A stretch of 43,094 nucleotides of DNA from Roseivivax halodurans JCM 10272 (GTDB lineage Bacteria; Pseudomonadota; Alphaproteobacteria; Rhodobacterales; Rhodobacteraceae), in the NCBI RefSeq assembly GCF_000521785.1, contig NZ_JALZ01000021.1, positions 1-43,094 on the forward strand, in the 5' to 3' direction. Within the stretch, counting starts at the first letter, position 1; each line of letters opens with the position of its first letter. Under the pieces are notes generated by a model. That model was not told the origin of the DNA, made no database searches, and saw only the letters and a list, made by a program, of their open reading frames with translations. Of this stretch, positions 1-43,094 are shown one piece after another. A program made the position numbers and the translations under genes.

Positions 1-662
1 GACTTCTTCAGCAGCCTGCTAATCGTGAATATTAGGTTGAAGGCCTACGATCTTGAGCAGGGTAACCTGCCGCGACAGTCGCTTAGTCCTCGTTCTGCCT
101 CGCAGCCGTTCTGGCACCGCGCAGAGGATGGGGGCTTCGAGCCCGTTGCGGAAGAAGAAAATTCTCGCTGCGTGCGCTTGCAGCGGCATTTCTATTGCGG
201 GGCAGCGAACCTTCATGCCGCATCGCAGCTGTGGATCCGGTCGCACGAAGTGGGTGCAGCGAAACCCTCGGGAGCGGCGACCGCAGCGCGGGAATTTCTG
301 CCGTTCGACGCGCGTGCTCGGTTCACGATGCAGATGCGCACTCACCCTGGAGGAAGGGCATAGACCCGACCTTCGCTGCGCATCGCATGAATGACCGCGA
401 CGCGCAGATAGTGACCTTTGCAAACTCAATGCGAGCAGCATAGCCCGAGAGGCGCGACCTGTCCTATCCGGAAATTCGCCAGGAAGGTCATCGCTGCGGT
501 GCGGCTTCGCCGAACCGGTCGTTCGTTACGGCGGGCAGCGCCACCTTCCAGCCCGAGGCCCGTGGTGCGGCACGTCGCAGTCATTGCCTTGTTTGGTCCA
601 AGGTCGACCTATTCAACCAAAGCGGTCGAGTACGTTGGTGGCGCTCGATACTAACATCCAAT
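1..662. other. Left-edge non-coding stretch, no supported gene
   Basis: Several overlapping frames are open here on both strands, but none has a convincing ribosome site, a recognisable domain or codon use that favours one frame. The G+C content drops sharply at about 660, where the A+T-rich operon on the minus strand ends. I read this as decayed intergenic DNA downstream of that operon. Confidence 0.5.
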
Positions 663-1898
663 TCAGATATCCTCAGACAACCTTGGGGTACTAACGTTCT
701 CACGGACCGAACGTTCAGTTTTGGACCGCCAGTAGGAAAGGGCGTCGGATGTTTGAATTGTTCGCTCTTTCGGAATATCGTTTGATCGAACATCATTTAG
801 AAACTGTGTCGCTTGATCTGTCACAGACCCAAAGAAATGACCGACTTCATTGACATATGCCGCTTTCCGTGGAATACCGAGATATTTCAAACTCCACTGA
901 AGTAGCGCATTTCGCAAGGCGGCCTTCTCTCTCCAATTCTCAAAATCAGTAGAGGATTCATTGGTACAGCCTTTGTGCATTTCCAAAGCAAGCTCGACTG
1001 TATCATCAGAAAAGTAATCTAGAGTGGTGTTTAGCGATGGATGCTTGGGTTCAACGGCATGAAACAGATGCCGATCGTCACCTTGCTGGTTCCGCCCGAG
1101 TCTAATCCGTTGATACGGAGCTGCGTTTACACCCCACCCCCCGGTAGTTGTAAGTGCGACAATTGGACATCCATACTTTTCTTCAAGGTAGCCAATCACC
1201 TCGGGACTAAAGCAAAGTGCTGAGATTAGCTTTCCGAATTTGAGCTTGTCGTAGGGCGGGATCGGAGTTGAAATCGTTACATGAGAAACGTGCAACAATC
1301 CTTTGTCACGTCTGGCTTTGGCCTCAACGTCTGGCACCCAGTCATCACCAATCTTATTTCTGATAGGCCCCCAACCCACGTGTCCATCTCGCGCACCATT
1401 AAAGTAAACTGGCGACGACAAGCCGATAATTCCCGCTAACGGGCGCGCTTTTACGGAAGCGTCGAAAATACAAAACCTTGCAAAACGTCCGCGAGCAACT
1501 TTAGATGCCATAGATTGTTGATGTGCGAAGTATCTAAAGAGTGCTAGTTGATCCGGATCGTCGGAGCACTCTACTATTTCAGGCTCAAATCTATCAGTAT
1601 CAATATCAAACTCGGTGCTGAATATCCCTGGAAAGTCCTGCTCGAAATTATCCAAAAATTGCCTGTTTTGCTCTAACCTAGATTTCGAAACAGCGGCTCG
1701 AAGCGCTTTAGATGCCGTTCTATTGTAAAGAACCGACCACGAAAAAAACGCTTGCTTTCCGACTATTACTAGTGAGATGTCATATCTTCCAAACGCTCGA
1801 AGGTCGCGATGGAAGCTTCGAAGGAAGTTGTACTCTGGTGTTGTTCTGCCATCCTTTTCCAGAGTTGAAGATACAACTATGCTTTTATGTTTCATCAT
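663..1898 (-). CDS. DUF4338 family protein, DruA-like
   Basis: 411 residues. Residues about 140-270 carry the pattern I associate with DUF4338, the family of the Druantia anti-phage protein DruA: a strand with LAGIIGLSSPVYF near 153, DGHVGW near 171, then VTISTPIPPYDKL and GKLISALCFSPEV (206-235), YGCPIVALTTTGGWG (242-256) and a closing YQRIRLG. DUF4338 has no settled biochemical activity; DruA is required in type I Druantia together with DruB-E. None of those partners is visible here. The start overlaps the end of the ASCH gene by 14 bases, so translation is probably coupled. It is the last gene of a three-gene minus-strand operon that is clearly richer in A+T than its surroundings. Family assignment is by motif memory; the defence role is inference. 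Confidence 0.72.
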   Translation of the reverse strand: MMKHKSIVVSSTLEKDGRTTPEYNFLRSFHRDLRAFGRYDISLVIVGKQAFFSWSVLYNRTASKALRAAVSKSRLEQNRQFLDNFEQDFPGIFSTEFDIDTDRFEPEIVECSDDPDQLALFRYFAHQQSMASKVARGRFARFCIFDASVKARPLAGIIGLSSPVYFNGARDGHVGWGPIRNKIGDDWVPDVEAKARRDKGLLHVSHVTISTPIPPYDKLKFGKLISALCFSPEVIGYLEEKYGCPIVALTTTGGWGVNAAPYQRIRLGRNQQGDDRHLFHAVEPKHPSLNTTLDYFSDDTVELALEMHKGCTNESSTDFENWREKAALRNALLQWSLKYLGIPRKAAYVNEVGHFFGSVTDQATQFLNDVRSNDIPKERTIQTSDALSYWRSKTERSVRENVSTPRLSEDI

Positions 1899-2358
1899 TT
1901 CTCAAATGCTCTAAGTCTACAAATGTTACTGCACCAGAAGGGTGCTGGTAGGGCACTGGAGGTTGGTAAGCAACGATATTCGTTAGCACCCAAGCATATG
2001 TCTTGCTGTTACCGAACTCGTCCGCATATGGTAGTTCCATCGTTTGCTCAAGTTCGGCCAAATCATTAGGGCCGATTTCAGGCGTGTTGAACATTTTCTC
2101 TAGTGTCAATGGCCCCAAAACATCCGCGAGAGTAGCTTCGCCAAAAACATGACCACTTCGCGATTTAATAAGGCCAATCCGGCCCCGTATCTTTGTTTGG
2201 AAGCCTCTTATCTCCCAACACTTCTTTTGTGCAACAATATCAGTCAAATAGGGGTCTCTTATCATCAGCCCCCTACCGGGTGGACCGATGCTCCCCCAAG
2301 TAACCGCCGGAGGGTCCTTGAACAGGGATAGTTGTTCATTTCTAGATAACGCAGTCAA
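1885..2358 (-). CDS. ASCH-domain (PUA-like) protein
   Basis: 157 residues. Residues about 30-150 fit an ASCH domain: IRDPYLTDIVAQKKCWEIRG (33-52) is the first strand-helix-strand block with the usual WE(I/L)RG, followed by GRIGLIKSRSG and GEATLADV, and near the C terminus YAWVLTN with PVPYQHPSGAVTFVDL. ASCH folds are PUA-like RNA-binding beta barrels; some members act on RNA or modified nucleosides. The ATG has a GGGAG about ten bases upstream. The gene lies 19 bases after the membrane-protein gene and its stop overlaps the DUF4338 gene, so the three form one transcript. The residues of any active site cannot be assigned from here. Confidence 0.72.
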   Translation of the reverse strand: MTALSRNEQLSLFKDPPAVTWGSIGPPGRGLMIRDPYLTDIVAQKKCWEIRGFQTKIRGRIGLIKSRSGHVFGEATLADVLGPLTLEKMFNTPEIGPNDLAELEQTMELPYADEFGNSKTYAWVLTNIVAYQPPVPYQHPSGAVTFVDLEHLRNDET

Positions 2359-2377
2359 CAGAGTCTCCCAATCAGTG

Positions 2378-3550
2378 CTAAGAGCGTTTAAGTGGGTTCA
2401 CTGCGCCGGTCCATAGCCAAGTCGCGAGCCAAAACAGCAAAACCGAAAACATTAAGCATGCAATACCTTGTCCAACGTCTTGCCGCATCAGAACGGCGGC
2501 GGCTCCTGCTGAGACGAATGCGAAAAGAGCTGCTAGCATCGTAAATAATAGGCGCCCGCGGTTCTTTCTTAACTCCAAAGTCACTTCGATTGACGACCCG
2601 GCTGGATACGCTCCCTCATGGTCAGGAATTTCCGTCTCAACAACAAGTTTAGCAAACCTGCTATTCAGAAAGTTAATCTGAGAAACGCCAACTTTCAGTT
2701 GATCGGATGCATTGCGTCTAAGCTTCACGTTGTGATCGGGCAGAACCAGTAGCTTTGAAGTATCCTCTTTGACACTAATTGCAGCGCGAGGAGGCAACTC
2801 TTTCTCTTCTGCATTAGGAATGTAGTTCCGGACCGATACGGCGTACTCGTTCAGATCATCGACTAGAAAGTCACTATGAAAGCTCTGAATTGAACCAATT
2901 TTATTGGTAACCCTTTTTTGTAGTTCCATGTCGGTATTTTCGCTGTTTGAAGAGACTTTGGAAAAGGCATTAAACCTCCAAAACACATCCCCCTCAAACT
3001 GAGATGGCGCGCTTGCAAATCTATCCACCACGAGCGGCCAGTTTTTCTCGTCACATTTCGAAAGCATATCAATATCAATATTTTCAGGACACTTTGATAC
3101 CCACTTGTAGGCCTGCTCACGATCGAAAGGTAGTTGCTTTCGATTTTCTAGCTCTTTAATCAGCTTTGGCAGCTCAGGATTGTCGGGCGAAACGAACTCA
3201 TCCATTTCGAGATGTAAATACAGATTGTCCCGTTCGCTCTCCGCGTGTGCATCAACGCCAAAATTAACAACGCTTGCGTACCTTGTCGGAATAAAGATTG
3301 CATTGTCAAAAGTGAGCATAAAACTAGGGTCTTTCGCACCCTTGGAGTAGTCCCTCACTTGACCATAGAGTAGTAAGGCTGGAATGGGTTCTCGACTACG
3401 CAACAGTTGCTCAGCTTCTGCTTGCGCCCCGTCTGTCCATAGTTTTCTCTCATAGTCATATCGAATTATTGCACCTGTGGGGCTTGCCAGTACCTTGTGA
3501 ACGTCTCCATAGTAGTCAGGCTTGGTACATGTATCGAAGATTATTAACAT
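2378..3550 (-). CDS. Unknown protein with two C-terminal membrane segments
   Basis: 390 residues; I do not recognise the family. The first 330 residues are hydrophilic and mixed charge with no signal peptide, then two hydrophobic segments follow at about 334-355 and 363-384 with a short RQDVGQG turn between them and a basic tail (NPLKRS). This predicts a large soluble N-terminal domain anchored by a hairpin, with both ends on the same side of the membrane. It is the first gene of the operon with the ASCH and DUF4338 genes. An N-terminal soluble sensor or enzyme plus a C-terminal two-TM hairpin is common among membrane-acting defence effectors, but that is analogy only. Codon use is A+T-leaning like its two partners. 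Confidence 0.65.
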   Translation of the reverse strand: MLIIFDTCTKPDYYGDVHKVLASPTGAIIRYDYERKLWTDGAQAEAEQLLRSREPIPALLLYGQVRDYSKGAKDPSFMLTFDNAIFIPTRYASVVNFGVDAHAESERDNLYLHLEMDEFVSPDNPELPKLIKELENRKQLPFDREQAYKWVSKCPENIDIDMLSKCDEKNWPLVVDRFASAPSQFEGDVFWRFNAFSKVSSNSENTDMELQKRVTNKIGSIQSFHSDFLVDDLNEYAVSVRNYIPNAEEKELPPRAAISVKEDTSKLLVLPDHNVKLRRNASDQLKVGVSQINFLNSRFAKLVVETEIPDHEGAYPAGSSIEVTLELRKNRGRLLFTMLAALFAFVSAGAAAVLMRQDVGQGIACLMFSVLLFWLATWLWTGAVNPLKRS

Positions 3551-3563
3551 ATCAATTTCTCAA

Positions 3564-3593
3564 GATTTTATGGACTATTGACTTCAAGCAGAT
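3564..3593 (-). promoter_or_regulatory. Candidate promoter of the DUF4338/ASCH operon
   Basis: On the minus strand a TTGATC hexamer (3588-3593) is separated by 18 bases from CATAAA (3564-3569), just upstream of the first gene of the operon, in a locally A+T-rich stretch. A match by eye only. Confidence 0.3.
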
Positions 3594-3598
3594 CAATT

Positions 3599-4205
3599 AC
3601 GGATACTTATAAAAACATTCTAGTCGAAAAAGGCGCGCAGGACAAGGTGCCCGCAACTTTGAGATGACCAGAGTCGCCGCCCCCCCCCGAAAACGATTCA
3701 AAATCTGTGACATCTCAACTTTCAGCATCACCCATCACATAACACCTTTCAATGTTAGCGTATCACTGGCCCAACGTCCATCGGAACGACGACACAAGTG
3801 GTCAATAGCTCAGGGTGCTATACTGCCTGACTGTGGTGTGGTGGATACGATATTGCTCGATCAGGATTTAATTTAAGCGATCTGTTTCTAAGATCGTTTG
3901 GGCTTTCGTGCCTTCTGCAGCATTCGAAATTCTGGGCTTCGAGCGGTCATGCGGTTGTACAGAAACTTCATAGGTTTCGGCTTCTTCTGAACGTCCGGTC
4001 TTTTGGAACCGCACCGGTCACCATGCACCTGCGGAAAATAGCTGCTCTGCGGCCTTAAACGGCTCAAGTTGGTTCTCTTCGTCAAGGGCGGTGAGCACTT
4101 CCGCTTCGGGCTGCCTGCTGACTTCGCTTCGGGCGCCCGAGGTTGGAGCTGATGCTCCACCGCCACGATGACCACGCTGCATCGCCGCAGGTCGGCTTCG
4201 AGCCC
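3599..4205. other. Intergenic stretch without supported gene
   Basis: Upstream of the A+T-rich operon the composition returns gradually to the G+C-rich background. A run of ten C bases lies near 3680. No frame has a credible ribosome site plus domain. It may be decayed flanking DNA of the glyoxalase remnant that follows. Confidence 0.4.
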
Positions 4206-4303
4206 CTAGCTCCCTGTCCCACTCCGGTCGGGACGGCTATATTGGATCAAGTCCCAGCGATTTCCCCACGGGTCCTTCCAGACGACGACCCGCCCGTTGA
4301 ACT
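4206..4303 (-). pseudogene. C-terminal stub of a VOC/glyoxalase family protein
   Basis: The minus strand reads ...RVVVWKDPWGNRWDLIQY... and then a short tail and a stop. DPWGNRWDLIQY is the typical last strand of vicinal-oxygen-chelate (glyoxalase/bleomycin-resistance) proteins. Everything upstream of about residue G-R-V is missing: the reading frame runs into the left end of an IS3-family element at about 4298. The insertion therefore destroyed this gene. Confidence 0.65.
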
Positions 4304-4353
4304 GGCCCCCGTTTCGACAGGACACTTGGGCATAGCCATGGAGGCTTAGGCAT

Positions 4354-4746
4354 ATGCCTGAGCACGTGCCTATGTCTGAGATAGAGATCATTACCGATGG
4401 CGGCCGTCTGCGCCGCTGGCCTGCCACGGAGAAGCAGCGGATCGTCGAGGAGATGTTGGAGGATGGCGCCAGCATCTGTGTCGTCGCGCGCCGGAATGGT
4501 GTGGCTCCAAACCTGTTGTATCGTTGGCGTCGCCTGATGCTGGACGGGGGAGCGGTGGCCGTGTCCGAGGATGATGATGTGACCAGCAATCGCGCTGTTC
4601 GGTAGATGGAGGATCGCATCCGCGAGCTCGAGCGCCAGCTCGGCCGCAAGACGCTTGAGGTTGAGATCCTCAAGGAGGCACTCGACAAGACGCGCTCAAA
4701 GAAACGGATGTGGCTCGCGCAGTCGCAACCGAAGGGCGGTTCCCGG
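4354..4746 (+). pseudogene. IS3-family transposase orfA, interrupted by an amber codon
   Basis: The first 83 codons encode an HTH_8/IS3-type DNA-binding domain (RIVEEMLEDGASICVVARR, then NLLYRWRR). A TAG at 4603-4605 stops the frame, and the same frame resumes directly with MEDRIRELERQLGRKTLEVE, the usual leucine-zipper tail that ends in SKKRMW. CAG (Gln) to TAG is the simplest explanation. The start at 4372 (MSEIEIITDGGR) is also possible. Confidence 0.75.
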
Positions 4747-5446
4747 TGAAGGCCGTGGCCGAGACCCTGGGTGTGTCCCGCTCGAACCTGCATGCTCGGC
4801 TGAGCGGGAGCGTGAAGCCGCGGCGGCGCTATCACAAGGCGCAAGACGCGGCGGTGCTGCCGTTGATCGAGGCGCTGGTGGCGGCGCGGCCAACCTATGG
4901 CTATCGACGTATCACGGCGCTTTTGAACCGACGGCTGCGGGCGGAGGGCGCGGCGCCTGCGAACCACAAGCGCGTATATCGCATCATGGAGGCCCATGGC
5001 CTTCTGCTGGCACGAACTCATGCCGAGAGGACGGAGCGTGTCCACGACGGAAAGGTCGTGGCGATACGATCCAACCTTCGATGGTGCTCCGACGGGTTCG
5101 AGTTCACCTGCTGGAACAAGGAGATCATCCGCGGCGCATTCATCATCGATGCACACGACCGCGAGATCATTTCCTGGCGTACCGTGGCTGGCGCCGGCAT
5201 CAGCGGGTCCGATGTCCGCGACATGATGCTGGAGGCCGTCGAGGCCCGGTTCGGCGGCTACCGCGCGCCACATCCCGTCGAGATGCTCAGCGATAACGGC
5301 TCGCCCTACACTGCCCACGACACCCGTATCTTTGCGCGTCAGCTCGGGCTGAAGCCATGCTTCACGCCGGTAAGGAGCCCGGAGAGCAACGGCGTATCGG
5401 AGGCATTCGTGAAGACCCTGAAGCGTGACTACGATCACACCACTAC
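4710..5446 (+). pseudogene. IS3-family transposase orfB, 3' truncated
   Basis: The sequence shows the HTH_21 region (PTYGYRRITALLNRRL), then the rve/DDE core: WCSDGFEF supplies the first Asp, MLSDNGSPYTAHDTR the second, and SPESNGVSEAFVKTLKRDY the Glu. Family members continue about 60-80 residues further with a GYRSP-type motif, which is absent. From about 5447 the same frame is open into unrelated sequence and ends at 6233, giving an artificial 507-residue open frame. Confidence 0.8.
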
Positions 5447-5449
5447 GGG

Positions 5450-5530
5450 GTCAGTTTTCCACGCCGGGTCACAGTTGGGGACAGGCGGGACATTCCGCCT
5501 ATTTCCTCACGAGGAAGAGGATGAAACTGC
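5450..5530. other. Possible IS21-type terminal fragment
   Basis: At the point where orfB is lost the DNA reads GGGGTCAGTTTTCCACGCCG, a phrase I associate with the ends of IS21-family elements. It is followed by an imperfect inverted repeat (GGCGGGACATTCCGCC). An IS21-family element is present at the right edge of this window. The assignment rests on a short match. Confidence 0.35.
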
Positions 5531-5619
5531 CGAGCAGCTGGAAGCTGTAGATCAGCTTCATACCGCGCGCTGCGATTTCGGCGCCGTTACGATTGACCGT
5601 GAGCAAATTGTATCCCTGG

Positions 5620-6233
5620 GGGACGGCATTCAGCAAAACCTACCGGGAGCTCGAGTGGTCGTAGTCGTGTCAGCCGACACTGAGCGGGCCATCTACCTAG
5701 ATGAGTTCAAGGCTCAGCCGCCTGCAATTGATCGCGCAAAATTTGTAAGGATCGTTGGACAAAGTCCGCAAACGCATGTCGGAAACCGGACCATTATTGT
5801 TGAGTTCGGGCCGTTAATGAATTTCGTATCCATCCAAGCAACAGACGAGGCATGGGTGCTCGGAACTCGGGAAAAGTTGAGGCGGGAAATCAAGCCCTAT
5901 GAAAACTTCTACGTTACGAGTTTCAAGGCCTACGGCATCGGAATAAATCAATTACTGTTGGCGTGGGCTATCGCATTCGTTCCTGGCCTTGGTTCACTTC
6001 CAATGCGCCTTCTATACGTCGCCGCGACGGCCATTATCATTATGTCTATTTTTCAGATCCACAAGAGATACATTCCCCTCGCCACCATCTACATCACCCC
6101 CAAGAAGCCAAACCTCTTCCAACGCGCTGGACCGGCACTCGGCTCTTGGGCGGTCGCTGCAACAGCGGGATTAGCTGCCGCATTGCTCGCTGCCTACCTT
6201 CAAGGGGTGTTGGGATTCGGTGGACCCAAATAA
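5620..6233 (+). pseudogene. Membrane-protein fragment fused in frame to the dead transposase
   Basis: The last about 190 residues of the open frame are unrelated to transposases. A soluble part (about 5690-5930) is followed by two hydrophobic segments: INQLLLAWAIAFVPGL... to IIIMSIF, and GSWAVAATAGLAAALLAAYL near the C terminus. I do not recognise the family. No ATG with a ribosome site precedes it in this frame, so it has probably lost its own 5' end and is read only if translation enters from the transposase frame. The sequence is A+T-richer than the IS part. Confidence 0.5.
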
Positions 6234-6322
6234 CCTGCGACCCTCGATCGTTATGGCTCATGTAATGGGATCGAACCGAGAAACCCATTATGTTGCAAGT
6301 TACTTGCAATACATTTGATGGG

Positions 6323-6397
6323 TGGTGCTGCCGGAGAGGATCGAACTCTCGACCTCGTCCTTACCAAGGACGCGCTCTTCCACTGAGCTACGGCAGC
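6323..6397 (-). tRNA. tRNA-Thr(GGT)
   Basis: Acceptor GCTGCCG/CGGCAGC, anticodon stem CGTCC/GGACG, loop TTGGTAA (anticodon GGT), T-loop TTCGATC, discriminator A, encoded CCA. Reads ACC/ACT. It is the last gene of the array in the direction of transcription. Confidence 0.95.
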
Positions 6398-6402
6398 GCA
6401 TC

Positions 6403-6480
6403 TGGTGCCCTCGGCTGGACTCGAACCAGCGACCTCTCGCTTCGGAGGCGAACGCTCTACTCCAACTGAGCTACGAGGGC
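6403..6480 (-). tRNA. tRNA-Arg(CCG)
   Basis: Acceptor GCCCTCG/CGAGGGC, anticodon loop CTCCGAA (CCG), stem TTCGC/GCGAG with one T-G pair, discriminator A, encoded CCA. Lies five bases from tRNA-Thr(GGT). Reads CGG. Confidence 0.95.
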
Positions 6481-6520
6481 AGGGCGCCGCGGAGAAAAGC
6501 GCGGCGCGTGTGGGGCCGGC

Positions 6521-6943
6521 TCAGACGGCGAGCACGGATTTGACGATGCCCGAGGCGGTGCGGCCGTCGTAACGGCCCGCATGCTCGGAGCTGAGGGCAC
6601 CCATGATCTGGCCCATATTCTTACCTTCGGCCGCGCGGGCCTCGGCAAAGCCGCGCAATTCGTCCTCGGTCATCTGCCGAGGCAGATAGGCCTCGAGCGC
6701 CGCCTTCTCGACGAGGAGTTTCTCGCTCGGGGCGCCGCCGGTATGCCAGATCGTCTCATCGATGCTCTTGAGGAATTTCTTGACCACGGCCACGACTTCC
6801 GCGTCCGTCATGGCGCGCGCCGGGCTGAAACCCTTCGTCTTCGTGTCGATCTCGCCGATCAGGGTCACCAGGCCGCCCGCCTCGGGCGCCTTAGACTTGC
6901 GTGCGGCAAGCGCGTCGGCGCGAATGGTGTCGAGCAGGCTCAT
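6521..6943 (-). CDS. YqeY-like (GatB/YqeY domain) protein
   Basis: 140 residues, close to the usual 145-150 of stand-alone YqeY proteins. Start chosen at MSLLDTIRADALAARK because AAGGAG lies six bases upstream. The sequence follows the family: an N-terminal helix with the RA-D...ARK pattern, a central ...EKLLVEKAALEAYLPRQMTEDEL block (EI..LE.YLP is the family signature), and a C-terminal MGQIMGAL...GRYDGRTASGIVKSVL. The domain is the helical tRNA-binding tail of GatB, the Asn/Gln amidotransferase subunit; the role of free-standing YqeY is not settled. It sits inside the tRNA array and in its direction, which suggests a tRNA-related job. A TGCGAAAA motif lies upstream at 7020. Confidence 0.9.
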   Translation of the reverse strand: MSLLDTIRADALAARKSKAPEAGGLVTLIGEIDTKTKGFSPARAMTDAEVVAVVKKFLKSIDETIWHTGGAPSEKLLVEKAALEAYLPRQMTEDELRGFAEARAAEGKNMGQIMGALSSEHAGRYDGRTASGIVKSVLAV

Positions 6944-7019
6944 GGGGATCTCCTTGGAATGGCCGGTCGAGGAAAAGCATCTCGCCAGAAGGCGTCGCTC
7001 GATGAAGTCTACCTGGATG

Positions 7020-7034
7020 TTTGCGAAAAACAAT
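7020..7034 (+). promoter_or_regulatory. Recurrent TTGCGAAAAACA motif, upstream of yqeY-like gene
   Basis: TTTGCGAAAAACAAT lies about 75 bases upstream of the minus-strand yqeY-like start. Here the motif points opposite to the gene, unlike most other copies. Confidence 0.45.
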
Positions 7035-7054
7035 AGCAGACGCTGGGTCAGAAT

Positions 7055-7129
7055 TGGCTTCCCGTCGAGGGTTCGAACCTCGGTTTCGAGAGTCAGAGTC
7101 TCGCGTCCTACCGGTTAGACGAACGGGAA
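7055..7129 (-). tRNA. tRNA-Gln(CTG)
   Basis: Acceptor TTCCCGT/ACGGGAA with the weak U1-A72 pair typical of tRNA-Gln, anticodon stem CGAGA/TCTCG, loop CTCTGAC (CTG), T-loop TTCGAAC, discriminator G, encoded CCA. Reads CAG. Confidence 0.93.
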
Positions 7130-7463
7130 ACAGGCAGAGCCTGATCGGGATCGGACCCTCATCCGAAACCGGAAGGTTCCGTCGTAGAGGAGGCCGGCCT
7201 CGGCCAGCTGGCAGGGCTGGGTCGGTGATCCCGCAAGCGGCGCGGATCCGCGCCACGTCGAGCAAGGTCTTTTTCGCTGCGATGTGGCTGGGGGCGCAGA
7301 GCGTCGACCCGTTCGACAGGTAATAGCCACCGTCCGTATATAGCTTGCGCTAGAGCACGTGGTGGGCCGCATCCCCGGGTTCCCCGCAGATGATGCAGGC
7401 ATGCCCGTCGCGGGCAAAGACCGCCTCCTTGAAGGCGCGCCGATCGAGAAGCGCCTCCGGCAT
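7130..7463 (-). pseudogene. Broken HNH-type nuclease gene
   Basis: From the ATG at 7463 the frame reads FKEAVFARDGHACIICGEP, AAHHVL, then a TAG stop (7350-7352), and continues in the same frame with YTDGGYYLSNGSTLC and LDVARIRAACGI. The C-x2-C, HH, GGYYLxNG and C-x3-H spacing is that of small phage/plasmid HNH-like proteins. The amber codon replaces what is usually a charged residue before RRL. The frame is also lost after the AACGI region, close to the tRNA-Gln gene, so the gene is dead. A short GGA-containing ribosome site precedes the ATG. Confidence 0.65.
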
Positions 7464-7755
7464 GGCTCCGTCCTTTCCGTGGTTCGGTTGTTCTCGACGA
7501 TCATCGGCACGAGGCCGGCGAGGGACGGGCCCGGGCTGCTGACCCGCTTCCCGTCCTGCTCTCCACTTGGCCGTTACTGACGGCCGCTAAGCCGCGGTCT
7601 CGCACCGACCGTTCACCCGGGGCAGCACTCCCGGTCAGCGATTCTGCAGAGATTGCCCAGGGGGTGCCTCCAAAGGTCCCCCTATAGCCCGCCGGCCCCG
7701 TGCGGATGATCGTGTGTGTCGTGTCGCAAGAGGCGGGATCCGCCTCGGTGCCCGG
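7464..7755. other. Intergenic stretch, no gene seen
   Basis: About 290 bases between the HNH remnant and the 227-residue gene. I searched for tRNA-like T-loops and found none. Some G+C-rich inverted repeats are present, but no clear terminator. Confidence 0.4.
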
Positions 7756-8439
7756 TCAATCGACCGTGCAGGTCTCCATCAGCTCCTGCAGGAGCCGCGT
7801 GTTCTCGACCTCCTCGGGGTCCTGGTAGGGGCCACGCGCGGCAAAGTAGGATGCCGCGGCCTCGAAGCCGGGATCGCGCTCCGCGAGGCCGAGAGCGATG
7901 GCCGCCACCGCGTAGGCACGACCGGCCGCGAGCGGCAGCTCGTGGCTCGCGAACGTGTCGGCGAAGACCCTGGCCGTCTCGATCTCGGTATCGGAGACCG
8001 GAAGCACGAAGTCCGCGGGCATGTAGCCCGTGTCGTCGACCCCGCGGATCTCGAGATAGTCGAGGTATTGCTGTCGGGCGCCGAAGGCAAAGAGCATCCG
8101 GGTTGCGGCCGGGCTCAGGTCGGCGAGGTACTGCCGGCCGCGACCATAGTACATCTCGAGACGCCCGTCGGCCGCGAAGGGCTCGAAGCAGCGGTCGCAC
8201 ATCGTGCCCCGCGGCGGGACGCCGGCGGCGCCGATGGTCCACACGTAGCGTGCCATCTGCCCGCCGATGCCGTGAAGGAGGACGCCGTCATGTTCCCAGT
8301 CGCCGCCGCGCCTGCGGCAGATGCCGCAGCCGGCGTCCTCGATATGGCACGACGCGTAGGCCTCGCCCGGGATGTGGATATTGTCGTGGCCCGCGCGGCC
8401 GGGGCCGGTATCGCTGGCGAAGGTCGGACGGTCGGACAT
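7756..8439 (-). CDS. Unknown Cys-rich protein inside the tRNA array
   Basis: 227 residues starting at MSDRPTFASD; GAGGAG lies six bases before the ATG, which favours this start over longer alternatives. Cysteines at 31, 38, 41, 81 and 84 form a CHIEDAGCGIC and a CDRC pair, a plausible zinc-binding arrangement. The rest is acidic and mostly helical with no membrane segment. I do not recognise it. It is co-oriented with the flanking tRNA genes and could be co-transcribed with them. Confidence 0.7.
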   Translation of the reverse strand: MSDRPTFASDTGPGRAGHDNIHIPGEAYASCHIEDAGCGICRRRGGDWEHDGVLLHGIGGQMARYVWTIGAAGVPPRGTMCDRCFEPFAADGRLEMYYGRGRQYLADLSPAATRMLFAFGARQQYLDYLEIRGVDDTGYMPADFVLPVSDTEIETARVFADTFASHELPLAAGRAYAVAAIALGLAERDPGFEAAASYFAARGPYQDPEEVENTRLLQELMETCTVD

Positions 8440-8534
8440 GGTCGCTCCTCGAGGCACGTTACGGTCGAAGCCGATGTCTCCGGCCGGTGGGCGGCATGAC
8501 GACCCGGGACGAAAGAATTCCGTCCCGGCAGAAT

Positions 8535-8610
8535 TGGTGGTGCGAGGCAGGACTCGAACCTGCGACATTCGGCTTATGAGGCCGGCGCTCTACCACTGAG
8601 CTACTGCACC
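8535..8610 (-). tRNA. tRNA-Met(CAT), elongator-like, bulged acceptor stem
   Basis: Anticodon loop CTCATAA, T-arm GCAGG/TTCGAGT/CCTGC, encoded CCA. The 5' strand is GGTGCAG, but the 3' strand reads CTCGCACC: one extra C interrupts an otherwise perfect CTGCACC complement. Pair 27-43 is also C-A. The variable region ATGTC is elongator-like. It may be a tolerated bulge or an inactive gene. Confidence 0.75.
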
Positions 8611-8669
8611 ATGGTCCGGCGCATGGCTCCGGACGGGTTACGAGGCGGGTACCAGGGCCCACGATAGTC

Positions 8670-8759
8670 TGGCGGAGGGAGCGAGATTCGAACTCGCGGG
8701 ACCCGTGAAGGTCCGCCGCCTTTCCAAGACGGTGCAATCGACCGCTCTGCCATCCCTCC
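8670..8759 (-). tRNA. tRNA-Ser(GGA)
   Basis: 90-base class II tRNA: acceptor GGAGGGA/TCCCTCC, anticodon stem CCGTC/GGCGG, loop TTGGAAA (GGA), long variable arm, T-loop TTCGAAT, discriminator G, encoded CCA. Reads TCC/TCT. Confidence 0.93.
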
Positions 8760-8781
8760 ATGAGATGCGGCCTGACGGAAC

Positions 8782-8857
8782 TGGTGCCGGACGAGAGGAT
8801 CGAACTCCCGACAATCTGCTTACGAAGCAGCTGCTCTACCGCCTGAGCTAGTCCGGC
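8782..8857 (-). tRNA. tRNA-Thr(CGT)
   Basis: Acceptor GCCGGAC/GTCCGGC, anticodon loop TTCGTAA (CGT), stem GCTGC/GCAGA, T-stem GGGAG/CTCTC with one G-T pair, discriminator A, encoded CCA. Reads ACG. Confidence 0.92.
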
Positions 8858-8861
8858 CAAG

Positions 8862-8940
8862 TGGTTGCGCGGGCAGGATTTGAACCTGCGACATGGTGGT
8901 TATGAGCCACCCGAGATAGACCGGACTTCTCCACCGCGCG
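8862..8940 (-). tRNA. Initiator tRNA-fMet(CAT), variant anticodon stem
   Basis: Acceptor CGCGCGG/CCGCGCA leaves C1 opposite A72, the mismatch that marks bacterial initiator tRNAs for formylation. The D-arm starts TGGAG as in initiators. Anticodon stem GGTGG/CCACC with loop CTCATAA: pairs 30-40 and 31-39 are G-C, but position 29 is T-A, so the usual three consecutive G-C pairs are incomplete. Discriminator A, encoded CCA. Confidence 0.88.
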
Positions 8941-8990
8941 CGACAATGGCTCGCGGGAGCCGCTGTCGGACGAGGTGCCTGCCGGTATGC

Positions 8991-9076
8991 TGGTGCCCAG
9001 GGCGAGACTCGAACTCGCACGGCCTTTCGGCCACCGACCCCTCAAGCCGGCGCGTCTACCATTCCACCACCTGGGC
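8991..9076 (-). tRNA. tRNA-Leu(GAG)
   Basis: 86-base class II tRNA: acceptor GCCCAGG/CCTGGGC, anticodon stem CCGGC/GTCGG, loop TTGAGGG (GAG), variable arm GGCCGAAAGGCC, T-loop TTCGAGT, discriminator A, encoded CCA. Reads CTC/CTT. Confidence 0.92.
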
Positions 9077-9110
9077 ATTGGCCGCATGTCGCTGCGACCG
9101 GGCGATCCGT

Positions 9111-9185
9111 TGGTGCCTCCGGAGGGATTCGAACCCCCGGCCAAACCGTTATGAGCGGCCCGCTCTACCGCTGAGCTACAGAGGC
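9111..9185 (-). tRNA. tRNA with CAT anticodon, possible tRNA-Ile2
   Basis: Acceptor GCCTCTG/CGGAGGC, anticodon stem GGCCG/CGGTT, loop CTCATAA, T-loop TTCGAAT, discriminator A, encoded CCA. The AGCGGTAGAGC D-arm and the TTGG variable region resemble alphaproteobacterial tRNA-Ile2, which needs lysidine at C34, but pair 4-69 is T-A, which is more Met-like. The third CAT tRNA of the array; identity uncertain. Confidence 0.85.
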
Positions 9186-9591
9186 GCAATCGAAGGGCAG
9201 GGCGCGCCGTGACGCGCCCCGAGACGACCCTGCCCTGGGCAGGGCCGCCGAACTGGTCCCCGTGGCCTGGTTGCAGCCGTTTCGCCTCCGGTCTCGAGCC
9301 CGTCGACTACTTTGGCCTCCACCCCCGTGCGAGGGTTGCCGGGTAGCTACTCCCGGCGCGCCCCGCAGGTGGCTTGCAGGCGTCCTCCGCCCTCCACGGA
9401 CGGTGCTCTGCCGGAGCTGCACGGAGATCTCGCGAGGGCCCGGGGGCCGGGCCCTGTCTCTGGAACTGGGGCGCCCTACGGATCGCCTGTCGGCTCCCCG
9501 TTGTCTTGGTCCCGGCCGACGCCCAGCCGTAACGCATCCGGTTTACCTGGCCGCGCCTGTCCCAAACCGGAAAACGGGGCAGGCCGGAGAT
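9186..9591. other. Gap in the tRNA array without gene
   Basis: About 400 G+C-rich bases. Frames open through it lack ribosome sites and domains. No T-loop signature could be folded into a tRNA. A GGGCAGGG...CCCTGCCC inverted repeat lies just downstream of the 9111-9185 tRNA gene. Confidence 0.4.
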
Positions 9592-9666
9592 TGGTCGTCC
9601 CGGGAAAAGTTGAACTTCCGACCTCTCGCTTATCAGGCAAGCGCTCTATCACTGAGCTACGGGACG
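9592..9666 (-). tRNA. tRNA-Ile(GAT)
   Basis: Acceptor CGTCCCG/CGGGACG, anticodon stem CTTGC/GCGAG, loop CTGATAA (GAT), T-arm GGAAG/TTCAACT/TTTCC with a G-T pair, discriminator A, encoded CCA. Reads ATC/ATT. Confidence 0.92.
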
Positions 9667-9690
9667 ATATCGGGTGGGCGTCGCTCTTTC

Positions 9691-9777
9691 TGGTGGGCCG
9701 GGATGGATTTGAACCACCGTGGGTTTCCCCGCCTGATTTACAGTCAGGTGCAATTAGCCGGACTCTGCCACCGACCC
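9691..9777 (-). tRNA. tRNA-Tyr(GTA)
   Basis: 87-base class II tRNA: acceptor GGGTCGG/CCGGCCC with one T-G pair, anticodon stem CCTGA/TCAGG, loop CTGTAAA (GTA), long variable arm, T-loop TTCAAAT, discriminator A, encoded CCA. Confidence 0.93.
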
Positions 9778-9854
9778 ACGAGAAAGAGCGATGCGCCGCG
9801 TTTCACGCGCGCGGCGGGACGTTGGAAAGCGGGCGCCGGCGGCGCCGACCGCGA

Positions 9855-10232
9855 TCAGCAGCGGATCTGGATCTTGTCCTTGCCGACCAGGATCTTCACC
9901 GGCGCGCCGTCAGCCCGGGCGAAGGTGAACTCGATGAGATCGAGCACCTCTTTCAGCCGCGCGGCCCCGTCGGGTTCGGGGCAGGAAAAACCGATGCGGC
10001 TGAGCGCCGCGAACCGCGGTTTCAGGAACCGCTGATGGTTAAAGTCCCTGTCCCAGGTGATCAGCGTCCGGCCCGCAGCCATCGCTGCTGCGGCCACGAC
10101 CGGGTCCTTGGCATCGGCGGACATGATGTCGCGCACGCGCACCAGATCGTGGCCGTGGCCAATCAGCAGCTTCGGGACGGACTCGGGAACGTTCTGATCA
10201 GTGAGGAAACTGATCGTCGTCCCGGACAGCAT
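9855..10232 (-). CDS. DUF5615 PIN-like toxin
   Basis: 125 residues. FLTDQNVPESVPKLLIGHGHDLVRVRDI at the N terminus and LITWDRDF near residue 60 carry the acidic residues (D12, WDRDF) expected of the DUF5615 PIN-like fold, a family of predicted ribonuclease toxins. Its ATG overlaps the stop of the DUF433 gene by one base (TGATG), giving translational coupling in the order antitoxin then toxin. The pair lies within the tRNA array in its direction. Whether tRNA is the target is unknown. Confidence 0.85.
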   Translation of the reverse strand: MLSGTTISFLTDQNVPESVPKLLIGHGHDLVRVRDIMSADAKDPVVAAAAMAAGRTLITWDRDFNHQRFLKPRFAALSRIGFSCPEPDGAARLKEVLDLIEFTFARADGAPVKILVGKDKIQIRC

Positions 10233-10873
10233 CAGGCGGCATGGGAACCGTCGAACGTGCGAGCGGCTTCAATGTCATCCGCCGACAGGTCCGGAAATTC
10301 TTCCAGGATCTCGTCGGTACCATACCCACACTCGAGATACCGCTTTACGGAGGCGACCGGGATCCGGGTGCCTTCGAAGACCGGCTGGTTGTTCTGAACG
10401 AACCGGCCGCTCAGCACATGACCATACGCGCTTTGGCCCCGGCGGTTCAGATCCTCGATCGCCCGCTTGGTGTCGGAGATCGCGACCCGCAGCGGGATGT
10501 CGAAAACGCGCTGTCCGCCCACCACCTCTCGGCGTTTGTCGTCTCGCGGGTCATCGAAGACCACGCGCTTGCCGAGCACGTAGAGGACCGTTGCCGTCCA
10601 CTTGTCCTCACCCAGGTGGGCGAGTTCGGCGGCGACCTTGCGAAGGTGCTGCATCGGCACACCGTTCTCGTTCCGGAGCGCGTTGAGCACGCGGAGCGAG
10701 ACGATATCCCGGAATGAGTAGACCCGGCTGTAGGCCTGCCTCCGGTCCTCGGGGGCGTAGCTCGGGCGCAGGAAACCGGACCGATCCCAGTCGCGCAACT
10801 GGTAGATCGATACGCCGGTGAGGCGTGCTGCGTCCTCCTCGGAGAAGGCACCTATCAAATCGGTCTCGGTCAC
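10232..10873 (-). CDS. MerR-type HTH plus DUF433 antitoxin
   Basis: 213 residues from a GTG start (MTETDLIGAFSEEDAARL), chosen because GGAGGAAGC lies just upstream; an ATG 21 bases earlier is less well placed. Residues about 10-75 are a MerR-like winged helix (SEEDAARLTGVSIYQLRDWDRSGF, then RVYSFRDIVSLRVL). Residues about 155-205 are DUF433 (QPVFEGTRIPVASVKRYLECG, EILEEFPDLSADDI). DUF433 proteins are the partners of DUF5615 PIN-like toxins, and the HTH suggests autoregulation of the operon. Confidence 0.85.
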   Translation of the reverse strand: MTETDLIGAFSEEDAARLTGVSIYQLRDWDRSGFLRPSYAPEDRRQAYSRVYSFRDIVSLRVLNALRNENGVPMQHLRKVAAELAHLGEDKWTATVLYVLGKRVVFDDPRDDKRREVVGGQRVFDIPLRVAISDTKRAIEDLNRRGQSAYGHVLSGRFVQNNQPVFEGTRIPVASVKRYLECGYGTDEILEEFPDLSADDIEAARTFDGSHAA

Positions 10874-10972
10874 GGCGCTTCCTCCGGCGATCATCGGACC
10901 GCCATGTCGACAATGGCCGAGGTCCGGGTCACGGACAATGCTGCTTCTGAGCGGCGTAGCCCGGCGCCCCCG

Positions 10973-11332
10973 CTAGGCCCCGGAGGGAGTGATAGCGGGG
11001 AGAGGCTCGCTGCGCTTCTCGCGCGCGGCGCGCATCCAGGCGAGATCCTGGTCGAGGTCGACATTGACGACCAAGCCGGTCAGATCCACGATCCGGTCAG
11101 TCGCGCCCTGCGCTGCGAGCACGTGGATCTCGCGCAGAAGCTTGCGCAGGCGGGCCACCTTGGCCGCCTCGATCTCCTCGGGACGGAAGGCGTCATAGGC
11201 CGCGCTGATGGCGCCGAGGCGCTCCAGTTCGGCATCGAGGCCCTCGGGTGTGGCCGCGGGCGCCAGGCTGACGCGCAGGCTCGAGGCGCCGGCGGCCAGG
11301 CGATGTTTCTCGATGACATCATCGAAGGTCAT
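10973..11332 (-). CDS. Unknown small helical protein
   Basis: 119 residues from MTFDDVIEKHRLAAG; AGGAG lies eight bases before this ATG, which decides the start. Strongly helical and charged, with no cysteines, membrane segment or recognisable domain. Lies between the toxin-antitoxin pair and tRNA-Trp in the array direction. Confidence 0.65.
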   Translation of the reverse strand: MTFDDVIEKHRLAAGASSLRVSLAPAATPEGLDAELERLGAISAAYDAFRPEEIEAAKVARLRKLLREIHVLAAQGATDRIVDLTGLVVNVDLDQDLAWMRAAREKRSEPLPAITPSGA

Positions 11333-11359
11333 GACCGGCTCCTCTGGTCTGCTTGGTAT

Positions 11360-11435
11360 TGGCAAGGGTGGCCGGGATCGAACCGACGACATCCGGTTTT
11401 GGAGACCGGCGCTCTACCATCTGAGCTACACCCCT
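11360..11435 (-). tRNA. tRNA-Trp(CCA)
   Basis: Acceptor AGGGGTG/CACCCTT, anticodon stem CCGGT/ACCGG, loop CTCCAAA (CCA), T-loop TTCGATC, discriminator G (Trp identity), encoded CCA. Confidence 0.94.
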
Positions 11436-11469
11436 ATCGTGCCGCGGCCTCGGCCGCGGCGGCTGTATC

Positions 11470-11546
11470 TGGCGTCCCTGGAGGGAGTCGAACCCACGAC
11501 CTCCGCAGTAGGAATGCAGCACTCTATCCAGCTGAGCTACAGGGAC
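11470..11546 (-). tRNA. tRNA-Arg(CCT)
   Basis: Acceptor GTCCCTG/CAGGGAC, anticodon stem CTGCA/TGCGG, loop TTCCTAC (CCT), T-loop TTCGACT, discriminator G, encoded CCA. Reads AGG. Confidence 0.92.
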
Positions 11547-11680
11547 ACGTTCATCTGGACCGACCCCGGGGAGCATATGGCGCTTCGACCCGGGCGGGCC
11601 GCAATCCTGGCCGGCAGCGCCGTGGCGCCGCCGGCTTATCCATGACCCGGCGCGGACCGCCCGCCCGCGATCCCGTGTCG

Positions 11681-11760
11681 GGACCGGAGGGATTCGAACC
11701 CATCGACGCCCAGAAAAGGACGCGGCCATGAATGCTGGTCTGGAGGCCACGCGTGGTGCG
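11681..11760 (-). pseudogene. Decayed tRNA, Glu(TTC)-like
   Basis: On the minus strand a T-arm (ATGGG/TTCGAAT/CCCTC) is followed by CGGTCCC with no CCA. Upstream, a CGTCC/GGGCG stem encloses a six-base loop TTTTCT, one base short of a Glu anticodon loop. No matching 5' acceptor strand is found. Glu is the only amino acid without an intact tRNA here, so this may be its remnant. Confidence 0.4.
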
Positions 11761-11774
11761 GGACCTCCCGGAAG

Positions 11775-11864
11775 TGGCGGAGAGTGTGGGATTTGAACCC
11801 ACGAGGCCCGTTAAGGCCTGGTCCGTTAGCAGTGGACTGGTTTCGACCGCTCACCCAACTCTCC
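11775..11864 (-). tRNA. tRNA-Ser(GCT)
   Basis: 90-base class II tRNA: acceptor GGAGAGT/ACTCTCC, loop CTGCTAA (GCT) on stem GTCCA/CGGAC with an A-C pair at 31-39, variable arm GGCC...GGCC, T-loop TTCAAAT, discriminator G, encoded CCA. Reads AGC/AGT. Confidence 0.9.
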
Positions 11865-11899
11865 AGGTCTCCCGCAGGGCACGGGAGGGTATGCGAAAA

Positions 11900-11975
11900 T
11901 GGTGCCCACGGACTAGATTCGAACTGTCGACCTGCCGATTACAAATCGGCTGCTCTACCACTGAGCTACGCGGGC
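11900..11975 (-). tRNA. tRNA-Thr(TGT) with a bulged T-stem
   Basis: Acceptor GCCCGCG/CGTGGGC, anticodon stem GCCGA/TCGGC, loop TTTGTAA (TGT), encoded CCA. The T-arm GACAG/TTCGAAT/CTAGTC pairs only if one A is bulged out of the 3' strand. Reads ACA. Third Thr isoacceptor. Confidence 0.8.
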
Positions 11976-11983
11976 ATCTTGGT

Positions 11984-12021
11984 CTCCAGCTCCGCTGGTG
12001 TTGGCTCCCCAGGCAAGGATC
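11984..12021 (+). repeat. Duplicate of the tRNA-Asn 3' end
   Basis: A 38-base direct repeat of 12125-12162 with one mismatch. It contains the last about 20 bases of tRNA-Asn (acceptor 3' strand and half the T-arm) plus 18 bases beyond it. It lies 141 bases past the intact gene on its 3' side. Confidence 0.85.
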
Positions 12022-12124
12022 TTGTCGGCGGCATGGTCGCCGGTGCGCCCTTCGGGCGTCCAGCTCCCTGCCGCTTCGATCCCCGCCCGGTCTCACGCAA
12101 CCATCCCCCGGATGGTTGCTTGCT

Positions 12125-12162
12125 CTCCAGCTCGGCTGGTGTTGGCTCCCCAGGCAAGGATC
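12125..12162 (+). repeat. tRNA-Asn 3' end, second repeat copy
   Basis: Partner of the repeat at 11984; this copy is part of the intact tRNA-Asn gene and its 3' flank. Confidence 0.85.
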
Positions 12163-12217
12163 GAACTTGCGACACACTGATTAACAGTCAGCTGCTCTAC
12201 CGCTGAGCTACAAGGGA
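12143..12217 (-). tRNA. tRNA-Asn(GTT)
   Basis: Acceptor TCCCTTG/CTGGGGA with a T-T mismatch at 6-67, anticodon stem GCTGA/TCAGT, loop CTGTTAA (GTT), T-loop TTCGATC, discriminator G, encoded CCA. Its 3' end is duplicated downstream. Confidence 0.9.
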
Positions 12218-12252
12218 ATAGGCGCCGAAGCGCCGGTTGTTCGGTGAATGGC

Positions 12253-12507
12253 TCAGGCCCCGTCCGGCGAAGCGATCTCCGCGGCGTCGACGATGCTGAT
12301 GCCGTAGTCCTCCGCCTCGACGAGCCAGTCGCCGGGCTTGCGCGGGATCCGCGTGCTCTCGCCATCCCGCCAGTCGAGGCTCCAGAACGTGCCGCCGGCG
12401 AAGTCGACCGACGGCTGTCCGCCCGGTATCTTCGAGAAGGCGATCTGCGCGTCGAGCGGCAGGTCCTTGACCCGGTTGCCCGGACGGATCCGGTAGCAGG
12501 CAGTCAT
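12253..12507 (-). CDS. Unknown small protein
   Basis: 84 residues (MTACYRIRPGNRVKDLPLDAQ at the start). Codon use is of coding type and several short strands are predicted (AFSKIPGG, TFWSLDWRDG, DWLVEAEDYGISIVDAAEI). The ribosome site is weak. It lies in array direction between tRNA-Asn and tRNA-His. Not recognised. Confidence 0.5.
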   Translation of the reverse strand: MTACYRIRPGNRVKDLPLDAQIAFSKIPGGQPSVDFAGGTFWSLDWRDGESTRIPRKPGDWLVEAEDYGISIVDAAEIASPDGA

Positions 12508-12569
12508 CCCGATCAGGAAGTCGTAGCCTCGAAGGTCGTCGCATGTCCCATGTCGGGGCCCTTTCGAAT

Positions 12570-12643
12570 TGGAACCGTCTCCAGGAGTTGAACCTGAATC
12601 TTCGCGGCCACAACGCGACGCTCTACCATTGAGCTAAGACGGC
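12570..12643 (-). tRNA. tRNA-His(GTG), without G-1
   Basis: Acceptor GCCGTCT/AGACGGT (G1-T72), anticodon stem TCGCG/CGCGA, loop TTGTGGC (GTG), T-loop TTCAACT, encoded CCA. The discriminator is T, and T precedes G1, so the universal G-1/C73 pair is absent. Alphaproteobacteria are known to lack it, usually with A73; T73 is unusual. Confidence 0.87.
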
Positions 12644-12704
12644 ATGTGTGTCCGGAAGGACGGTATGGCCAGCCCCAACCGAGGGGCGAACCGTGGCGTC
12701 GGGA

Positions 12705-12768
12705 TGACGGCACGGCCGGGGCTCGAACCCGTTTAACGATGCATCGCTCGGCCAGTGAGCCGGGATCC
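12705..12768 (-). pseudogene. Decayed tRNA remnant
   Basis: A T-arm (ACGGG/TTCGAGC/CCCGG), an acceptor 3' strand CCGTGCC and a D-arm GCTC...GAGC are in order, but the anticodon arm cannot be paired, the 5' acceptor strand is missing and TCA replaces CCA. A GTTAA near the loop position may recall Asn. Confidence 0.45.
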
Positions 12769-12797
12769 AACCGGCATGAACTTCGGACGGCGATCGC

Positions 12798-13019
12798 CTA
12801 AGGGGTCAGGCGTTCGGCAGCGGCTTCGACATTGCGGGCATCGATCTCCTCGAGCGCGTCCGCGAACTCGTTCGTGAGCCCCTTTTCAGAGATGAAGCGC
12901 AACGCAAACCGTTCGAGCCGCGCGCCGAGCTTCGGGTTGCTGGCCGCGAGATGTTCGACGCGGTGATCCGCGTCGTCGTGCGTCCAGACATCCATCAGGA
13001 GCTTGTCGGGCAGGGACAT
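12798..13019 (-). CDS. Unknown small acidic protein
   Basis: 73 residues (MSLPDKLLMDVWTHDDADHR at the start). AAGGAAG lies eight bases before the ATG. Helical, with the pattern ...HLAASNPKLGARLERFALRF and an acidic C-terminal half. No known domain. Lies in array direction before tRNA-Lys. Confidence 0.6.
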   Translation of the reverse strand: MSLPDKLLMDVWTHDDADHRVEHLAASNPKLGARLERFALRFISEKGLTNEFADALEEIDARNVEAAAERLTP

Positions 13020-13132
13020 ATCGGTCTTCCTTTGACTTGCGGTTTCCGGTCTATCCTACCGGGAGTTCAAGAAAATTGTCCTGCGCTTGTCTGCGGCCGG
13101 GAGCGCGCGAGGCGCTCGACCGGCGGTATTGT

Positions 13133-13207
13133 TGGTGAACGGTCTGGGGGTCGAACCCAGGACACCCTGATTAAAAGTCAGGTGCTCTACCACTGAGCTA
13201 ACCGTCC
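13133..13207 (-). tRNA. tRNA-Lys(TTT)
   Basis: Acceptor GGACGGT/ACCGTTC, anticodon stem CCTGA/TCAGG, loop CTTTTAA (TTT), T-loop TTCGACC, discriminator A, encoded CCA. Reads AAA/AAG. Confidence 0.94.
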
Positions 13208-13208
13208 A

Positions 13209-13250
13209 TGGTAGCGGGCGACGGGGTCGAACCCGTCACACCGATACCGG
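13209..13250 (-). pseudogene. Truncated tRNA: 3' half only
   Basis: T-arm GACGGG/TTCGACC/CCGTC, acceptor 3' strand GCCCGCT, A and CCA are intact, but upstream there is only a small ACCG/CGGT hairpin before the CCA of the neighbouring tRNA-Val. The D-arm and anticodon arm are absent. Confidence 0.6.
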
Positions 13251-13255
13251 TGGTC

Positions 13256-13331
13256 TGGTAGGGGGTGACGGGATCGAACCGCCGACATCCTGTGTGTAAA
13301 ACAGGCGCTCTCCCAGCTGAGCTAACCCCCC
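13256..13331 (-). tRNA. tRNA-Val(TAC)
   Basis: Acceptor GGGGGGT/ACCCCCT, anticodon stem CCTGT/ACAGG, loop TTTACAC (TAC), T-loop TTCGATC, discriminator A, encoded CCA. The only Val tRNA here. Confidence 0.93.
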
Positions 13332-13341
13332 ACGGTGAACT

Positions 13342-13431
13342 TGGCGGGCGAGGTCGGATTCGAACCGACGGGCCGCGGAGGCGGCCGGCAGGGTTCAAGC
13401 CTGCTGCAATCGACCGCTCTGCCACTCGCCC
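13342..13431 (-). tRNA. tRNA-Ser(TGA)
   Basis: Class II: acceptor GGGCGAG/CTCGCCC, anticodon stem GCAGG/CCTGC, loop CTTGAAC (TGA), long variable arm, T-loop TTCGAAT, discriminator G, encoded CCA. Reads TCA. Confidence 0.94.
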
Positions 13432-13458
13432 GAGAATGCGGTCGTGTATCGAAGCCGT

Positions 13459-13534
13459 TGGCTGGGGTGGCTGGGTTCGAACCAGCGGTACACGGTACCA
13501 AAAACCGTTGCCTTACCAGCTTGGCTACACCCCA
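13459..13534 (-). tRNA. tRNA-Gln(TTG)
   Basis: Acceptor TGGGGTG/CACCCCA (U1-A72, Gln type), anticodon stem ACGGT/ACCGT, loop TTTTGGT (TTG), T-loop TTCGAAC, discriminator G, encoded CCA. Reads CAA. Confidence 0.94.
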
Positions 13535-13574
13535 CCATCTCGGCGTCCGGCGCCGCCGGGGGCGCCGAGGATCC

Positions 13575-13664
13575 TGGCGGACAGGGTGGGGTTCGAACCC
13601 ACGGAGCCCTTGCAGGCTCGCCGGTTTTCGAAACCGGTGCATTCGACCGCTCTGCCACCTGTCC
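13575..13664 (-). tRNA. tRNA-Ser(CGA)
   Basis: Class II: acceptor GGACAGG/CCTGTCC, anticodon stem CCGGT/ACCGG, loop TTCGAAA (CGA), variable arm GAGCC...GGCTC, discriminator G, encoded CCA. Reads TCG. Fourth Ser isoacceptor. Confidence 0.94.
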
Positions 13665-13973
13665 ATGAGGTGCGGCCGCAAAAGAAACGAGAGGCGCGGG
13701 TCGAAGGCAGCAAGATGCCCCGCCGGGTCGCTTACTCCGCCCCCTTCGGGTCGGCCTCTCGCCATGCACGGGCAGTCGCGGGATGCGTGGTCCCGACCGT
13801 CGCGCAGGCATTCTGGAATTTCGGTTGGCGCCTCTCCTGGTGAAAGCGGACGCCGGGCTCGCCCCCGTTTGTTTTACCTCGCCGAGGGCCTGACCGCGGT
13901 CGTGCCGCCCGAGGGCCGGATGTCGGCTTCGTCCGCGTCGTGGCGGCACGCCGATCGATCTCCGGCGAGATAC
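13665..13973. other. Array gap without gene
   Basis: About 300 bases with no credible coding frame or tRNA fold. It ends in the duplicate of the tRNA-Gly 3' end. Confidence 0.4.
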
Positions 13974-13994
13974 TGGAGCGGCAAACGGGTATCG
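13974..13994 (-). repeat. Duplicate of the tRNA-Gly(GCC) 3' end
   Basis: Matches the last about 21 bases of tRNA-Gly(GCC) (14083-14103) with one mismatch: CCA, discriminator, acceptor 3' strand and T-stem into the T-loop. It lies 109 bases past the intact gene. Confidence 0.8.
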
Positions 13995-14082
13995 GGCCGG
14001 CAGCATGGTCGGCGCGATAGTCGCTCGAACCGGTGGCGCTCCGCGCGCCTTCCTGCTGCTTCGATCCCCGTCGCCAGGTTAT

Positions 14083-14157
14083 TGGAGCGGCAAACGGGGA
14101 TCGAACCCGTGACCCCCACCTTGGCAAGGTGGTGCTCTCCCTCTGAGCTACTGCCGC
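14083..14157 (-). tRNA. tRNA-Gly(GCC)
   Basis: Acceptor GCGGCAG/TTGCCGC, anticodon stem CCACC/GGTGG, loop TTGCCAA (GCC), T-loop TTCGATC, discriminator T (Gly type), encoded CCA. Reads GGC/GGT. Confidence 0.94.
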
Positions 14158-14252
14158 ATGTGCCGGCGTCCGGACGGAACGCACCCTGCCTCGCGGATCA
14201 TGGTGGCGTTCCTTGCGGAACCGGCGATCCCGCGTCTGTCGCGCGGGAGTTT

Positions 14253-14328
14253 TGGTGGACCTAGGAGAATTCGAACCTCCGACCTTAGCGTTCGCAACGC
14301 GGTGCTCTCTCCACTGAGCTTCCGATCC
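14253..14328 (-). tRNA. tRNA-Arg(GCG), imperfect fold
   Basis: Loop TTGCGAA (GCG), T-arm GGAGG/TTCGAAT/TCTCC, discriminator A, encoded CCA. Acceptor GGATCGG/TAGGTCC has a G-A mismatch at 6-67, and anticodon-stem pairs 27-43 and 28-42 do not form. GCG is rare for Arg in bacteria, which use ACG; ACG is also present in this array. Confidence 0.75.
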
Positions 14329-14445
14329 AATTCTTTATTGCTGAGAGACCCGAGGAAAAATCGATTGTTTCTCACTCAAGGGTTGTTTTGTCAGGGTTCA
14401 TTCGGGATCGTCCCGAGGTAACACTTTAAAAAGTCAGGACTTCAC

Positions 14446-15231
14446 GTGATCTTTCGGAAATACCTCGTCGGCGGCGCCATCCTTGCGATGCTCGGCACAT
14501 CGACGCCAGCTCTTGCCGCGGGAGAGCCATGGAAAACATCCGCACCGCGTGGGATGACCACACAGCATCAGCAATATGCAGCCGCTGCCCGACAGGTTCA
14601 CGCCCAGGTCGGAGCGGCACGCTTTGGATATAATCCGCTGCAAGCGGACTGGCGCTACCAGGGGGATCGCCTCCCGACGATGCCCATGTCGAACATGACA
14701 AAAGTAGCGGTCTCTTCGGCGATCAATGGACGTTACCACGTCTACCGCAAATATGGTCAGAACTCTTGGTCCGTGCGCTACTATGCTGGTGGCGGAAGGA
14801 CCTACTTCTGCGAATCCGACAGCCGCGGAAACTACTCCGAGTTCGAGAAAGATAGATACGTCGATCCAACGCCTTTCGGACTTGCCGGGATCATGCATTG
14901 GCAAGGTGGAACGCCGCCGGCACTAGAGCGTTTCGGTTGGCCAATGGCTGCCAATCCGTCCACGGGAGAGGTCACTATGTACGGGTGGTACCGAGGCGAC
15001 TGGATCAGTGAGCCTGGCTGGCTTCAGGATGAATACGCGGCCGGCTTCGCGAAGAAGTGCCCCAATCTGCCGCGCGCCAGCTCGGTAAACAACAACCAGC
15101 GCGGCGATACGATTAGCGAGATCGCCCAGGGTGCGCGAGGTTTCCGTGGCTTCAACGTCGCCTTCCCGAACGATCCGCGCAATCCTCTGACCGCTGGTAT
15201 GTATTACCATCTGTATCCACCGGCGCGCTGA
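14446..15231 (+). CDS. Secreted protein of unknown function
   Basis: 261 residues from a GTG start with AGGA about eight bases upstream. A basic N terminus (MIFRKY), a hydrophobic core and a cleavage-like ALA-AGEP at about 24 form a signal peptide. The mature part is rich in Tyr, Trp and Gly (RYHVYRKYGQNSWSVRYYAGGG, then a single CESD and later KKCPN, a possible disulfide). I do not recognise the family. It is the only protein gene on the plus strand inside the tRNA array and is flanked directly by tRNA-Arg and tRNA-Ala, so it must have its own promoter. Lower G+C in its 5' flank suggests separate arrival. Confidence 0.8.
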   Translation: MIFRKYLVGGAILAMLGTSTPALAAGEPWKTSAPRGMTTQHQQYAAAARQVHAQVGAARFGYNPLQADWRYQGDRLPTMPMSNMTKVAVSSAINGRYHVYRKYGQNSWSVRYYAGGGRTYFCESDSRGNYSEFEKDRYVDPTPFGLAGIMHWQGGTPPALERFGWPMAANPSTGEVTMYGWYRGDWISEPGWLQDEYAAGFAKKCPNLPRASSVNNNQRGDTISEIAQGARGFRGFNVAFPNDPRNPLTAGMYYHLYPPAR

Positions 15232-15244
15232 TCCTGCAATTGTT

Positions 15245-15320
15245 TGGTGGACCCTGTCGGACTTGAACCGACCGCCTCCTGCTTGCAAAACAGGCGCTCT
15301 CCCAGATGAGCTAAGGGCCC
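15245..15320 (-). tRNA. tRNA-Ala(TGC)
   Basis: Acceptor GGGCCCT/AGGGTCC, anticodon stem CCTGT/GCAGG, loop TTTGCAA (TGC), T-loop TTCAAGT, discriminator A, encoded CCA. The only Ala tRNA here; its 5' 20 bases are repeated twice upstream. Confidence 0.94.
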
Positions 15321-15645
15321 ATGGAAGGCAGGGCCCTCACTGAGAGAGCGGCTGCCCGGCGGCCGGTCAAGTCGGCCGCGCTCGTTGCTCGAAACCCTCC
15401 CCCGGAGAGTTTCGCGATCCGATGCCCCTCGCCCCAGATGAGCTAAGGGCCCGTGGTGGCAGGGCCCTCACTGGAAGAGCGGCTGCCCGGCGGCCGATCA
15501 ACTCGGCCGCGCTCGTTGCTCGAAACTCTCCCACGGAGAGTTTCGCGATCTGATGCCCCTCGCCCCAGATGAGCTAAGGGCCCATGGAGGCAGGGCCCTC
15601 ACTGAGAGAGCGGCTGCCCGGCGGTCGATCAAGTCGGCCGCACAT
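15301..15645. repeat. Tandem repeat of about 131 bp that begins inside tRNA-Ala
   Basis: Units begin at 15301, 15433 and 15564 (the last is partial). Each starts with the reverse complement of the first 20 bases of tRNA-Ala and then carries a GCGGCCG/CGGCCGC inverted repeat. The first two units also have a CGAAACTCTC/GAGAGTTTCG hairpin. Copies differ by a few substitutions. Only the first unit is attached to a whole tRNA. Confidence 0.85.
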
Positions 15646-15736
15646 GTTCTCGTGACGGAGCCCCCGAAGCGGCACCGACCCCTCACCGTGCCGGGCAAGG
15701 GTGGGGCCCCGTCAGAAGAACATGATCGAGTGCAAT

Positions 15737-15762
15737 TGGAGGTGCCGCCCGGAGTCGAACCG
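15737..15762 (-). repeat. Duplicate of the tRNA-Cys 3' end
   Basis: 26 bases identical to the last part of tRNA-Cys (15837-15862): CCA, discriminator T, acceptor 3' strand and T-arm to the T-loop. It lies 100 bases past the intact gene. Confidence 0.85.
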
Positions 15763-15836
15763 AGATGCGTTCCGGCCGAAGAGACGGCCGGATGAGCATC
15801 CATGTTCGCCTCGGGGGTTCCAGCTTCCATTGGAGA

Positions 15837-15922
15837 TGGAGGTGCCGCCCGGAGTCGAACCGGGTCCCAGTGAAGGGGCCATGGATTTGCAATCCACCAC
15901 GTTACCGTCCCGTCCCGGCACC
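15837..15922 (-). tRNA. tRNA-Cys(GCA) with a long variable arm
   Basis: Acceptor GGTGCCG/CGGCACC, anticodon stem GTGGA/TCCAT, loop TTGCAAA (GCA), T-arm CCCGG/TTCGACT/CCGGG, discriminator T (Cys identity), encoded CCA. The total is 86 bases, about 12 more than usual: the variable region is 16 bases with a CCC/GGG stem, and the D-stem is only ACG/CGT, like class II tRNAs. Confidence 0.82.
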
Positions 15923-15953
15923 AGATCCGCCCATGACCCCGGGCGGGAGGGAG

Positions 15954-16031
15954 TGGCGCTTCCCGAGAGACTCGAACTCCCGACCTTCGCGTTCGTAGCG
16001 CGACGCTCTGATCCAACTGAGCTAGGGAAGC
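15954..16031 (-). tRNA. tRNA-Arg(ACG)
   Basis: Acceptor GCTTCCC/GGGAAGC, anticodon stem TCGCG/CGCGA, loop CTACGAA (ACG, presumably inosine), T-loop TTCGAGT, discriminator G, encoded CCA. Reads CGT/CGC/CGA. Confidence 0.94.
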
Positions 16032-16055
16032 ATTGCCCCGCAGGGGCGGTCGTCT

Positions 16056-16141
16056 TGGTGCGGATGGGGAGACTCGAACTCCCACGACCTCCCGGTCACC
16101 GGTTTCTGAAACCGGCGCGTCTACCATTCCACCACATCCGC
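16056..16141 (-). tRNA. tRNA-Leu(CAG)
   Basis: Class II: acceptor GCGGATG/CATCCGC, anticodon stem CCGGT/ACCGG, loop TTCAGAA (CAG), T-loop TTCGAGT, discriminator A, encoded CCA. Reads CTG. Confidence 0.94.
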
Positions 16142-16283
16142 GTAACTGTCGTCGGCCGTTGTTTACCGGGTGGCCGTCCCCGTTTGCGCCGCGGGCGCTT
16201 GCCGGGCCCCGGACAGGACGGCCGCCGCGCTCACCCCTGAGAGGGAACGTGGCGGTCTCGCGCCCTGTCCGGGGCCACGAAAC

Positions 16284-16359
16284 TGGTGCGACGGGATGGG
16301 ATTGAACCACCGACACCCTGGGCTTCAACCAGGTGCTCTACCAGCTGAGCTACCGACGC
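16284..16359 (-). tRNA. tRNA-Phe(GAA)
   Basis: Acceptor GCGTCGG/CCGTCGC with a T-T mismatch at 4-69, anticodon stem CCTGG/CCAGG, loop TTGAAGC (GAA), T-loop TTCAATC, discriminator A, encoded CCA. Confidence 0.92.
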
Positions 16360-16393
16360 ATGCGCCCCGGCGGTGTGCCGAAGCGGGGAAGAC

Positions 16394-16503
16394 GATGGTT
16401 TTCCGTGGGGCCCGGGTCCCTCCAGGATCTGCCAGGATCCCGGCTTCGCCCACTGGCATGAACCGCCCTTCCACGGGGCGCCCGGGCTACCCGGAAAACC
16501 ATC
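16394..16503. repeat. Long imperfect inverted repeat between tRNA-Phe and tRNA-Gly
   Basis: Left arm 16394-16416 and right arm 16481-16503 pair over 23 positions with a mismatch patch in the middle; the outer GATGGTTTTCCG/CGGAAAACCATC pairs perfectly over 12. A loop of about 64 bases holds further small palindromes. No gene in between. It could be a processing structure in the tRNA precursor or the ends of a tiny element. Confidence 0.75.
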
Positions 16504-16515
16504 GCCATGATGATC

Positions 16516-16591
16516 TGGAGCGGACGACGAGGATCGAACTCGCGACATCCTGCTTGGAAGGCAGGTGCTCTACCGGCTGAGCTACATCCGC
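16516..16591 (-). tRNA. tRNA-Gly(TCC)
   Basis: Acceptor GCGGATG/CGTCCGC, anticodon stem CCTGC/GCAGG, loop CTTCCAA (TCC), T-loop TTCGATC, discriminator T, encoded CCA. Reads GGA/GGG. Confidence 0.93.
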
Positions 16592-16635
16592 AGACGCTTC
16601 TTCACCCCGGAAGAAGCTGATTTTCTTGCAAGGCC

Positions 16636-16712
16636 TGGTCGGAGTAGCGGGGTTCGAACCCACGACCTTCCGTCCCCCAGACGGACGCGCTACCAGGCTG
16701 CGCCATACTCCG
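16636..16712 (-). tRNA. tRNA-Pro(GGG)
   Basis: Acceptor CGGAGTA/TACTCCG, anticodon stem TCCGT/ACGGA, loop CTGGGGG (GGG), T-loop TTCGAAC, discriminator A, encoded CCA. Reads CCC/CCT. Confidence 0.93.
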
Positions 16713-16773
16713 ATGACCAGGTCTTGAAAGAAAACCGCGACCGAGATCCGGATAATCGGACCGAGGCGGGATT

Positions 16774-16849
16774 TGGCGAAGCGTACGGGGATCGAACCCG
16801 TGTTCTCCGGCGTGACAGGCCGGCGTCTTGACCGCTCGACTAACGCTCC
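16774..16849 (-). tRNA. tRNA-Asp(GTC)
   Basis: Acceptor GGAGCGT/ACGCTTC, anticodon stem CCGGC/GCCGG, loop CTGTCAC (GTC), T-loop TTCGATC, discriminator G (Asp identity), encoded CCA. Confidence 0.94.
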
Positions 16850-16875
16850 ATGCGGCCCCGGGACGGCTGCTATAT

Positions 16876-16952
16876 TGGTCGGGGTGAAAGGATTTGAACC
16901 TTCGGTCTCCGCGTCCCGAACGCGGCGCTCTACCAGACTGAGCCACACCCCG
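16876..16952 (-). tRNA. tRNA-Pro(CGG)
   Basis: Acceptor CGGGGTG/CACCCCG, anticodon stem CCGCG/CGCGG, loop TTCGGGA (CGG), T-loop TTCAAAT, discriminator A, encoded CCA. Reads CCG. Confidence 0.94.
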
Positions 16953-16989
16953 TCGTCCGCCTCGCGGCGAACCTTGTCATTTCGCTTCA

Positions 16990-17066
16990 TGGTCGGGGCG
17001 AGAGGCTTCGATCCTCCGACCTGACGCTCCCAAAGCGCCCGCTCTACCTGGCTGAGCTACGCCCCG
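16990..17066 (-). tRNA. tRNA-Pro(TGG) with A54
   Basis: Acceptor CGGGGCG/CGCCCCG, anticodon stem GGCGC/GCGTC, loop TTTGGGA (TGG), discriminator A, encoded CCA. The T-loop reads ATCGAAG, with A where T54 is almost invariant, and the anticodon stem has a G-T/G-C patchwork. First gene of the array in transcription order. Confidence 0.88.
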
Positions 17067-17495
17067 CCGACTGCGAGAAAAGAAAGACAAGTTTGTTTAT
17101 GACACTCAACGTGATCCTTCATCGAAACGCCCCGCCATGTCGCGGCGCTCGGAAGAAAGCTCGGATGACGCGCGGGGGCCGACCTCGGCCGGCCCCTGCA
17201 CATGGCACATGGGATCGCAGAGCCAACCCCTCAGGGGCGGGTGCGATCATCAGACCCTGACTTGGCATCCGGATGATCGGTCAGCGACTGGGTCGCGTCT
17301 TCCTACCGGGAACAGGGTCTTCCGCCAGCGATGTCAAAGAGCGCAGATCCGGAGCATGGAGCTTCGAGTCTGACCGGCTGCGGCACGTTCTTCTTTAGGG
17401 GGAAGGGTGCAGGTCGCCGGATTTTGGTGTGGGACGACCCCGCTTGGCGGGAGGTCCGATCCGGCGTGTTCTGCTGATCTACTGGCTGGTGAGCC
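17067..17495. other. Leader region of the tRNA array
   Basis: The array must be transcribed from this side. 17070-17125 is A+T-richer and holds a TTGAGT hexamer on the minus strand, but no convincing -10 at normal spacing. The rest is G+C-rich with no supported gene. Confidence 0.3.
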
Positions 17496-17651
17496 TCAGC
17501 TGCCGGAAACGAGGGGAATGGACTGGCCAAACCATCCGCGAGGGTCATACCCTTGCGAACTGGTATTGCCACAGACCATTGGCATGGAGCGCCGGGACGT
17601 CGCGAGAAGGTCGCGCAGTGTCGACGATGCGTGTGCAGCGTGGCGTTTCAT
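17496..17651 (-). CDS. Possible 51-residue small protein
   Basis: An ATG at 17651 is preceded at seven bases by a perfect AAAGGAGG, the best ribosome site in the region. The product begins MKRHAAHASSTLRDLL and ends IPLVSGS; it has one Cys and no known domain. It lies upstream of the tRNA array in the same direction and could be a leader peptide. Supported only by the ribosome site and an intact frame. Confidence 0.4.
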   Translation of the reverse strand: MKRHAAHASSTLRDLLATSRRSMPMVCGNTSSQGYDPRGWFGQSIPLVSGS

Positions 17652-18010
17652 GTCGCGTCCTCCTTTCCGTCTGTGGCGCCCATCGGGCCCTGGTTTCGGC
17701 AGTGACGAGCGGTGTGCCCGTTCGATCTGTGGAGGAAGTTAGATCAAGGCGATGACATTGAAAAGAGGAAAAATGCTCTTCGGGCAAAGAAAATGCGAAA
17801 AACGCTTTATAGCCGATAGGCGGTCACATGCAGAACATCCTCGATGTCCCAAGTTTTATTGAGTTTTCCGGGACGGTTTACTGTGCCACGCCGTGATGGC
17901 CGCAGGAAGCGGCGCTGCGGCATGCGGCGAGACAGTTCGCGAAAACCGATATGGATATGGATTTTCGCTGCCGCCTCATAGCCTGGTCCGGTTAAGCACG
18001 AGGACCTCGC
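17652..18010. other. Intergenic region with a recurrent motif
   Basis: Nothing coding is supported. At 17791-17810 it carries AAATGCGAAAAACGCTTTAT, annotated separately, and its right half is A+T-richer. The ORFs here lack ribosome sites. Confidence 0.4.
17791..17815 (+). promoter_or_regulatory. Recurrent TGCGAAAAACG motif
   Basis: AAATGCGAAAAACGCTTTAT on the plus strand, about 200 bases ahead of the HARP-like gene on the same strand. A GATAGG lies about 16 bases after TGCGA, so it may double as a promoter. Confidence 0.5.
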
Positions 18011-18553
18011 ATGACGCTGGATTCACCCGGGCGGGAGCCCACGCATATCGAAATCGCTCCGGACGTCAGAGCCTGGAAGGTTGGCCGCAGTTATCACATC
18101 GCGTTCCCGTACCATCCGGAGGCAAAGCGCGTGATGGACGGGCTCGACTCCGCCTACTGGGCGCCGGCGGCGCATTGCTGGATCGCCGGCGCAAACCGGC
18201 ACGGGGAGATCGAGGCGGCGCTGCGCAGGATCGACGCCATCCTGGGCCCCGACCGCCATGTCAGGCGCCAGGCGCGAGAGGCCGCGGCGCCTGGCAAGCT
18301 CGCGCGCACGCTGGTGCCGGTCGACGACGGCCTCGAGGCGGGGCAGGTCCGGCAGATCGATGGCCGCCATGTAACGGTCGAGCGCTTCGGACGGGAATTT
18401 CCGGCCGGCCGCGGGTTCCGGCGTGCGGGGCGTCCCGAGCTCGACGGCAAGATGATCTGCTACGCCTATCACCGGCCAGCCACCGACGCCGAGATCGAGG
18501 CATTCGAGGCGCAGCGCGACGAAGGCGACCCCGACCTCGAGATGGCCCCCTGA
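18011..18553 (+). CDS. Small protein with a HARP-like repeat
   Basis: 180 residues; GAGGA lies about eight bases before the ATG. Residues about 20-75 (RAWKVGRSYHIAFPYHPEAK, then SAYWAPAAHCWIAG and EIEAALRRIDAIL) follow the strand-helix-strand pattern of HARP (HepA-related) modules, which recognise forked DNA in annealing helicases. A second half with HVTVERFGREF and GKMICYAYHRPATDAEIEAFE has no match known to me. Single gene, followed by a strong hairpin at 18700. The HARP link is weak pattern recognition, so the function is open. Confidence 0.65.
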   Translation: MTLDSPGREPTHIEIAPDVRAWKVGRSYHIAFPYHPEAKRVMDGLDSAYWAPAAHCWIAGANRHGEIEAALRRIDAILGPDRHVRRQAREAAAPGKLARTLVPVDDGLEAGQVRQIDGRHVTVERFGREFPAGRGFRRAGRPELDGKMICYAYHRPATDAEIEAFEAQRDEGDPDLEMAP

Positions 18554-18699
18554 TTTTCGGCGGTTCTTGCGGAACGGACCGGCGTGGCACAGTGCGGGCA
18601 ACGAGGCTTGCCCCCTGATGGATGAGGCTCGCCCCCGTTGAGCGAGCGCGAGGTTTCTCGAACCGGAGACGCGGCGCCGGCCCGCCGACAGCATTGTGC

Positions 18700-18739
18700 C
18701 CGAAACGGCCCGCCGGCTTGTCCGTGCGGGCCGTTTCGG
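18700..18739. terminator. Strong 14-bp hairpin after the HARP-like gene
   Basis: CCGAAACGGCCCGC pairs perfectly with GCGGGCCGTTTCGG around a 12-base loop. No T-run follows on either strand, so it is either a rho-assisted terminator or a protein-binding palindrome. Confidence 0.55.
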
Positions 18740-18842
18740 CGTCTCGCCCCGGGGAACAGCCCGGGATGCTGACCCGATCTCCGACCGGAATCCTCTCGGC
18801 ACCGCATTCGGCACCCCAGTTGGGCTCGATTAGCGCCGTCAT

Positions 18843-19248
18843 GGCGTTACCGCCCTTATTTCATTGGACCGGGCGGTTTTACTGGTATCGTCGAAAATGC
18901 GTCATCGCCCCTGAATGCGGCCCATGAGCCGATCTCGCCGTGTGTCGCTGGAGATAAAAGTAAATAAACTCAATGAGGTAACGGCGTTACATGGCGTTAC
19001 ACTTCAAGATACAGACGTAAGTGGTTGAAAAATATGTCTATTATCTATCTATCTATATATGTAACAAATAAATATAAATAAATATATGAAGAGAGAGAAA
19101 GATCCACCCAGAATGACAGAGATAAATACACACTTCTCCGCCGTTACGGGCGATACGGCGTTACATGAGCCTTAAAGCACTGATAAATATAGGGAAACAC
19201 CGTAACGGGGCCTGAAACAGGCCATTACAGGGGCTCGTCTGGCGTTAC
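18843..19248. repeat. GGCGTTAC repeat array flanking an A+T-rich island
   Basis: GGCGTTAC occurs at 18843, 18983, 18993, 19157 and 19241, with related CCGTTACGG at 19140 and CCGTAACGG at 19199. At 18978-18990 GTAACG-G-CGTTAC makes a perfect palindrome. Between the clusters (about 18955-19130) the DNA is strikingly A+T-rich, with TCTA tetranucleotide runs. The layout resembles an iteron origin or a multi-site operator for the HTH gene that follows. Confidence 0.7.
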
Positions 19249-19256
19249 GCTCTGTA

Positions 19257-19270
19257 AAATGCGAAAATGT
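19257..19270 (+). promoter_or_regulatory. Recurrent TGCGAAAA motif before the HTH gene
   Basis: AAAATGCGAAAATG, in gene orientation, about 65 bases ahead of the chosen HTH start and directly after the last GGCGTTAC repeat. An alternative ATG for the HTH gene lies within the motif. Confidence 0.45.
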
Positions 19271-19333
19271 AAGTTGGCGTTGTCAAGGCTTGTGGCTATG
19301 CTGCACGGGACAGAACACGAGAGGCCCCGGACA

Positions 19334-19609
19334 ATGCCACAGACTCCAGATCTCGCGCGGCATGGACTGCACCGTCGGCTGACGCCTGCGCAGCTGCGCG
19401 ACATCGGAACGTCCCTGTTCGGAAACGGGACCGGATGGCAGGCCCGGCTATCGGAAGCGATCGGCGTAACTCCGGGCGCGGTCACGCGGTGGCTCTCCGG
19501 CTGCAACCCGATTCCGACGCCGGTCTCGCTCGTCGCCCAGTACATGTTGATCGCCGGGGTTCCGGATCGTCTTGAACGGCCCACCGTCTGTGAAAACGCG
19601 AAGCCATGA
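19334..19609 (+). CDS. Small HTH DNA-binding protein
   Basis: 91 residues from MPQTPDLARHG; GAGAGG lies about ten bases upstream. The core LRDIGTSLFGNGTGWQARLSEAIGV..VTRWLSG is an XRE/YdaS-like helix-turn-helix (LSEAIGVTPGAVTRWLSG as turn and recognition helix). It directly follows the GGCGTTAC array and is a natural candidate to bind it, either as a repressor or as an initiator-like factor. Its stop overlaps the next gene by four bases. A longer form starting at 19259 is possible but would begin inside the TGCGAAAA motif. Confidence 0.7.
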   Translation: MPQTPDLARHGLHRRLTPAQLRDIGTSLFGNGTGWQARLSEAIGVTPGAVTRWLSGCNPIPTPVSLVAQYMLIAGVPDRLERPTVCENAKP

Positions 19610-20430
19610 GCGGCCGGGGGGACGGACCGCTCGATGCGGCTCTTCAGGCCTGGTGCGCAGAGCTGCGAGATGCGCTCGAGGCCCATGTCCGGCGCAAGCG
19701 CGACGATCGCCGCCGTTGGGCACATCCGGCCATCGAATTCGCGGTGAACGATCGCGCCGTGCGGATCGATGGCGACGGGCTCGATCTCGTCGGCATCGCT
19801 ATGGCGGAAATCCAGCAGCCGGAGCCCCGGCCCTGTTACGAGGCGTTCCTTGCAGCCCTGCGTGCGGAAATGCCCATGCTCGGTTGGCCGGTCCGGATCC
19901 GGATCGAGCTCGACGGCATCGCGGACGGCAGCTGGTGGCGGGCCCGCCCTGTCGCTCTCGGCGTCTGCGGAAAGCTTTTCGGAACGCTCGGCGCGCGCCC
20001 GAACGACATGGTGACACGGCGGCAGGAGGGCGCGATCTTCGGAGAGGTCCGGGGTCTCGACCGGCTGGTCGAGGGCATGCGTCTCATCGACCGGGTCGCC
20101 CCGGCGAGCAACCGCCCGGTCTCGAGCTGGTCCATCGGGAGCGACGTCGTCGGCGCGCCGCATGTTCATGTCGAGAACGTTCATGCCCGCAGCGAGGCCG
20201 AGCTGGTCCTCAAGATTGCGCTCTTCCGGCGGGGGCTCGATGAGTTTCGGGACATGATCCGCAGCGGGCGCTTCGAGCCGCTGCGCAACGACGAGCGGTG
20301 CTGGTTCGTGGCCTCCGAGCTCGATGGTCTCGAGCACGATCCTCTCGGGGTGCGCCGCGACTTCACCGGCGTCATGGCCGACATCAACGGTCGGCTTGCC
20401 ATGTTGGGCACACCCGGCCTCGAGCCATAG
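19606..20430 (+). CDS. Unknown protein coupled to the HTH gene
   Basis: 274 residues; its ATG overlaps the HTH stop (ATGA). Predominantly soluble, basic at the N terminus (HVRRKRDDRRRW), with a central WPVRIRIELDGIADGSWWRARPVALG block and two Cys far apart. No catalytic motif or membrane segment is recognised. It heads a run of tightly packed plus-strand genes typical of plasmid or phage accessory operons. Confidence 0.7.
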   Translation: MSGRGDGPLDAALQAWCAELRDALEAHVRRKRDDRRRWAHPAIEFAVNDRAVRIDGDGLDLVGIAMAEIQQPEPRPCYEAFLAALRAEMPMLGWPVRIRIELDGIADGSWWRARPVALGVCGKLFGTLGARPNDMVTRRQEGAIFGEVRGLDRLVEGMRLIDRVAPASNRPVSSWSIGSDVVGAPHVHVENVHARSEAELVLKIALFRRGLDEFRDMIRSGRFEPLRNDERCWFVASELDGLEHDPLGVRRDFTGVMADINGRLAMLGTPGLEP

Positions 20431-20439
20431 GAGACCGAG

Positions 20440-20763
20440 ATGACCGACGCAGCAGCTCAGCACCTCGAGGCCGACATCGACGATCGCACGGTGAGCGAGT
20501 TCGCGGACGCCATGCGTGCGAAGCTTGCGCGCTCCCGCGCCAAGGGGCGTGGCGGCTGGCATGACCCGCGCCTCTGCACGGTGGAGGAGCTGGCCGCGAT
20601 GATGGCCGGGCACCTTGCCAAATCGAACCCGGGCAACCTCATCGATATCGCGGTGTTCGCCATGATGCTGCATCATCGGGGCGCGCCGCCGACAGCGCTT
20701 GTCGCCGCGATGCAGGCCGCCGGGATCCGCGCATCCGCGCATGCAGGCGACGCTCCGGCATGA
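20440..20763 (+). CDS. Small phage/plasmid-type protein
   Basis: 107 residues. RAKLARSRAKGRGGWHDPRLC..EELAAMMAGHLAKSN.GNLIDIAVFAMMLHHRG has the layout of small phage proteins related to MazG-like or Ead/Ea22-type products (KL..N..KG..GW, then DVANFAMML), whose roles are unclear. GGAGACC lies before the ATG. It overlaps the next gene by four bases. Confidence 0.65.
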   Translation: MTDAAAQHLEADIDDRTVSEFADAMRAKLARSRAKGRGGWHDPRLCTVEELAAMMAGHLAKSNPGNLIDIAVFAMMLHHRGAPPTALVAAMQAAGIRASAHAGDAPA

Positions 20764-20963
20764 GGATCGCGGGCGGCATGAGGCCTGTCGTGGTCGATAT
20801 CTGCTGGCACTGTTCCGGCACCGGGCGCCGACTGATCTCAGCGGCGCCGTTCCGTTTCCAGATCTGCCCGATCTGCTACGGCCGCCGGGGCCGGCAGGTG
20901 GCACGTCACGAGCTTGCCGGAGAGCCGCCGGAACACAAGCATGGAAAGGGGAAAGCACCATGA
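20760..20963 (+). CDS. Small zinc-ribbon protein with DnaJ-like CxxCxGxG pairs
   Basis: 67 residues. CWHCSGTGR (15-23) and CPICYGRRG form two C-x2-C-x-G pairs spaced like one half of a DnaJ zinc centre. Start and stop overlap the neighbours on both sides (ATGA/ATGAGC), so it is translated as part of the operon. Binding partner unknown. Confidence 0.6.
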   Translation: MRIAGGMRPVVVDICWHCSGTGRRLISAAPFRFQICPICYGRRGRQVARHELAGEPPEHKHGKGKAP

Positions 20964-21436
20964 GCGAGACCGTTGAACACGGCGTCCGCGCAGCCATCCT
21001 CGCGCAGGTCAAAGAGTTGCAGACAGTTTTCGGACATCTCGGCATCGCGCGCGCGGCCGACTGCTACATGACGGAAGACGGCAAGGCCGGGCTGCAGGGC
21101 GCGGTCTTCCATGGCCATGACGACGAGGTGATGGATGTCGGAGACCGTCCGTTCGGACGGGCATTGTCCGGGATTTACCTTGGGCGGGGCGGCGACATGA
21201 TCGTCCACGACTTCGATGGCCAGGCCACGCTCTTCGAGGCGACCGCTCAGGTCATGGAGAACCTCACGGAGTTCGTCTACGAGGCGGCGGGCTTCGAGAT
21301 CGTCAACCGTATCGATGTCGTGATCGAGGCGGCCGGCCGGCCCGGCATCGTTGTCGACGCAAGGGCGGCGGGCGAGGAGAAGCAGATCAACTGGACCTTC
21401 GACGAGACAGCCACGGAGTGGCCCGGCCGACCCTGA
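20960..21436 (+). CDS. Unknown small protein
   Basis: 158 residues from MSETVEHGVRAAILAQ; GGAAAGGGG lies ahead. Mixed alpha/beta: a YLGRGGDMIVHDFDGQ strand pair and a helical C-terminal half ending in NWTFDETATEW. One Cys. No known family. Last gene of the run that begins with the HTH gene; the motif-bearing promoter region of the DUF5131 gene follows. Confidence 0.65.
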   Translation: MSETVEHGVRAAILAQVKELQTVFGHLGIARAADCYMTEDGKAGLQGAVFHGHDDEVMDVGDRPFGRALSGIYLGRGGDMIVHDFDGQATLFEATAQVMENLTEFVYEAAGFEIVNRIDVVIEAAGRPGIVVDARAAGEEKQINWTFDETATEWPGRP

Positions 21437-21467
21437 TCCAGGTACCAGGGAGACGGTTCGGTCAGAA

Positions 21468-21530
21468 AATGCGAAAAACACTCTTACCGGGCAGCTCAAC
21501 CGATGGTATGGTGATTTGCGAAATACTTTA
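21468..21530 (+). promoter_or_regulatory. Two TGCGAAA motifs and promoter before the DUF5131 gene
   Basis: AAATGCGAAAAACACTCTTA (21468) and ATTTGCGAAATACTTTATG (21514), both in gene orientation. From the second, TTGCGA is 17 bases from CTATAG (21539), a good -35/-10 pair, and the gene starts at 21555. Confidence 0.6.
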
Positions 21531-21554
21531 TGTTGCTCCTATAGGGAGGCCGGG

Positions 21555-22571
21555 ATGGCCGAGAACACGAAGATCGAGTGGGCCCAGCACACGTTCAATC
21601 CCTGGATCGGATGCCAGAAGGTCGGGCCCGGCTGCGACCATTGCTATGCCGAGGTCGCGAACGGGGGCGCCCATGCCGCGAAATGGGGCCCGCACGCGGA
21701 ACGTGTCCGCACGCGGCCGCGCAACTGGGCCTTGCCGGCGAAGTGGAACGCGGCAGCGCGCGCGGCGGGCGAACGGCACCGTGTCTTCTGCAGCTCGCTT
21801 GCGGATGTTTTCGACACCCATGCCTCGGTCCTCCCGGAGTGGCGCGCGGATCTCGCCGAGCTCATCCAGGCGACCCCGGATCTCGACTGGCTGCTGCTGA
21901 CAAAGCGCATCGGCAACGCGGATCAGGTGCTGCGCGAGATGTTCCCGGACGGCACGCCCGCAAATATCTGGGTCGGGATCACCGTGACGGGGCAGGCGGA
22001 AGCCGACCGCGACATCGTCAAGCTCCTGAAGTTGAAGGCCGACCATGCGCTCAGCGTGGCCTATCTGTCGATGGAGCCCCTGCTCGGTGCGGTGGATCTG
22101 ACCCGCGTGCGGTTCGCCGGAATCCGGCACGCCACCGGCGCGCACTACCACGACGTGTTGCGCGGCGGGCACTGGTCCCCCGGCGTCGGGTGCAGTCCCT
22201 CCGGGCCGAACGATCATCAGGCGGTGTTCACGGGGGCCAGCTATCTCGGCAAGCTGGACTGGGTAATCGTCGGGGGCGAGACGGGCGCGGAGGCGCGCCC
22301 GATGCATATCGGCTGGGTGCGCGCCCTGCGCGACCAGTGCGCCGCCGCCGGTACCGCCTTCCTCTTCAAGCAGTGGGGCAACTGGTTCCCGTTCGGCGAG
22401 ATCGATGCCCATGGATGCGAGAACTCGCGGAGCCGGGGCGAAGAGGGTGGCCTCTGGCACGAGTGGCCTGACGGGGGCGGCTTCTCGGTCCGCATGGACA
22501 AGCGCGATGCCGGGCGGCTGCTCGACCGGCGCACCTGGGATGACGTTCCCGCTGACCTCGAGGAGGCCTGA
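21555..22571 (+). CDS. DUF5131 (phage Gp37/Gp68 family) protein
   Basis: 338 residues; GGGAGG lies just upstream of the ATG. KIEWAQHTFNPWIGCQKVGPGCDHCYAE near the N terminus is the family signature, with Cys at 20, 27 and 30. Later family blocks are present: RVFCSSLADVFD, DWLLLTKR, NIWVGITVTGQAEADRDI, LSMEPLLG, LDWVIVGGETG, GTAFLFKQWGNW. The family is widespread on phages and mobile elements and is related to radical-SAM folds with an atypical Cys cluster; the reaction is unknown. Downstream genes follow within a few bases. Confidence 0.93.
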   Translation: MAENTKIEWAQHTFNPWIGCQKVGPGCDHCYAEVANGGAHAAKWGPHAERVRTRPRNWALPAKWNAAARAAGERHRVFCSSLADVFDTHASVLPEWRADLAELIQATPDLDWLLLTKRIGNADQVLREMFPDGTPANIWVGITVTGQAEADRDIVKLLKLKADHALSVAYLSMEPLLGAVDLTRVRFAGIRHATGAHYHDVLRGGHWSPGVGCSPSGPNDHQAVFTGASYLGKLDWVIVGGETGAEARPMHIGWVRALRDQCAAAGTAFLFKQWGNWFPFGEIDAHGCENSRSRGEEGGLWHEWPDGGGFSVRMDKRDAGRLLDRRTWDDVPADLEEA

Positions 22572-22574
22572 TCG

Positions 22575-22835
22575 ATGATCCAGCCGTTCCGACTCCATCT
22601 GCCCAAGAATGCCTCGCAGCGGCGCGTGATCGCGCAGCGCGGCTACGAGCGGTCGATCGACCGCCTCAACGCCGCGGTGACGGTCGAAGAGCGCGACGCG
22701 GCCCTTGCGGAGGTCCAGCGCAAGAAGCGGGCCTACGGGGCGATCCTGCTCTCGGAGGATCGCATGGCGCGTCCGTGGATGTACGACAAGGGGCGCCGCG
22801 GCGTGCGCGCCCGCAATCGGCCGAGCATGCCATAG
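22575..22835 (+). CDS. Small basic protein of unknown function
   Basis: 86 residues (MIQPFRLHLPKNASQRR at the start), very basic, helical, without Cys. It begins three bases after the DUF5131 stop, within reach of the same ribosomes (GAGGAGGCC precedes it). No family recognised; could bind nucleic acid. Confidence 0.6.
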   Translation: MIQPFRLHLPKNASQRRVIAQRGYERSIDRLNAAVTVEERDAALAEVQRKKRAYGAILLSEDRMARPWMYDKGRRGVRARNRPSMP

Positions 22836-22880
22836 GCCATGCCGGCGGTTTCCATCCGGGCGGCGGTTGCCGCTTGCCTG

Positions 22881-22924
22881 GGTGCGAAAAACGATGTAAA
22901 ACGATTTGCGAAAAACAATTACCT
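22881..22924 (+). promoter_or_regulatory. Pair of TGCGAAAAAC motifs before the 693-aa operon
   Basis: GGTGCGAAAAACGATGTA (22881) and GATTTGCGAAAAACAATTA (22903), tandem and in gene orientation, 20 bases ahead of the small membrane-protein gene. Confidence 0.6.
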
Positions 22925-22942
22925 AGATGCTCGGAGCCGGAT

Positions 22943-23113
22943 ATGTTCGCCCAGGTGACCTCGATGATCTCTTTTCCCTGCCTGATCGCGGGGCTCGCGG
23001 CCAATCATTTCCTCCCGGGCGCGGGCTGGATGGTCGCGCTGCCGCTTCATACAATCGCGCTGGCCTTCTTCTTCCATGACCGTCGCCGCGGGGCATGCGC
23101 CTATGCGGCCTGA
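22943..23113 (+). CDS. Small membrane protein
   Basis: 56 residues with GGAG seven bases ahead. Two hydrophobic stretches (SFPCLIAGLAANHFL and WMVALPLHTIALAFFF) and a basic C terminus (HDRRRG) predict an inner-membrane hairpin. It overlaps the next gene by 11 bases. Function unknown. Confidence 0.55.
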   Translation: MFAQVTSMISFPCLIAGLAANHFLPGAGWMVALPLHTIALAFFFHDRRRGACAYAA

Positions 23114-25184
23114 TCCGGTTCTCCCCGCCGAGGACGATCGGCCGATCCGCGACATCTTCGAGGACGCGGTCTCCCGCTGGGAGGCGCTGACCGGCGTGCG
23201 TCGGAACGAGACCCGCTTCACGCTCGGCAGTCTCGGCATCAGCGAGATGAACCGGATGCTCGACGAGGCGCTCAAGCTCGATCCCGAGGGCACCACCGCC
23301 TACCTGCTGCTCGAGGTGTTCCTGCGGCTCTTTCTCGAGGACAAGACCTTCTCGGCCGCGCAGATCATGCGCGACTACGCCAAGACGACCGGCTTCCTGC
23401 AGGATGCCGAGCGGCTTTTCTCCATCGTGCAATCCGATCGTGCGCTCGAGGTTTCGGCCCAGTTCCGGAGGCGGGTGCGCGACGGGCTGGCCGCCTACGG
23501 GGCGGATCGCCCGGACGTGCTCGAGCTCGTCGACGGGCCGGACGCTATCCCGTTCCTGCGCCGCGACGCGCTGCGCTCGCTCGACAAGCTCCAGGCCTAC
23601 CAGTTCCTGGCCGGAGAGGTGGACACAGCCCATCCGCAGGTCATCCGTCACGTCCACATGGCCTGGTCGGCGAACGATCTCCTGGCCGCCGTGCGGGATA
23701 TGCCCGTCTCTGGCGTGGCGCTGGTCCTCATGCGCGATGCCGCGCACGCCAACCGCAGCTACTTCGCCTTCGTCATGCGCAATGGCGGCAACGTCATTCT
23801 CTTCACCGACCGCCGCAAGCCGGTCTATCCGGGGCAGGACGACGTGCTGGAAGCGCGCGGCAGCCGCGGTGTCGCCCGGACCTACGCGGCGCGTGAAAAT
23901 GCGAACCACTTCCCCTATCAGCTGATCCCCACCAGCTTCGACGACAAGGGCGATGTGGTCTTCGAGCGAGAAACCGCGCCGGTCGCGCACGGGCTGCGGC
24001 TGATGCCGCTGATGGAGATCAAGGACCTGCCGCCGACCCAGGCGATCTGGGTCACGATGATGCTGTCGCTGATCTCCGACCGGTTCTGGAAGCAGGGCTG
24101 GCGCGCACCGGAGCTCAGCTACACTGGCGAGATGATCCGCCGCCGCGAGCTGCTGGTCGAGGACGGCAACGGCGCCAGGCTGCCCGCGGCGCAGGACTAT
24201 CGCCCGATCACGCTTGAGGACGTTCGGGTCGAGGAACTGACCGCCGAGGTCATGGCCGAGCAGACCAGCTACCCGCCGGAGGTGATCAATGCCTGGCTCG
24301 AGGCGCGGTATCGTGACCGGGTTCCGAGCGCTGTCCTGAACACCTGGCACCGGAACCACGATGAGATCCTGTTTCTCGAGAGTGCGCAGGGCGATCGGGA
24401 GAGGGACGGCGCCATCGCTGCGCATTCCGTCGCCCTGACCGATGGCATCCGGTCCATGAGCCGGGAGCGTATCGAGAAGCTGCCGTTCTGGAAGAAGCCG
24501 GCCGTGACCGAGCTCGAGGCATTTTCCGGCGCCGATTTCGGGACCGAAGCCGAACTGCAGCGGGACCGCCTCTTCATCGCGCGCAAGAACATGGCCGCCT
24601 ACATCCAGAAATGCGCCGACGAGGAATTCGACGCGCGCAAGCCGGAAGTCGCGGCCTGGTATTCCCGCGCGATCGGGGCCAACATCGATGCGATCCTGCC
24701 CCTCATCGCGGCCGGCCCGGAAGCCTCGACGCGCACCGAGGGCCATATCAAGTCGCCTCTGATGGGCTTCGGAGAGGTCGGGGATGACGACACCTTCGGC
24801 ATCTATTCCCGCTGGGGATGGGGCAACGAACACGCCTTCGGAGAATACCGCCAGAGGGGCGGCAAGTGGCTCTGCTACCTGACCGGAGCCGTGGCGACCT
24901 ATCGCGCCACGTTCATCCCGCGCGATGTCGCGGACATCTCCCTGCTCACCGGCCTGCCGGTGTCCGAGATCCCCGATGTCCTGCACCACTGGGGTGATCC
25001 GAGCCGGCACAGCGGCAACCATCTCCTGAACCGCCTCGACCCGATGGACACCGACCTGCGGAACCCCTGGAACCGCAAGAACCTCCTGCTCGATGTGAAC
25101 GTCTACCTGTCGAAGCGCGGCTTGAAGCGCGTGCGCTCCGAGTCCGCCTCGCCCGTCTCTACCCGTAAAGGAACCACGGCATGA
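23103..25184 (+). CDS. Large unknown protein (693 residues)
   Basis: Start set at MRPDPVLPAEDD; an ATG nine codons earlier (23076) is possible. The N-terminal 160 residues are helical (FEDAVSRWEALTGV, EMNRMLDEALKLDPEG). A middle part (about 190-260) is strand-rich with MRNGGNVILFTDRRKPVYPGQ, and the C-terminal third has GFGEVGDDDTFGIYSRWGWGNEH, which looks like a structured loop. There are few Cys, no membrane segment and no P-loop. I cannot place it in a family. It overlaps the deoxyribosyltransferase-like gene by four bases (ATGA), so the two proteins are probably made together. The MRNGGNVILFTD region is the best anchor for a database search. Confidence 0.8.
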   Translation: MRPDPVLPAEDDRPIRDIFEDAVSRWEALTGVRRNETRFTLGSLGISEMNRMLDEALKLDPEGTTAYLLLEVFLRLFLEDKTFSAAQIMRDYAKTTGFLQDAERLFSIVQSDRALEVSAQFRRRVRDGLAAYGADRPDVLELVDGPDAIPFLRRDALRSLDKLQAYQFLAGEVDTAHPQVIRHVHMAWSANDLLAAVRDMPVSGVALVLMRDAAHANRSYFAFVMRNGGNVILFTDRRKPVYPGQDDVLEARGSRGVARTYAARENANHFPYQLIPTSFDDKGDVVFERETAPVAHGLRLMPLMEIKDLPPTQAIWVTMMLSLISDRFWKQGWRAPELSYTGEMIRRRELLVEDGNGARLPAAQDYRPITLEDVRVEELTAEVMAEQTSYPPEVINAWLEARYRDRVPSAVLNTWHRNHDEILFLESAQGDRERDGAIAAHSVALTDGIRSMSRERIEKLPFWKKPAVTELEAFSGADFGTEAELQRDRLFIARKNMAAYIQKCADEEFDARKPEVAAWYSRAIGANIDAILPLIAAGPEASTRTEGHIKSPLMGFGEVGDDDTFGIYSRWGWGNEHAFGEYRQRGGKWLCYLTGAVATYRATFIPRDVADISLLTGLPVSEIPDVLHHWGDPSRHSGNHLLNRLDPMDTDLRNPWNRKNLLLDVNVYLSKRGLKRVRSESASPVSTRKGTTA

Positions 25185-26293
25185 GCAACCAATATCTCGT
25201 CTTCCGCCATTGCGGGGACGCGGACGGCCGCCTGCAGCTCGTCACGCGGACCCACGACCTCGGCGGCACCGACTACGATCCGATCTTCCGTGCGAGCGTT
25301 GCGGATGCCTACGGGATCGGCAGGGCGAACCGGGCCGTCGGCTTTCATACGGGCGACGACGAGGGCGCCCGGGCATCGGCCGAGCCGATGGCGCTCCGGG
25401 CGGTTCGCCGCAGCACGCGCCAGACACGGCCATGGGATCTGCTGAAGGTCAGCGGCGAGATGCGCAAGCTGGCGGAGCTCAGCGACGACCAGCTGTCGCG
25501 GCTGCGGAAGGGCGTAAGCCTCGACGTCGTCGACACCGATGCGCTGCCGCGCTTCTATCTCGTGCGCTCGGAAGCGGGCGACAGGACCCTTCTCGAGGAG
25601 GACGCGTCGACCGACGTCAAGGCGGCGATCCGCGCGTTGCAAACGGCCAATGGCGGCCGGCTGCTCGGTGAGCATCACCTCGAGGACGTGCTCGGCGAGC
25701 GGATCGAGGTAATCCTGCCGGCGCATGGCAAGCGCAACTGGAGCGATGGCGACTACGCCAGCAATTGCGCGGCCTGCGGCCATGCCTTTCTCGGACCGAA
25801 ACGCGCACCGCGCTGCGCGCCGTGCCATGCCGAGACGCTGGCGGAGAACGCCGCCCGCGATGCGGCCGGGCCCGCCGCCAAGCCAGGCAGGCACGGCGTC
25901 TACATCGCCTCGAAGGCGGTGGCGCACGGGCCGCGCTGGCAGGAGTTGCGTAAGCGGCTGCCGGTGATCTCCACCTGGATCGACGAGAGCGCGCCCGGTC
26001 TCACGCTCGACTGGCCCGATCTCTGGGACCGCTGCATCTCCGAGGTCATCTCGGCCGAGGTGCTGATCGTCTACATGGAGCCGGGCGAGACGCTGAAGGG
26101 GGCATGGATCGAGGTCGGGGCGGCACTTGGCGCGGGCGTGCCCGTCCTCGGCGTTGGCATCGACGAGTTCTCGATCGCCAAGAGCGGCAAGATCACCCTG
26201 TGCGCGAGCATGGACGAGGCGGTGGAAATGGCCCGCGGGATCATGGACGGCAACGCGCTCGTCCATGGGGCAGGGGAGCTGGAGAGCGCCTGA
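25181..26293 (+). CDS. Zinc ribbon plus nucleoside deoxyribosyltransferase-like protein
   Basis: 370 residues. The N-terminal about 190 residues are unknown (QYLVFRHCGDADGRLQLVTR at the start). A four-Cys knuckle follows: CAAC (196-199) and CAPC (212-215). Residues about 239-355 match nucleoside 2-deoxyribosyltransferase-like folds: GVYIASK for the first strand, DRCISEVISAEVLIVYMEPGE, then the helix WIEVGAALGAGVPVLGVG with Glu311 in the position of the catalytic Glu. This superfamily cleaves N-glycosidic bonds of nucleosides or, in some immune proteins, NAD-like molecules. It is coupled to the 693-aa gene. Substrate unknown. Confidence 0.75.
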   Translation: MSNQYLVFRHCGDADGRLQLVTRTHDLGGTDYDPIFRASVADAYGIGRANRAVGFHTGDDEGARASAEPMALRAVRRSTRQTRPWDLLKVSGEMRKLAELSDDQLSRLRKGVSLDVVDTDALPRFYLVRSEAGDRTLLEEDASTDVKAAIRALQTANGGRLLGEHHLEDVLGERIEVILPAHGKRNWSDGDYASNCAACGHAFLGPKRAPRCAPCHAETLAENAARDAAGPAAKPGRHGVYIASKAVAHGPRWQELRKRLPVISTWIDESAPGLTLDWPDLWDRCISEVISAEVLIVYMEPGETLKGAWIEVGAALGAGVPVLGVGIDEFSIAKSGKITLCASMDEAVEMARGIMDGNALVHGAGELESA

Positions 26294-26427
26294 CGGGCGC
26301 CAGCCGTTCAGTTCTGGACTTCTGGGCCAGCCAGCATTCGCGCGCATCCTGTTGCGGTCGGGCGGAGACTGAGCTTGGCTTGAGCGGGATCGGCCGGATA
26401 CCGGTCCATGCTCTATGGGAGATCTCT

Positions 26428-26829
26428 TTGAAGGCCCAGCTGACCGGAAATGCCGGACTGTTCTATATCTCCTGGCGCCTGACCCGGCTCGGGTGGACCG
26501 TGCTCCCCACAAGCCGCAACGCGCGCGGCGCCGATCTCTACCTTGTCGATCCGGAGGACGAGGCGCGGTCCGTGAGCGTCCAGTCGAAGGCGCTCGCCAG
26601 GCGATCCGCCGTCCCGCTCGGCACATCCCTCGACCGGCTTCGCTCGCGGTGGTGGATCATCACCGTCGGGGCGACCTCCGATGCGCCCTCCTGCTACGTC
26701 CTCTCTCTCGAGGAGGTGAGGGGCCTTGCCAGCCGCGATCAGGGCGGCACGCGGGCCTACTGGCTTGAAGCCAGGATCTTCATGGCTCCTGACTTTGCCG
26801 AGGCATGGCACCGCATCGTGCCGGACTGA
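26428..26829 (+). CDS. PD-(D/E)XK-like nuclease fold protein
   Basis: 133 residues if translation starts at the TTG at 26428, which has GGGAG seven bases ahead; no ATG is suitably placed. LTGNAGLFYISWRLTRLGWTVLPTSRNARGADLYLVDP....VSVQSKAL has the order of a PD-(D/E)XK domain: helix, then G-x-D (Asp of ADLYLV), then Q-x-K in SVQSKAL. This is typical of small Holliday-junction- or restriction-like proteins of phages. It lies 134 bases after the deoxyribosyltransferase-like gene on the same strand. Confidence 0.65.
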   Translation: MKAQLTGNAGLFYISWRLTRLGWTVLPTSRNARGADLYLVDPEDEARSVSVQSKALARRSAVPLGTSLDRLRSRWWIITVGATSDAPSCYVLSLEEVRGLASRDQGGTRAYWLEARIFMAPDFAEAWHRIVPD

Positions 26830-26847
26830 TCGCGACTTGCCCCTGTT

Positions 26848-27249
26848 TCAGGCCGGGCAGAGCGCGGCCGCGGGCGCGGGGACCCGTATCATCTCGACAT
26901 GCCCGTCCTCGCCGGGCCCACCGATCGCCTCGAAGTCGAGCGACCGGTAGAAGTCCGGAAGCCAACCGCCGCCGGGCTTGCCCGGCCGCCAGAACGCCTC
27001 GAGCGCAATGGTGCAGCCGGCCTCGTCGGCCATGTCGAGGATTTCGCGCATGATCGGGGTGCCGATCCCCTGCCGGCAGAATTCGGGATAGAGCCGGATC
27101 GAGCCGATCCAGGCCGTGTCGGGCGACGCGGCGTGCATGGCGAGCTGGCCGACATGGGCGCCATCCCGCAGCAGCGGCACCTCGCCGTAGGGATCGGGGT
27201 GGCCGCATCGCTCATGGAGCGCTTTCAGCAGCCGCTCGGCCGGGCTCAT
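26848..27249 (-). CDS. GNAT family acetyltransferase
   Basis: 133 residues. WIGSIRLYPEFCRQGIGTPIMREIL holds the acetyl-CoA loop (RQGIGT), followed by AGCTIALEAFWRPGK and FYRSLDFEAIGG, the usual C-terminal part. Short for a GNAT but complete in motifs. It overlaps the RlmN-like gene by four bases and follows it in a two-gene minus-strand operon. Acceptor substrate unknown; tRNA, protein or small molecule are all possible. Confidence 0.85.
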   Translation of the reverse strand: MSPAERLLKALHERCGHPDPYGEVPLLRDGAHVGQLAMHAASPDTAWIGSIRLYPEFCRQGIGTPIMREILDMADEAGCTIALEAFWRPGKPGGGWLPDFYRSLDFEAIGGPGEDGHVEMIRVPAPAAALCPA

Positions 27250-28142
27250 GCGGACCTCGGCATGAACATGCCGCAGCTCGCCTTCACGTCGAATCCGACG
27301 CGGCTCACGACTTTGCTGCCGGGGACGGCAAGGCCGCCGCCGATACGCTCCAGCGCGGCCGCATAGCGGTCCTCGGACGCCTCGGTGCCGGTCTTTGCGG
27401 AATGCGGGTTGTAGCGGACGAGGTTCAGCTTAGCCGCGAGGCCGGAGGCGCGCACGAATTCCGCGATCCGCGCAAAGGTCTCGTCCTGGTCGTTCTCGCC
27501 CTCGATCAGTGCCCAGTGCAAGACGACGCGGCCGCCCACGCGCTGCTGCCAGTCAAGAAGGCGTGCCATGGCGCGATCCGGATCCTCCGCCCGCGGCAGC
27601 CATCGGCGCCGGAACGCCGGATCGAGCGAATAGAGCGACCAGTAGAGGACGACCGGCGCAGTCCCGAAGGCGGCCACGAGATCCACATCCCCGCTGTCGC
27701 GCGGCATGATCGTCGAGACGTTGATCTTCAGCTCGAGGCCGCGCAGGTCCGCCTCGATCCGCGCGAAGCGCCCGAAGCTGTCGAAATCGGTCATCAGGGC
27801 CCGGCTCGACAGCGGCTCGCCGCGCGCCATGAAGTTGATGTTGATGCGCCGGGCGGGGGCGCCCTCCGCATCGTAATGCGCCAGGACCCGCGCCAGCTGC
27901 GCGTGCAGATCGGGGATCGACGCGGGCGCGAACATCGTCTGCGCCGTCTGCGTCAGATGGCAGAACCGGCAGGCATGTCGGCATCCGCTATGCGAGGACA
28001 GATAGGCGATAAAGTAGTCATCCGAGCGGCGCACATAGCGGCATTCGTGCATCCCGCCGTCGGCGGCCGGCACGGTCCAGTTGACCGATGCGTCGATGCG
28101 GGACGCGTGTTGGCTCCAGGCGCCGCGTGTTGAAAGACCCAT
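27246..28142 (-). CDS. RlmN/Cfr-like radical SAM enzyme, short form
   Basis: 298 residues. YLSSHSGCRHACRFCHLTQ has the CX3CX2C cluster (Cys 54, 58, 61) in the same context as RlmN. Near the C terminus SRVGFDVKASCGMF holds the second conserved Cys (290), which forms the protein-RNA adduct in RlmN/Cfr. RlmN methylates C2 of A2503 in 23S rRNA and of A37 in some tRNAs. E. coli RlmN has about 384 residues; the N-terminal accessory domain is missing here. With a tRNA array on the same element, tRNA is an attractive target, but this is inference. A TTTGCGAAAAT motif lies 16 bases upstream. Confidence 0.88.
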   Translation of the reverse strand: MGLSTRGAWSQHASRIDASVNWTVPAADGGMHECRYVRRSDDYFIAYLSSHSGCRHACRFCHLTQTAQTMFAPASIPDLHAQLARVLAHYDAEGAPARRININFMARGEPLSSRALMTDFDSFGRFARIEADLRGLELKINVSTIMPRDSGDVDLVAAFGTAPVVLYWSLYSLDPAFRRRWLPRAEDPDRAMARLLDWQQRVGGRVVLHWALIEGENDQDETFARIAEFVRASGLAAKLNLVRYNPHSAKTGTEASEDRYAAALERIGGGLAVPGSKVVSRVGFDVKASCGMFMPRSA

Positions 28143-28157
28143 AGCTCGACAGTTCCT

Positions 28158-28172
28158 ATTTTCGCAAACCTA
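28158..28172 (-). promoter_or_regulatory. TTTGCGAAAAT motif upstream of the RlmN-like gene
   Basis: Minus strand reads GGTTTGCGAAAATAGG, in gene orientation, directly upstream of the start. Confidence 0.5.
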
Positions 28173-28283
28173 CATCGAGATACTGCGAAGCGAAACGAAA
28201 AAGAGGGGTTCGTATCGGATCAGGAGGCGGGAGCCGAATGCTCGCGCGGCACGTAGGTATTCGAGCTTGCCGCGAGAATGCGT

Positions 28284-29177
28284 TCAAGAGCTCTGATGTG
28301 CCCGAGCCAGCACCACTCCTCCAGAGACGATCAAGGTGCAGCCGATCCAGGCCGACGGGCCGGGGATCTCACCGAAAAACATGGCCCCGAGGAGCGCTGA
28401 GAAGAGGATCCATGAATAATCGATCGGGGCTACGACGGACAACGGGGCCGCGCGATACCCCCGGATTGTGCAATACTGTGCGATCAAGCCTACCGGTCCG
28501 AGCGATATGCAGGAGAGCGTTGCCTGCCAGGAAAGCGGCCGCCATTCGAGCCAGGCGGGCCCGCCCATCAGGACGAGCCCGAAGAAGGATACGTGCAGCA
28601 TTACGGTGCCCGGTCGTTCGGCTCGGCCGAGAACGCTGATGAGCAGGCCTTCGAGCGCGAACATTGCGGCACTGAGAAACGCAACCAGCGCAGGGATCAA
28701 GAAGAGCCCGCTCCGGAATGCGCCTTTACCGAGCATCACAAATGCCACCCCGACGACCGCAAGGAAAATTGCAATCCCGTTCGCCCGTCCAAGACGCTCA
28801 TTCAAGACCGCCACGCCGAGCAATACGGTCAGGACACCGCTCAGCATCCCAATGGCGGTCGCATCGACAAGAGGCATCCTGGTCGACGCCCAGGTGATGG
28901 CCACGGCCGCCCCGCAGCCGCAGACGGCACGCGCGAAATGCGCGGATGGCCGAGCGCTGCGATGTTGGGCCAAACGGCCTTGCGCCACTACCGCGCCCGA
29001 GAGGAGAGAGAAGCCGCCGACATAACGCAGGAAGGTGATCTGAAACGCGCCGATCTCGCCACCCGAGAGCTTTCCCGCGGCAAAAATCACCGTCCAAAGA
29101 AACGTGCTCAGCAGAACCCAGAGGATGGCCGGAAGATGCCCGGCGGTCACGTGGTGGCTTGGTCTCTGGTTGATCAT
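28284..29177 (-). CDS. DMT/EamA family transporter
   Basis: 297 residues with ten hydrophobic segments in two EamA repeats. The first repeat begins AILWVLLSTFLWTVIFAAGK; the second ends PIDYSWILFSALLGAMFFGE, with the typical PI..Y.W....LGE signature. Inner-membrane exporter or importer of an unknown metabolite. Divergent from the LysR gene, which is the likely regulator. Confidence 0.93.
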   Translation of the reverse strand: MINQRPSHHVTAGHLPAILWVLLSTFLWTVIFAAGKLSGGEIGAFQITFLRYVGGFSLLSGAVVAQGRLAQHRSARPSAHFARAVCGCGAAVAITWASTRMPLVDATAIGMLSGVLTVLLGVAVLNERLGRANGIAIFLAVVGVAFVMLGKGAFRSGLFLIPALVAFLSAAMFALEGLLISVLGRAERPGTVMLHVSFFGLVLMGGPAWLEWRPLSWQATLSCISLGPVGLIAQYCTIRGYRAAPLSVVAPIDYSWILFSALLGAMFFGEIPGPSAWIGCTLIVSGGVVLARAHQSS

Positions 29178-29246
29178 GCATCATGTAGAAGTCTCGTTCG
29201 TGATCACTTGCAAACGACTTTTTGTCACCCTGCATCAGGTAAACTC

Positions 29247-30131
29247 ATGCAAACTCCGGAAAATATTTCGCTCAACGCGGTGCGGGTCTTTGTCATGACG
29301 GCTGAAGCCGGAAGCATCTCGATGGCCGCTGCCCGCCTTGGGGTGACCCCCGGCGCCGTGAGCAGGCAGATCCAGAATCTGGAGACATCGCTCGGCGTTT
29401 CGTTATTTCACCGAACGAACAACGCGCTTCGGTTGACCCCGGCGGGTGATAGGTTTTTCCAAGAGTCACAGCCGGGACTGAGCGCCCTTAATCGCGCAAT
29501 CTCCTCAGTCGTCAGCGGTGATCAGGCGCTCACCGTAAGCGTGCCGCTGACCCTGGCGACCCGGTGGCTGATCCCCAGGCTGCAGGACTTCAGGCGACGC
29601 CGGCCCCGCATCGATGCGAGCATCGAAACCTTCGGCGGATCGGGCATTCCATCAGTGACCCGGGCCGACATTACCATCGCCTACCGTCCCATAACCGCGG
29701 AAGACGACGGCGGTATCGTTCTGCTGGAGGATCTCTGTCGACCCTACGTATCCCCGAGGCTTCTTTCGGAGATCGATGACCCCATTGACTTGACCCGCAT
29801 ACCGGCCCTTCAAGCCTCCGCGGGAAATTGGGATTGGAAAGCGTGGCTTTCAGCGACGCACCGCAGTGATCTTGAACTTCGCTACACCGGACGCTTCGAT
29901 CTCGACGAGATCGCACTTCGAGCTGCGGTTTCTGGCGCCGGTATGGCCTTGGCATCTCCGTTCCTCGTTCAGGACGACGTGGACGCGGGACTCTTGTGCC
30001 CACTGCCCAACGAAGCCGGGGCTGTTCTCGGCCACTACATTCTGCGCGCTGGGAAGCCGGTTACCGGAGCGTCCGAGGCGTTTGTGAATTGGATAAGAGC
30101 TGTACCTGTGCAGTCCAGAAGTCAGAGTTAG
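29247..30131 (+). CDS. LysR family transcriptional regulator
   Basis: 294 residues. The N-terminal winged HTH is clear (LNAVRVFVMTAEAGSISMAAARLGVTPGAVSRQIQNLE, then LGVSLFHRTNNALRLTPAG), followed by a LysR substrate-binding domain (PLTLATRWLIPRLQDFRRRRP, later DEIALRAAVSGAGMALAS). Of the GcvA/AmpR-like subgroup by appearance. It is divergent from the transporter over a 69-base gap that should hold shared operators. Confidence 0.94.
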   Translation: MQTPENISLNAVRVFVMTAEAGSISMAAARLGVTPGAVSRQIQNLETSLGVSLFHRTNNALRLTPAGDRFFQESQPGLSALNRAISSVVSGDQALTVSVPLTLATRWLIPRLQDFRRRRPRIDASIETFGGSGIPSVTRADITIAYRPITAEDDGGIVLLEDLCRPYVSPRLLSEIDDPIDLTRIPALQASAGNWDWKAWLSATHRSDLELRYTGRFDLDEIALRAAVSGAGMALASPFLVQDDVDAGLLCPLPNEAGAVLGHYILRAGKPVTGASEAFVNWIRAVPVQSRSQS

Positions 30132-30303
30132 GCCAAAATGCGCCTCGGGCTCGCAGGCCGAAGGGCATTTCACCCGTGATCAGAGAGGTGGGAGCTGCCC
30201 TCTCGAGCTGAATCGGCTGAAAGAGGCTCACACAGGCTGCATTAAGTCTTATAATGTTCGCCATGTGAGGCATAGCACTGCGGGCACGGCACATTTGTCT
30301 TGC

Positions 30304-30322
30304 ATGCCGTATCACACGGCAT
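30304..30322. promoter_or_regulatory. Candidate operator of the hipBA-like operon
   Basis: ATGCCGT-ATCAC-ACGGCAT, a perfect seven-base inverted repeat, lies 39 bases before the HipB-like start. HipB-type antitoxins bind such palindromes to repress their operon. Confidence 0.55.
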
Positions 30323-30360
30323 ACATTGTCGGTATTAAAGTTCTTCTTGTGGAACATCTC

Positions 30361-30711
30361 ATGGAACCCCGTCGCATCACCAACACCTTCCCGGACGCGC
30401 TGCGGCCGATCATGCATGAGCTCGGCTCGGACATCGCCGCGGCGCGCAAGGTGCGCAAGCTGACCCAGCAGGACATGGCCGACAGGCTCAATGTCGGCCG
30501 GACCACCGTGGTGCGCCTCGAGAAGGGGGACCCGCGGGTGAGCTTCGGCACCTACGCGATGGCAGCCTGGGTGATGGGGCTGGAGCAGGGACTACTTTCC
30601 GTTTTCGCACAGGAGCGCGATGCTGGGTTCCAGAAAGCGGCGCGGCACGGTCTTCCGAAACGCGTGCGGCACCCGTCGCCCGAGTCCGAACTCGGCGACC
30701 TCGACTTCTGA
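30361..30711 (+). CDS. HipB-like XRE antitoxin
   Basis: 116 residues from MEPRRITNTFPDALRP. LGSDIAAARKVRKLTQQDMADRLNVGRTTVVRLEKGDP.VSFGTYAMAAWVMG is an XRE helix-turn-helix. The tail after residue 80 (FAQERDAGFQKAAR...) is the usual region contacting HipA. It precedes the HipA-like gene by 13 bases, and an inverted repeat lies ahead. Confidence 0.87.
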   Translation: MEPRRITNTFPDALRPIMHELGSDIAAARKVRKLTQQDMADRLNVGRTTVVRLEKGDPRVSFGTYAMAAWVMGLEQGLLSVFAQERDAGFQKAARHGLPKRVRHPSPESELGDLDF

Positions 30712-30724
30712 CCGGAGGCCCGTG

Positions 30725-32005
30725 ATGGACTACAAGGCGATCGTCTTCATCGAACTCGGCGGCGAGAGCGTCCCTGCGGGTCGCATCCAGATCTCCGAGG
30801 ACGGCAACCACACCCGGAGCATTTTCGGCTACGGCCGCGGCTATCTCGAGCGCGCCGATGCGGTGGCGATCGATCCGGTGCAGATGCCGCTCACCAGCGA
30901 GGTGATCCGCACGCCGGAGGATTTCGCGCTCTTCAACGGGATCCGCGACGCGGCGCCGGACGCCTGGGGGCGGTCGCTGATCGACAAGTACGTGCTGCGC
31001 AAGCTGAACCGGCCGGCGAACGAGGCGGAGTTCCTCCTCGCCTCGCAGAGCGGCACGCGCATCGGCGCGCTGCGTTTCGGTGCGAACCCCACGCGGCCGG
31101 GGCAGGCGCTCTCCTTCACGCTGCCCGACTTCTCGCCAAGTCTCGGCGATCTCGCGCAGTTTCAGGAGCTGGTCGACCAGGTCGGCCGGGACGAGCGACC
31201 CGAGGAGCACCTGATGGATTTCGTGTCCCCGGGCTCGGATCTCGGCGGCGCGCGGCCCAAGGGCACCGTTCTGGTGGACGGCTTTCCCTGGCTGGTGAAG
31301 TTCGGCAAGGAGGGCGACCGGGTATCGATGGCGCGCACCGAGGCGGGCTGTCTCGACCTTTGCGAGATGGCCGGCCTTCCGACCTGCGAGCGCGACGTGA
31401 CCACGATCGGGGGCCGGGACGCGCTGCTCCTGAAGCGGTTCGACCGCAGCCAGGATGACGAGGGCCGGGTCCGGCGCCGTCACATGGTCTCTTCGCTGAC
31501 GCTGCTCGGCGCGCACGAGCTTGACCGATCCGCCTCCGGCTATGCCGACATCTACGATGCGCTGCGGCGCTACGGGGCGGCGCCCGCGGGCGAAGAGGTC
31601 TATCGCCGGATGGTGATGAACGTCCTCTGCGGCAATACCGACGACCACTACCGCAACCATGCCTTCCTTCTTGGGGAAGACGGGCGCTACGAGCCGAGCC
31701 CGGTCTACGACGTCACCCCGTCGCTGCAGGTCAGCAGCTCGCGGGCGATGTTCCTGCATCTCGGCCGCGCCGGTGCGGGCCGTGAAGCAAGGCTCGAGGC
31801 CGCGGTCGACGGGGCTGAGAGCCTCGGCCTTCAGCGCGCCGAGGCGGTGACGATCGCCAACGAGCTGTCCCGGATGGTTGCTGCCAACTGGCGCTCTGTG
31901 ATGCAGGCGCGCGGGTGCTCGGCGCACGATATCGAGATGATCGAAAACTCGTTCTCGGAGGCGGGCCGGACGGTCGAGCCGGAGCCGAAAGACCCCGGCC
32001 TCTGA
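30725..32005 (+). CDS. HipA-like kinase toxin
   Basis: 426 residues, family length. Motifs: IRDAAPDAWGR (N-subdomain), GARPKG at 175-180 (ATP-loop), LLLKRFDR, catalytic NTDDHYRNH at 304-312 and the metal-binding YDVTPSL at 328. HipA kinases phosphorylate aminoacyl-tRNA synthetases such as GltX (E. coli HipA) or TrpS (HipT) and so stop translation by blocking tRNA charging. On an element that carries a tRNA array without an intact Glu tRNA this is worth noting. The active-site residues appear intact. ATG with GGAGGCC ahead. Confidence 0.93.
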   Translation: MDYKAIVFIELGGESVPAGRIQISEDGNHTRSIFGYGRGYLERADAVAIDPVQMPLTSEVIRTPEDFALFNGIRDAAPDAWGRSLIDKYVLRKLNRPANEAEFLLASQSGTRIGALRFGANPTRPGQALSFTLPDFSPSLGDLAQFQELVDQVGRDERPEEHLMDFVSPGSDLGGARPKGTVLVDGFPWLVKFGKEGDRVSMARTEAGCLDLCEMAGLPTCERDVTTIGGRDALLLKRFDRSQDDEGRVRRRHMVSSLTLLGAHELDRSASGYADIYDALRRYGAAPAGEEVYRRMVMNVLCGNTDDHYRNHAFLLGEDGRYEPSPVYDVTPSLQVSSSRAMFLHLGRAGAGREARLEAAVDGAESLGLQRAEAVTIANELSRMVAANWRSVMQARGCSAHDIEMIENSFSEAGRTVEPEPKDPGL

Positions 32006-32016
32006 ATTCGCCCAGC

Positions 32017-32325
32017 CTATTCCATCGTGTGCGTATCGCGGCCCGCAGATCCTGCCGGCGCGGAGAGCGCGCCAAGTTCGGCGATGATGCGCTCATAGCG
32101 CGATAGCAGCGCGGACAGATCCCCGATCGCGCTGCGCAGCTCTCCACGCACGTCGTTCTCACGGGAGAGGACGTGCCTCGCCGAGAATGCAAACTTCGCC
32201 GGATTGTCGCCCTGCAACGCGCGATACGCGTCCTCGAAACGGGCGCCCAGCTCGGCGGCCAGTTCGTCGAGTGCTGCCAAGGAAGACTGCGCCGCGTTCG
32301 GGCGAAGTTGTGTCTGGTGCATCAT
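32017..32325 (-). CDS. Unknown helical protein
   Basis: 102 residues from MMHQTQLRPNAAQ; GGAG lies about nine bases ahead. Mostly helical with heptad-like LLSRYERIIAELGAL and ALDELAAELGARFEDAY, a probable coiled coil. It faces the HipA gene tail to tail. A TTGCGAAAATATC motif lies about 60 bases upstream in its orientation. Confidence 0.65.
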   Translation of the reverse strand: MMHQTQLRPNAAQSSLAALDELAAELGARFEDAYRALQGDNPAKFAFSARHVLSRENDVRGELRSAIGDLSALLSRYERIIAELGALSAPAGSAGRDTHTME

Positions 32326-32340
32326 GTCCGGCTCCAATCG

Positions 32341-32400
32341 ATATGCGAAAAACAATATCGCTTGCGACTGCGCCGGTCCATTGATATTTTCGCAATACCG
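32341..32400. promoter_or_regulatory. Divergent pair of TGCGAAAA motifs
   Basis: ATATGCGAAAAACAATATCG on the plus strand (32341) points to the H-NS-like gene. TATTGCGAAAATATCAA on the minus strand (32381-32397) points to the unknown helical gene. One control region thus serves both directions. Confidence 0.6.
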
Positions 32401-32478
32401 GTCAAACGGCTCACCGCCTTGCATCTCTTTCAAGACGGTGATTTCTCACCACTAAAATAAGCATTGCGAGCACGAACC

Positions 32479-32805
32479 ATGAGCGACGAAATCAATATCG
32501 ATGCGCTGGACAAAGACGAACTCCTCAAGCTGAGAAAGGACGTCGAGAAAGCGCTCGAAACGATCGAGCAGCGGAATTATCAGCGCGCGATGAAGGCGGC
32601 CGACGATGCGGCGCGCGAGTATGGCTTCTCGTTGAGTGATTTGACCAAGGCGAAAAGCGGTGGAGCCGCCAAGCCGGCCAATCCGCCGAAATACGCCAAC
32701 CCGGACAATCCGAGCCAGACCTGGTCTGGCCGCGGTCGCCAGCCGAAATGGTTCATCGAGGCGCGTGAGGCCGGCAAGTCGGCCGAGGATCTCGAGATCG
32801 CCTGA
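32479..32805 (+). CDS. H-NS/HvrA family nucleoid protein
   Basis: 108 residues. The N-terminal coiled coil (DELLKLRKDVEKALETIEQ) is for oligomerisation. The C-terminal YANPDNPSQ and TWSGRGRQPKW (81-91) form the H-NS DNA-binding motif, whose SGRGRQP loop enters the minor groove of A+T-rich DNA. Such proteins silence foreign A+T-rich genes; on this element they could control the A+T-rich islands at 660-3600 and 18950-19130. Confidence 0.93.
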   Translation: MSDEINIDALDKDELLKLRKDVEKALETIEQRNYQRAMKAADDAAREYGFSLSDLTKAKSGGAAKPANPPKYANPDNPSQTWSGRGRQPKWFIEAREAGKSAEDLEIA

Positions 32806-32853
32806 TCCCGGGGACGGCCTGATGCCCCGGCGGATACGCCGGGGCGGGCCGGC

Positions 32854-33114
32854 TCAGACCGCTTTGGGGTCGCGCTTGGAAGCGCGGGCGGCGAGTACCG
32901 CCCAGATCATCGCGATCGGCCAGGTTAGGAGGGCTCCAATGCCGAGGGTTGCAGCGCCGATGATCATCGCAACGATGATCAGGAAGATGCCGCCGCCGAT
33001 CGTGGCGTAGAGCAGCCCGAGCGGGCCGAAGAGGAACGTGAGGAGAAAGGCGGCGATGACGCTTTTCTCCTGGCGGGCGACGATGATCGTGGTGGTGTTC
33101 TGCGGCTCGGACAT
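32854..33114 (-). CDS. Small membrane protein
   Basis: 86 residues. After a polar start (MSEPQNTTTIIVARQEK) come two or three membrane segments (VIAAFLLTFLFGPLGLLYA, FLIIVAMIIGAATLG, LTWPIAMIWAVLAA) and a basic end (RASKRDPKAV). The FLFGPLGLLYA phrase resembles TM2-like membrane modules. Ribosome site AGGAGACAG. Function unknown. Confidence 0.75.
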   Translation of the reverse strand: MSEPQNTTTIIVARQEKSVIAAFLLTFLFGPLGLLYATIGGGIFLIIVAMIIGAATLGIGALLTWPIAMIWAVLAARASKRDPKAV

Positions 33115-33276
33115 CTGCTGTCTCCTCGGTTTTTTCTGTTGGGCAAAGCCGATGTCGCGATGTCGTGCCGGGTATGACGCGGGGCTGCCGAAAAAATCCT
33201 GAAATTCAGCGCGTCGTCACGTGGACGAGGGGGAAAGCCGGCCGGTCGGCCGCGCTCCGAAGCGGAACGGCCGGGT

Positions 33277-33492
33277 TCAGACCCGACCGTAGGCCGCCTC
33301 GTAGGCGACGTCTTCAATGCTGACGCTTGAGATGCCGATGTCGGCCAGATCCCGGTCGGTCATGCGAGCGAGCTCGCCGTAGACGCGGGTGAATTCGCGG
33401 CGCCGCGCGCGTTCGGCGCGGAGCGTGTCGAGATAGGCCGCGACGCGGTCGCGGAGGCTGGCACGTGCCGGCGCGAGGGTGATGTCGGCCAT
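33277..33492 (-). CDS. DUF1127 family protein
   Basis: 71 residues. RRREFTRVYGELARMTDRDLADIGIS followed by SIEDVAYEAAYG is the DUF1127 signature, a short Arg-rich domain common in alphaproteobacteria; some members act on RNA turnover or phosphate signalling. AGGAG lies upstream. Monocistronic. Confidence 0.9.
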   Translation of the reverse strand: MADITLAPARASLRDRVAAYLDTLRAERARRREFTRVYGELARMTDRDLADIGISSVSIEDVAYEAAYGRV

Positions 33493-33702
33493 GAATGGCT
33501 CCTGTTATGCTCGTGTTTATCGCTAACAGGAAGATGGCCATCATGCAGGTCCCGGACCACGTCCAAGACGTGGATGCCGCGTTGCAGCATGGGCATGGCG
33601 CCCATTCCGTCGCCGAGTGCGGTCAGATTTTTTGGCCTCGACCCGTCATGGCGGCCCACCCACCGAGACATCGGTTTCGACACTCGACACAGGAGCCCGC
33701 CC

Positions 33703-34986
33703 ATGACCGCACCCCACGCCATCGCCCTCGGCCGCACGATCGCCGAAAAGACCCCGCTCGGCTTCGGTGCGGGATCCGCCGCGGCGGCGGGCGAGCTCAT
33801 CACCGACGAGACCGATGCGGGCCTCGTCACCATCGCCGGCACCGGGACTGGCAAAGGGGTCTCCCAGGTGATCCCGACCGCGCTCACCTATCCCGGCTCC
33901 ATGGTCATCATGGACGTGAAAGGCGAGATCTCCGCCGTCACGGCACGGGCGCGGCGCGCAATGGGCCAGAAGGTCATCACGCTCGACCCGTTCGGTCCGC
34001 GCACCGACGCGCTCAATCCGATGGAGGCGATCGACCCGCTCTCGGACGACGCCTACGACCAGTGCAAGCGCATCGCCAAGCTCATCGGCCCGGGCATGCC
34101 CGCACACGCGGATCCGTTCTGGGACGACATGGCCGAACAGATCATCGCCGGGACGCTGCTGTTCCTCGCGACGCATATCCGCCGCCCCGACCGGTCGCTG
34201 TCGCTGCTGCACCGGATGTGGGGCGTCGCGGATCACCTCGAGGAGATGCTCGCGGCGATGCGGAGCTGCGATCTCCACGGCGGCGCGATGATCGCAGGCG
34301 CGCGCGCCTATGCCGACGCGCCCGACAAGACCGGGGCGTCGATCCTGACCTCCGTCAGGGGCCATATCGCGTTTCTCGCCTCCGAGCGATCGAGCCGGTC
34401 GCTGAAGGGCGGCTGGGGCCTGCTGAAGCAGATCCGCGAGAACGAGCCGATGACGATCTACCTGCGCGTTCCCCCGAACATGCTGCAAAGCCACAAGTCG
34501 CTGCTGCGGGTCTGGCTCGGCACGATCCTCAACACGGTCACCGAGCGCAAGGTACGTCCGGCCGTCCCGGATCTCTTCCTCGTCGACGAGGCGGCGACGC
34601 TCGGGTACCTCGACGAGCTGTTGACCGCGGCCTCGCTGCTTCGCGGCTACGGCCTCAGGACCTGGACGTTCTGGCAGAGCGTCGGCCAGATCGACGCCCT
34701 CTACGGACCGCGGGGCGCGGAGATCCTCGACAACGCCGGCACGTTGTCGATGTTCGGCGCCGCGAACGCCTCGGCCGCGAACAACCTCGCCTACCTCACC
34801 GGTTACCAGGGGAAGATCCTGGGCATGCCGAAATCCGAACAGGTGATCGTTCGGCAGGGCGACGAGCCGATGCGGGCCAGCAAGCTGAACTATCTCGGGG
34901 ATCGGGCCTACAAAGGCCGCTTCGATCCGAACCCGTTCCACGCCAGGACCCGGGCTGTCGACCGCAGCGACGAGGTGGCGGCATGA
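33703..34986 (+). CDS. VirD4/TraG-like coupling ATPase without N-terminal membrane part
   Basis: 427 residues. Walker A GTGTGKGV at 46-53, then the VirD4 block VIMDVKGEISAVTA and LDPFGP, the DKTGASILTSVRGHIAFL region, Walker B LFLVDEAATLG near 290, and the C-terminal FWQSVGQIDALYG. Type IV coupling proteins carry relaxase-DNA complexes to the secretion channel. Usual members have 550-650 residues with two N-terminal TM segments; here the protein starts directly before the ATPase core, so it is a soluble form. GGAG precedes the ATG, and there is no upstream membrane segment in frame. Coupled by ATGA to the acidic gene that follows. Confidence 0.9.
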   Translation: MTAPHAIALGRTIAEKTPLGFGAGSAAAAGELITDETDAGLVTIAGTGTGKGVSQVIPTALTYPGSMVIMDVKGEISAVTARARRAMGQKVITLDPFGPRTDALNPMEAIDPLSDDAYDQCKRIAKLIGPGMPAHADPFWDDMAEQIIAGTLLFLATHIRRPDRSLSLLHRMWGVADHLEEMLAAMRSCDLHGGAMIAGARAYADAPDKTGASILTSVRGHIAFLASERSSRSLKGGWGLLKQIRENEPMTIYLRVPPNMLQSHKSLLRVWLGTILNTVTERKVRPAVPDLFLVDEAATLGYLDELLTAASLLRGYGLRTWTFWQSVGQIDALYGPRGAEILDNAGTLSMFGAANASAANNLAYLTGYQGKILGMPKSEQVIVRQGDEPMRASKLNYLGDRAYKGRFDPNPFHARTRAVDRSDEVAA

Positions 34987-35636
34987 GCTGCGCCGTGAGG
35001 GATCAGCAGGGGCTAAGTGCGCTCACCGAGGAGATCCGCTGGCGGTACGGCGACGAATATGAGCCGGCCGTCCGGCTGGACGGGTGGCCGCAGACCGAAG
35101 GTGAAAGGAGAAAGACGGCGGCGCGGCTCCTTGAGCCGGTCTATCCGGAAGACCGGGACAACGACCTGTCGCCGGAGGAATGGCTCGAGGTCTGCTGTGT
35201 GTCCTGGGACATGCGGATCGGCACCGACGGCAAGCCTGCCGACACACCTCAGGCCCGGATGGCCCGACAGGCGCTCCAGTACCGCCATACCCAGGCCTGG
35301 GTGGCTCGCTGCTGGGGCCTCGACGGGCCCGAGCCGCCGGTCCCGGAACCAGAACCGGAGACCGACTGGGATGCGCCCGTCTTCGTCATGACAACCGATG
35401 CGGGGGGCGATCCCGATGATACCGTCGATCACGACTTCGATCTCGAGGTCGACCTCGATGACGACGACCTATTCGAACTGGATGAGGACGACACGGCCGC
35501 GGAAGCGAACGACCGGCGCCGAGACGGCGAGTATGCACAGACGGTCTCGGCCGAGGAGGTGCTGGCCGAGATCGACGACCTCTTCGACAGCGCGGGTCCG
35601 GACACGACGTCGGATCCCGAAGAGATCCCGTTCTAG
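34983..35636 (+). CDS. Acidic protein coupled to the TraG-like gene
   Basis: 217 residues; its ATG overlaps the stop of the ATPase gene. The N-terminal half is globular (LTEEIRWRYGDEYEPAVRLD, then LEVCCVSWDMRIG). The C-terminal half is extremely Asp/Glu-rich (around DHDFDLEVDLDDDDLFELDE) with a second acidic patch at the end. Such tails often mimic DNA or hold a basic partner. No known family. Confidence 0.7.
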   Translation: MSCAVRDQQGLSALTEEIRWRYGDEYEPAVRLDGWPQTEGERRKTAARLLEPVYPEDRDNDLSPEEWLEVCCVSWDMRIGTDGKPADTPQARMARQALQYRHTQAWVARCWGLDGPEPPVPEPEPETDWDAPVFVMTTDAGGDPDDTVDHDFDLEVDLDDDDLFELDEDDTAAEANDRRRDGEYAQTVSAEEVLAEIDDLFDSAGPDTTSDPEEIPF

Positions 35637-35739
35637 GAGCCGCCCGGCGTCCGGGTCGTCGATGTCTGGATCCAGTGTCGCGCGGGTGCGCGCGGCGTCT
35701 CCCGTACGGGCGCAGTGGCCCTCTCCGGCAAGAGCCTAA

Positions 35740-35763
35740 GGGGTGCCGCCGCGTCGGCACCCC
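35740..35763. terminator. Hairpin after the TraG-like operon
   Basis: GGGGTGCCG pairs perfectly with CGGCACCCC around CCGCGT. An A-run follows at 35771 on the plus strand. Plausible end of the operon, although without a T-run. Confidence 0.5.
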
Positions 35764-35910
35764 GAACCTCAAAAAAAGGGCAGGGGATGCGGATTTCGCT
35801 TGAGTAAGTCCTCTTCATACAGTAGGTTATCGGCATGAGTTGATCTTTCCCACAGCTGGCCCCGCAAACCGTCACTTCTGGCGGCCGGTGAGCTGTGGAG
35901 ATCCGTTTCC

Positions 35911-36546
35911 TTGACATCGAAACGTGCCGGCGAGTGCAACCGCGTCGCCGAGCGTGCTGACCGGCAGAGGTCCGAGCGCGCATCCGGGAAGATCGTCTTC
36001 TCGTCCACCCACCAAATCGCGCCCGAGGCGCTCGCAAAAGCCATCCACGGCGCCATCAGCAGAGCAAGCGCCGGCGCCGCATCGCCACACCAGAGAGAGG
36101 ACCTGGTCGCCGAAACCCACCTCGCCATCGCCGAGCACGCTGCCGCCGGCAAGACGCTCACCGGCAATCTCGCCTCGTTCGCCTACCGCATCGCCTACAA
36201 CAAGACCTGCGATGCCTTCCGCGACCGCACCGACGCTCTCGCCCGCCGCGCCCATGGCGAGGCCGCCGACATCGCCCTCGACACCGCCCCCGATCGGGGC
36301 GAGACCCCCGAAGCCCGCATCCTCCGCCTCAGCGCGACGGCCATGAAGGCCAAGATCCTCACCGGCGCCCTGGCCGCCCTCAGTACCGAACAGCGCTCCG
36401 AGATCTACGCGCCGCTCCGTCGCACCGCCCCGCTGGCCCGCGGTACCGCCGCTCAGCGCACCACAGCCAACCGCATCGCGCAGCGGGAAAAGCGCGCCCG
36501 GGAGGTGCTGACCCGAGAGGTCGATGATCGCCGAGAGACCCTCTGA
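35911..36546 (+). CDS. Sigma-70 region 2-like protein
   Basis: 211 residues from a TTG start with GGAG 11 bases ahead. Residues about 62-106 (REDLVAETHLAIAEH...NLASFAYRIAYNKTCDAFRDR) match sigma-70 region 2 (EDLVQETFLR... WLYRIARNRVIDALR). A clear region 4 is not evident: the C-terminal part (LAALSTEQRSEIYAPLRRTAPLARGTAAQRTTANRIAQREKRAR) is helical and could be a diverged one. An element-borne sigma factor could read the TGCGAAAA motif promoters; this is speculation. Overlaps the exonuclease gene by 23 bases. Confidence 0.65.
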   Translation: MTSKRAGECNRVAERADRQRSERASGKIVFSSTHQIAPEALAKAIHGAISRASAGAASPHQREDLVAETHLAIAEHAAAGKTLTGNLASFAYRIAYNKTCDAFRDRTDALARRAHGEAADIALDTAPDRGETPEARILRLSATAMKAKILTGALAALSTEQRSEIYAPLRRTAPLARGTAAQRTTANRIAQREKRAREVLTREVDDRRETL

Positions 36547-37138
36547 AGAAAACGGGGCCGCCCAGACGGGCGGCCCGACCGGCCAGGAAACGCAGGAGAT
36601 AGACACGAGCGCATCGACCCAGGCCCTGGTCGACACCCGGCCCGCCTACTTTCTCGATTTCGAGGCCAGCTCTCTGGCAGACACGAGCTGGCCGGTGGAG
36701 ATCGGCATCGCTCGCATCGTGGACGGCGAGGTCGTCGCGGACTCGCGCCTGATCAGGCCGCACCCCACCTGGGAGCCCGAGGGCTGGTCCGACGAGAGCG
36801 CGCGCCTGCACGGCATCAACCTCGAACTGCTCGAGGCGGACGGGGCGCCCGCGGAGGAGGTGGCGGCCTGGTTCCGCGAGCGGAACGTCGGACTCGCGAT
36901 CACCGATAATCCGCATTTCGAGCAACGCTGGCTTATTCGGCTCCTCGCAACCGATCCGCCGTTCCCCGGCGTCGAGCTGCTGGACTACGACAGCTACCTG
37001 CGCATGAGCCTGCCCGACGCCGCGGCGCTTGGCCGGGCGGAGCGGGCGCGCAAGGCGGCGGGGCCTGCGCCGCATCGCGCCGGGCCCGATGCCGCGCGCC
37101 TTGCCGGCGCCTGGTTGGCGGGCATGGGTACGCCTTAA
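36524..37138 (+). CDS. DEDDh 3'-5' exonuclease (DnaQ-like)
   Basis: 204 residues. Exo I FLDFEASSL (Asp45, Glu47), then EIGIARIVDGEVV and LHGINLELLE, Exo II TDNPHFEQRW (Asp128), and Exo III HRAGPDAARLAG (His184, Asp189), the H-x4-D of the DEDDh group. Stand-alone members proofread, repair or trim RNA or DNA. The first 35 residues are low complexity and disordered. The start lies inside the sigma-like gene, so translation is coupled. Confidence 0.88.
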   Translation: MIAERPSEENGAAQTGGPTGQETQEIDTSASTQALVDTRPAYFLDFEASSLADTSWPVEIGIARIVDGEVVADSRLIRPHPTWEPEGWSDESARLHGINLELLEADGAPAEEVAAWFRERNVGLAITDNPHFEQRWLIRLLATDPPFPGVELLDYDSYLRMSLPDAAALGRAERARKAAGPAPHRAGPDAARLAGAWLAGMGTP

Positions 37139-37369
37139 CGTGGCCCCTGCGCCTTGGCCACGCCGGCTCTCGTTGCGTCTACCCTCAGGATGGCCCCAAG
37201 CCTTTCCAGGTGTTCACTACGCATCTGCGACTGAGGGAATAAAAAAGAAGAAGATCGGTTCATAACCTTTCAGGATCCACGTGGGCAGCGTTGGGGCAGC
37301 TCGGATGGTTATGTCCCCGGACATAGTGTAGCTAAGACGGTCATCGGGTTTGTCGGTAGGGTCGGGTTG
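37139..37369. other. Gap with a short palindrome
   Basis: No gene. TATGTCC-CC-GGACATA at 37310-37325 is a perfect palindrome around two bases, perhaps an operator or the end of a mobile element, since an IS remnant follows directly. Confidence 0.4.
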
Positions 37370-37720
37370 CGAACGCCAACCTGAACCGAGGGTGACCCGA
37401 TGACCAAACCATGATCGACCTGAGAGAGCTCGTTAAGAGGAGCCACTTCACGCCTTCCTCGCCGATCCGCTTGCCCCAATCAGTGAGTGAGGAAGGATAA
37501 CTGGAAGACGATGCTGGAAGAAGGTCTCCCCGCAAAAACACTGATAGTAACGGTCCTCGACCCACCGCGCGACCACCGCCTCGTCCGACAGCTTGAAGGC
37601 ATGCTTAAGATATAGCAGTCCCGCGACCGACCGGAGTTCGGAACTAATTTTAAGGGGGATCGCGGTACTCCCGCTCTCCGAGCAAAGCGGGCTACCTAGT
37701 CGGAAATGCTTAACTGACAT
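37370..37720 (-). pseudogene. IS5-family transposase remnant, frameshifted
   Basis: One minus-strand frame reads GLLYLKHAFKLSDEAVVARWVEDRYYQCFCGETFFQHRLPV, the N-terminal domain of IS5-type transposases. The continuation LTDWGKRIGEEGVKWLLLTS is in another frame (around 37430-37500), so the gene is shifted. The DDE core is missing. Confidence 0.75.
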
Positions 37721-39422
37721 TCCCTTTGACTGACGGCACAGGCTTTACGCGAGGCCGTGGACCGGGCCACTGGGGGTAAGGGGGCCATATTTTCCGCTCT
37801 GTTGCAGCCCTGACATCCGCCGCCAAATCGACGCCTTGCATTTCGAACCGGCGGCGATGTCCCCCCCAATTGAGGGCCGGACAAAACACCTTATCGGGTG
37901 CCTTTATGAGCTCCGGCATAATTCGTGTCAGTGCAGTGGTACAAAACGTGTCAATTTCCTCGGTGGGGATCATGCGCGTTGCCGTTGGTGGCAAAGCGGG
38001 AAGCTTGCGATCCAGCGCGGTCTCGATTTCCGCGGACGACGGAATCTCCGCAACGGCCCGCAGTATGATCGCCGCGCCGCGATTGAGGAGGAGCGGGAAC
38101 CTCGGAAGGTCTCCACCTTTGGCGAGATTGTCGCTCTGCGGCTCGTCAAAAGTGGTGAAGTACCCTGCCGGATCGCTCAGCAAAAGTAGACAATTCAGCG
38201 ACGTAGTACGGTCATGCTGCGTTGGATCACCCACCCAATGCGCCGTTTTTAGCAACTGCTTCTCTTTCGAATCTGCCTCCCGTGTCCTCTCTCGCTTCCA
38301 TGGGCGGAGCGTGGGTTTTGGCGAGTCTGTTTCCGGCAGCGGAAGTGTTCGCAGTGGACGCCGCGCACTAGCCGACATGTGGTAGCCTCCAGGTTCCGTC
38401 GGATCGAAGACAGCAAGGGACTGGACTCGGGTGCTAAACGTGGCTTGTACCCGCCGACCCCATAGGGTCGCAGCTGAGGTGCGCGACAGTTCCGTCGCCA
38501 TTTCACGGATCAACTCGATGCATTCGGGGAGAGCCGACGGCGTGCAGGCGCCCGCCGGTTCCACACCAGATAGAATTGCCCGAGGCTGGTTAGCCTTCGG
38601 TCTTTCGAACGAGAACCATTTCGATTCATGCCGGTCCGGATCGATGCGCACATCTCTGTCCTGAAGTTCGGCCTCGGACAACTCATGCTCGGCGATCGTT
38701 TGACTTACTTCGTGATAGTTCTGCCACTCCTCCCATTCGAAATTCGCGTGCCTGTTGCGCGCTGCACTCAGTGCATCGGATTGCGACAGGTCTGACAGTT
38801 GCACATATAGCTTCGACATGCGGTTTGTTATGCGGCGAGCATCATTCTCGGCGCTCGAGCCATTTATGTGTCGCGGTTCCTGCATCGCGTCCGCCAAAAC
38901 TCTTACGTCGGGCCAAACAGCGAGACTATCGGCGAGCTCGACCAAAGCGCATACCGCTTCATCGCGCGCTTCGGCGACTTCGGTTTTAAACTTTTCCGAA
39001 GACTTGGCCGTACGCGGCACATCTGCAGTCTGTGCAAGGCGGTCCGCCGCTAGTTCCACAGCATTAAAGGCTATCCGGTTGGCGGCGAGGTAATCGCGAA
39101 GCGGTCCAATGCTTTCACGAAGTTCACGTTCAGCTTCACGCGCCTCGTCGCGTGCGATTGCACGTTGTTCGACTTCAGAAATGTCATCTTGCTGTTGTAA
39201 CGAACGAGCGGCGAGCACAATAGCGACGACCGAACCCGACACCGATATTGCGAATCCGGATATTGCTGCGACCGTGTCTGCAGATTGTGAGACATTACCG
39301 AGAATAAAATAATATACTAAGGCAAATGTCGCTATGCCGAGCATAGACGCGCCGAGAGTAAACCACGTGAACGCGCTCAGCGGCGCCGTAGACAGATCAA
39401 TTCGTATGTTTTTTTTCGCCAT
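37710..39422 (-). CDS. Two-TM coiled-coil membrane protein of unknown function
   Basis: 570 residues. N-terminal membrane hairpin (about 18-41 and 51-71), followed by a long charged helix (SEVEQRAIARDEAREAEREL, about 80-110) likely to be a coiled coil. A large cytoplasmic part follows with no enzyme motif known to me; it holds a basic, proline-rich stretch near 390 and HWVGDPTQHD near 420. Less G+C-rich than the conjugation genes. It lies alone between an IS remnant and a silent gap, as is common for recently gained defence or surface genes. Confidence 0.7.
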   Translation of the reverse strand: MAKKNIRIDLSTAPLSAFTWFTLGASMLGIATFALVYYFILGNVSQSADTVAAISGFAISVSGSVVAIVLAARSLQQQDDISEVEQRAIARDEAREAERELRESIGPLRDYLAANRIAFNAVELAADRLAQTADVPRTAKSSEKFKTEVAEARDEAVCALVELADSLAVWPDVRVLADAMQEPRHINGSSAENDARRITNRMSKLYVQLSDLSQSDALSAARNRHANFEWEEWQNYHEVSQTIAEHELSEAELQDRDVRIDPDRHESKWFSFERPKANQPRAILSGVEPAGACTPSALPECIELIREMATELSRTSAATLWGRRVQATFSTRVQSLAVFDPTEPGGYHMSASARRPLRTLPLPETDSPKPTLRPWKRERTREADSKEKQLLKTAHWVGDPTQHDRTTSLNCLLLLSDPAGYFTTFDEPQSDNLAKGGDLPRFPLLLNRGAAIILRAVAEIPSSAEIETALDRKLPALPPTATRMIPTEEIDTFCTTALTRIMPELIKAPDKVFCPALNWGGHRRRFEMQGVDLAADVRAATERKIWPPYPQWPGPRPRVKPVPSVKGNVS

Positions 39423-39971
39423 CGTGCGTATGCCTTTTCCCTTTACTCAAACGACAGGCTAACCTTTACCAACGGATAATTCCTGAGGCACAATGCGAGT
39501 GGATGCTACCAGTCAGTTCATCACTGTTGTTTGATGGCAACGGAGACAGGTCCTCGCCTAGACGTAAGGTTAGGCGCGATGGTTCTAGGTTAAGAACCTT
39601 GACAACTTGACTGCCCCGGTCAGGCGGTCTCGGACGTACGAGATTGGTCGCCGGACTGCGGCTCGAGCATTTGGACATTGTAGATGCAAAGAGTAGTATG
39701 CTGCCATAGATTTCGCGACTTCACAGGGCGCGTATGCGCTCGCGTCATCCTCTGGTAGTACGCTCTGCGCCTACTCTAATTTCGGAGATACCGTGGCGCG
39801 GTCGGAATTCATTCGCCAAAGCATCCCTCCAAGTTCGGACCTGTGCCGATTCAGCGCCAAATAAACATCACGTGCCGAGTTTTCGAGAATGGAACCCTCT
39901 TCTCGCCTCGGTCCAGTCCCTTCACGAAGCCCGCCAAATCGAACGCATCCCTACCGACGGAGCGTATGGCG
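39423..39971. other. Gap without supported gene
   Basis: About 550 bases. Small open frames lack ribosome sites. A self-complementary TAGGTTAAGAACCTTG stretch lies near 39590. Probably decayed DNA upstream of the coiled-coil gene. Confidence 0.4.
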
Positions 39972-40451
39972 TTACCAGCTACCCGACGTAGCCCTCTCAG
40001 TATCTCGTGCGATAAAATTGGGGCGTGTGCATCGTCGGCGAGGTACTTTCGCAGACGGATGATGATGAAATCGATGCCAGCGCAGGGGGCGCATCGCGAA
40101 GCTCGCCAGTTCGATAGCCTCGGGGCGCAGCTCGGCGATCACGTCGCGAGCCGCCTCATCGACGGTCTCGGCAATCCGGTCCAGAAACTCTTCGAGCGGA
40201 CGCGCCTCGAGGCAGCCCCGCAGACACCTCTCGAAATGCATCTCGACCTCGCGCACCGCCTGGTCGCGGCGGTCGTGGTCCTGGCCGCCCGGGGCATTCG
40301 ATCGCCATTTACCCGTGCCGGGAACCTGCAGGACGAGATAACTGAACGCCCAGGCGTCGCCCTCGGCGACCTGCCAGGTGAGGCCGCCGCCGGGCATGTC
40401 GCGCCAGGGGATGTCGATCGGGGCTGGGGCGCTCCAGGCGGACTCGGTCAT
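39972..40451 (-). CDS. Unknown protein, possibly altered at the C terminus
   Basis: 159 residues from MTESAWSAPAPIDIPW; GGAG lies nine bases ahead. The first 125 residues look like a conserved accessory protein (GGGLTWQVAEGDAWAFSYLVLQVPG, then CLRGCLEARPLEEFLDRIAETVDEAARDVIAELR). The last 35 residues (basic, RRRCTRPN) differ in composition, as if the original end had been replaced by a rearrangement. A TTTGCGAATATC motif lies upstream. Confidence 0.6.
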   Translation of the reverse strand: MTESAWSAPAPIDIPWRDMPGGGLTWQVAEGDAWAFSYLVLQVPGTGKWRSNAPGGQDHDRRDQAVREVEMHFERCLRGCLEARPLEEFLDRIAETVDEAARDVIAELRPEAIELASFAMRPLRWHRFHHHPSAKVPRRRCTRPNFIARDTERATSGSW

Positions 40452-40484
40452 GCGACATGTCTCCAGTAACTCCGGAGAGTATAT

Positions 40485-40500
40485 CTGATATTCGCAAAAT
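40485..40500 (-). promoter_or_regulatory. TTTTGCGAATATC motif with TATACT
   Basis: Minus strand reads ATTTTGCGAATATCAGATATACTC, split here as the motif and a following TATACT -10-like hexamer, upstream of the 159-residue gene and in its orientation. Confidence 0.5.
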
Positions 40501-40569
40501 TCAGAACAGGGATTTGTTCGGGAAAGATGAACCCGGACTGAGGAGGAGCTGAACACAATCCATGCGCCA

Positions 40570-40851
40570 TCAAAAACCGTTCCCCTGCCTGGTATCCCAG
40601 AGGCGCAAAACCTCGATGCGGGTCGGCGCTACCCGGTAAATCAGTGTGAACGGCGTGCGGGTAATTGAAAGCTCGCGCACATTTTCGCAGGCCTCGCTTT
40701 TGTGACCGGCATACGGATTGGCCGCGAGTGTCCGCTGTATGCCCTTTAAGTGGGCAGCGGCTTTTGCGCTGCCTTCCGGAAAAACGGACCGATAGTAATA
40801 ACGGAACCACAGGATGTCCCGTGTCGTGGCTTCGAGAAACACTATCTTCAT
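40570..40851 (-). CDS. ParE/RelE family toxin
   Basis: 93 residues. KIVFLEATTRDILWFRYYY at the start, AHLKGIQRTLAANPYAGHK and the final strands ELSITRTPFTLIYRVAPTRIEVLRLWDTRQ follow the ParE/RelE fold, with the usual RxPF.LIYRV and D.R. Its start overlaps the antitoxin stop by four bases. Whether it targets gyrase (ParE) or ribosome-bound mRNA (RelE) cannot be said from sequence alone. Confidence 0.9.
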   Translation of the reverse strand: MKIVFLEATTRDILWFRYYYRSVFPEGSAKAAAHLKGIQRTLAANPYAGHKSEACENVRELSITRTPFTLIYRVAPTRIEVLRLWDTRQGNGF

Positions 40852-41132
40852 GAGCGGTCGGGCGTCATGTCTGCTCTCGGAGCGGGACCCTCATCCTCCG
40901 TGTCCCATGCATCGATCCAGTCATTCATCGCCTCGGCGGAGATGAACATTTCATTGTCTGCCTGTTCCAGAGCCACCTCAACGGCTGCGCGCTTCGCGAC
41001 TTTGGCTTCCAGCATCGCGCGAATGGCGCGCACAGCCAGCTGGGCTGGCGGGCGATCTTCGATCGCAGCTTCGCGCTCCAGCGATTGCCTTAGCTCGTCA
41101 TCGAGACGGAGTGAGTAAGGTGTTGTACCCAT
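40848..41132 (-). CDS. RHH (CopG-like) antitoxin
   Basis: 94 residues from MGTTPYSLRLDDELRQSLER, a ribbon-helix-helix with the strand TPYSLRLD and the two helices that follow, then a helical, acidic C terminus (NDWIDAWDTEDEG) that should wrap the toxin. AGGAGG lies just before the ATG. It comes first in the operon and is coupled to the toxin. Confidence 0.88.
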   Translation of the reverse strand: MGTTPYSLRLDDELRQSLEREAAIEDRPPAQLAVRAIRAMLEAKVAKRAAVEVALEQADNEMFISAEAMNDWIDAWDTEDEGPAPRADMTPDRS

Positions 41133-41151
41133 GGTAGCCCTCCTGGCTACC
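41133..41151. promoter_or_regulatory. Operator palindrome over the antitoxin ribosome site
   Basis: GGTAGCC-CTCCT-GGCTACC, a perfect seven-base inverted repeat directly adjoining the antitoxin ATG. Binding there would block translation or transcription of the pair. Confidence 0.6.
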
Positions 41152-41284
41152 TTGTCATACATCGCAATACAGAATCGCTCAATGCCAAACGCCACGCGAG
41201 TGATCCAGAACCGCACTGCCGCCCCCTTCACCGTCCCGGCGAGGTGCGGTACTCCGCCGGTCCCGAAGAGTGGGAGGGGCGGCC

Positions 41285-41548
41285 ATGCCGACGCGGGCCC
41301 GGATCATCGAGATGCTGACGGCGGAGCTGCACGAGACGGGGCGCGGTGCGCGGCTTCTCGAGGCAATGTTCGACCGCGCGAAGCGGATCCCGGACTACGC
41401 GGCGGACCTGCAGGACTGGCTTGATACGGGGACCTGGCTGATGTTGCGCCGGGCGGCGGCGCCGTTCGGGGACTTCCACGGCAGCGCCGCCTTTGCCGGC
41501 GCGCTTTACGAGCTCGACGCGGTGATGGCTCAGGTGCGCGACTCCGTG
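41285..41548 (+). pseudogene. Conserved small protein truncated by an IS21-family insertion
   Basis: From MPTRARIIEMLTAELHETGRG the frame codes for a helical protein (RLLEAMFDRAKRIPDYAADLQDWLDTGTWL, then AAFAGALYELDAVMAQVRDSV). After about 41540 the sequence is that of the IS21-type end (repeated ATTCCAC), so the last residues up to 41746 are not native. Family not recognised. Confidence 0.6.
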
Positions 41549-41636
41549 CGCATTCCACGGAAGATGGGCATCGATTCCACGGCATCGTGGGCAGCCATTC
41601 CACGCCTCGGGCAGTCAGGCCGACTGGTGCATGGGG

Positions 41637-42401
41637 TCAGGCTCGACGCTTTGGGTCAAGCGGTTTCAATGTGGCGGCGCGCTTGCGCATGCTCTCGCCG
41701 GCGAGGGGAAGTCTGTGGGCGTTGTGGACGAGCCGGTCGAGAATAGCGTCAGCCAGGGTCGGATCGCCGATGGCCTCGTGCCAGTGCTCGACCGGGAGCT
41801 GGCTGGTGACGATCGTGGAGCCGCGGCCGTGGCGGTCCTCGAGGATTTCCAGCAAGTCGCGCCGTTCGGATGACGTCAGGACCGAGAGCCCCCAATCGTC
41901 AAGGATGAGCAACTCGGTCCGCTCAAGGGCTTTCAACATCCTGGCATGCCGGCCGTCTCCGCGGGCGATAGCGAGCGCCTCGAACAGCTTCGGCACCCGG
42001 TGATACGCGACGCGTTGGCCGTCCCGGCAAGCCTTGTGGCCGAGAGCGCAAGCGATCCAGCTCTTTCCGAGGCCGGTTTTCCCAGTGATCAGCAGGTTCT
42101 CGTGACGCCTGATCCAGCCGCCGTCGACGAGATGGGCCATCACGGCGCGGTCGATACCGCGGGGTGTGCGCAGGTCGAGGTCCTCGACACAGGCGGCCTG
42201 TCGAAGGGCAGCAAACTTGAGGCGGGTGGTCAGCCGCTTGGTGTCTCGTTCAGCGGCCTCCCGATCGACCAGCAGGCCCAGGCGGTCTTCGAAGCCGAGG
42301 CTGTCGAAGGTGGCTCCGGCCTGGCGCTGCTCGTCCAGCGCCTTGACCATGCCGGTGAGGCCGAGGGCGATGAGCCGCTCGGAGGTGGGATGGATCAGCA
42401 A
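41637..42401 (-). CDS. istB: IS21-family helper ATPase IstB
   Basis: 254 residues from a TTG start (MLIHPTSERLIALGL), supported by AAAGGAG eight bases ahead. Walker A GKTGLGKS at 107-114, Walker B LLILDDWG near 163, and the sensor region LEDRHGRGSTIVTSQLP. IstB is the AAA+ protein that assists target choice by the IstA transposase. It directly follows istA, 14 bases after its stop. Appears intact. Confidence 0.95.
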   Translation of the reverse strand: MLIHPTSERLIALGLTGMVKALDEQRQAGATFDSLGFEDRLGLLVDREAAERDTKRLTTRLKFAALRQAACVEDLDLRTPRGIDRAVMAHLVDGGWIRRHENLLITGKTGLGKSWIACALGHKACRDGQRVAYHRVPKLFEALAIARGDGRHARMLKALERTELLILDDWGLSVLTSSERRDLLEILEDRHGRGSTIVTSQLPVEHWHEAIGDPTLADAILDRLVHNAHRLPLAGESMRKRAATLKPLDPKRRA

Positions 42402-42415
42402 GATGGGATCTCCTT

Positions 42416-43094
42416 TCAATGGTAATAGCCTTGTCCGCGGATGTTCGGGTGCTGAAGCGGGCGCTGGTCGGGGCCTTCTTCGAGGAAGGCACTGTCGAGC
42501 CCGTTCTTCAGGATCGATCTGATGGAGGCGACGGAGCGGGCCCGGATAGACAATCCACGCCGGCAGGCGGCATCGAGGCGGGCTGGCTCGTAGCTCTTGG
42601 CCAGGGCGAGAACGCCAAGGCAGCTTCGAAAGCCCTGCTCGGGATGTGGGCGGTCGGCCATTACGGCCTCGCAGAAGGCCGTCACAGAGGGGCCGAGCTT
42701 CTCGGCCTGCGCCAACACTCGAGCCGGCGTCCACTCCGCATGGCGTCGATGGGACGAGGGCATGTGCTCCGGGACCGTCACATGGCTGCGTCGGCCGGGG
42801 CAGCGCGGATGGCTGGCAACCCGTTGCCCTTTATGGAAGATCTCGACAACTGCTCCGCAGACACGGAGATCAACCTCCTGCCGGATCAGTCCGAACGGCA
42901 CGGAATACCACGAACTGTCGATCTCGACGTGATAGTCGGGCGCGACGCGGGCCCGCTTCCAGCGGGCGAACTTGTAGGGCTCGGGCGGCAGCGGCTCGAG
43001 GTTCGGCCGGTCAATCGTGGCGAAGAGATCGGCGCGGCTGGCGCCGTAGCCGCGGGTAGTGCCCCACCGGTTGGTGTAGGAGGCCGCGCGCGGA
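42416..43094 (-). CDS. istA: IS21-family transposase IstA, 3' part
   Basis: The frame enters from the right edge with NRWGTTRGYGASRADLFATIDRP, PLPPEPYKFARWKRARVAPD and YHVEIDSSWYSVPF, then RVCGAVVEIFHKGQRVASH. These are the C-terminal blocks of IstA after the DDE core, which lies outside the window. It ends in RGQGYYH. At least 225 codons are visible, with no defect. Confidence 0.93.
   Translation of the reverse strand, partial: PRAASYTNRWGTTRGYGASRADLFATIDRPNLEPLPPEPYKFARWKRARVAPDYHVEIDSSWYSVPFGLIRQEVDLRVCGAVVEIFHKGQRVASHPRCPGRRSHVTVPEHMPSSHRRHAEWTPARVLAQAEKLGPSVTAFCEAVMADRPHPEQGFRSCLGVLALAKSYEPARLDAACRRGLSIRARSVASIRSILKNGLDSAFLEEGPDQRPLQHPNIRGQGYYH

Follow-up and report, generated by a model that had tools for sequence, protein, structure and literature searches.

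The contig analysed here, a stretch of 43,094 nucleotides from Roseivivax halodurans JCM 10272 that we refer to as the window, carries on its minus strand between positions 6323 and 17066 an array of tRNA genes that holds nearly every tRNA species once and differs widely in sequence from the host's own set. On sequence evidence, we consider it most likely, with about even confidence, that this foreign, nearly non-redundant array serves to keep translation going when host tRNAs are damaged or in short supply. ARAGORN reported 32 tRNA genes in the region, while Rfam yielded 34 matches at the gathering threshold, all to RF00005 and all on the minus strand; the two further genes have anticodons GCG (14253-14328; matched at 14256-14328 with 44.9 bits) and GCA (tRNA-Cys, 15837-15922; matched at 15840-15922 with 44.2 bits), the latter with a long variable arm and no non-standard pairs. 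All 34 genes encode their CCA end, and together they cover 19 amino acids, Glu being the missing one. The original prediction of 34 minus-strand tRNAs with encoded CCA for 19 amino acids thus agrees with the Rfam count. By the definition quoted in PMC5966550, a tRNA array unit has at least 20 tRNA genes at a density of at least 2 per kb; with 32 (ARAGORN) or 34 (Rfam) genes and 3.16 per kb, the region is such a unit.

The array comprises tRNA-Thr with anticodons GGT (6323-6397), CGT (8782-8857) and TGT (11900-11975); tRNA-Arg with CCG (6403-6480), CCT (11470-11546) and ACG (15954-16031); tRNA-Gln with CTG (7055-7129) and TTG (13459-13534); tRNA-Ser with GGA (8670-8759), GCT (11775-11864), TGA (13342-13431) and CGA (13575-13664); tRNA-Leu with GAG (8991-9076) and CAG (16056-16141); tRNA-Gly with GCC (14083-14157) and TCC (16516-16591); tRNA-Pro with GGG (16636-16712), CGG (16876-16952) and TGG (16990-17066); and single genes for Ile(GAT) (9592-9666), Tyr(GTA) (9691-9777), Trp(CCA) (11360-11435), Asn(GTT) (12143-12217), His(GTG) (12570-12643), Lys(TTT) (13133-13207), Val(TAC) (13256-13331), Ala(TGC) (15245-15320), Phe(GAA) (16284-16359) and Asp(GTC) (16774-16849), all called by both programs. 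To these are added the Cys and GCG genes and three tRNAs with anticodon CAT, namely a probable elongator tRNA-Met (8535-8610), an initiator tRNA-fMet with C1 x A72 (8862-8940) and a probable Ile2-type tRNA (9111-9185). The 32 distinct anticodons each occur once except for CAT, whose three bearers are apparently of different types, so that no isoacceptor is duplicated, and the duplications present are the partial tandem copies described below. No tmRNA and no Rfam family other than RF00005 reached the gathering score in the array, and a search for sigma-70-like promoters in 6000-17500 gave no match, with 1.6 expected. In the array region, a motif count found 31 paired T-arms followed by CCA on the minus strand, including a solo 3' end at 15764, and none on the rest of the minus strand or on the plus strand of the window; since the motifs are confined in this way, the array is not a product of chance.

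Neither are most of its members pseudo-tRNAs, an outcome that would have spoken against the original prediction: 30 of the 34 score 51-70 bits in Rfam, and in 26 all acceptor, anticodon and T-stem pairs are intact, allowing for the normal mismatch of the initiator. The count of 34 stands, but the claim that every cloverleaf is complete does not, as three genes look damaged. The gene at 14253-14328, with an Ala-like body and an anticodon perhaps belonging to Arg, has mispaired stems and is probably a pseudogene; tRNA-Met (8535-8610) has an additional base at the junction of T-stem and acceptor stem, and tRNA-Thr(TGT) (11900-11975) a bulged base in the T-stem. Five more (Thr CGT, Arg CCT, Ser GCT, Asn and Phe) have a single mismatched stem pair, and tRNA-Pro(TGG) lacks the usual first base of the T-loop. 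Judged by these features, the array consists of about 31 working-looking and three damaged-looking genes.

To place the array relative to the tRNAs of its host, we compared genes with the same anticodon. Their identity has a median of 76% (range 62-91%, n=26), compared to 95% (n=21) in a control with a congener. The stems have diverged in a concerted manner: 143 of 145 anticodon-stem pairs are kept, 60 of them changed on both sides, while random changes would keep a mean of 105 and a maximum of 118 in 2000 trials; for the acceptor stem, 193 of 196 pairs are kept, compared to a mean of 153 and a maximum of 168, although this test spans deep lineages and thereby does not prove present-day selection. 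Elsewhere in the genome, Rfam found 40 more tRNAs, to which a tRNA-Tyr and an intron-split tRNA-Thr(TGT) have to be added, so that the array is separate from the chromosomal set and largely redundant with it. Outside the array, a lossy search of a possibly incomplete draft did not recover Ile GAT, Ala TGC, Ser GCT, Gln CTG or fMet; the first four were also missed in one congener (G007). The anticodon loops are the same as the host's in 19 of 29 cases, and the other ten differ solely at position 32, 37 or 38. Phage tRNAs insensitive to nucleases (van den Berg et al.) are marked by loop changes relative to the host; the array does not show these as a general trait, while the stems differ widely. 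As 19 of 29 loops equal those of the host, a nuclease reading the loop alone would cut both sets, and loop-based evasion by the array tRNAs would be at most partial. As to the proposed role against tRNA-cutting defences, there is no general rewriting of loops, but the array may serve it by supplying extra copies.

The array is interspersed with protein-coding genes on the same strand, some of which point to large phages. A YqeY-like protein of the phage type (6521-6943; phrog_1460) matches two large-phage proteins with 73.9 and 76.3 bits in BLASTP, but the host's chromosomal YqeY with only 43.9 bits. A broken gene with an in-frame stop (7215-7463) falls into two pieces that, searched apart, match successive parts of an RNA ligase entry, phrog_24030; HNH endonucleases are matched as well by the first piece, and Pfam gave no match for this gene. 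A 227-aa protein without assigned family (7756-8439) has one relative in plasmid records (39%), on a tRNA-free Salipiger plasmid. Further genes encode a toxin-like DUF5615 PIN-like protein (9855-10232) and an antitoxin- or regulator-like protein with MerR HTH and DUF433 domains (10232-10894), which we take to resemble a toxin-antitoxin pair. Three open frames had no match: one whose upstream end overlaps the Trp tRNA (10973-11392; Pfam and PHROG), and two small ones at 12253-12507 (no family) and 12798-13019 (Pfam).

Outside the array, the plus strand of the window encodes a Gp37Gp68-type radical-SAM-like protein (phrog_2045; 21351-22571) with 42-46% identity to phage proteins (best 8 of 147 matches), a 702-aa protein (23076-25184) shared with the megaplasmids pMPPla107 and pBASL58, other large plasmids and Caulobacter/Brevundimonas jumbo phages, an H-NS-type protein (32479-32805) and a VirD4/TraG-type conjugative coupling protein (33574-34986), a hallmark of conjugative elements; an RlmN/Cfr-like radical SAM protein (phrog_27142; 27246-28142) lies on the minus strand. 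The coupling protein had at least 5000 matches in plasmid records, 4162 of the 5000 listed being predicted conjugative, but is left without a subfamily, because its score is below the curated cut-offs (122.1 bits to NF010394, cut-off 443). No relaxase, mating-pair, replication or integration genes were identified among the window proteins scanned, and the VirB4 of the genome is located on another contig (C24). Likewise, no capsid, terminase or tail genes were identified in a PHROG scan of seven proteins outside and eight sequences inside the array, where the only matches, a small terminase at E 0.15 and a tape-measure protein at E 0.074, were at chance level; this contig may be a small part of the element. 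With IS elements and toxin-antitoxin-like genes also present, the description of the region as mobile-looking holds, and the window probably represents a mobile, plasmid-like element that combines conjugative genes with relatives of large-phage genes.

Could the array have arrived with a large phage or phage-plasmid and now be decaying as a passenger, without present benefit? The three damaged and five singly mismatched tRNAs are consistent with such a relic, as are the broken HNH/RNA-ligase-like gene and the partial tandem copies around Ala (15301-15641, including the 5' part of the gene), the Cys 3' end (15737-15762) and the Asn 3' end (11978-12021). Moreover, a related copy with three tRNAs has already decayed on a 197-kb contig of the same genome (G000:C6:191808-192144): one scores 27.1 bits, below the Rfam cut-off, and the other two are not found, whereas their counterparts in the window reach 66.6, 48.3 and 56.4 bits. 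This decay is only partial, since ARAGORN still calls two of the three genes. Yet the same remnant displays what relaxed selection does to such genes, and the high scores and full pairing of most array members argue against it here; we therefore regard a relic as a serious but improbable reading.

Unlikely, too, is a normally silent, stress-inducible operon by analogy with the Anabaena delta plasmid, perhaps switched by the MerR-DUF433 protein. The plan is the same, a one-strand array beside a full chromosomal set on a probable extrachromosomal element, with a precedent in the available part of PMC10272220 and a regulator-like gene inside the array. However, this gene and its DUF5615 neighbour look rather like a toxin-antitoxin pair, and a single transcript is less likely because the gaps between tRNAs reach 1.6 kb. 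Quite improbable is that the array feeds codons commoner in the element than in the host, the codon mismatch invoked by the original prediction. In a comparison based on heuristic gene calls and small counts, the element does use several rare codons at 2-3 times the host rate, many of which the array reads (TCA, TCT, TGT, CCA, AGG), but no array tRNA reads the enriched codons TTA and AGA (3.2-3.3 times) or TTG (2.2 times), a near-complete set is unlike a targeted supplement, and under strict wobble the codons that the array can read make up 82.7% of the total in the host and 83.0% in the element, an equality that leaves compensation without support. Finally, a separate 43-kb contig in a draft of 149 with a low-GC left end (49.7%, compared to 64.8-65.6% in the middle) might suggest a contaminant foreign to the strain, but the related remnant on the 197-kb contig, an estimated assembly contamination of 0.72% and an array GC of 64.8%, compared to 67.8% over a 300-kb sample from the host, make this very improbable.

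In the supply reading that we favour, the element would bring one spare gene for nearly every tRNA species, and where tRNA-cutting toxins, defence enzymes or translational stress deplete the host pool, the spare tRNAs, presumably expressed, charged and of selective benefit, would allow translation to continue. There are precedents: some phages carry tRNAs that provide rescue when defences cleave the host's (PMC11555353, accessible part), and one plasmid has a tRNA operon that translational stress induces (PMC10272220, likewise). The coupling protein, H-NS, phage-type YqeY and the 702-aa protein of tRNA-rich megaplasmids and jumbo phages provide a supporting context. Glu codons, Leu UUA/UUG/CUA, Arg AGA and, under the wobble rules used, GUC and GCC are not read by any array tRNA, so that the array is not self-sufficient. 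More tentatively, and rather doubtful as a whole, it may be a portable set with one decoder of each kind, in which selection prevents duplicates and whose carrier stands between jumbo phages and tRNA-rich megaplasmids; such a set would protect translation in both element and host if any single tRNA species were lost. A phage-type YqeY, a roseophage-type long-arm tRNA-Cys and a conjugation gene are the traits behind this intermediate. To the question of why mobile elements carry entire tRNA sets, this case adds a near-non-redundant array in an alphaproteobacterium (Rhodobacteraceae-like) with a largely known tRNA set of its own, an internal control in the form of the decayed relative elsewhere in its genome, and a context that ties plasmid arrays to large-phage arrays; it would make the supply hypothesis testable.

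Among the genomes searched the array is rare. A whole-array query of eight congeners found none among the matches listed (33 candidates scored per genome), in keeping with the expectation that it is not part of the conserved chromosome of related strains, and the 573-base block 8862-9434 was, beyond single tRNAs, not found in the 393 other genomes of the family (of 394; two best candidates scored each). The original prediction was right to liken the array to those of ICEAfe1, mycobacterial plasmids and large phages. In Acidithiobacillus ferrooxidans (ICEAfe1) and At. ferrivorans CF27, a tRNA array sits on an element of conjugative or island type and is regarded as acquired by transfer (PMC5468388, in part), as may be the case for the window, but these hosts are unrelated to the present one, and neither an integrase nor a tra cluster was identified in this contig. 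Mycobacterial array units on plasmids, phages and chromosomes share the size and density given above, and according to the accessible parts of PMC5966550 and PMC12803027 their tRNAs differ from chromosomal ones and often accompany HNH genes; they belong to another phylum, and the HNH-like gene of the window array is broken. The Anabaena PCC 7120 megaplasmid has a trn operon of 26 tRNAs that comes into use under translational stress although the chromosomal set is complete (PMC10272220, in part), and the array is similarly additional. These three are likened by description only.

The Pseudomonas megaplasmids pMPPla107 and pBASL58 have dozens of tRNAs (52 and 44 by Rfam) and a homologue of the 702-aa protein (about 30%), but their tRNAs are split over several clusters and redundant (32 of 46 and 33 of 41 non-CAT tRNAs compared are distinct); when 31 tRNAs were drawn at random from the non-CAT tRNAs of both plasmids together, at most 26 were distinct in 20,000 trials, compared to 31 of 31 in the array. 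Alphaproteobacterial large phages, with many tRNAs among small genes, are hardly redundant (23 of 24 distinct in DSS3_MAL1, 24 of 25 in MD18, 16 of 16 in CcrSC, non-CAT), and CcrSC also encodes a homologue of the 702-aa protein. The tRNA-Cys of MAL1 and MD18 is 83-86 bases long, like the long-arm tRNA-Cys of the array, which is 72-73% identical to it and 62% to that of the host. Still, large phages have virions, for which no gene was identified in this contig; no common gene order was noticed with the MAL1, MD18 and CcrSC clusters, and the first tRNAs of MAL1 and MD18 adjoin RNaseH-like and PTH2 genes, those of the array YqeY. According to the accessible part of PMC6409571, the spread of such clusters by phages other than those of mycobacteria found no clear support. 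For 29 array tRNAs, the nearest same-anticodon match is in the host in 14 cases, in the large phages (MAL1, MD18, CcrSC) in ten and in the megaplasmids in five; in its low redundancy, the array resembles the arrays of alphaproteobacterial phages, not those of megaplasmids.

The tRNA genes at 6323-17066 number 32 by ARAGORN and 34 by Rfam; every one lies on the minus strand, CCA is encoded in 34 of 34, and together they span 19 amino acids, with Glu missing. The original prediction had given the 34 genes, their strand, the CCA ends and the 19 amino acids, and its list of anticodons was correct. The two genes found by Rfam alone are a tRNA at 14256-14328 (minus strand, anticodon GCG, six non-standard pairs) and a tRNA-Cys at 15840-15922 (minus strand, anticodon GCA, U73, a long variable arm and zero non-standard pairs). 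The former, tRNA-like over 14253-14328, combines its GCG anticodon with an Ala-like body; an Arg(GCG) tRNA is also called by ARAGORN on the Pseudomonas megaplasmid pBASL58. The long variable arm of the tRNA-Cys (15837-15922) recurs in the roseophages MAL1 (DSS3_MAL1) and MD18, whereas the tRNA-Cys of the host, that is, of the genome apart from this element, is short. Within the array region, 31 paired T-arms followed by CCA lie on the minus strand, among them one solo 3' end; a scan of both strands showed no others in the window.

The array has 32 different anticodons, each in a single copy except CAT, which occurs in triplicate. Rules for telling tRNA types apart cover the initiator mismatch C1 x A72, the Ile2 type and the discriminator bases. 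The CAT gene starting at 8862 shows the initiator mismatch, the one at 9111 is nearest to a host gene which we take to be of the Ile2 type, and the one at 8535-8610 is presumably an elongator Met; from their sequences, the three look like different species. Given this and the single copies of every other anticodon, no isoacceptor is duplicated, and the duplications originally proposed are reduced to fragments, namely a partial tandem repeat around tRNA-Ala (15301-15641) and the repeated 3' ends of tRNA-Cys and tRNA-Asn. As just one solo 3' tRNA end with a full T-arm and CCA lies outside the 34 genes, at 15764, we do not claim a cassette mechanism.

Of the 34 loci claimed as complete cloverleaves, Rfam matches all, but not every one is complete, and three genes look damaged: 14253 is mispaired, 8535 has an additional base at the acceptor junction, and Thr(TGT) at 11900-11975 has a T-stem bulge. 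Five more (Thr CGT, Arg CCT, Ser GCT, Asn and Phe) contain a single mismatched pair, and the T-loop of Pro TGG is unusual. All acceptor, anticodon and T-stem pairs are intact in the other 26 genes, a count that includes Pro TGG as well as the initiator, whose mismatch is normal. Promoter and terminator scans of the array gave nothing beyond chance level.

Identity between array and host genes of the same anticodon is 62-91% with a median of 76% (n=26, leaving out the three CAT genes and five anticodons without a host counterpart among the genes compared), against a control median of 95% between a congener genome and the host (n=21, including unlike-type CAT pairs at 70%). The comparison for Thr(TGT) took the congener's gene in place of the host's. 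The host gene (G000:C1:141600-142700, 387-721 within it), at first suspected to be missing from the chromosome, is split by ~253 inserted bases. These match the group I intron family from end to end (35.5 bits, E 3.8e-7, below the gathering score of 50), which explains the gene's seeming absence; Thr(TGT) is uninterrupted in a congener. Across 29 comparable pairs of genes, the anticodon stems differ at 45% of their positions. Of their 145 base pairs, 143 are nevertheless kept and 60 are altered on both sides, while random change at the same positions keeps 105 pairs on average and 118 at most (2000 trials). Acceptor stems keep 193 of 196 pairs, compared to a mean of 153 and a maximum of 168 under random change; 8535 was omitted from the acceptor count, and the anticodon position was that of the best-paired placement. 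This shows that folding has been under long selection in each lineage; the pairing test alone is no proof that selection acts today.

The damaged-looking genes would fit the rival explanation that the array is a relic, and here a decayed sister copy helps as an internal control on whether the array tRNAs stay functional. Contig C6 of the same genome bears a collinear relic of block 8862-9434 (84% over 339 bases, 81% over 207), an array remnant with Ile2-like, Leu and initiator tRNAs (G000:C6:181000-197198, 9337-11145 within it), interrupted by a gene which we take to be alcohol dehydrogenase-like. Rfam detects one of these tRNAs at 27.1 bits, below its cut-off, and misses two, while the window counterparts score 66.6, 48.3 and 56.4 bits; ARAGORN still calls two of the three, and acceptor pairs number 5, 7 and 5 versus 7, 7 and 6 in the window. 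Set against this copy, it seems unlikely that the array itself is a relic.

We prefer, at roughly even chances, the reading that the array may be a backup tRNA supply, giving one spare gene per tRNA species; such a supply would, given strong expression, need no change of anticodon loops. The original prediction had envisaged a back-up against tRNA-cutting defences or for codon mismatch. As to the defences, the spare supply remains, while general rewriting of the loops was not seen: they are the same as the host's in 19 of 29 cases, and loop-based nuclease evasion is not general. With strict wobble, 51 of the 61 codons have a reader in the array, rising to 53 when U34 also reads U. Codon compensation is ruled against by similar coverage of host and element (82.7% of 80,486 and 83.0% of 7,020 codons with strict wobble, 83.6% and 84.4% with wider wobble, counted from heuristic gene calls) and by TTA, AGA and TTG, which are enriched in the element yet have no reader in the array. 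For a backup supply there are two precedents: in passages of PMC11555353 on phage tRNA-Tyr against retron-Eco7, E. coli tRNA-Tyr rescued too when under the phage promoter, and an excerpt of PMC10272220 describes a plasmid tRNA operon turned on by translational stress.

Among the protein genes inside the array, the YqeY-like one (6521-6943, minus strand) encodes a product with BLASTP scores of 73.9 and 76.3 bits against two large-phage proteins and 43.9 against host YqeY; 202 phage records have a match. In BcepSaruman, one of the two phages compared, the YqeY gene adjoins a gene annotated as RtcB-like, an RNA-ligase family. In the array, too, YqeY has such a companion, a broken gene (7215-7463) without a Pfam match. 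Its two pieces align with successive parts of phrog_24030, a family listed as RNA ligase (E 1.4e-5 for one piece, which also matches HNH families, and 4e-8 for the piece that follows). This pairing may be worth a survey. Gene sharing with roseophage arrays was rejected, as YqeY had no match to the RNaseH-like gene beside phage tRNAs. The array further contains a DUF5615 and MerR-DUF433 gene pair; DUF5615 and DUF433 are linked with toxin-antitoxin pairs.

The window, 43,094 bases long, takes up all of contig C21 in a 149-contig draft genome of 4.49 Mb, and its two ends show no overlap; DNA matches among plasmids point to the Rhodobacterales. Near the array are genes for a VirD4/TraG-type coupling protein, an H-NS protein and a radical-SAM-like phrog_2045 protein, as well as HipA, LysR, DruA, ASCH, IS3-type and IS21-type genes; the element carries an RlmN/Cfr-like radical SAM protein at 27246-28142, and DruA-like and ASCH-domain genes occupy a low-GC stretch at the left end (663-2358). 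A 702-aa protein (23076-25184, plus strand) is common to large plasmids of Proteobacteria/Bacillota (44 records, 25-32% identity in the 25 listed) and jumbo phages infecting Caulobacter and Brevundimonas (18 records, one uncultured; 30-33% in the 15 listed). Homologues occur on the Pseudomonas megaplasmids pBASL58 (44 tRNAs) and pMPPla107 (52 tRNAs) and on three other checked plasmids that have no tRNAs, so the gene is no marker of tRNA arrays as such; a Salipiger plasmid that encodes a protein related to the 227-aa one of the array (7756-8439, minus strand) also has none. The 702-aa protein has no match in Pfam, or in PDB at E 0.001 or better, and its AlphaFold model has a mean pLDDT of 63; with a homologue adjoining dnaB on one plasmid and near a toprim gene on another, it is possibly replication-associated. 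VirB4 of the genome lies on another contig (G000:C24:1-34000), among neighbours that presumably form a VirB-type secretion cluster with plasmid replication genes, and this contig is perhaps a conjugative plasmid. Based on the coupling protein, the phage-type companions and VirB4 on another contig, the region proposed as mobile-looking appears to be plasmid-like with phage-related parts.

The same array in relatives' chromosomes was looked for, and matches outside this genome cover only about one tRNA. Block 8862-9434 (573 bases; two best candidates scored per genome) matched 47 times at E 1e-15, in 42 of 394 family genomes from 393 genera, own included, and 45 of 45 matches outside its own genome span about one tRNA; the same is true, among the matches listed, of those outside it when the whole array was searched for in its own genome and eight congeners, with 33 candidates scored in each. 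The 702-aa and 227-aa proteins are each found in one of the 394 genomes, their own. A 702-aa profile detected one Boseongicola MAG locus (GTDB contigs) and five viral contigs, with no tRNAs in the DNA examined at these six loci, and single array proteins had no match among GTDB and viral contigs, in scans resting on short peptide patterns that can miss relatives. Family-wide counts by RF00005 were uninformative, with at most 13 tRNAs reported per genome.

Among open-access papers on tRNA arrays of such bacteria, the titles and abstract openings surveyed name none from a plasmid or chromosome of the Rhodobacterales; a Roseobacter phage tRNA cluster is already known from parts of PMC6409571, and portions of PMC10264068, PMC4105467, PMC8628078, PMC5468388, PMC6370655 and PMC12803027 provide further background. 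By the definition of Tran et al., as quoted in a passage of PMC5966550, the array belongs to a known kind, the tRNA array unit. Judged by sequence, it is without a single source: the nearest same-anticodon tRNA is from the host for 14, a phage for 10 and a megaplasmid for 5 of the 29 array tRNAs with such a gene in at least two sets. Leaving out CAT, its 31 genes have 31 distinct anticodons, compared to 35 in the 40 host genes compared; 31 random draws from both megaplasmids pooled gave at most 26 (20,000 trials). In this low redundancy it resembles the phage clusters of MD18 (24 of 25), MAL1 (23 of 24) and the large alphaproteobacterial phage CcrSC (16 of 16), and unlike the redundant sets of pMPPla107 (32 of 46 tRNAs compared) and pBASL58 (33 of 41). 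What distinguishes it is this non-redundancy on a plasmid-like element, together with phage-type companions and a decayed sister copy.
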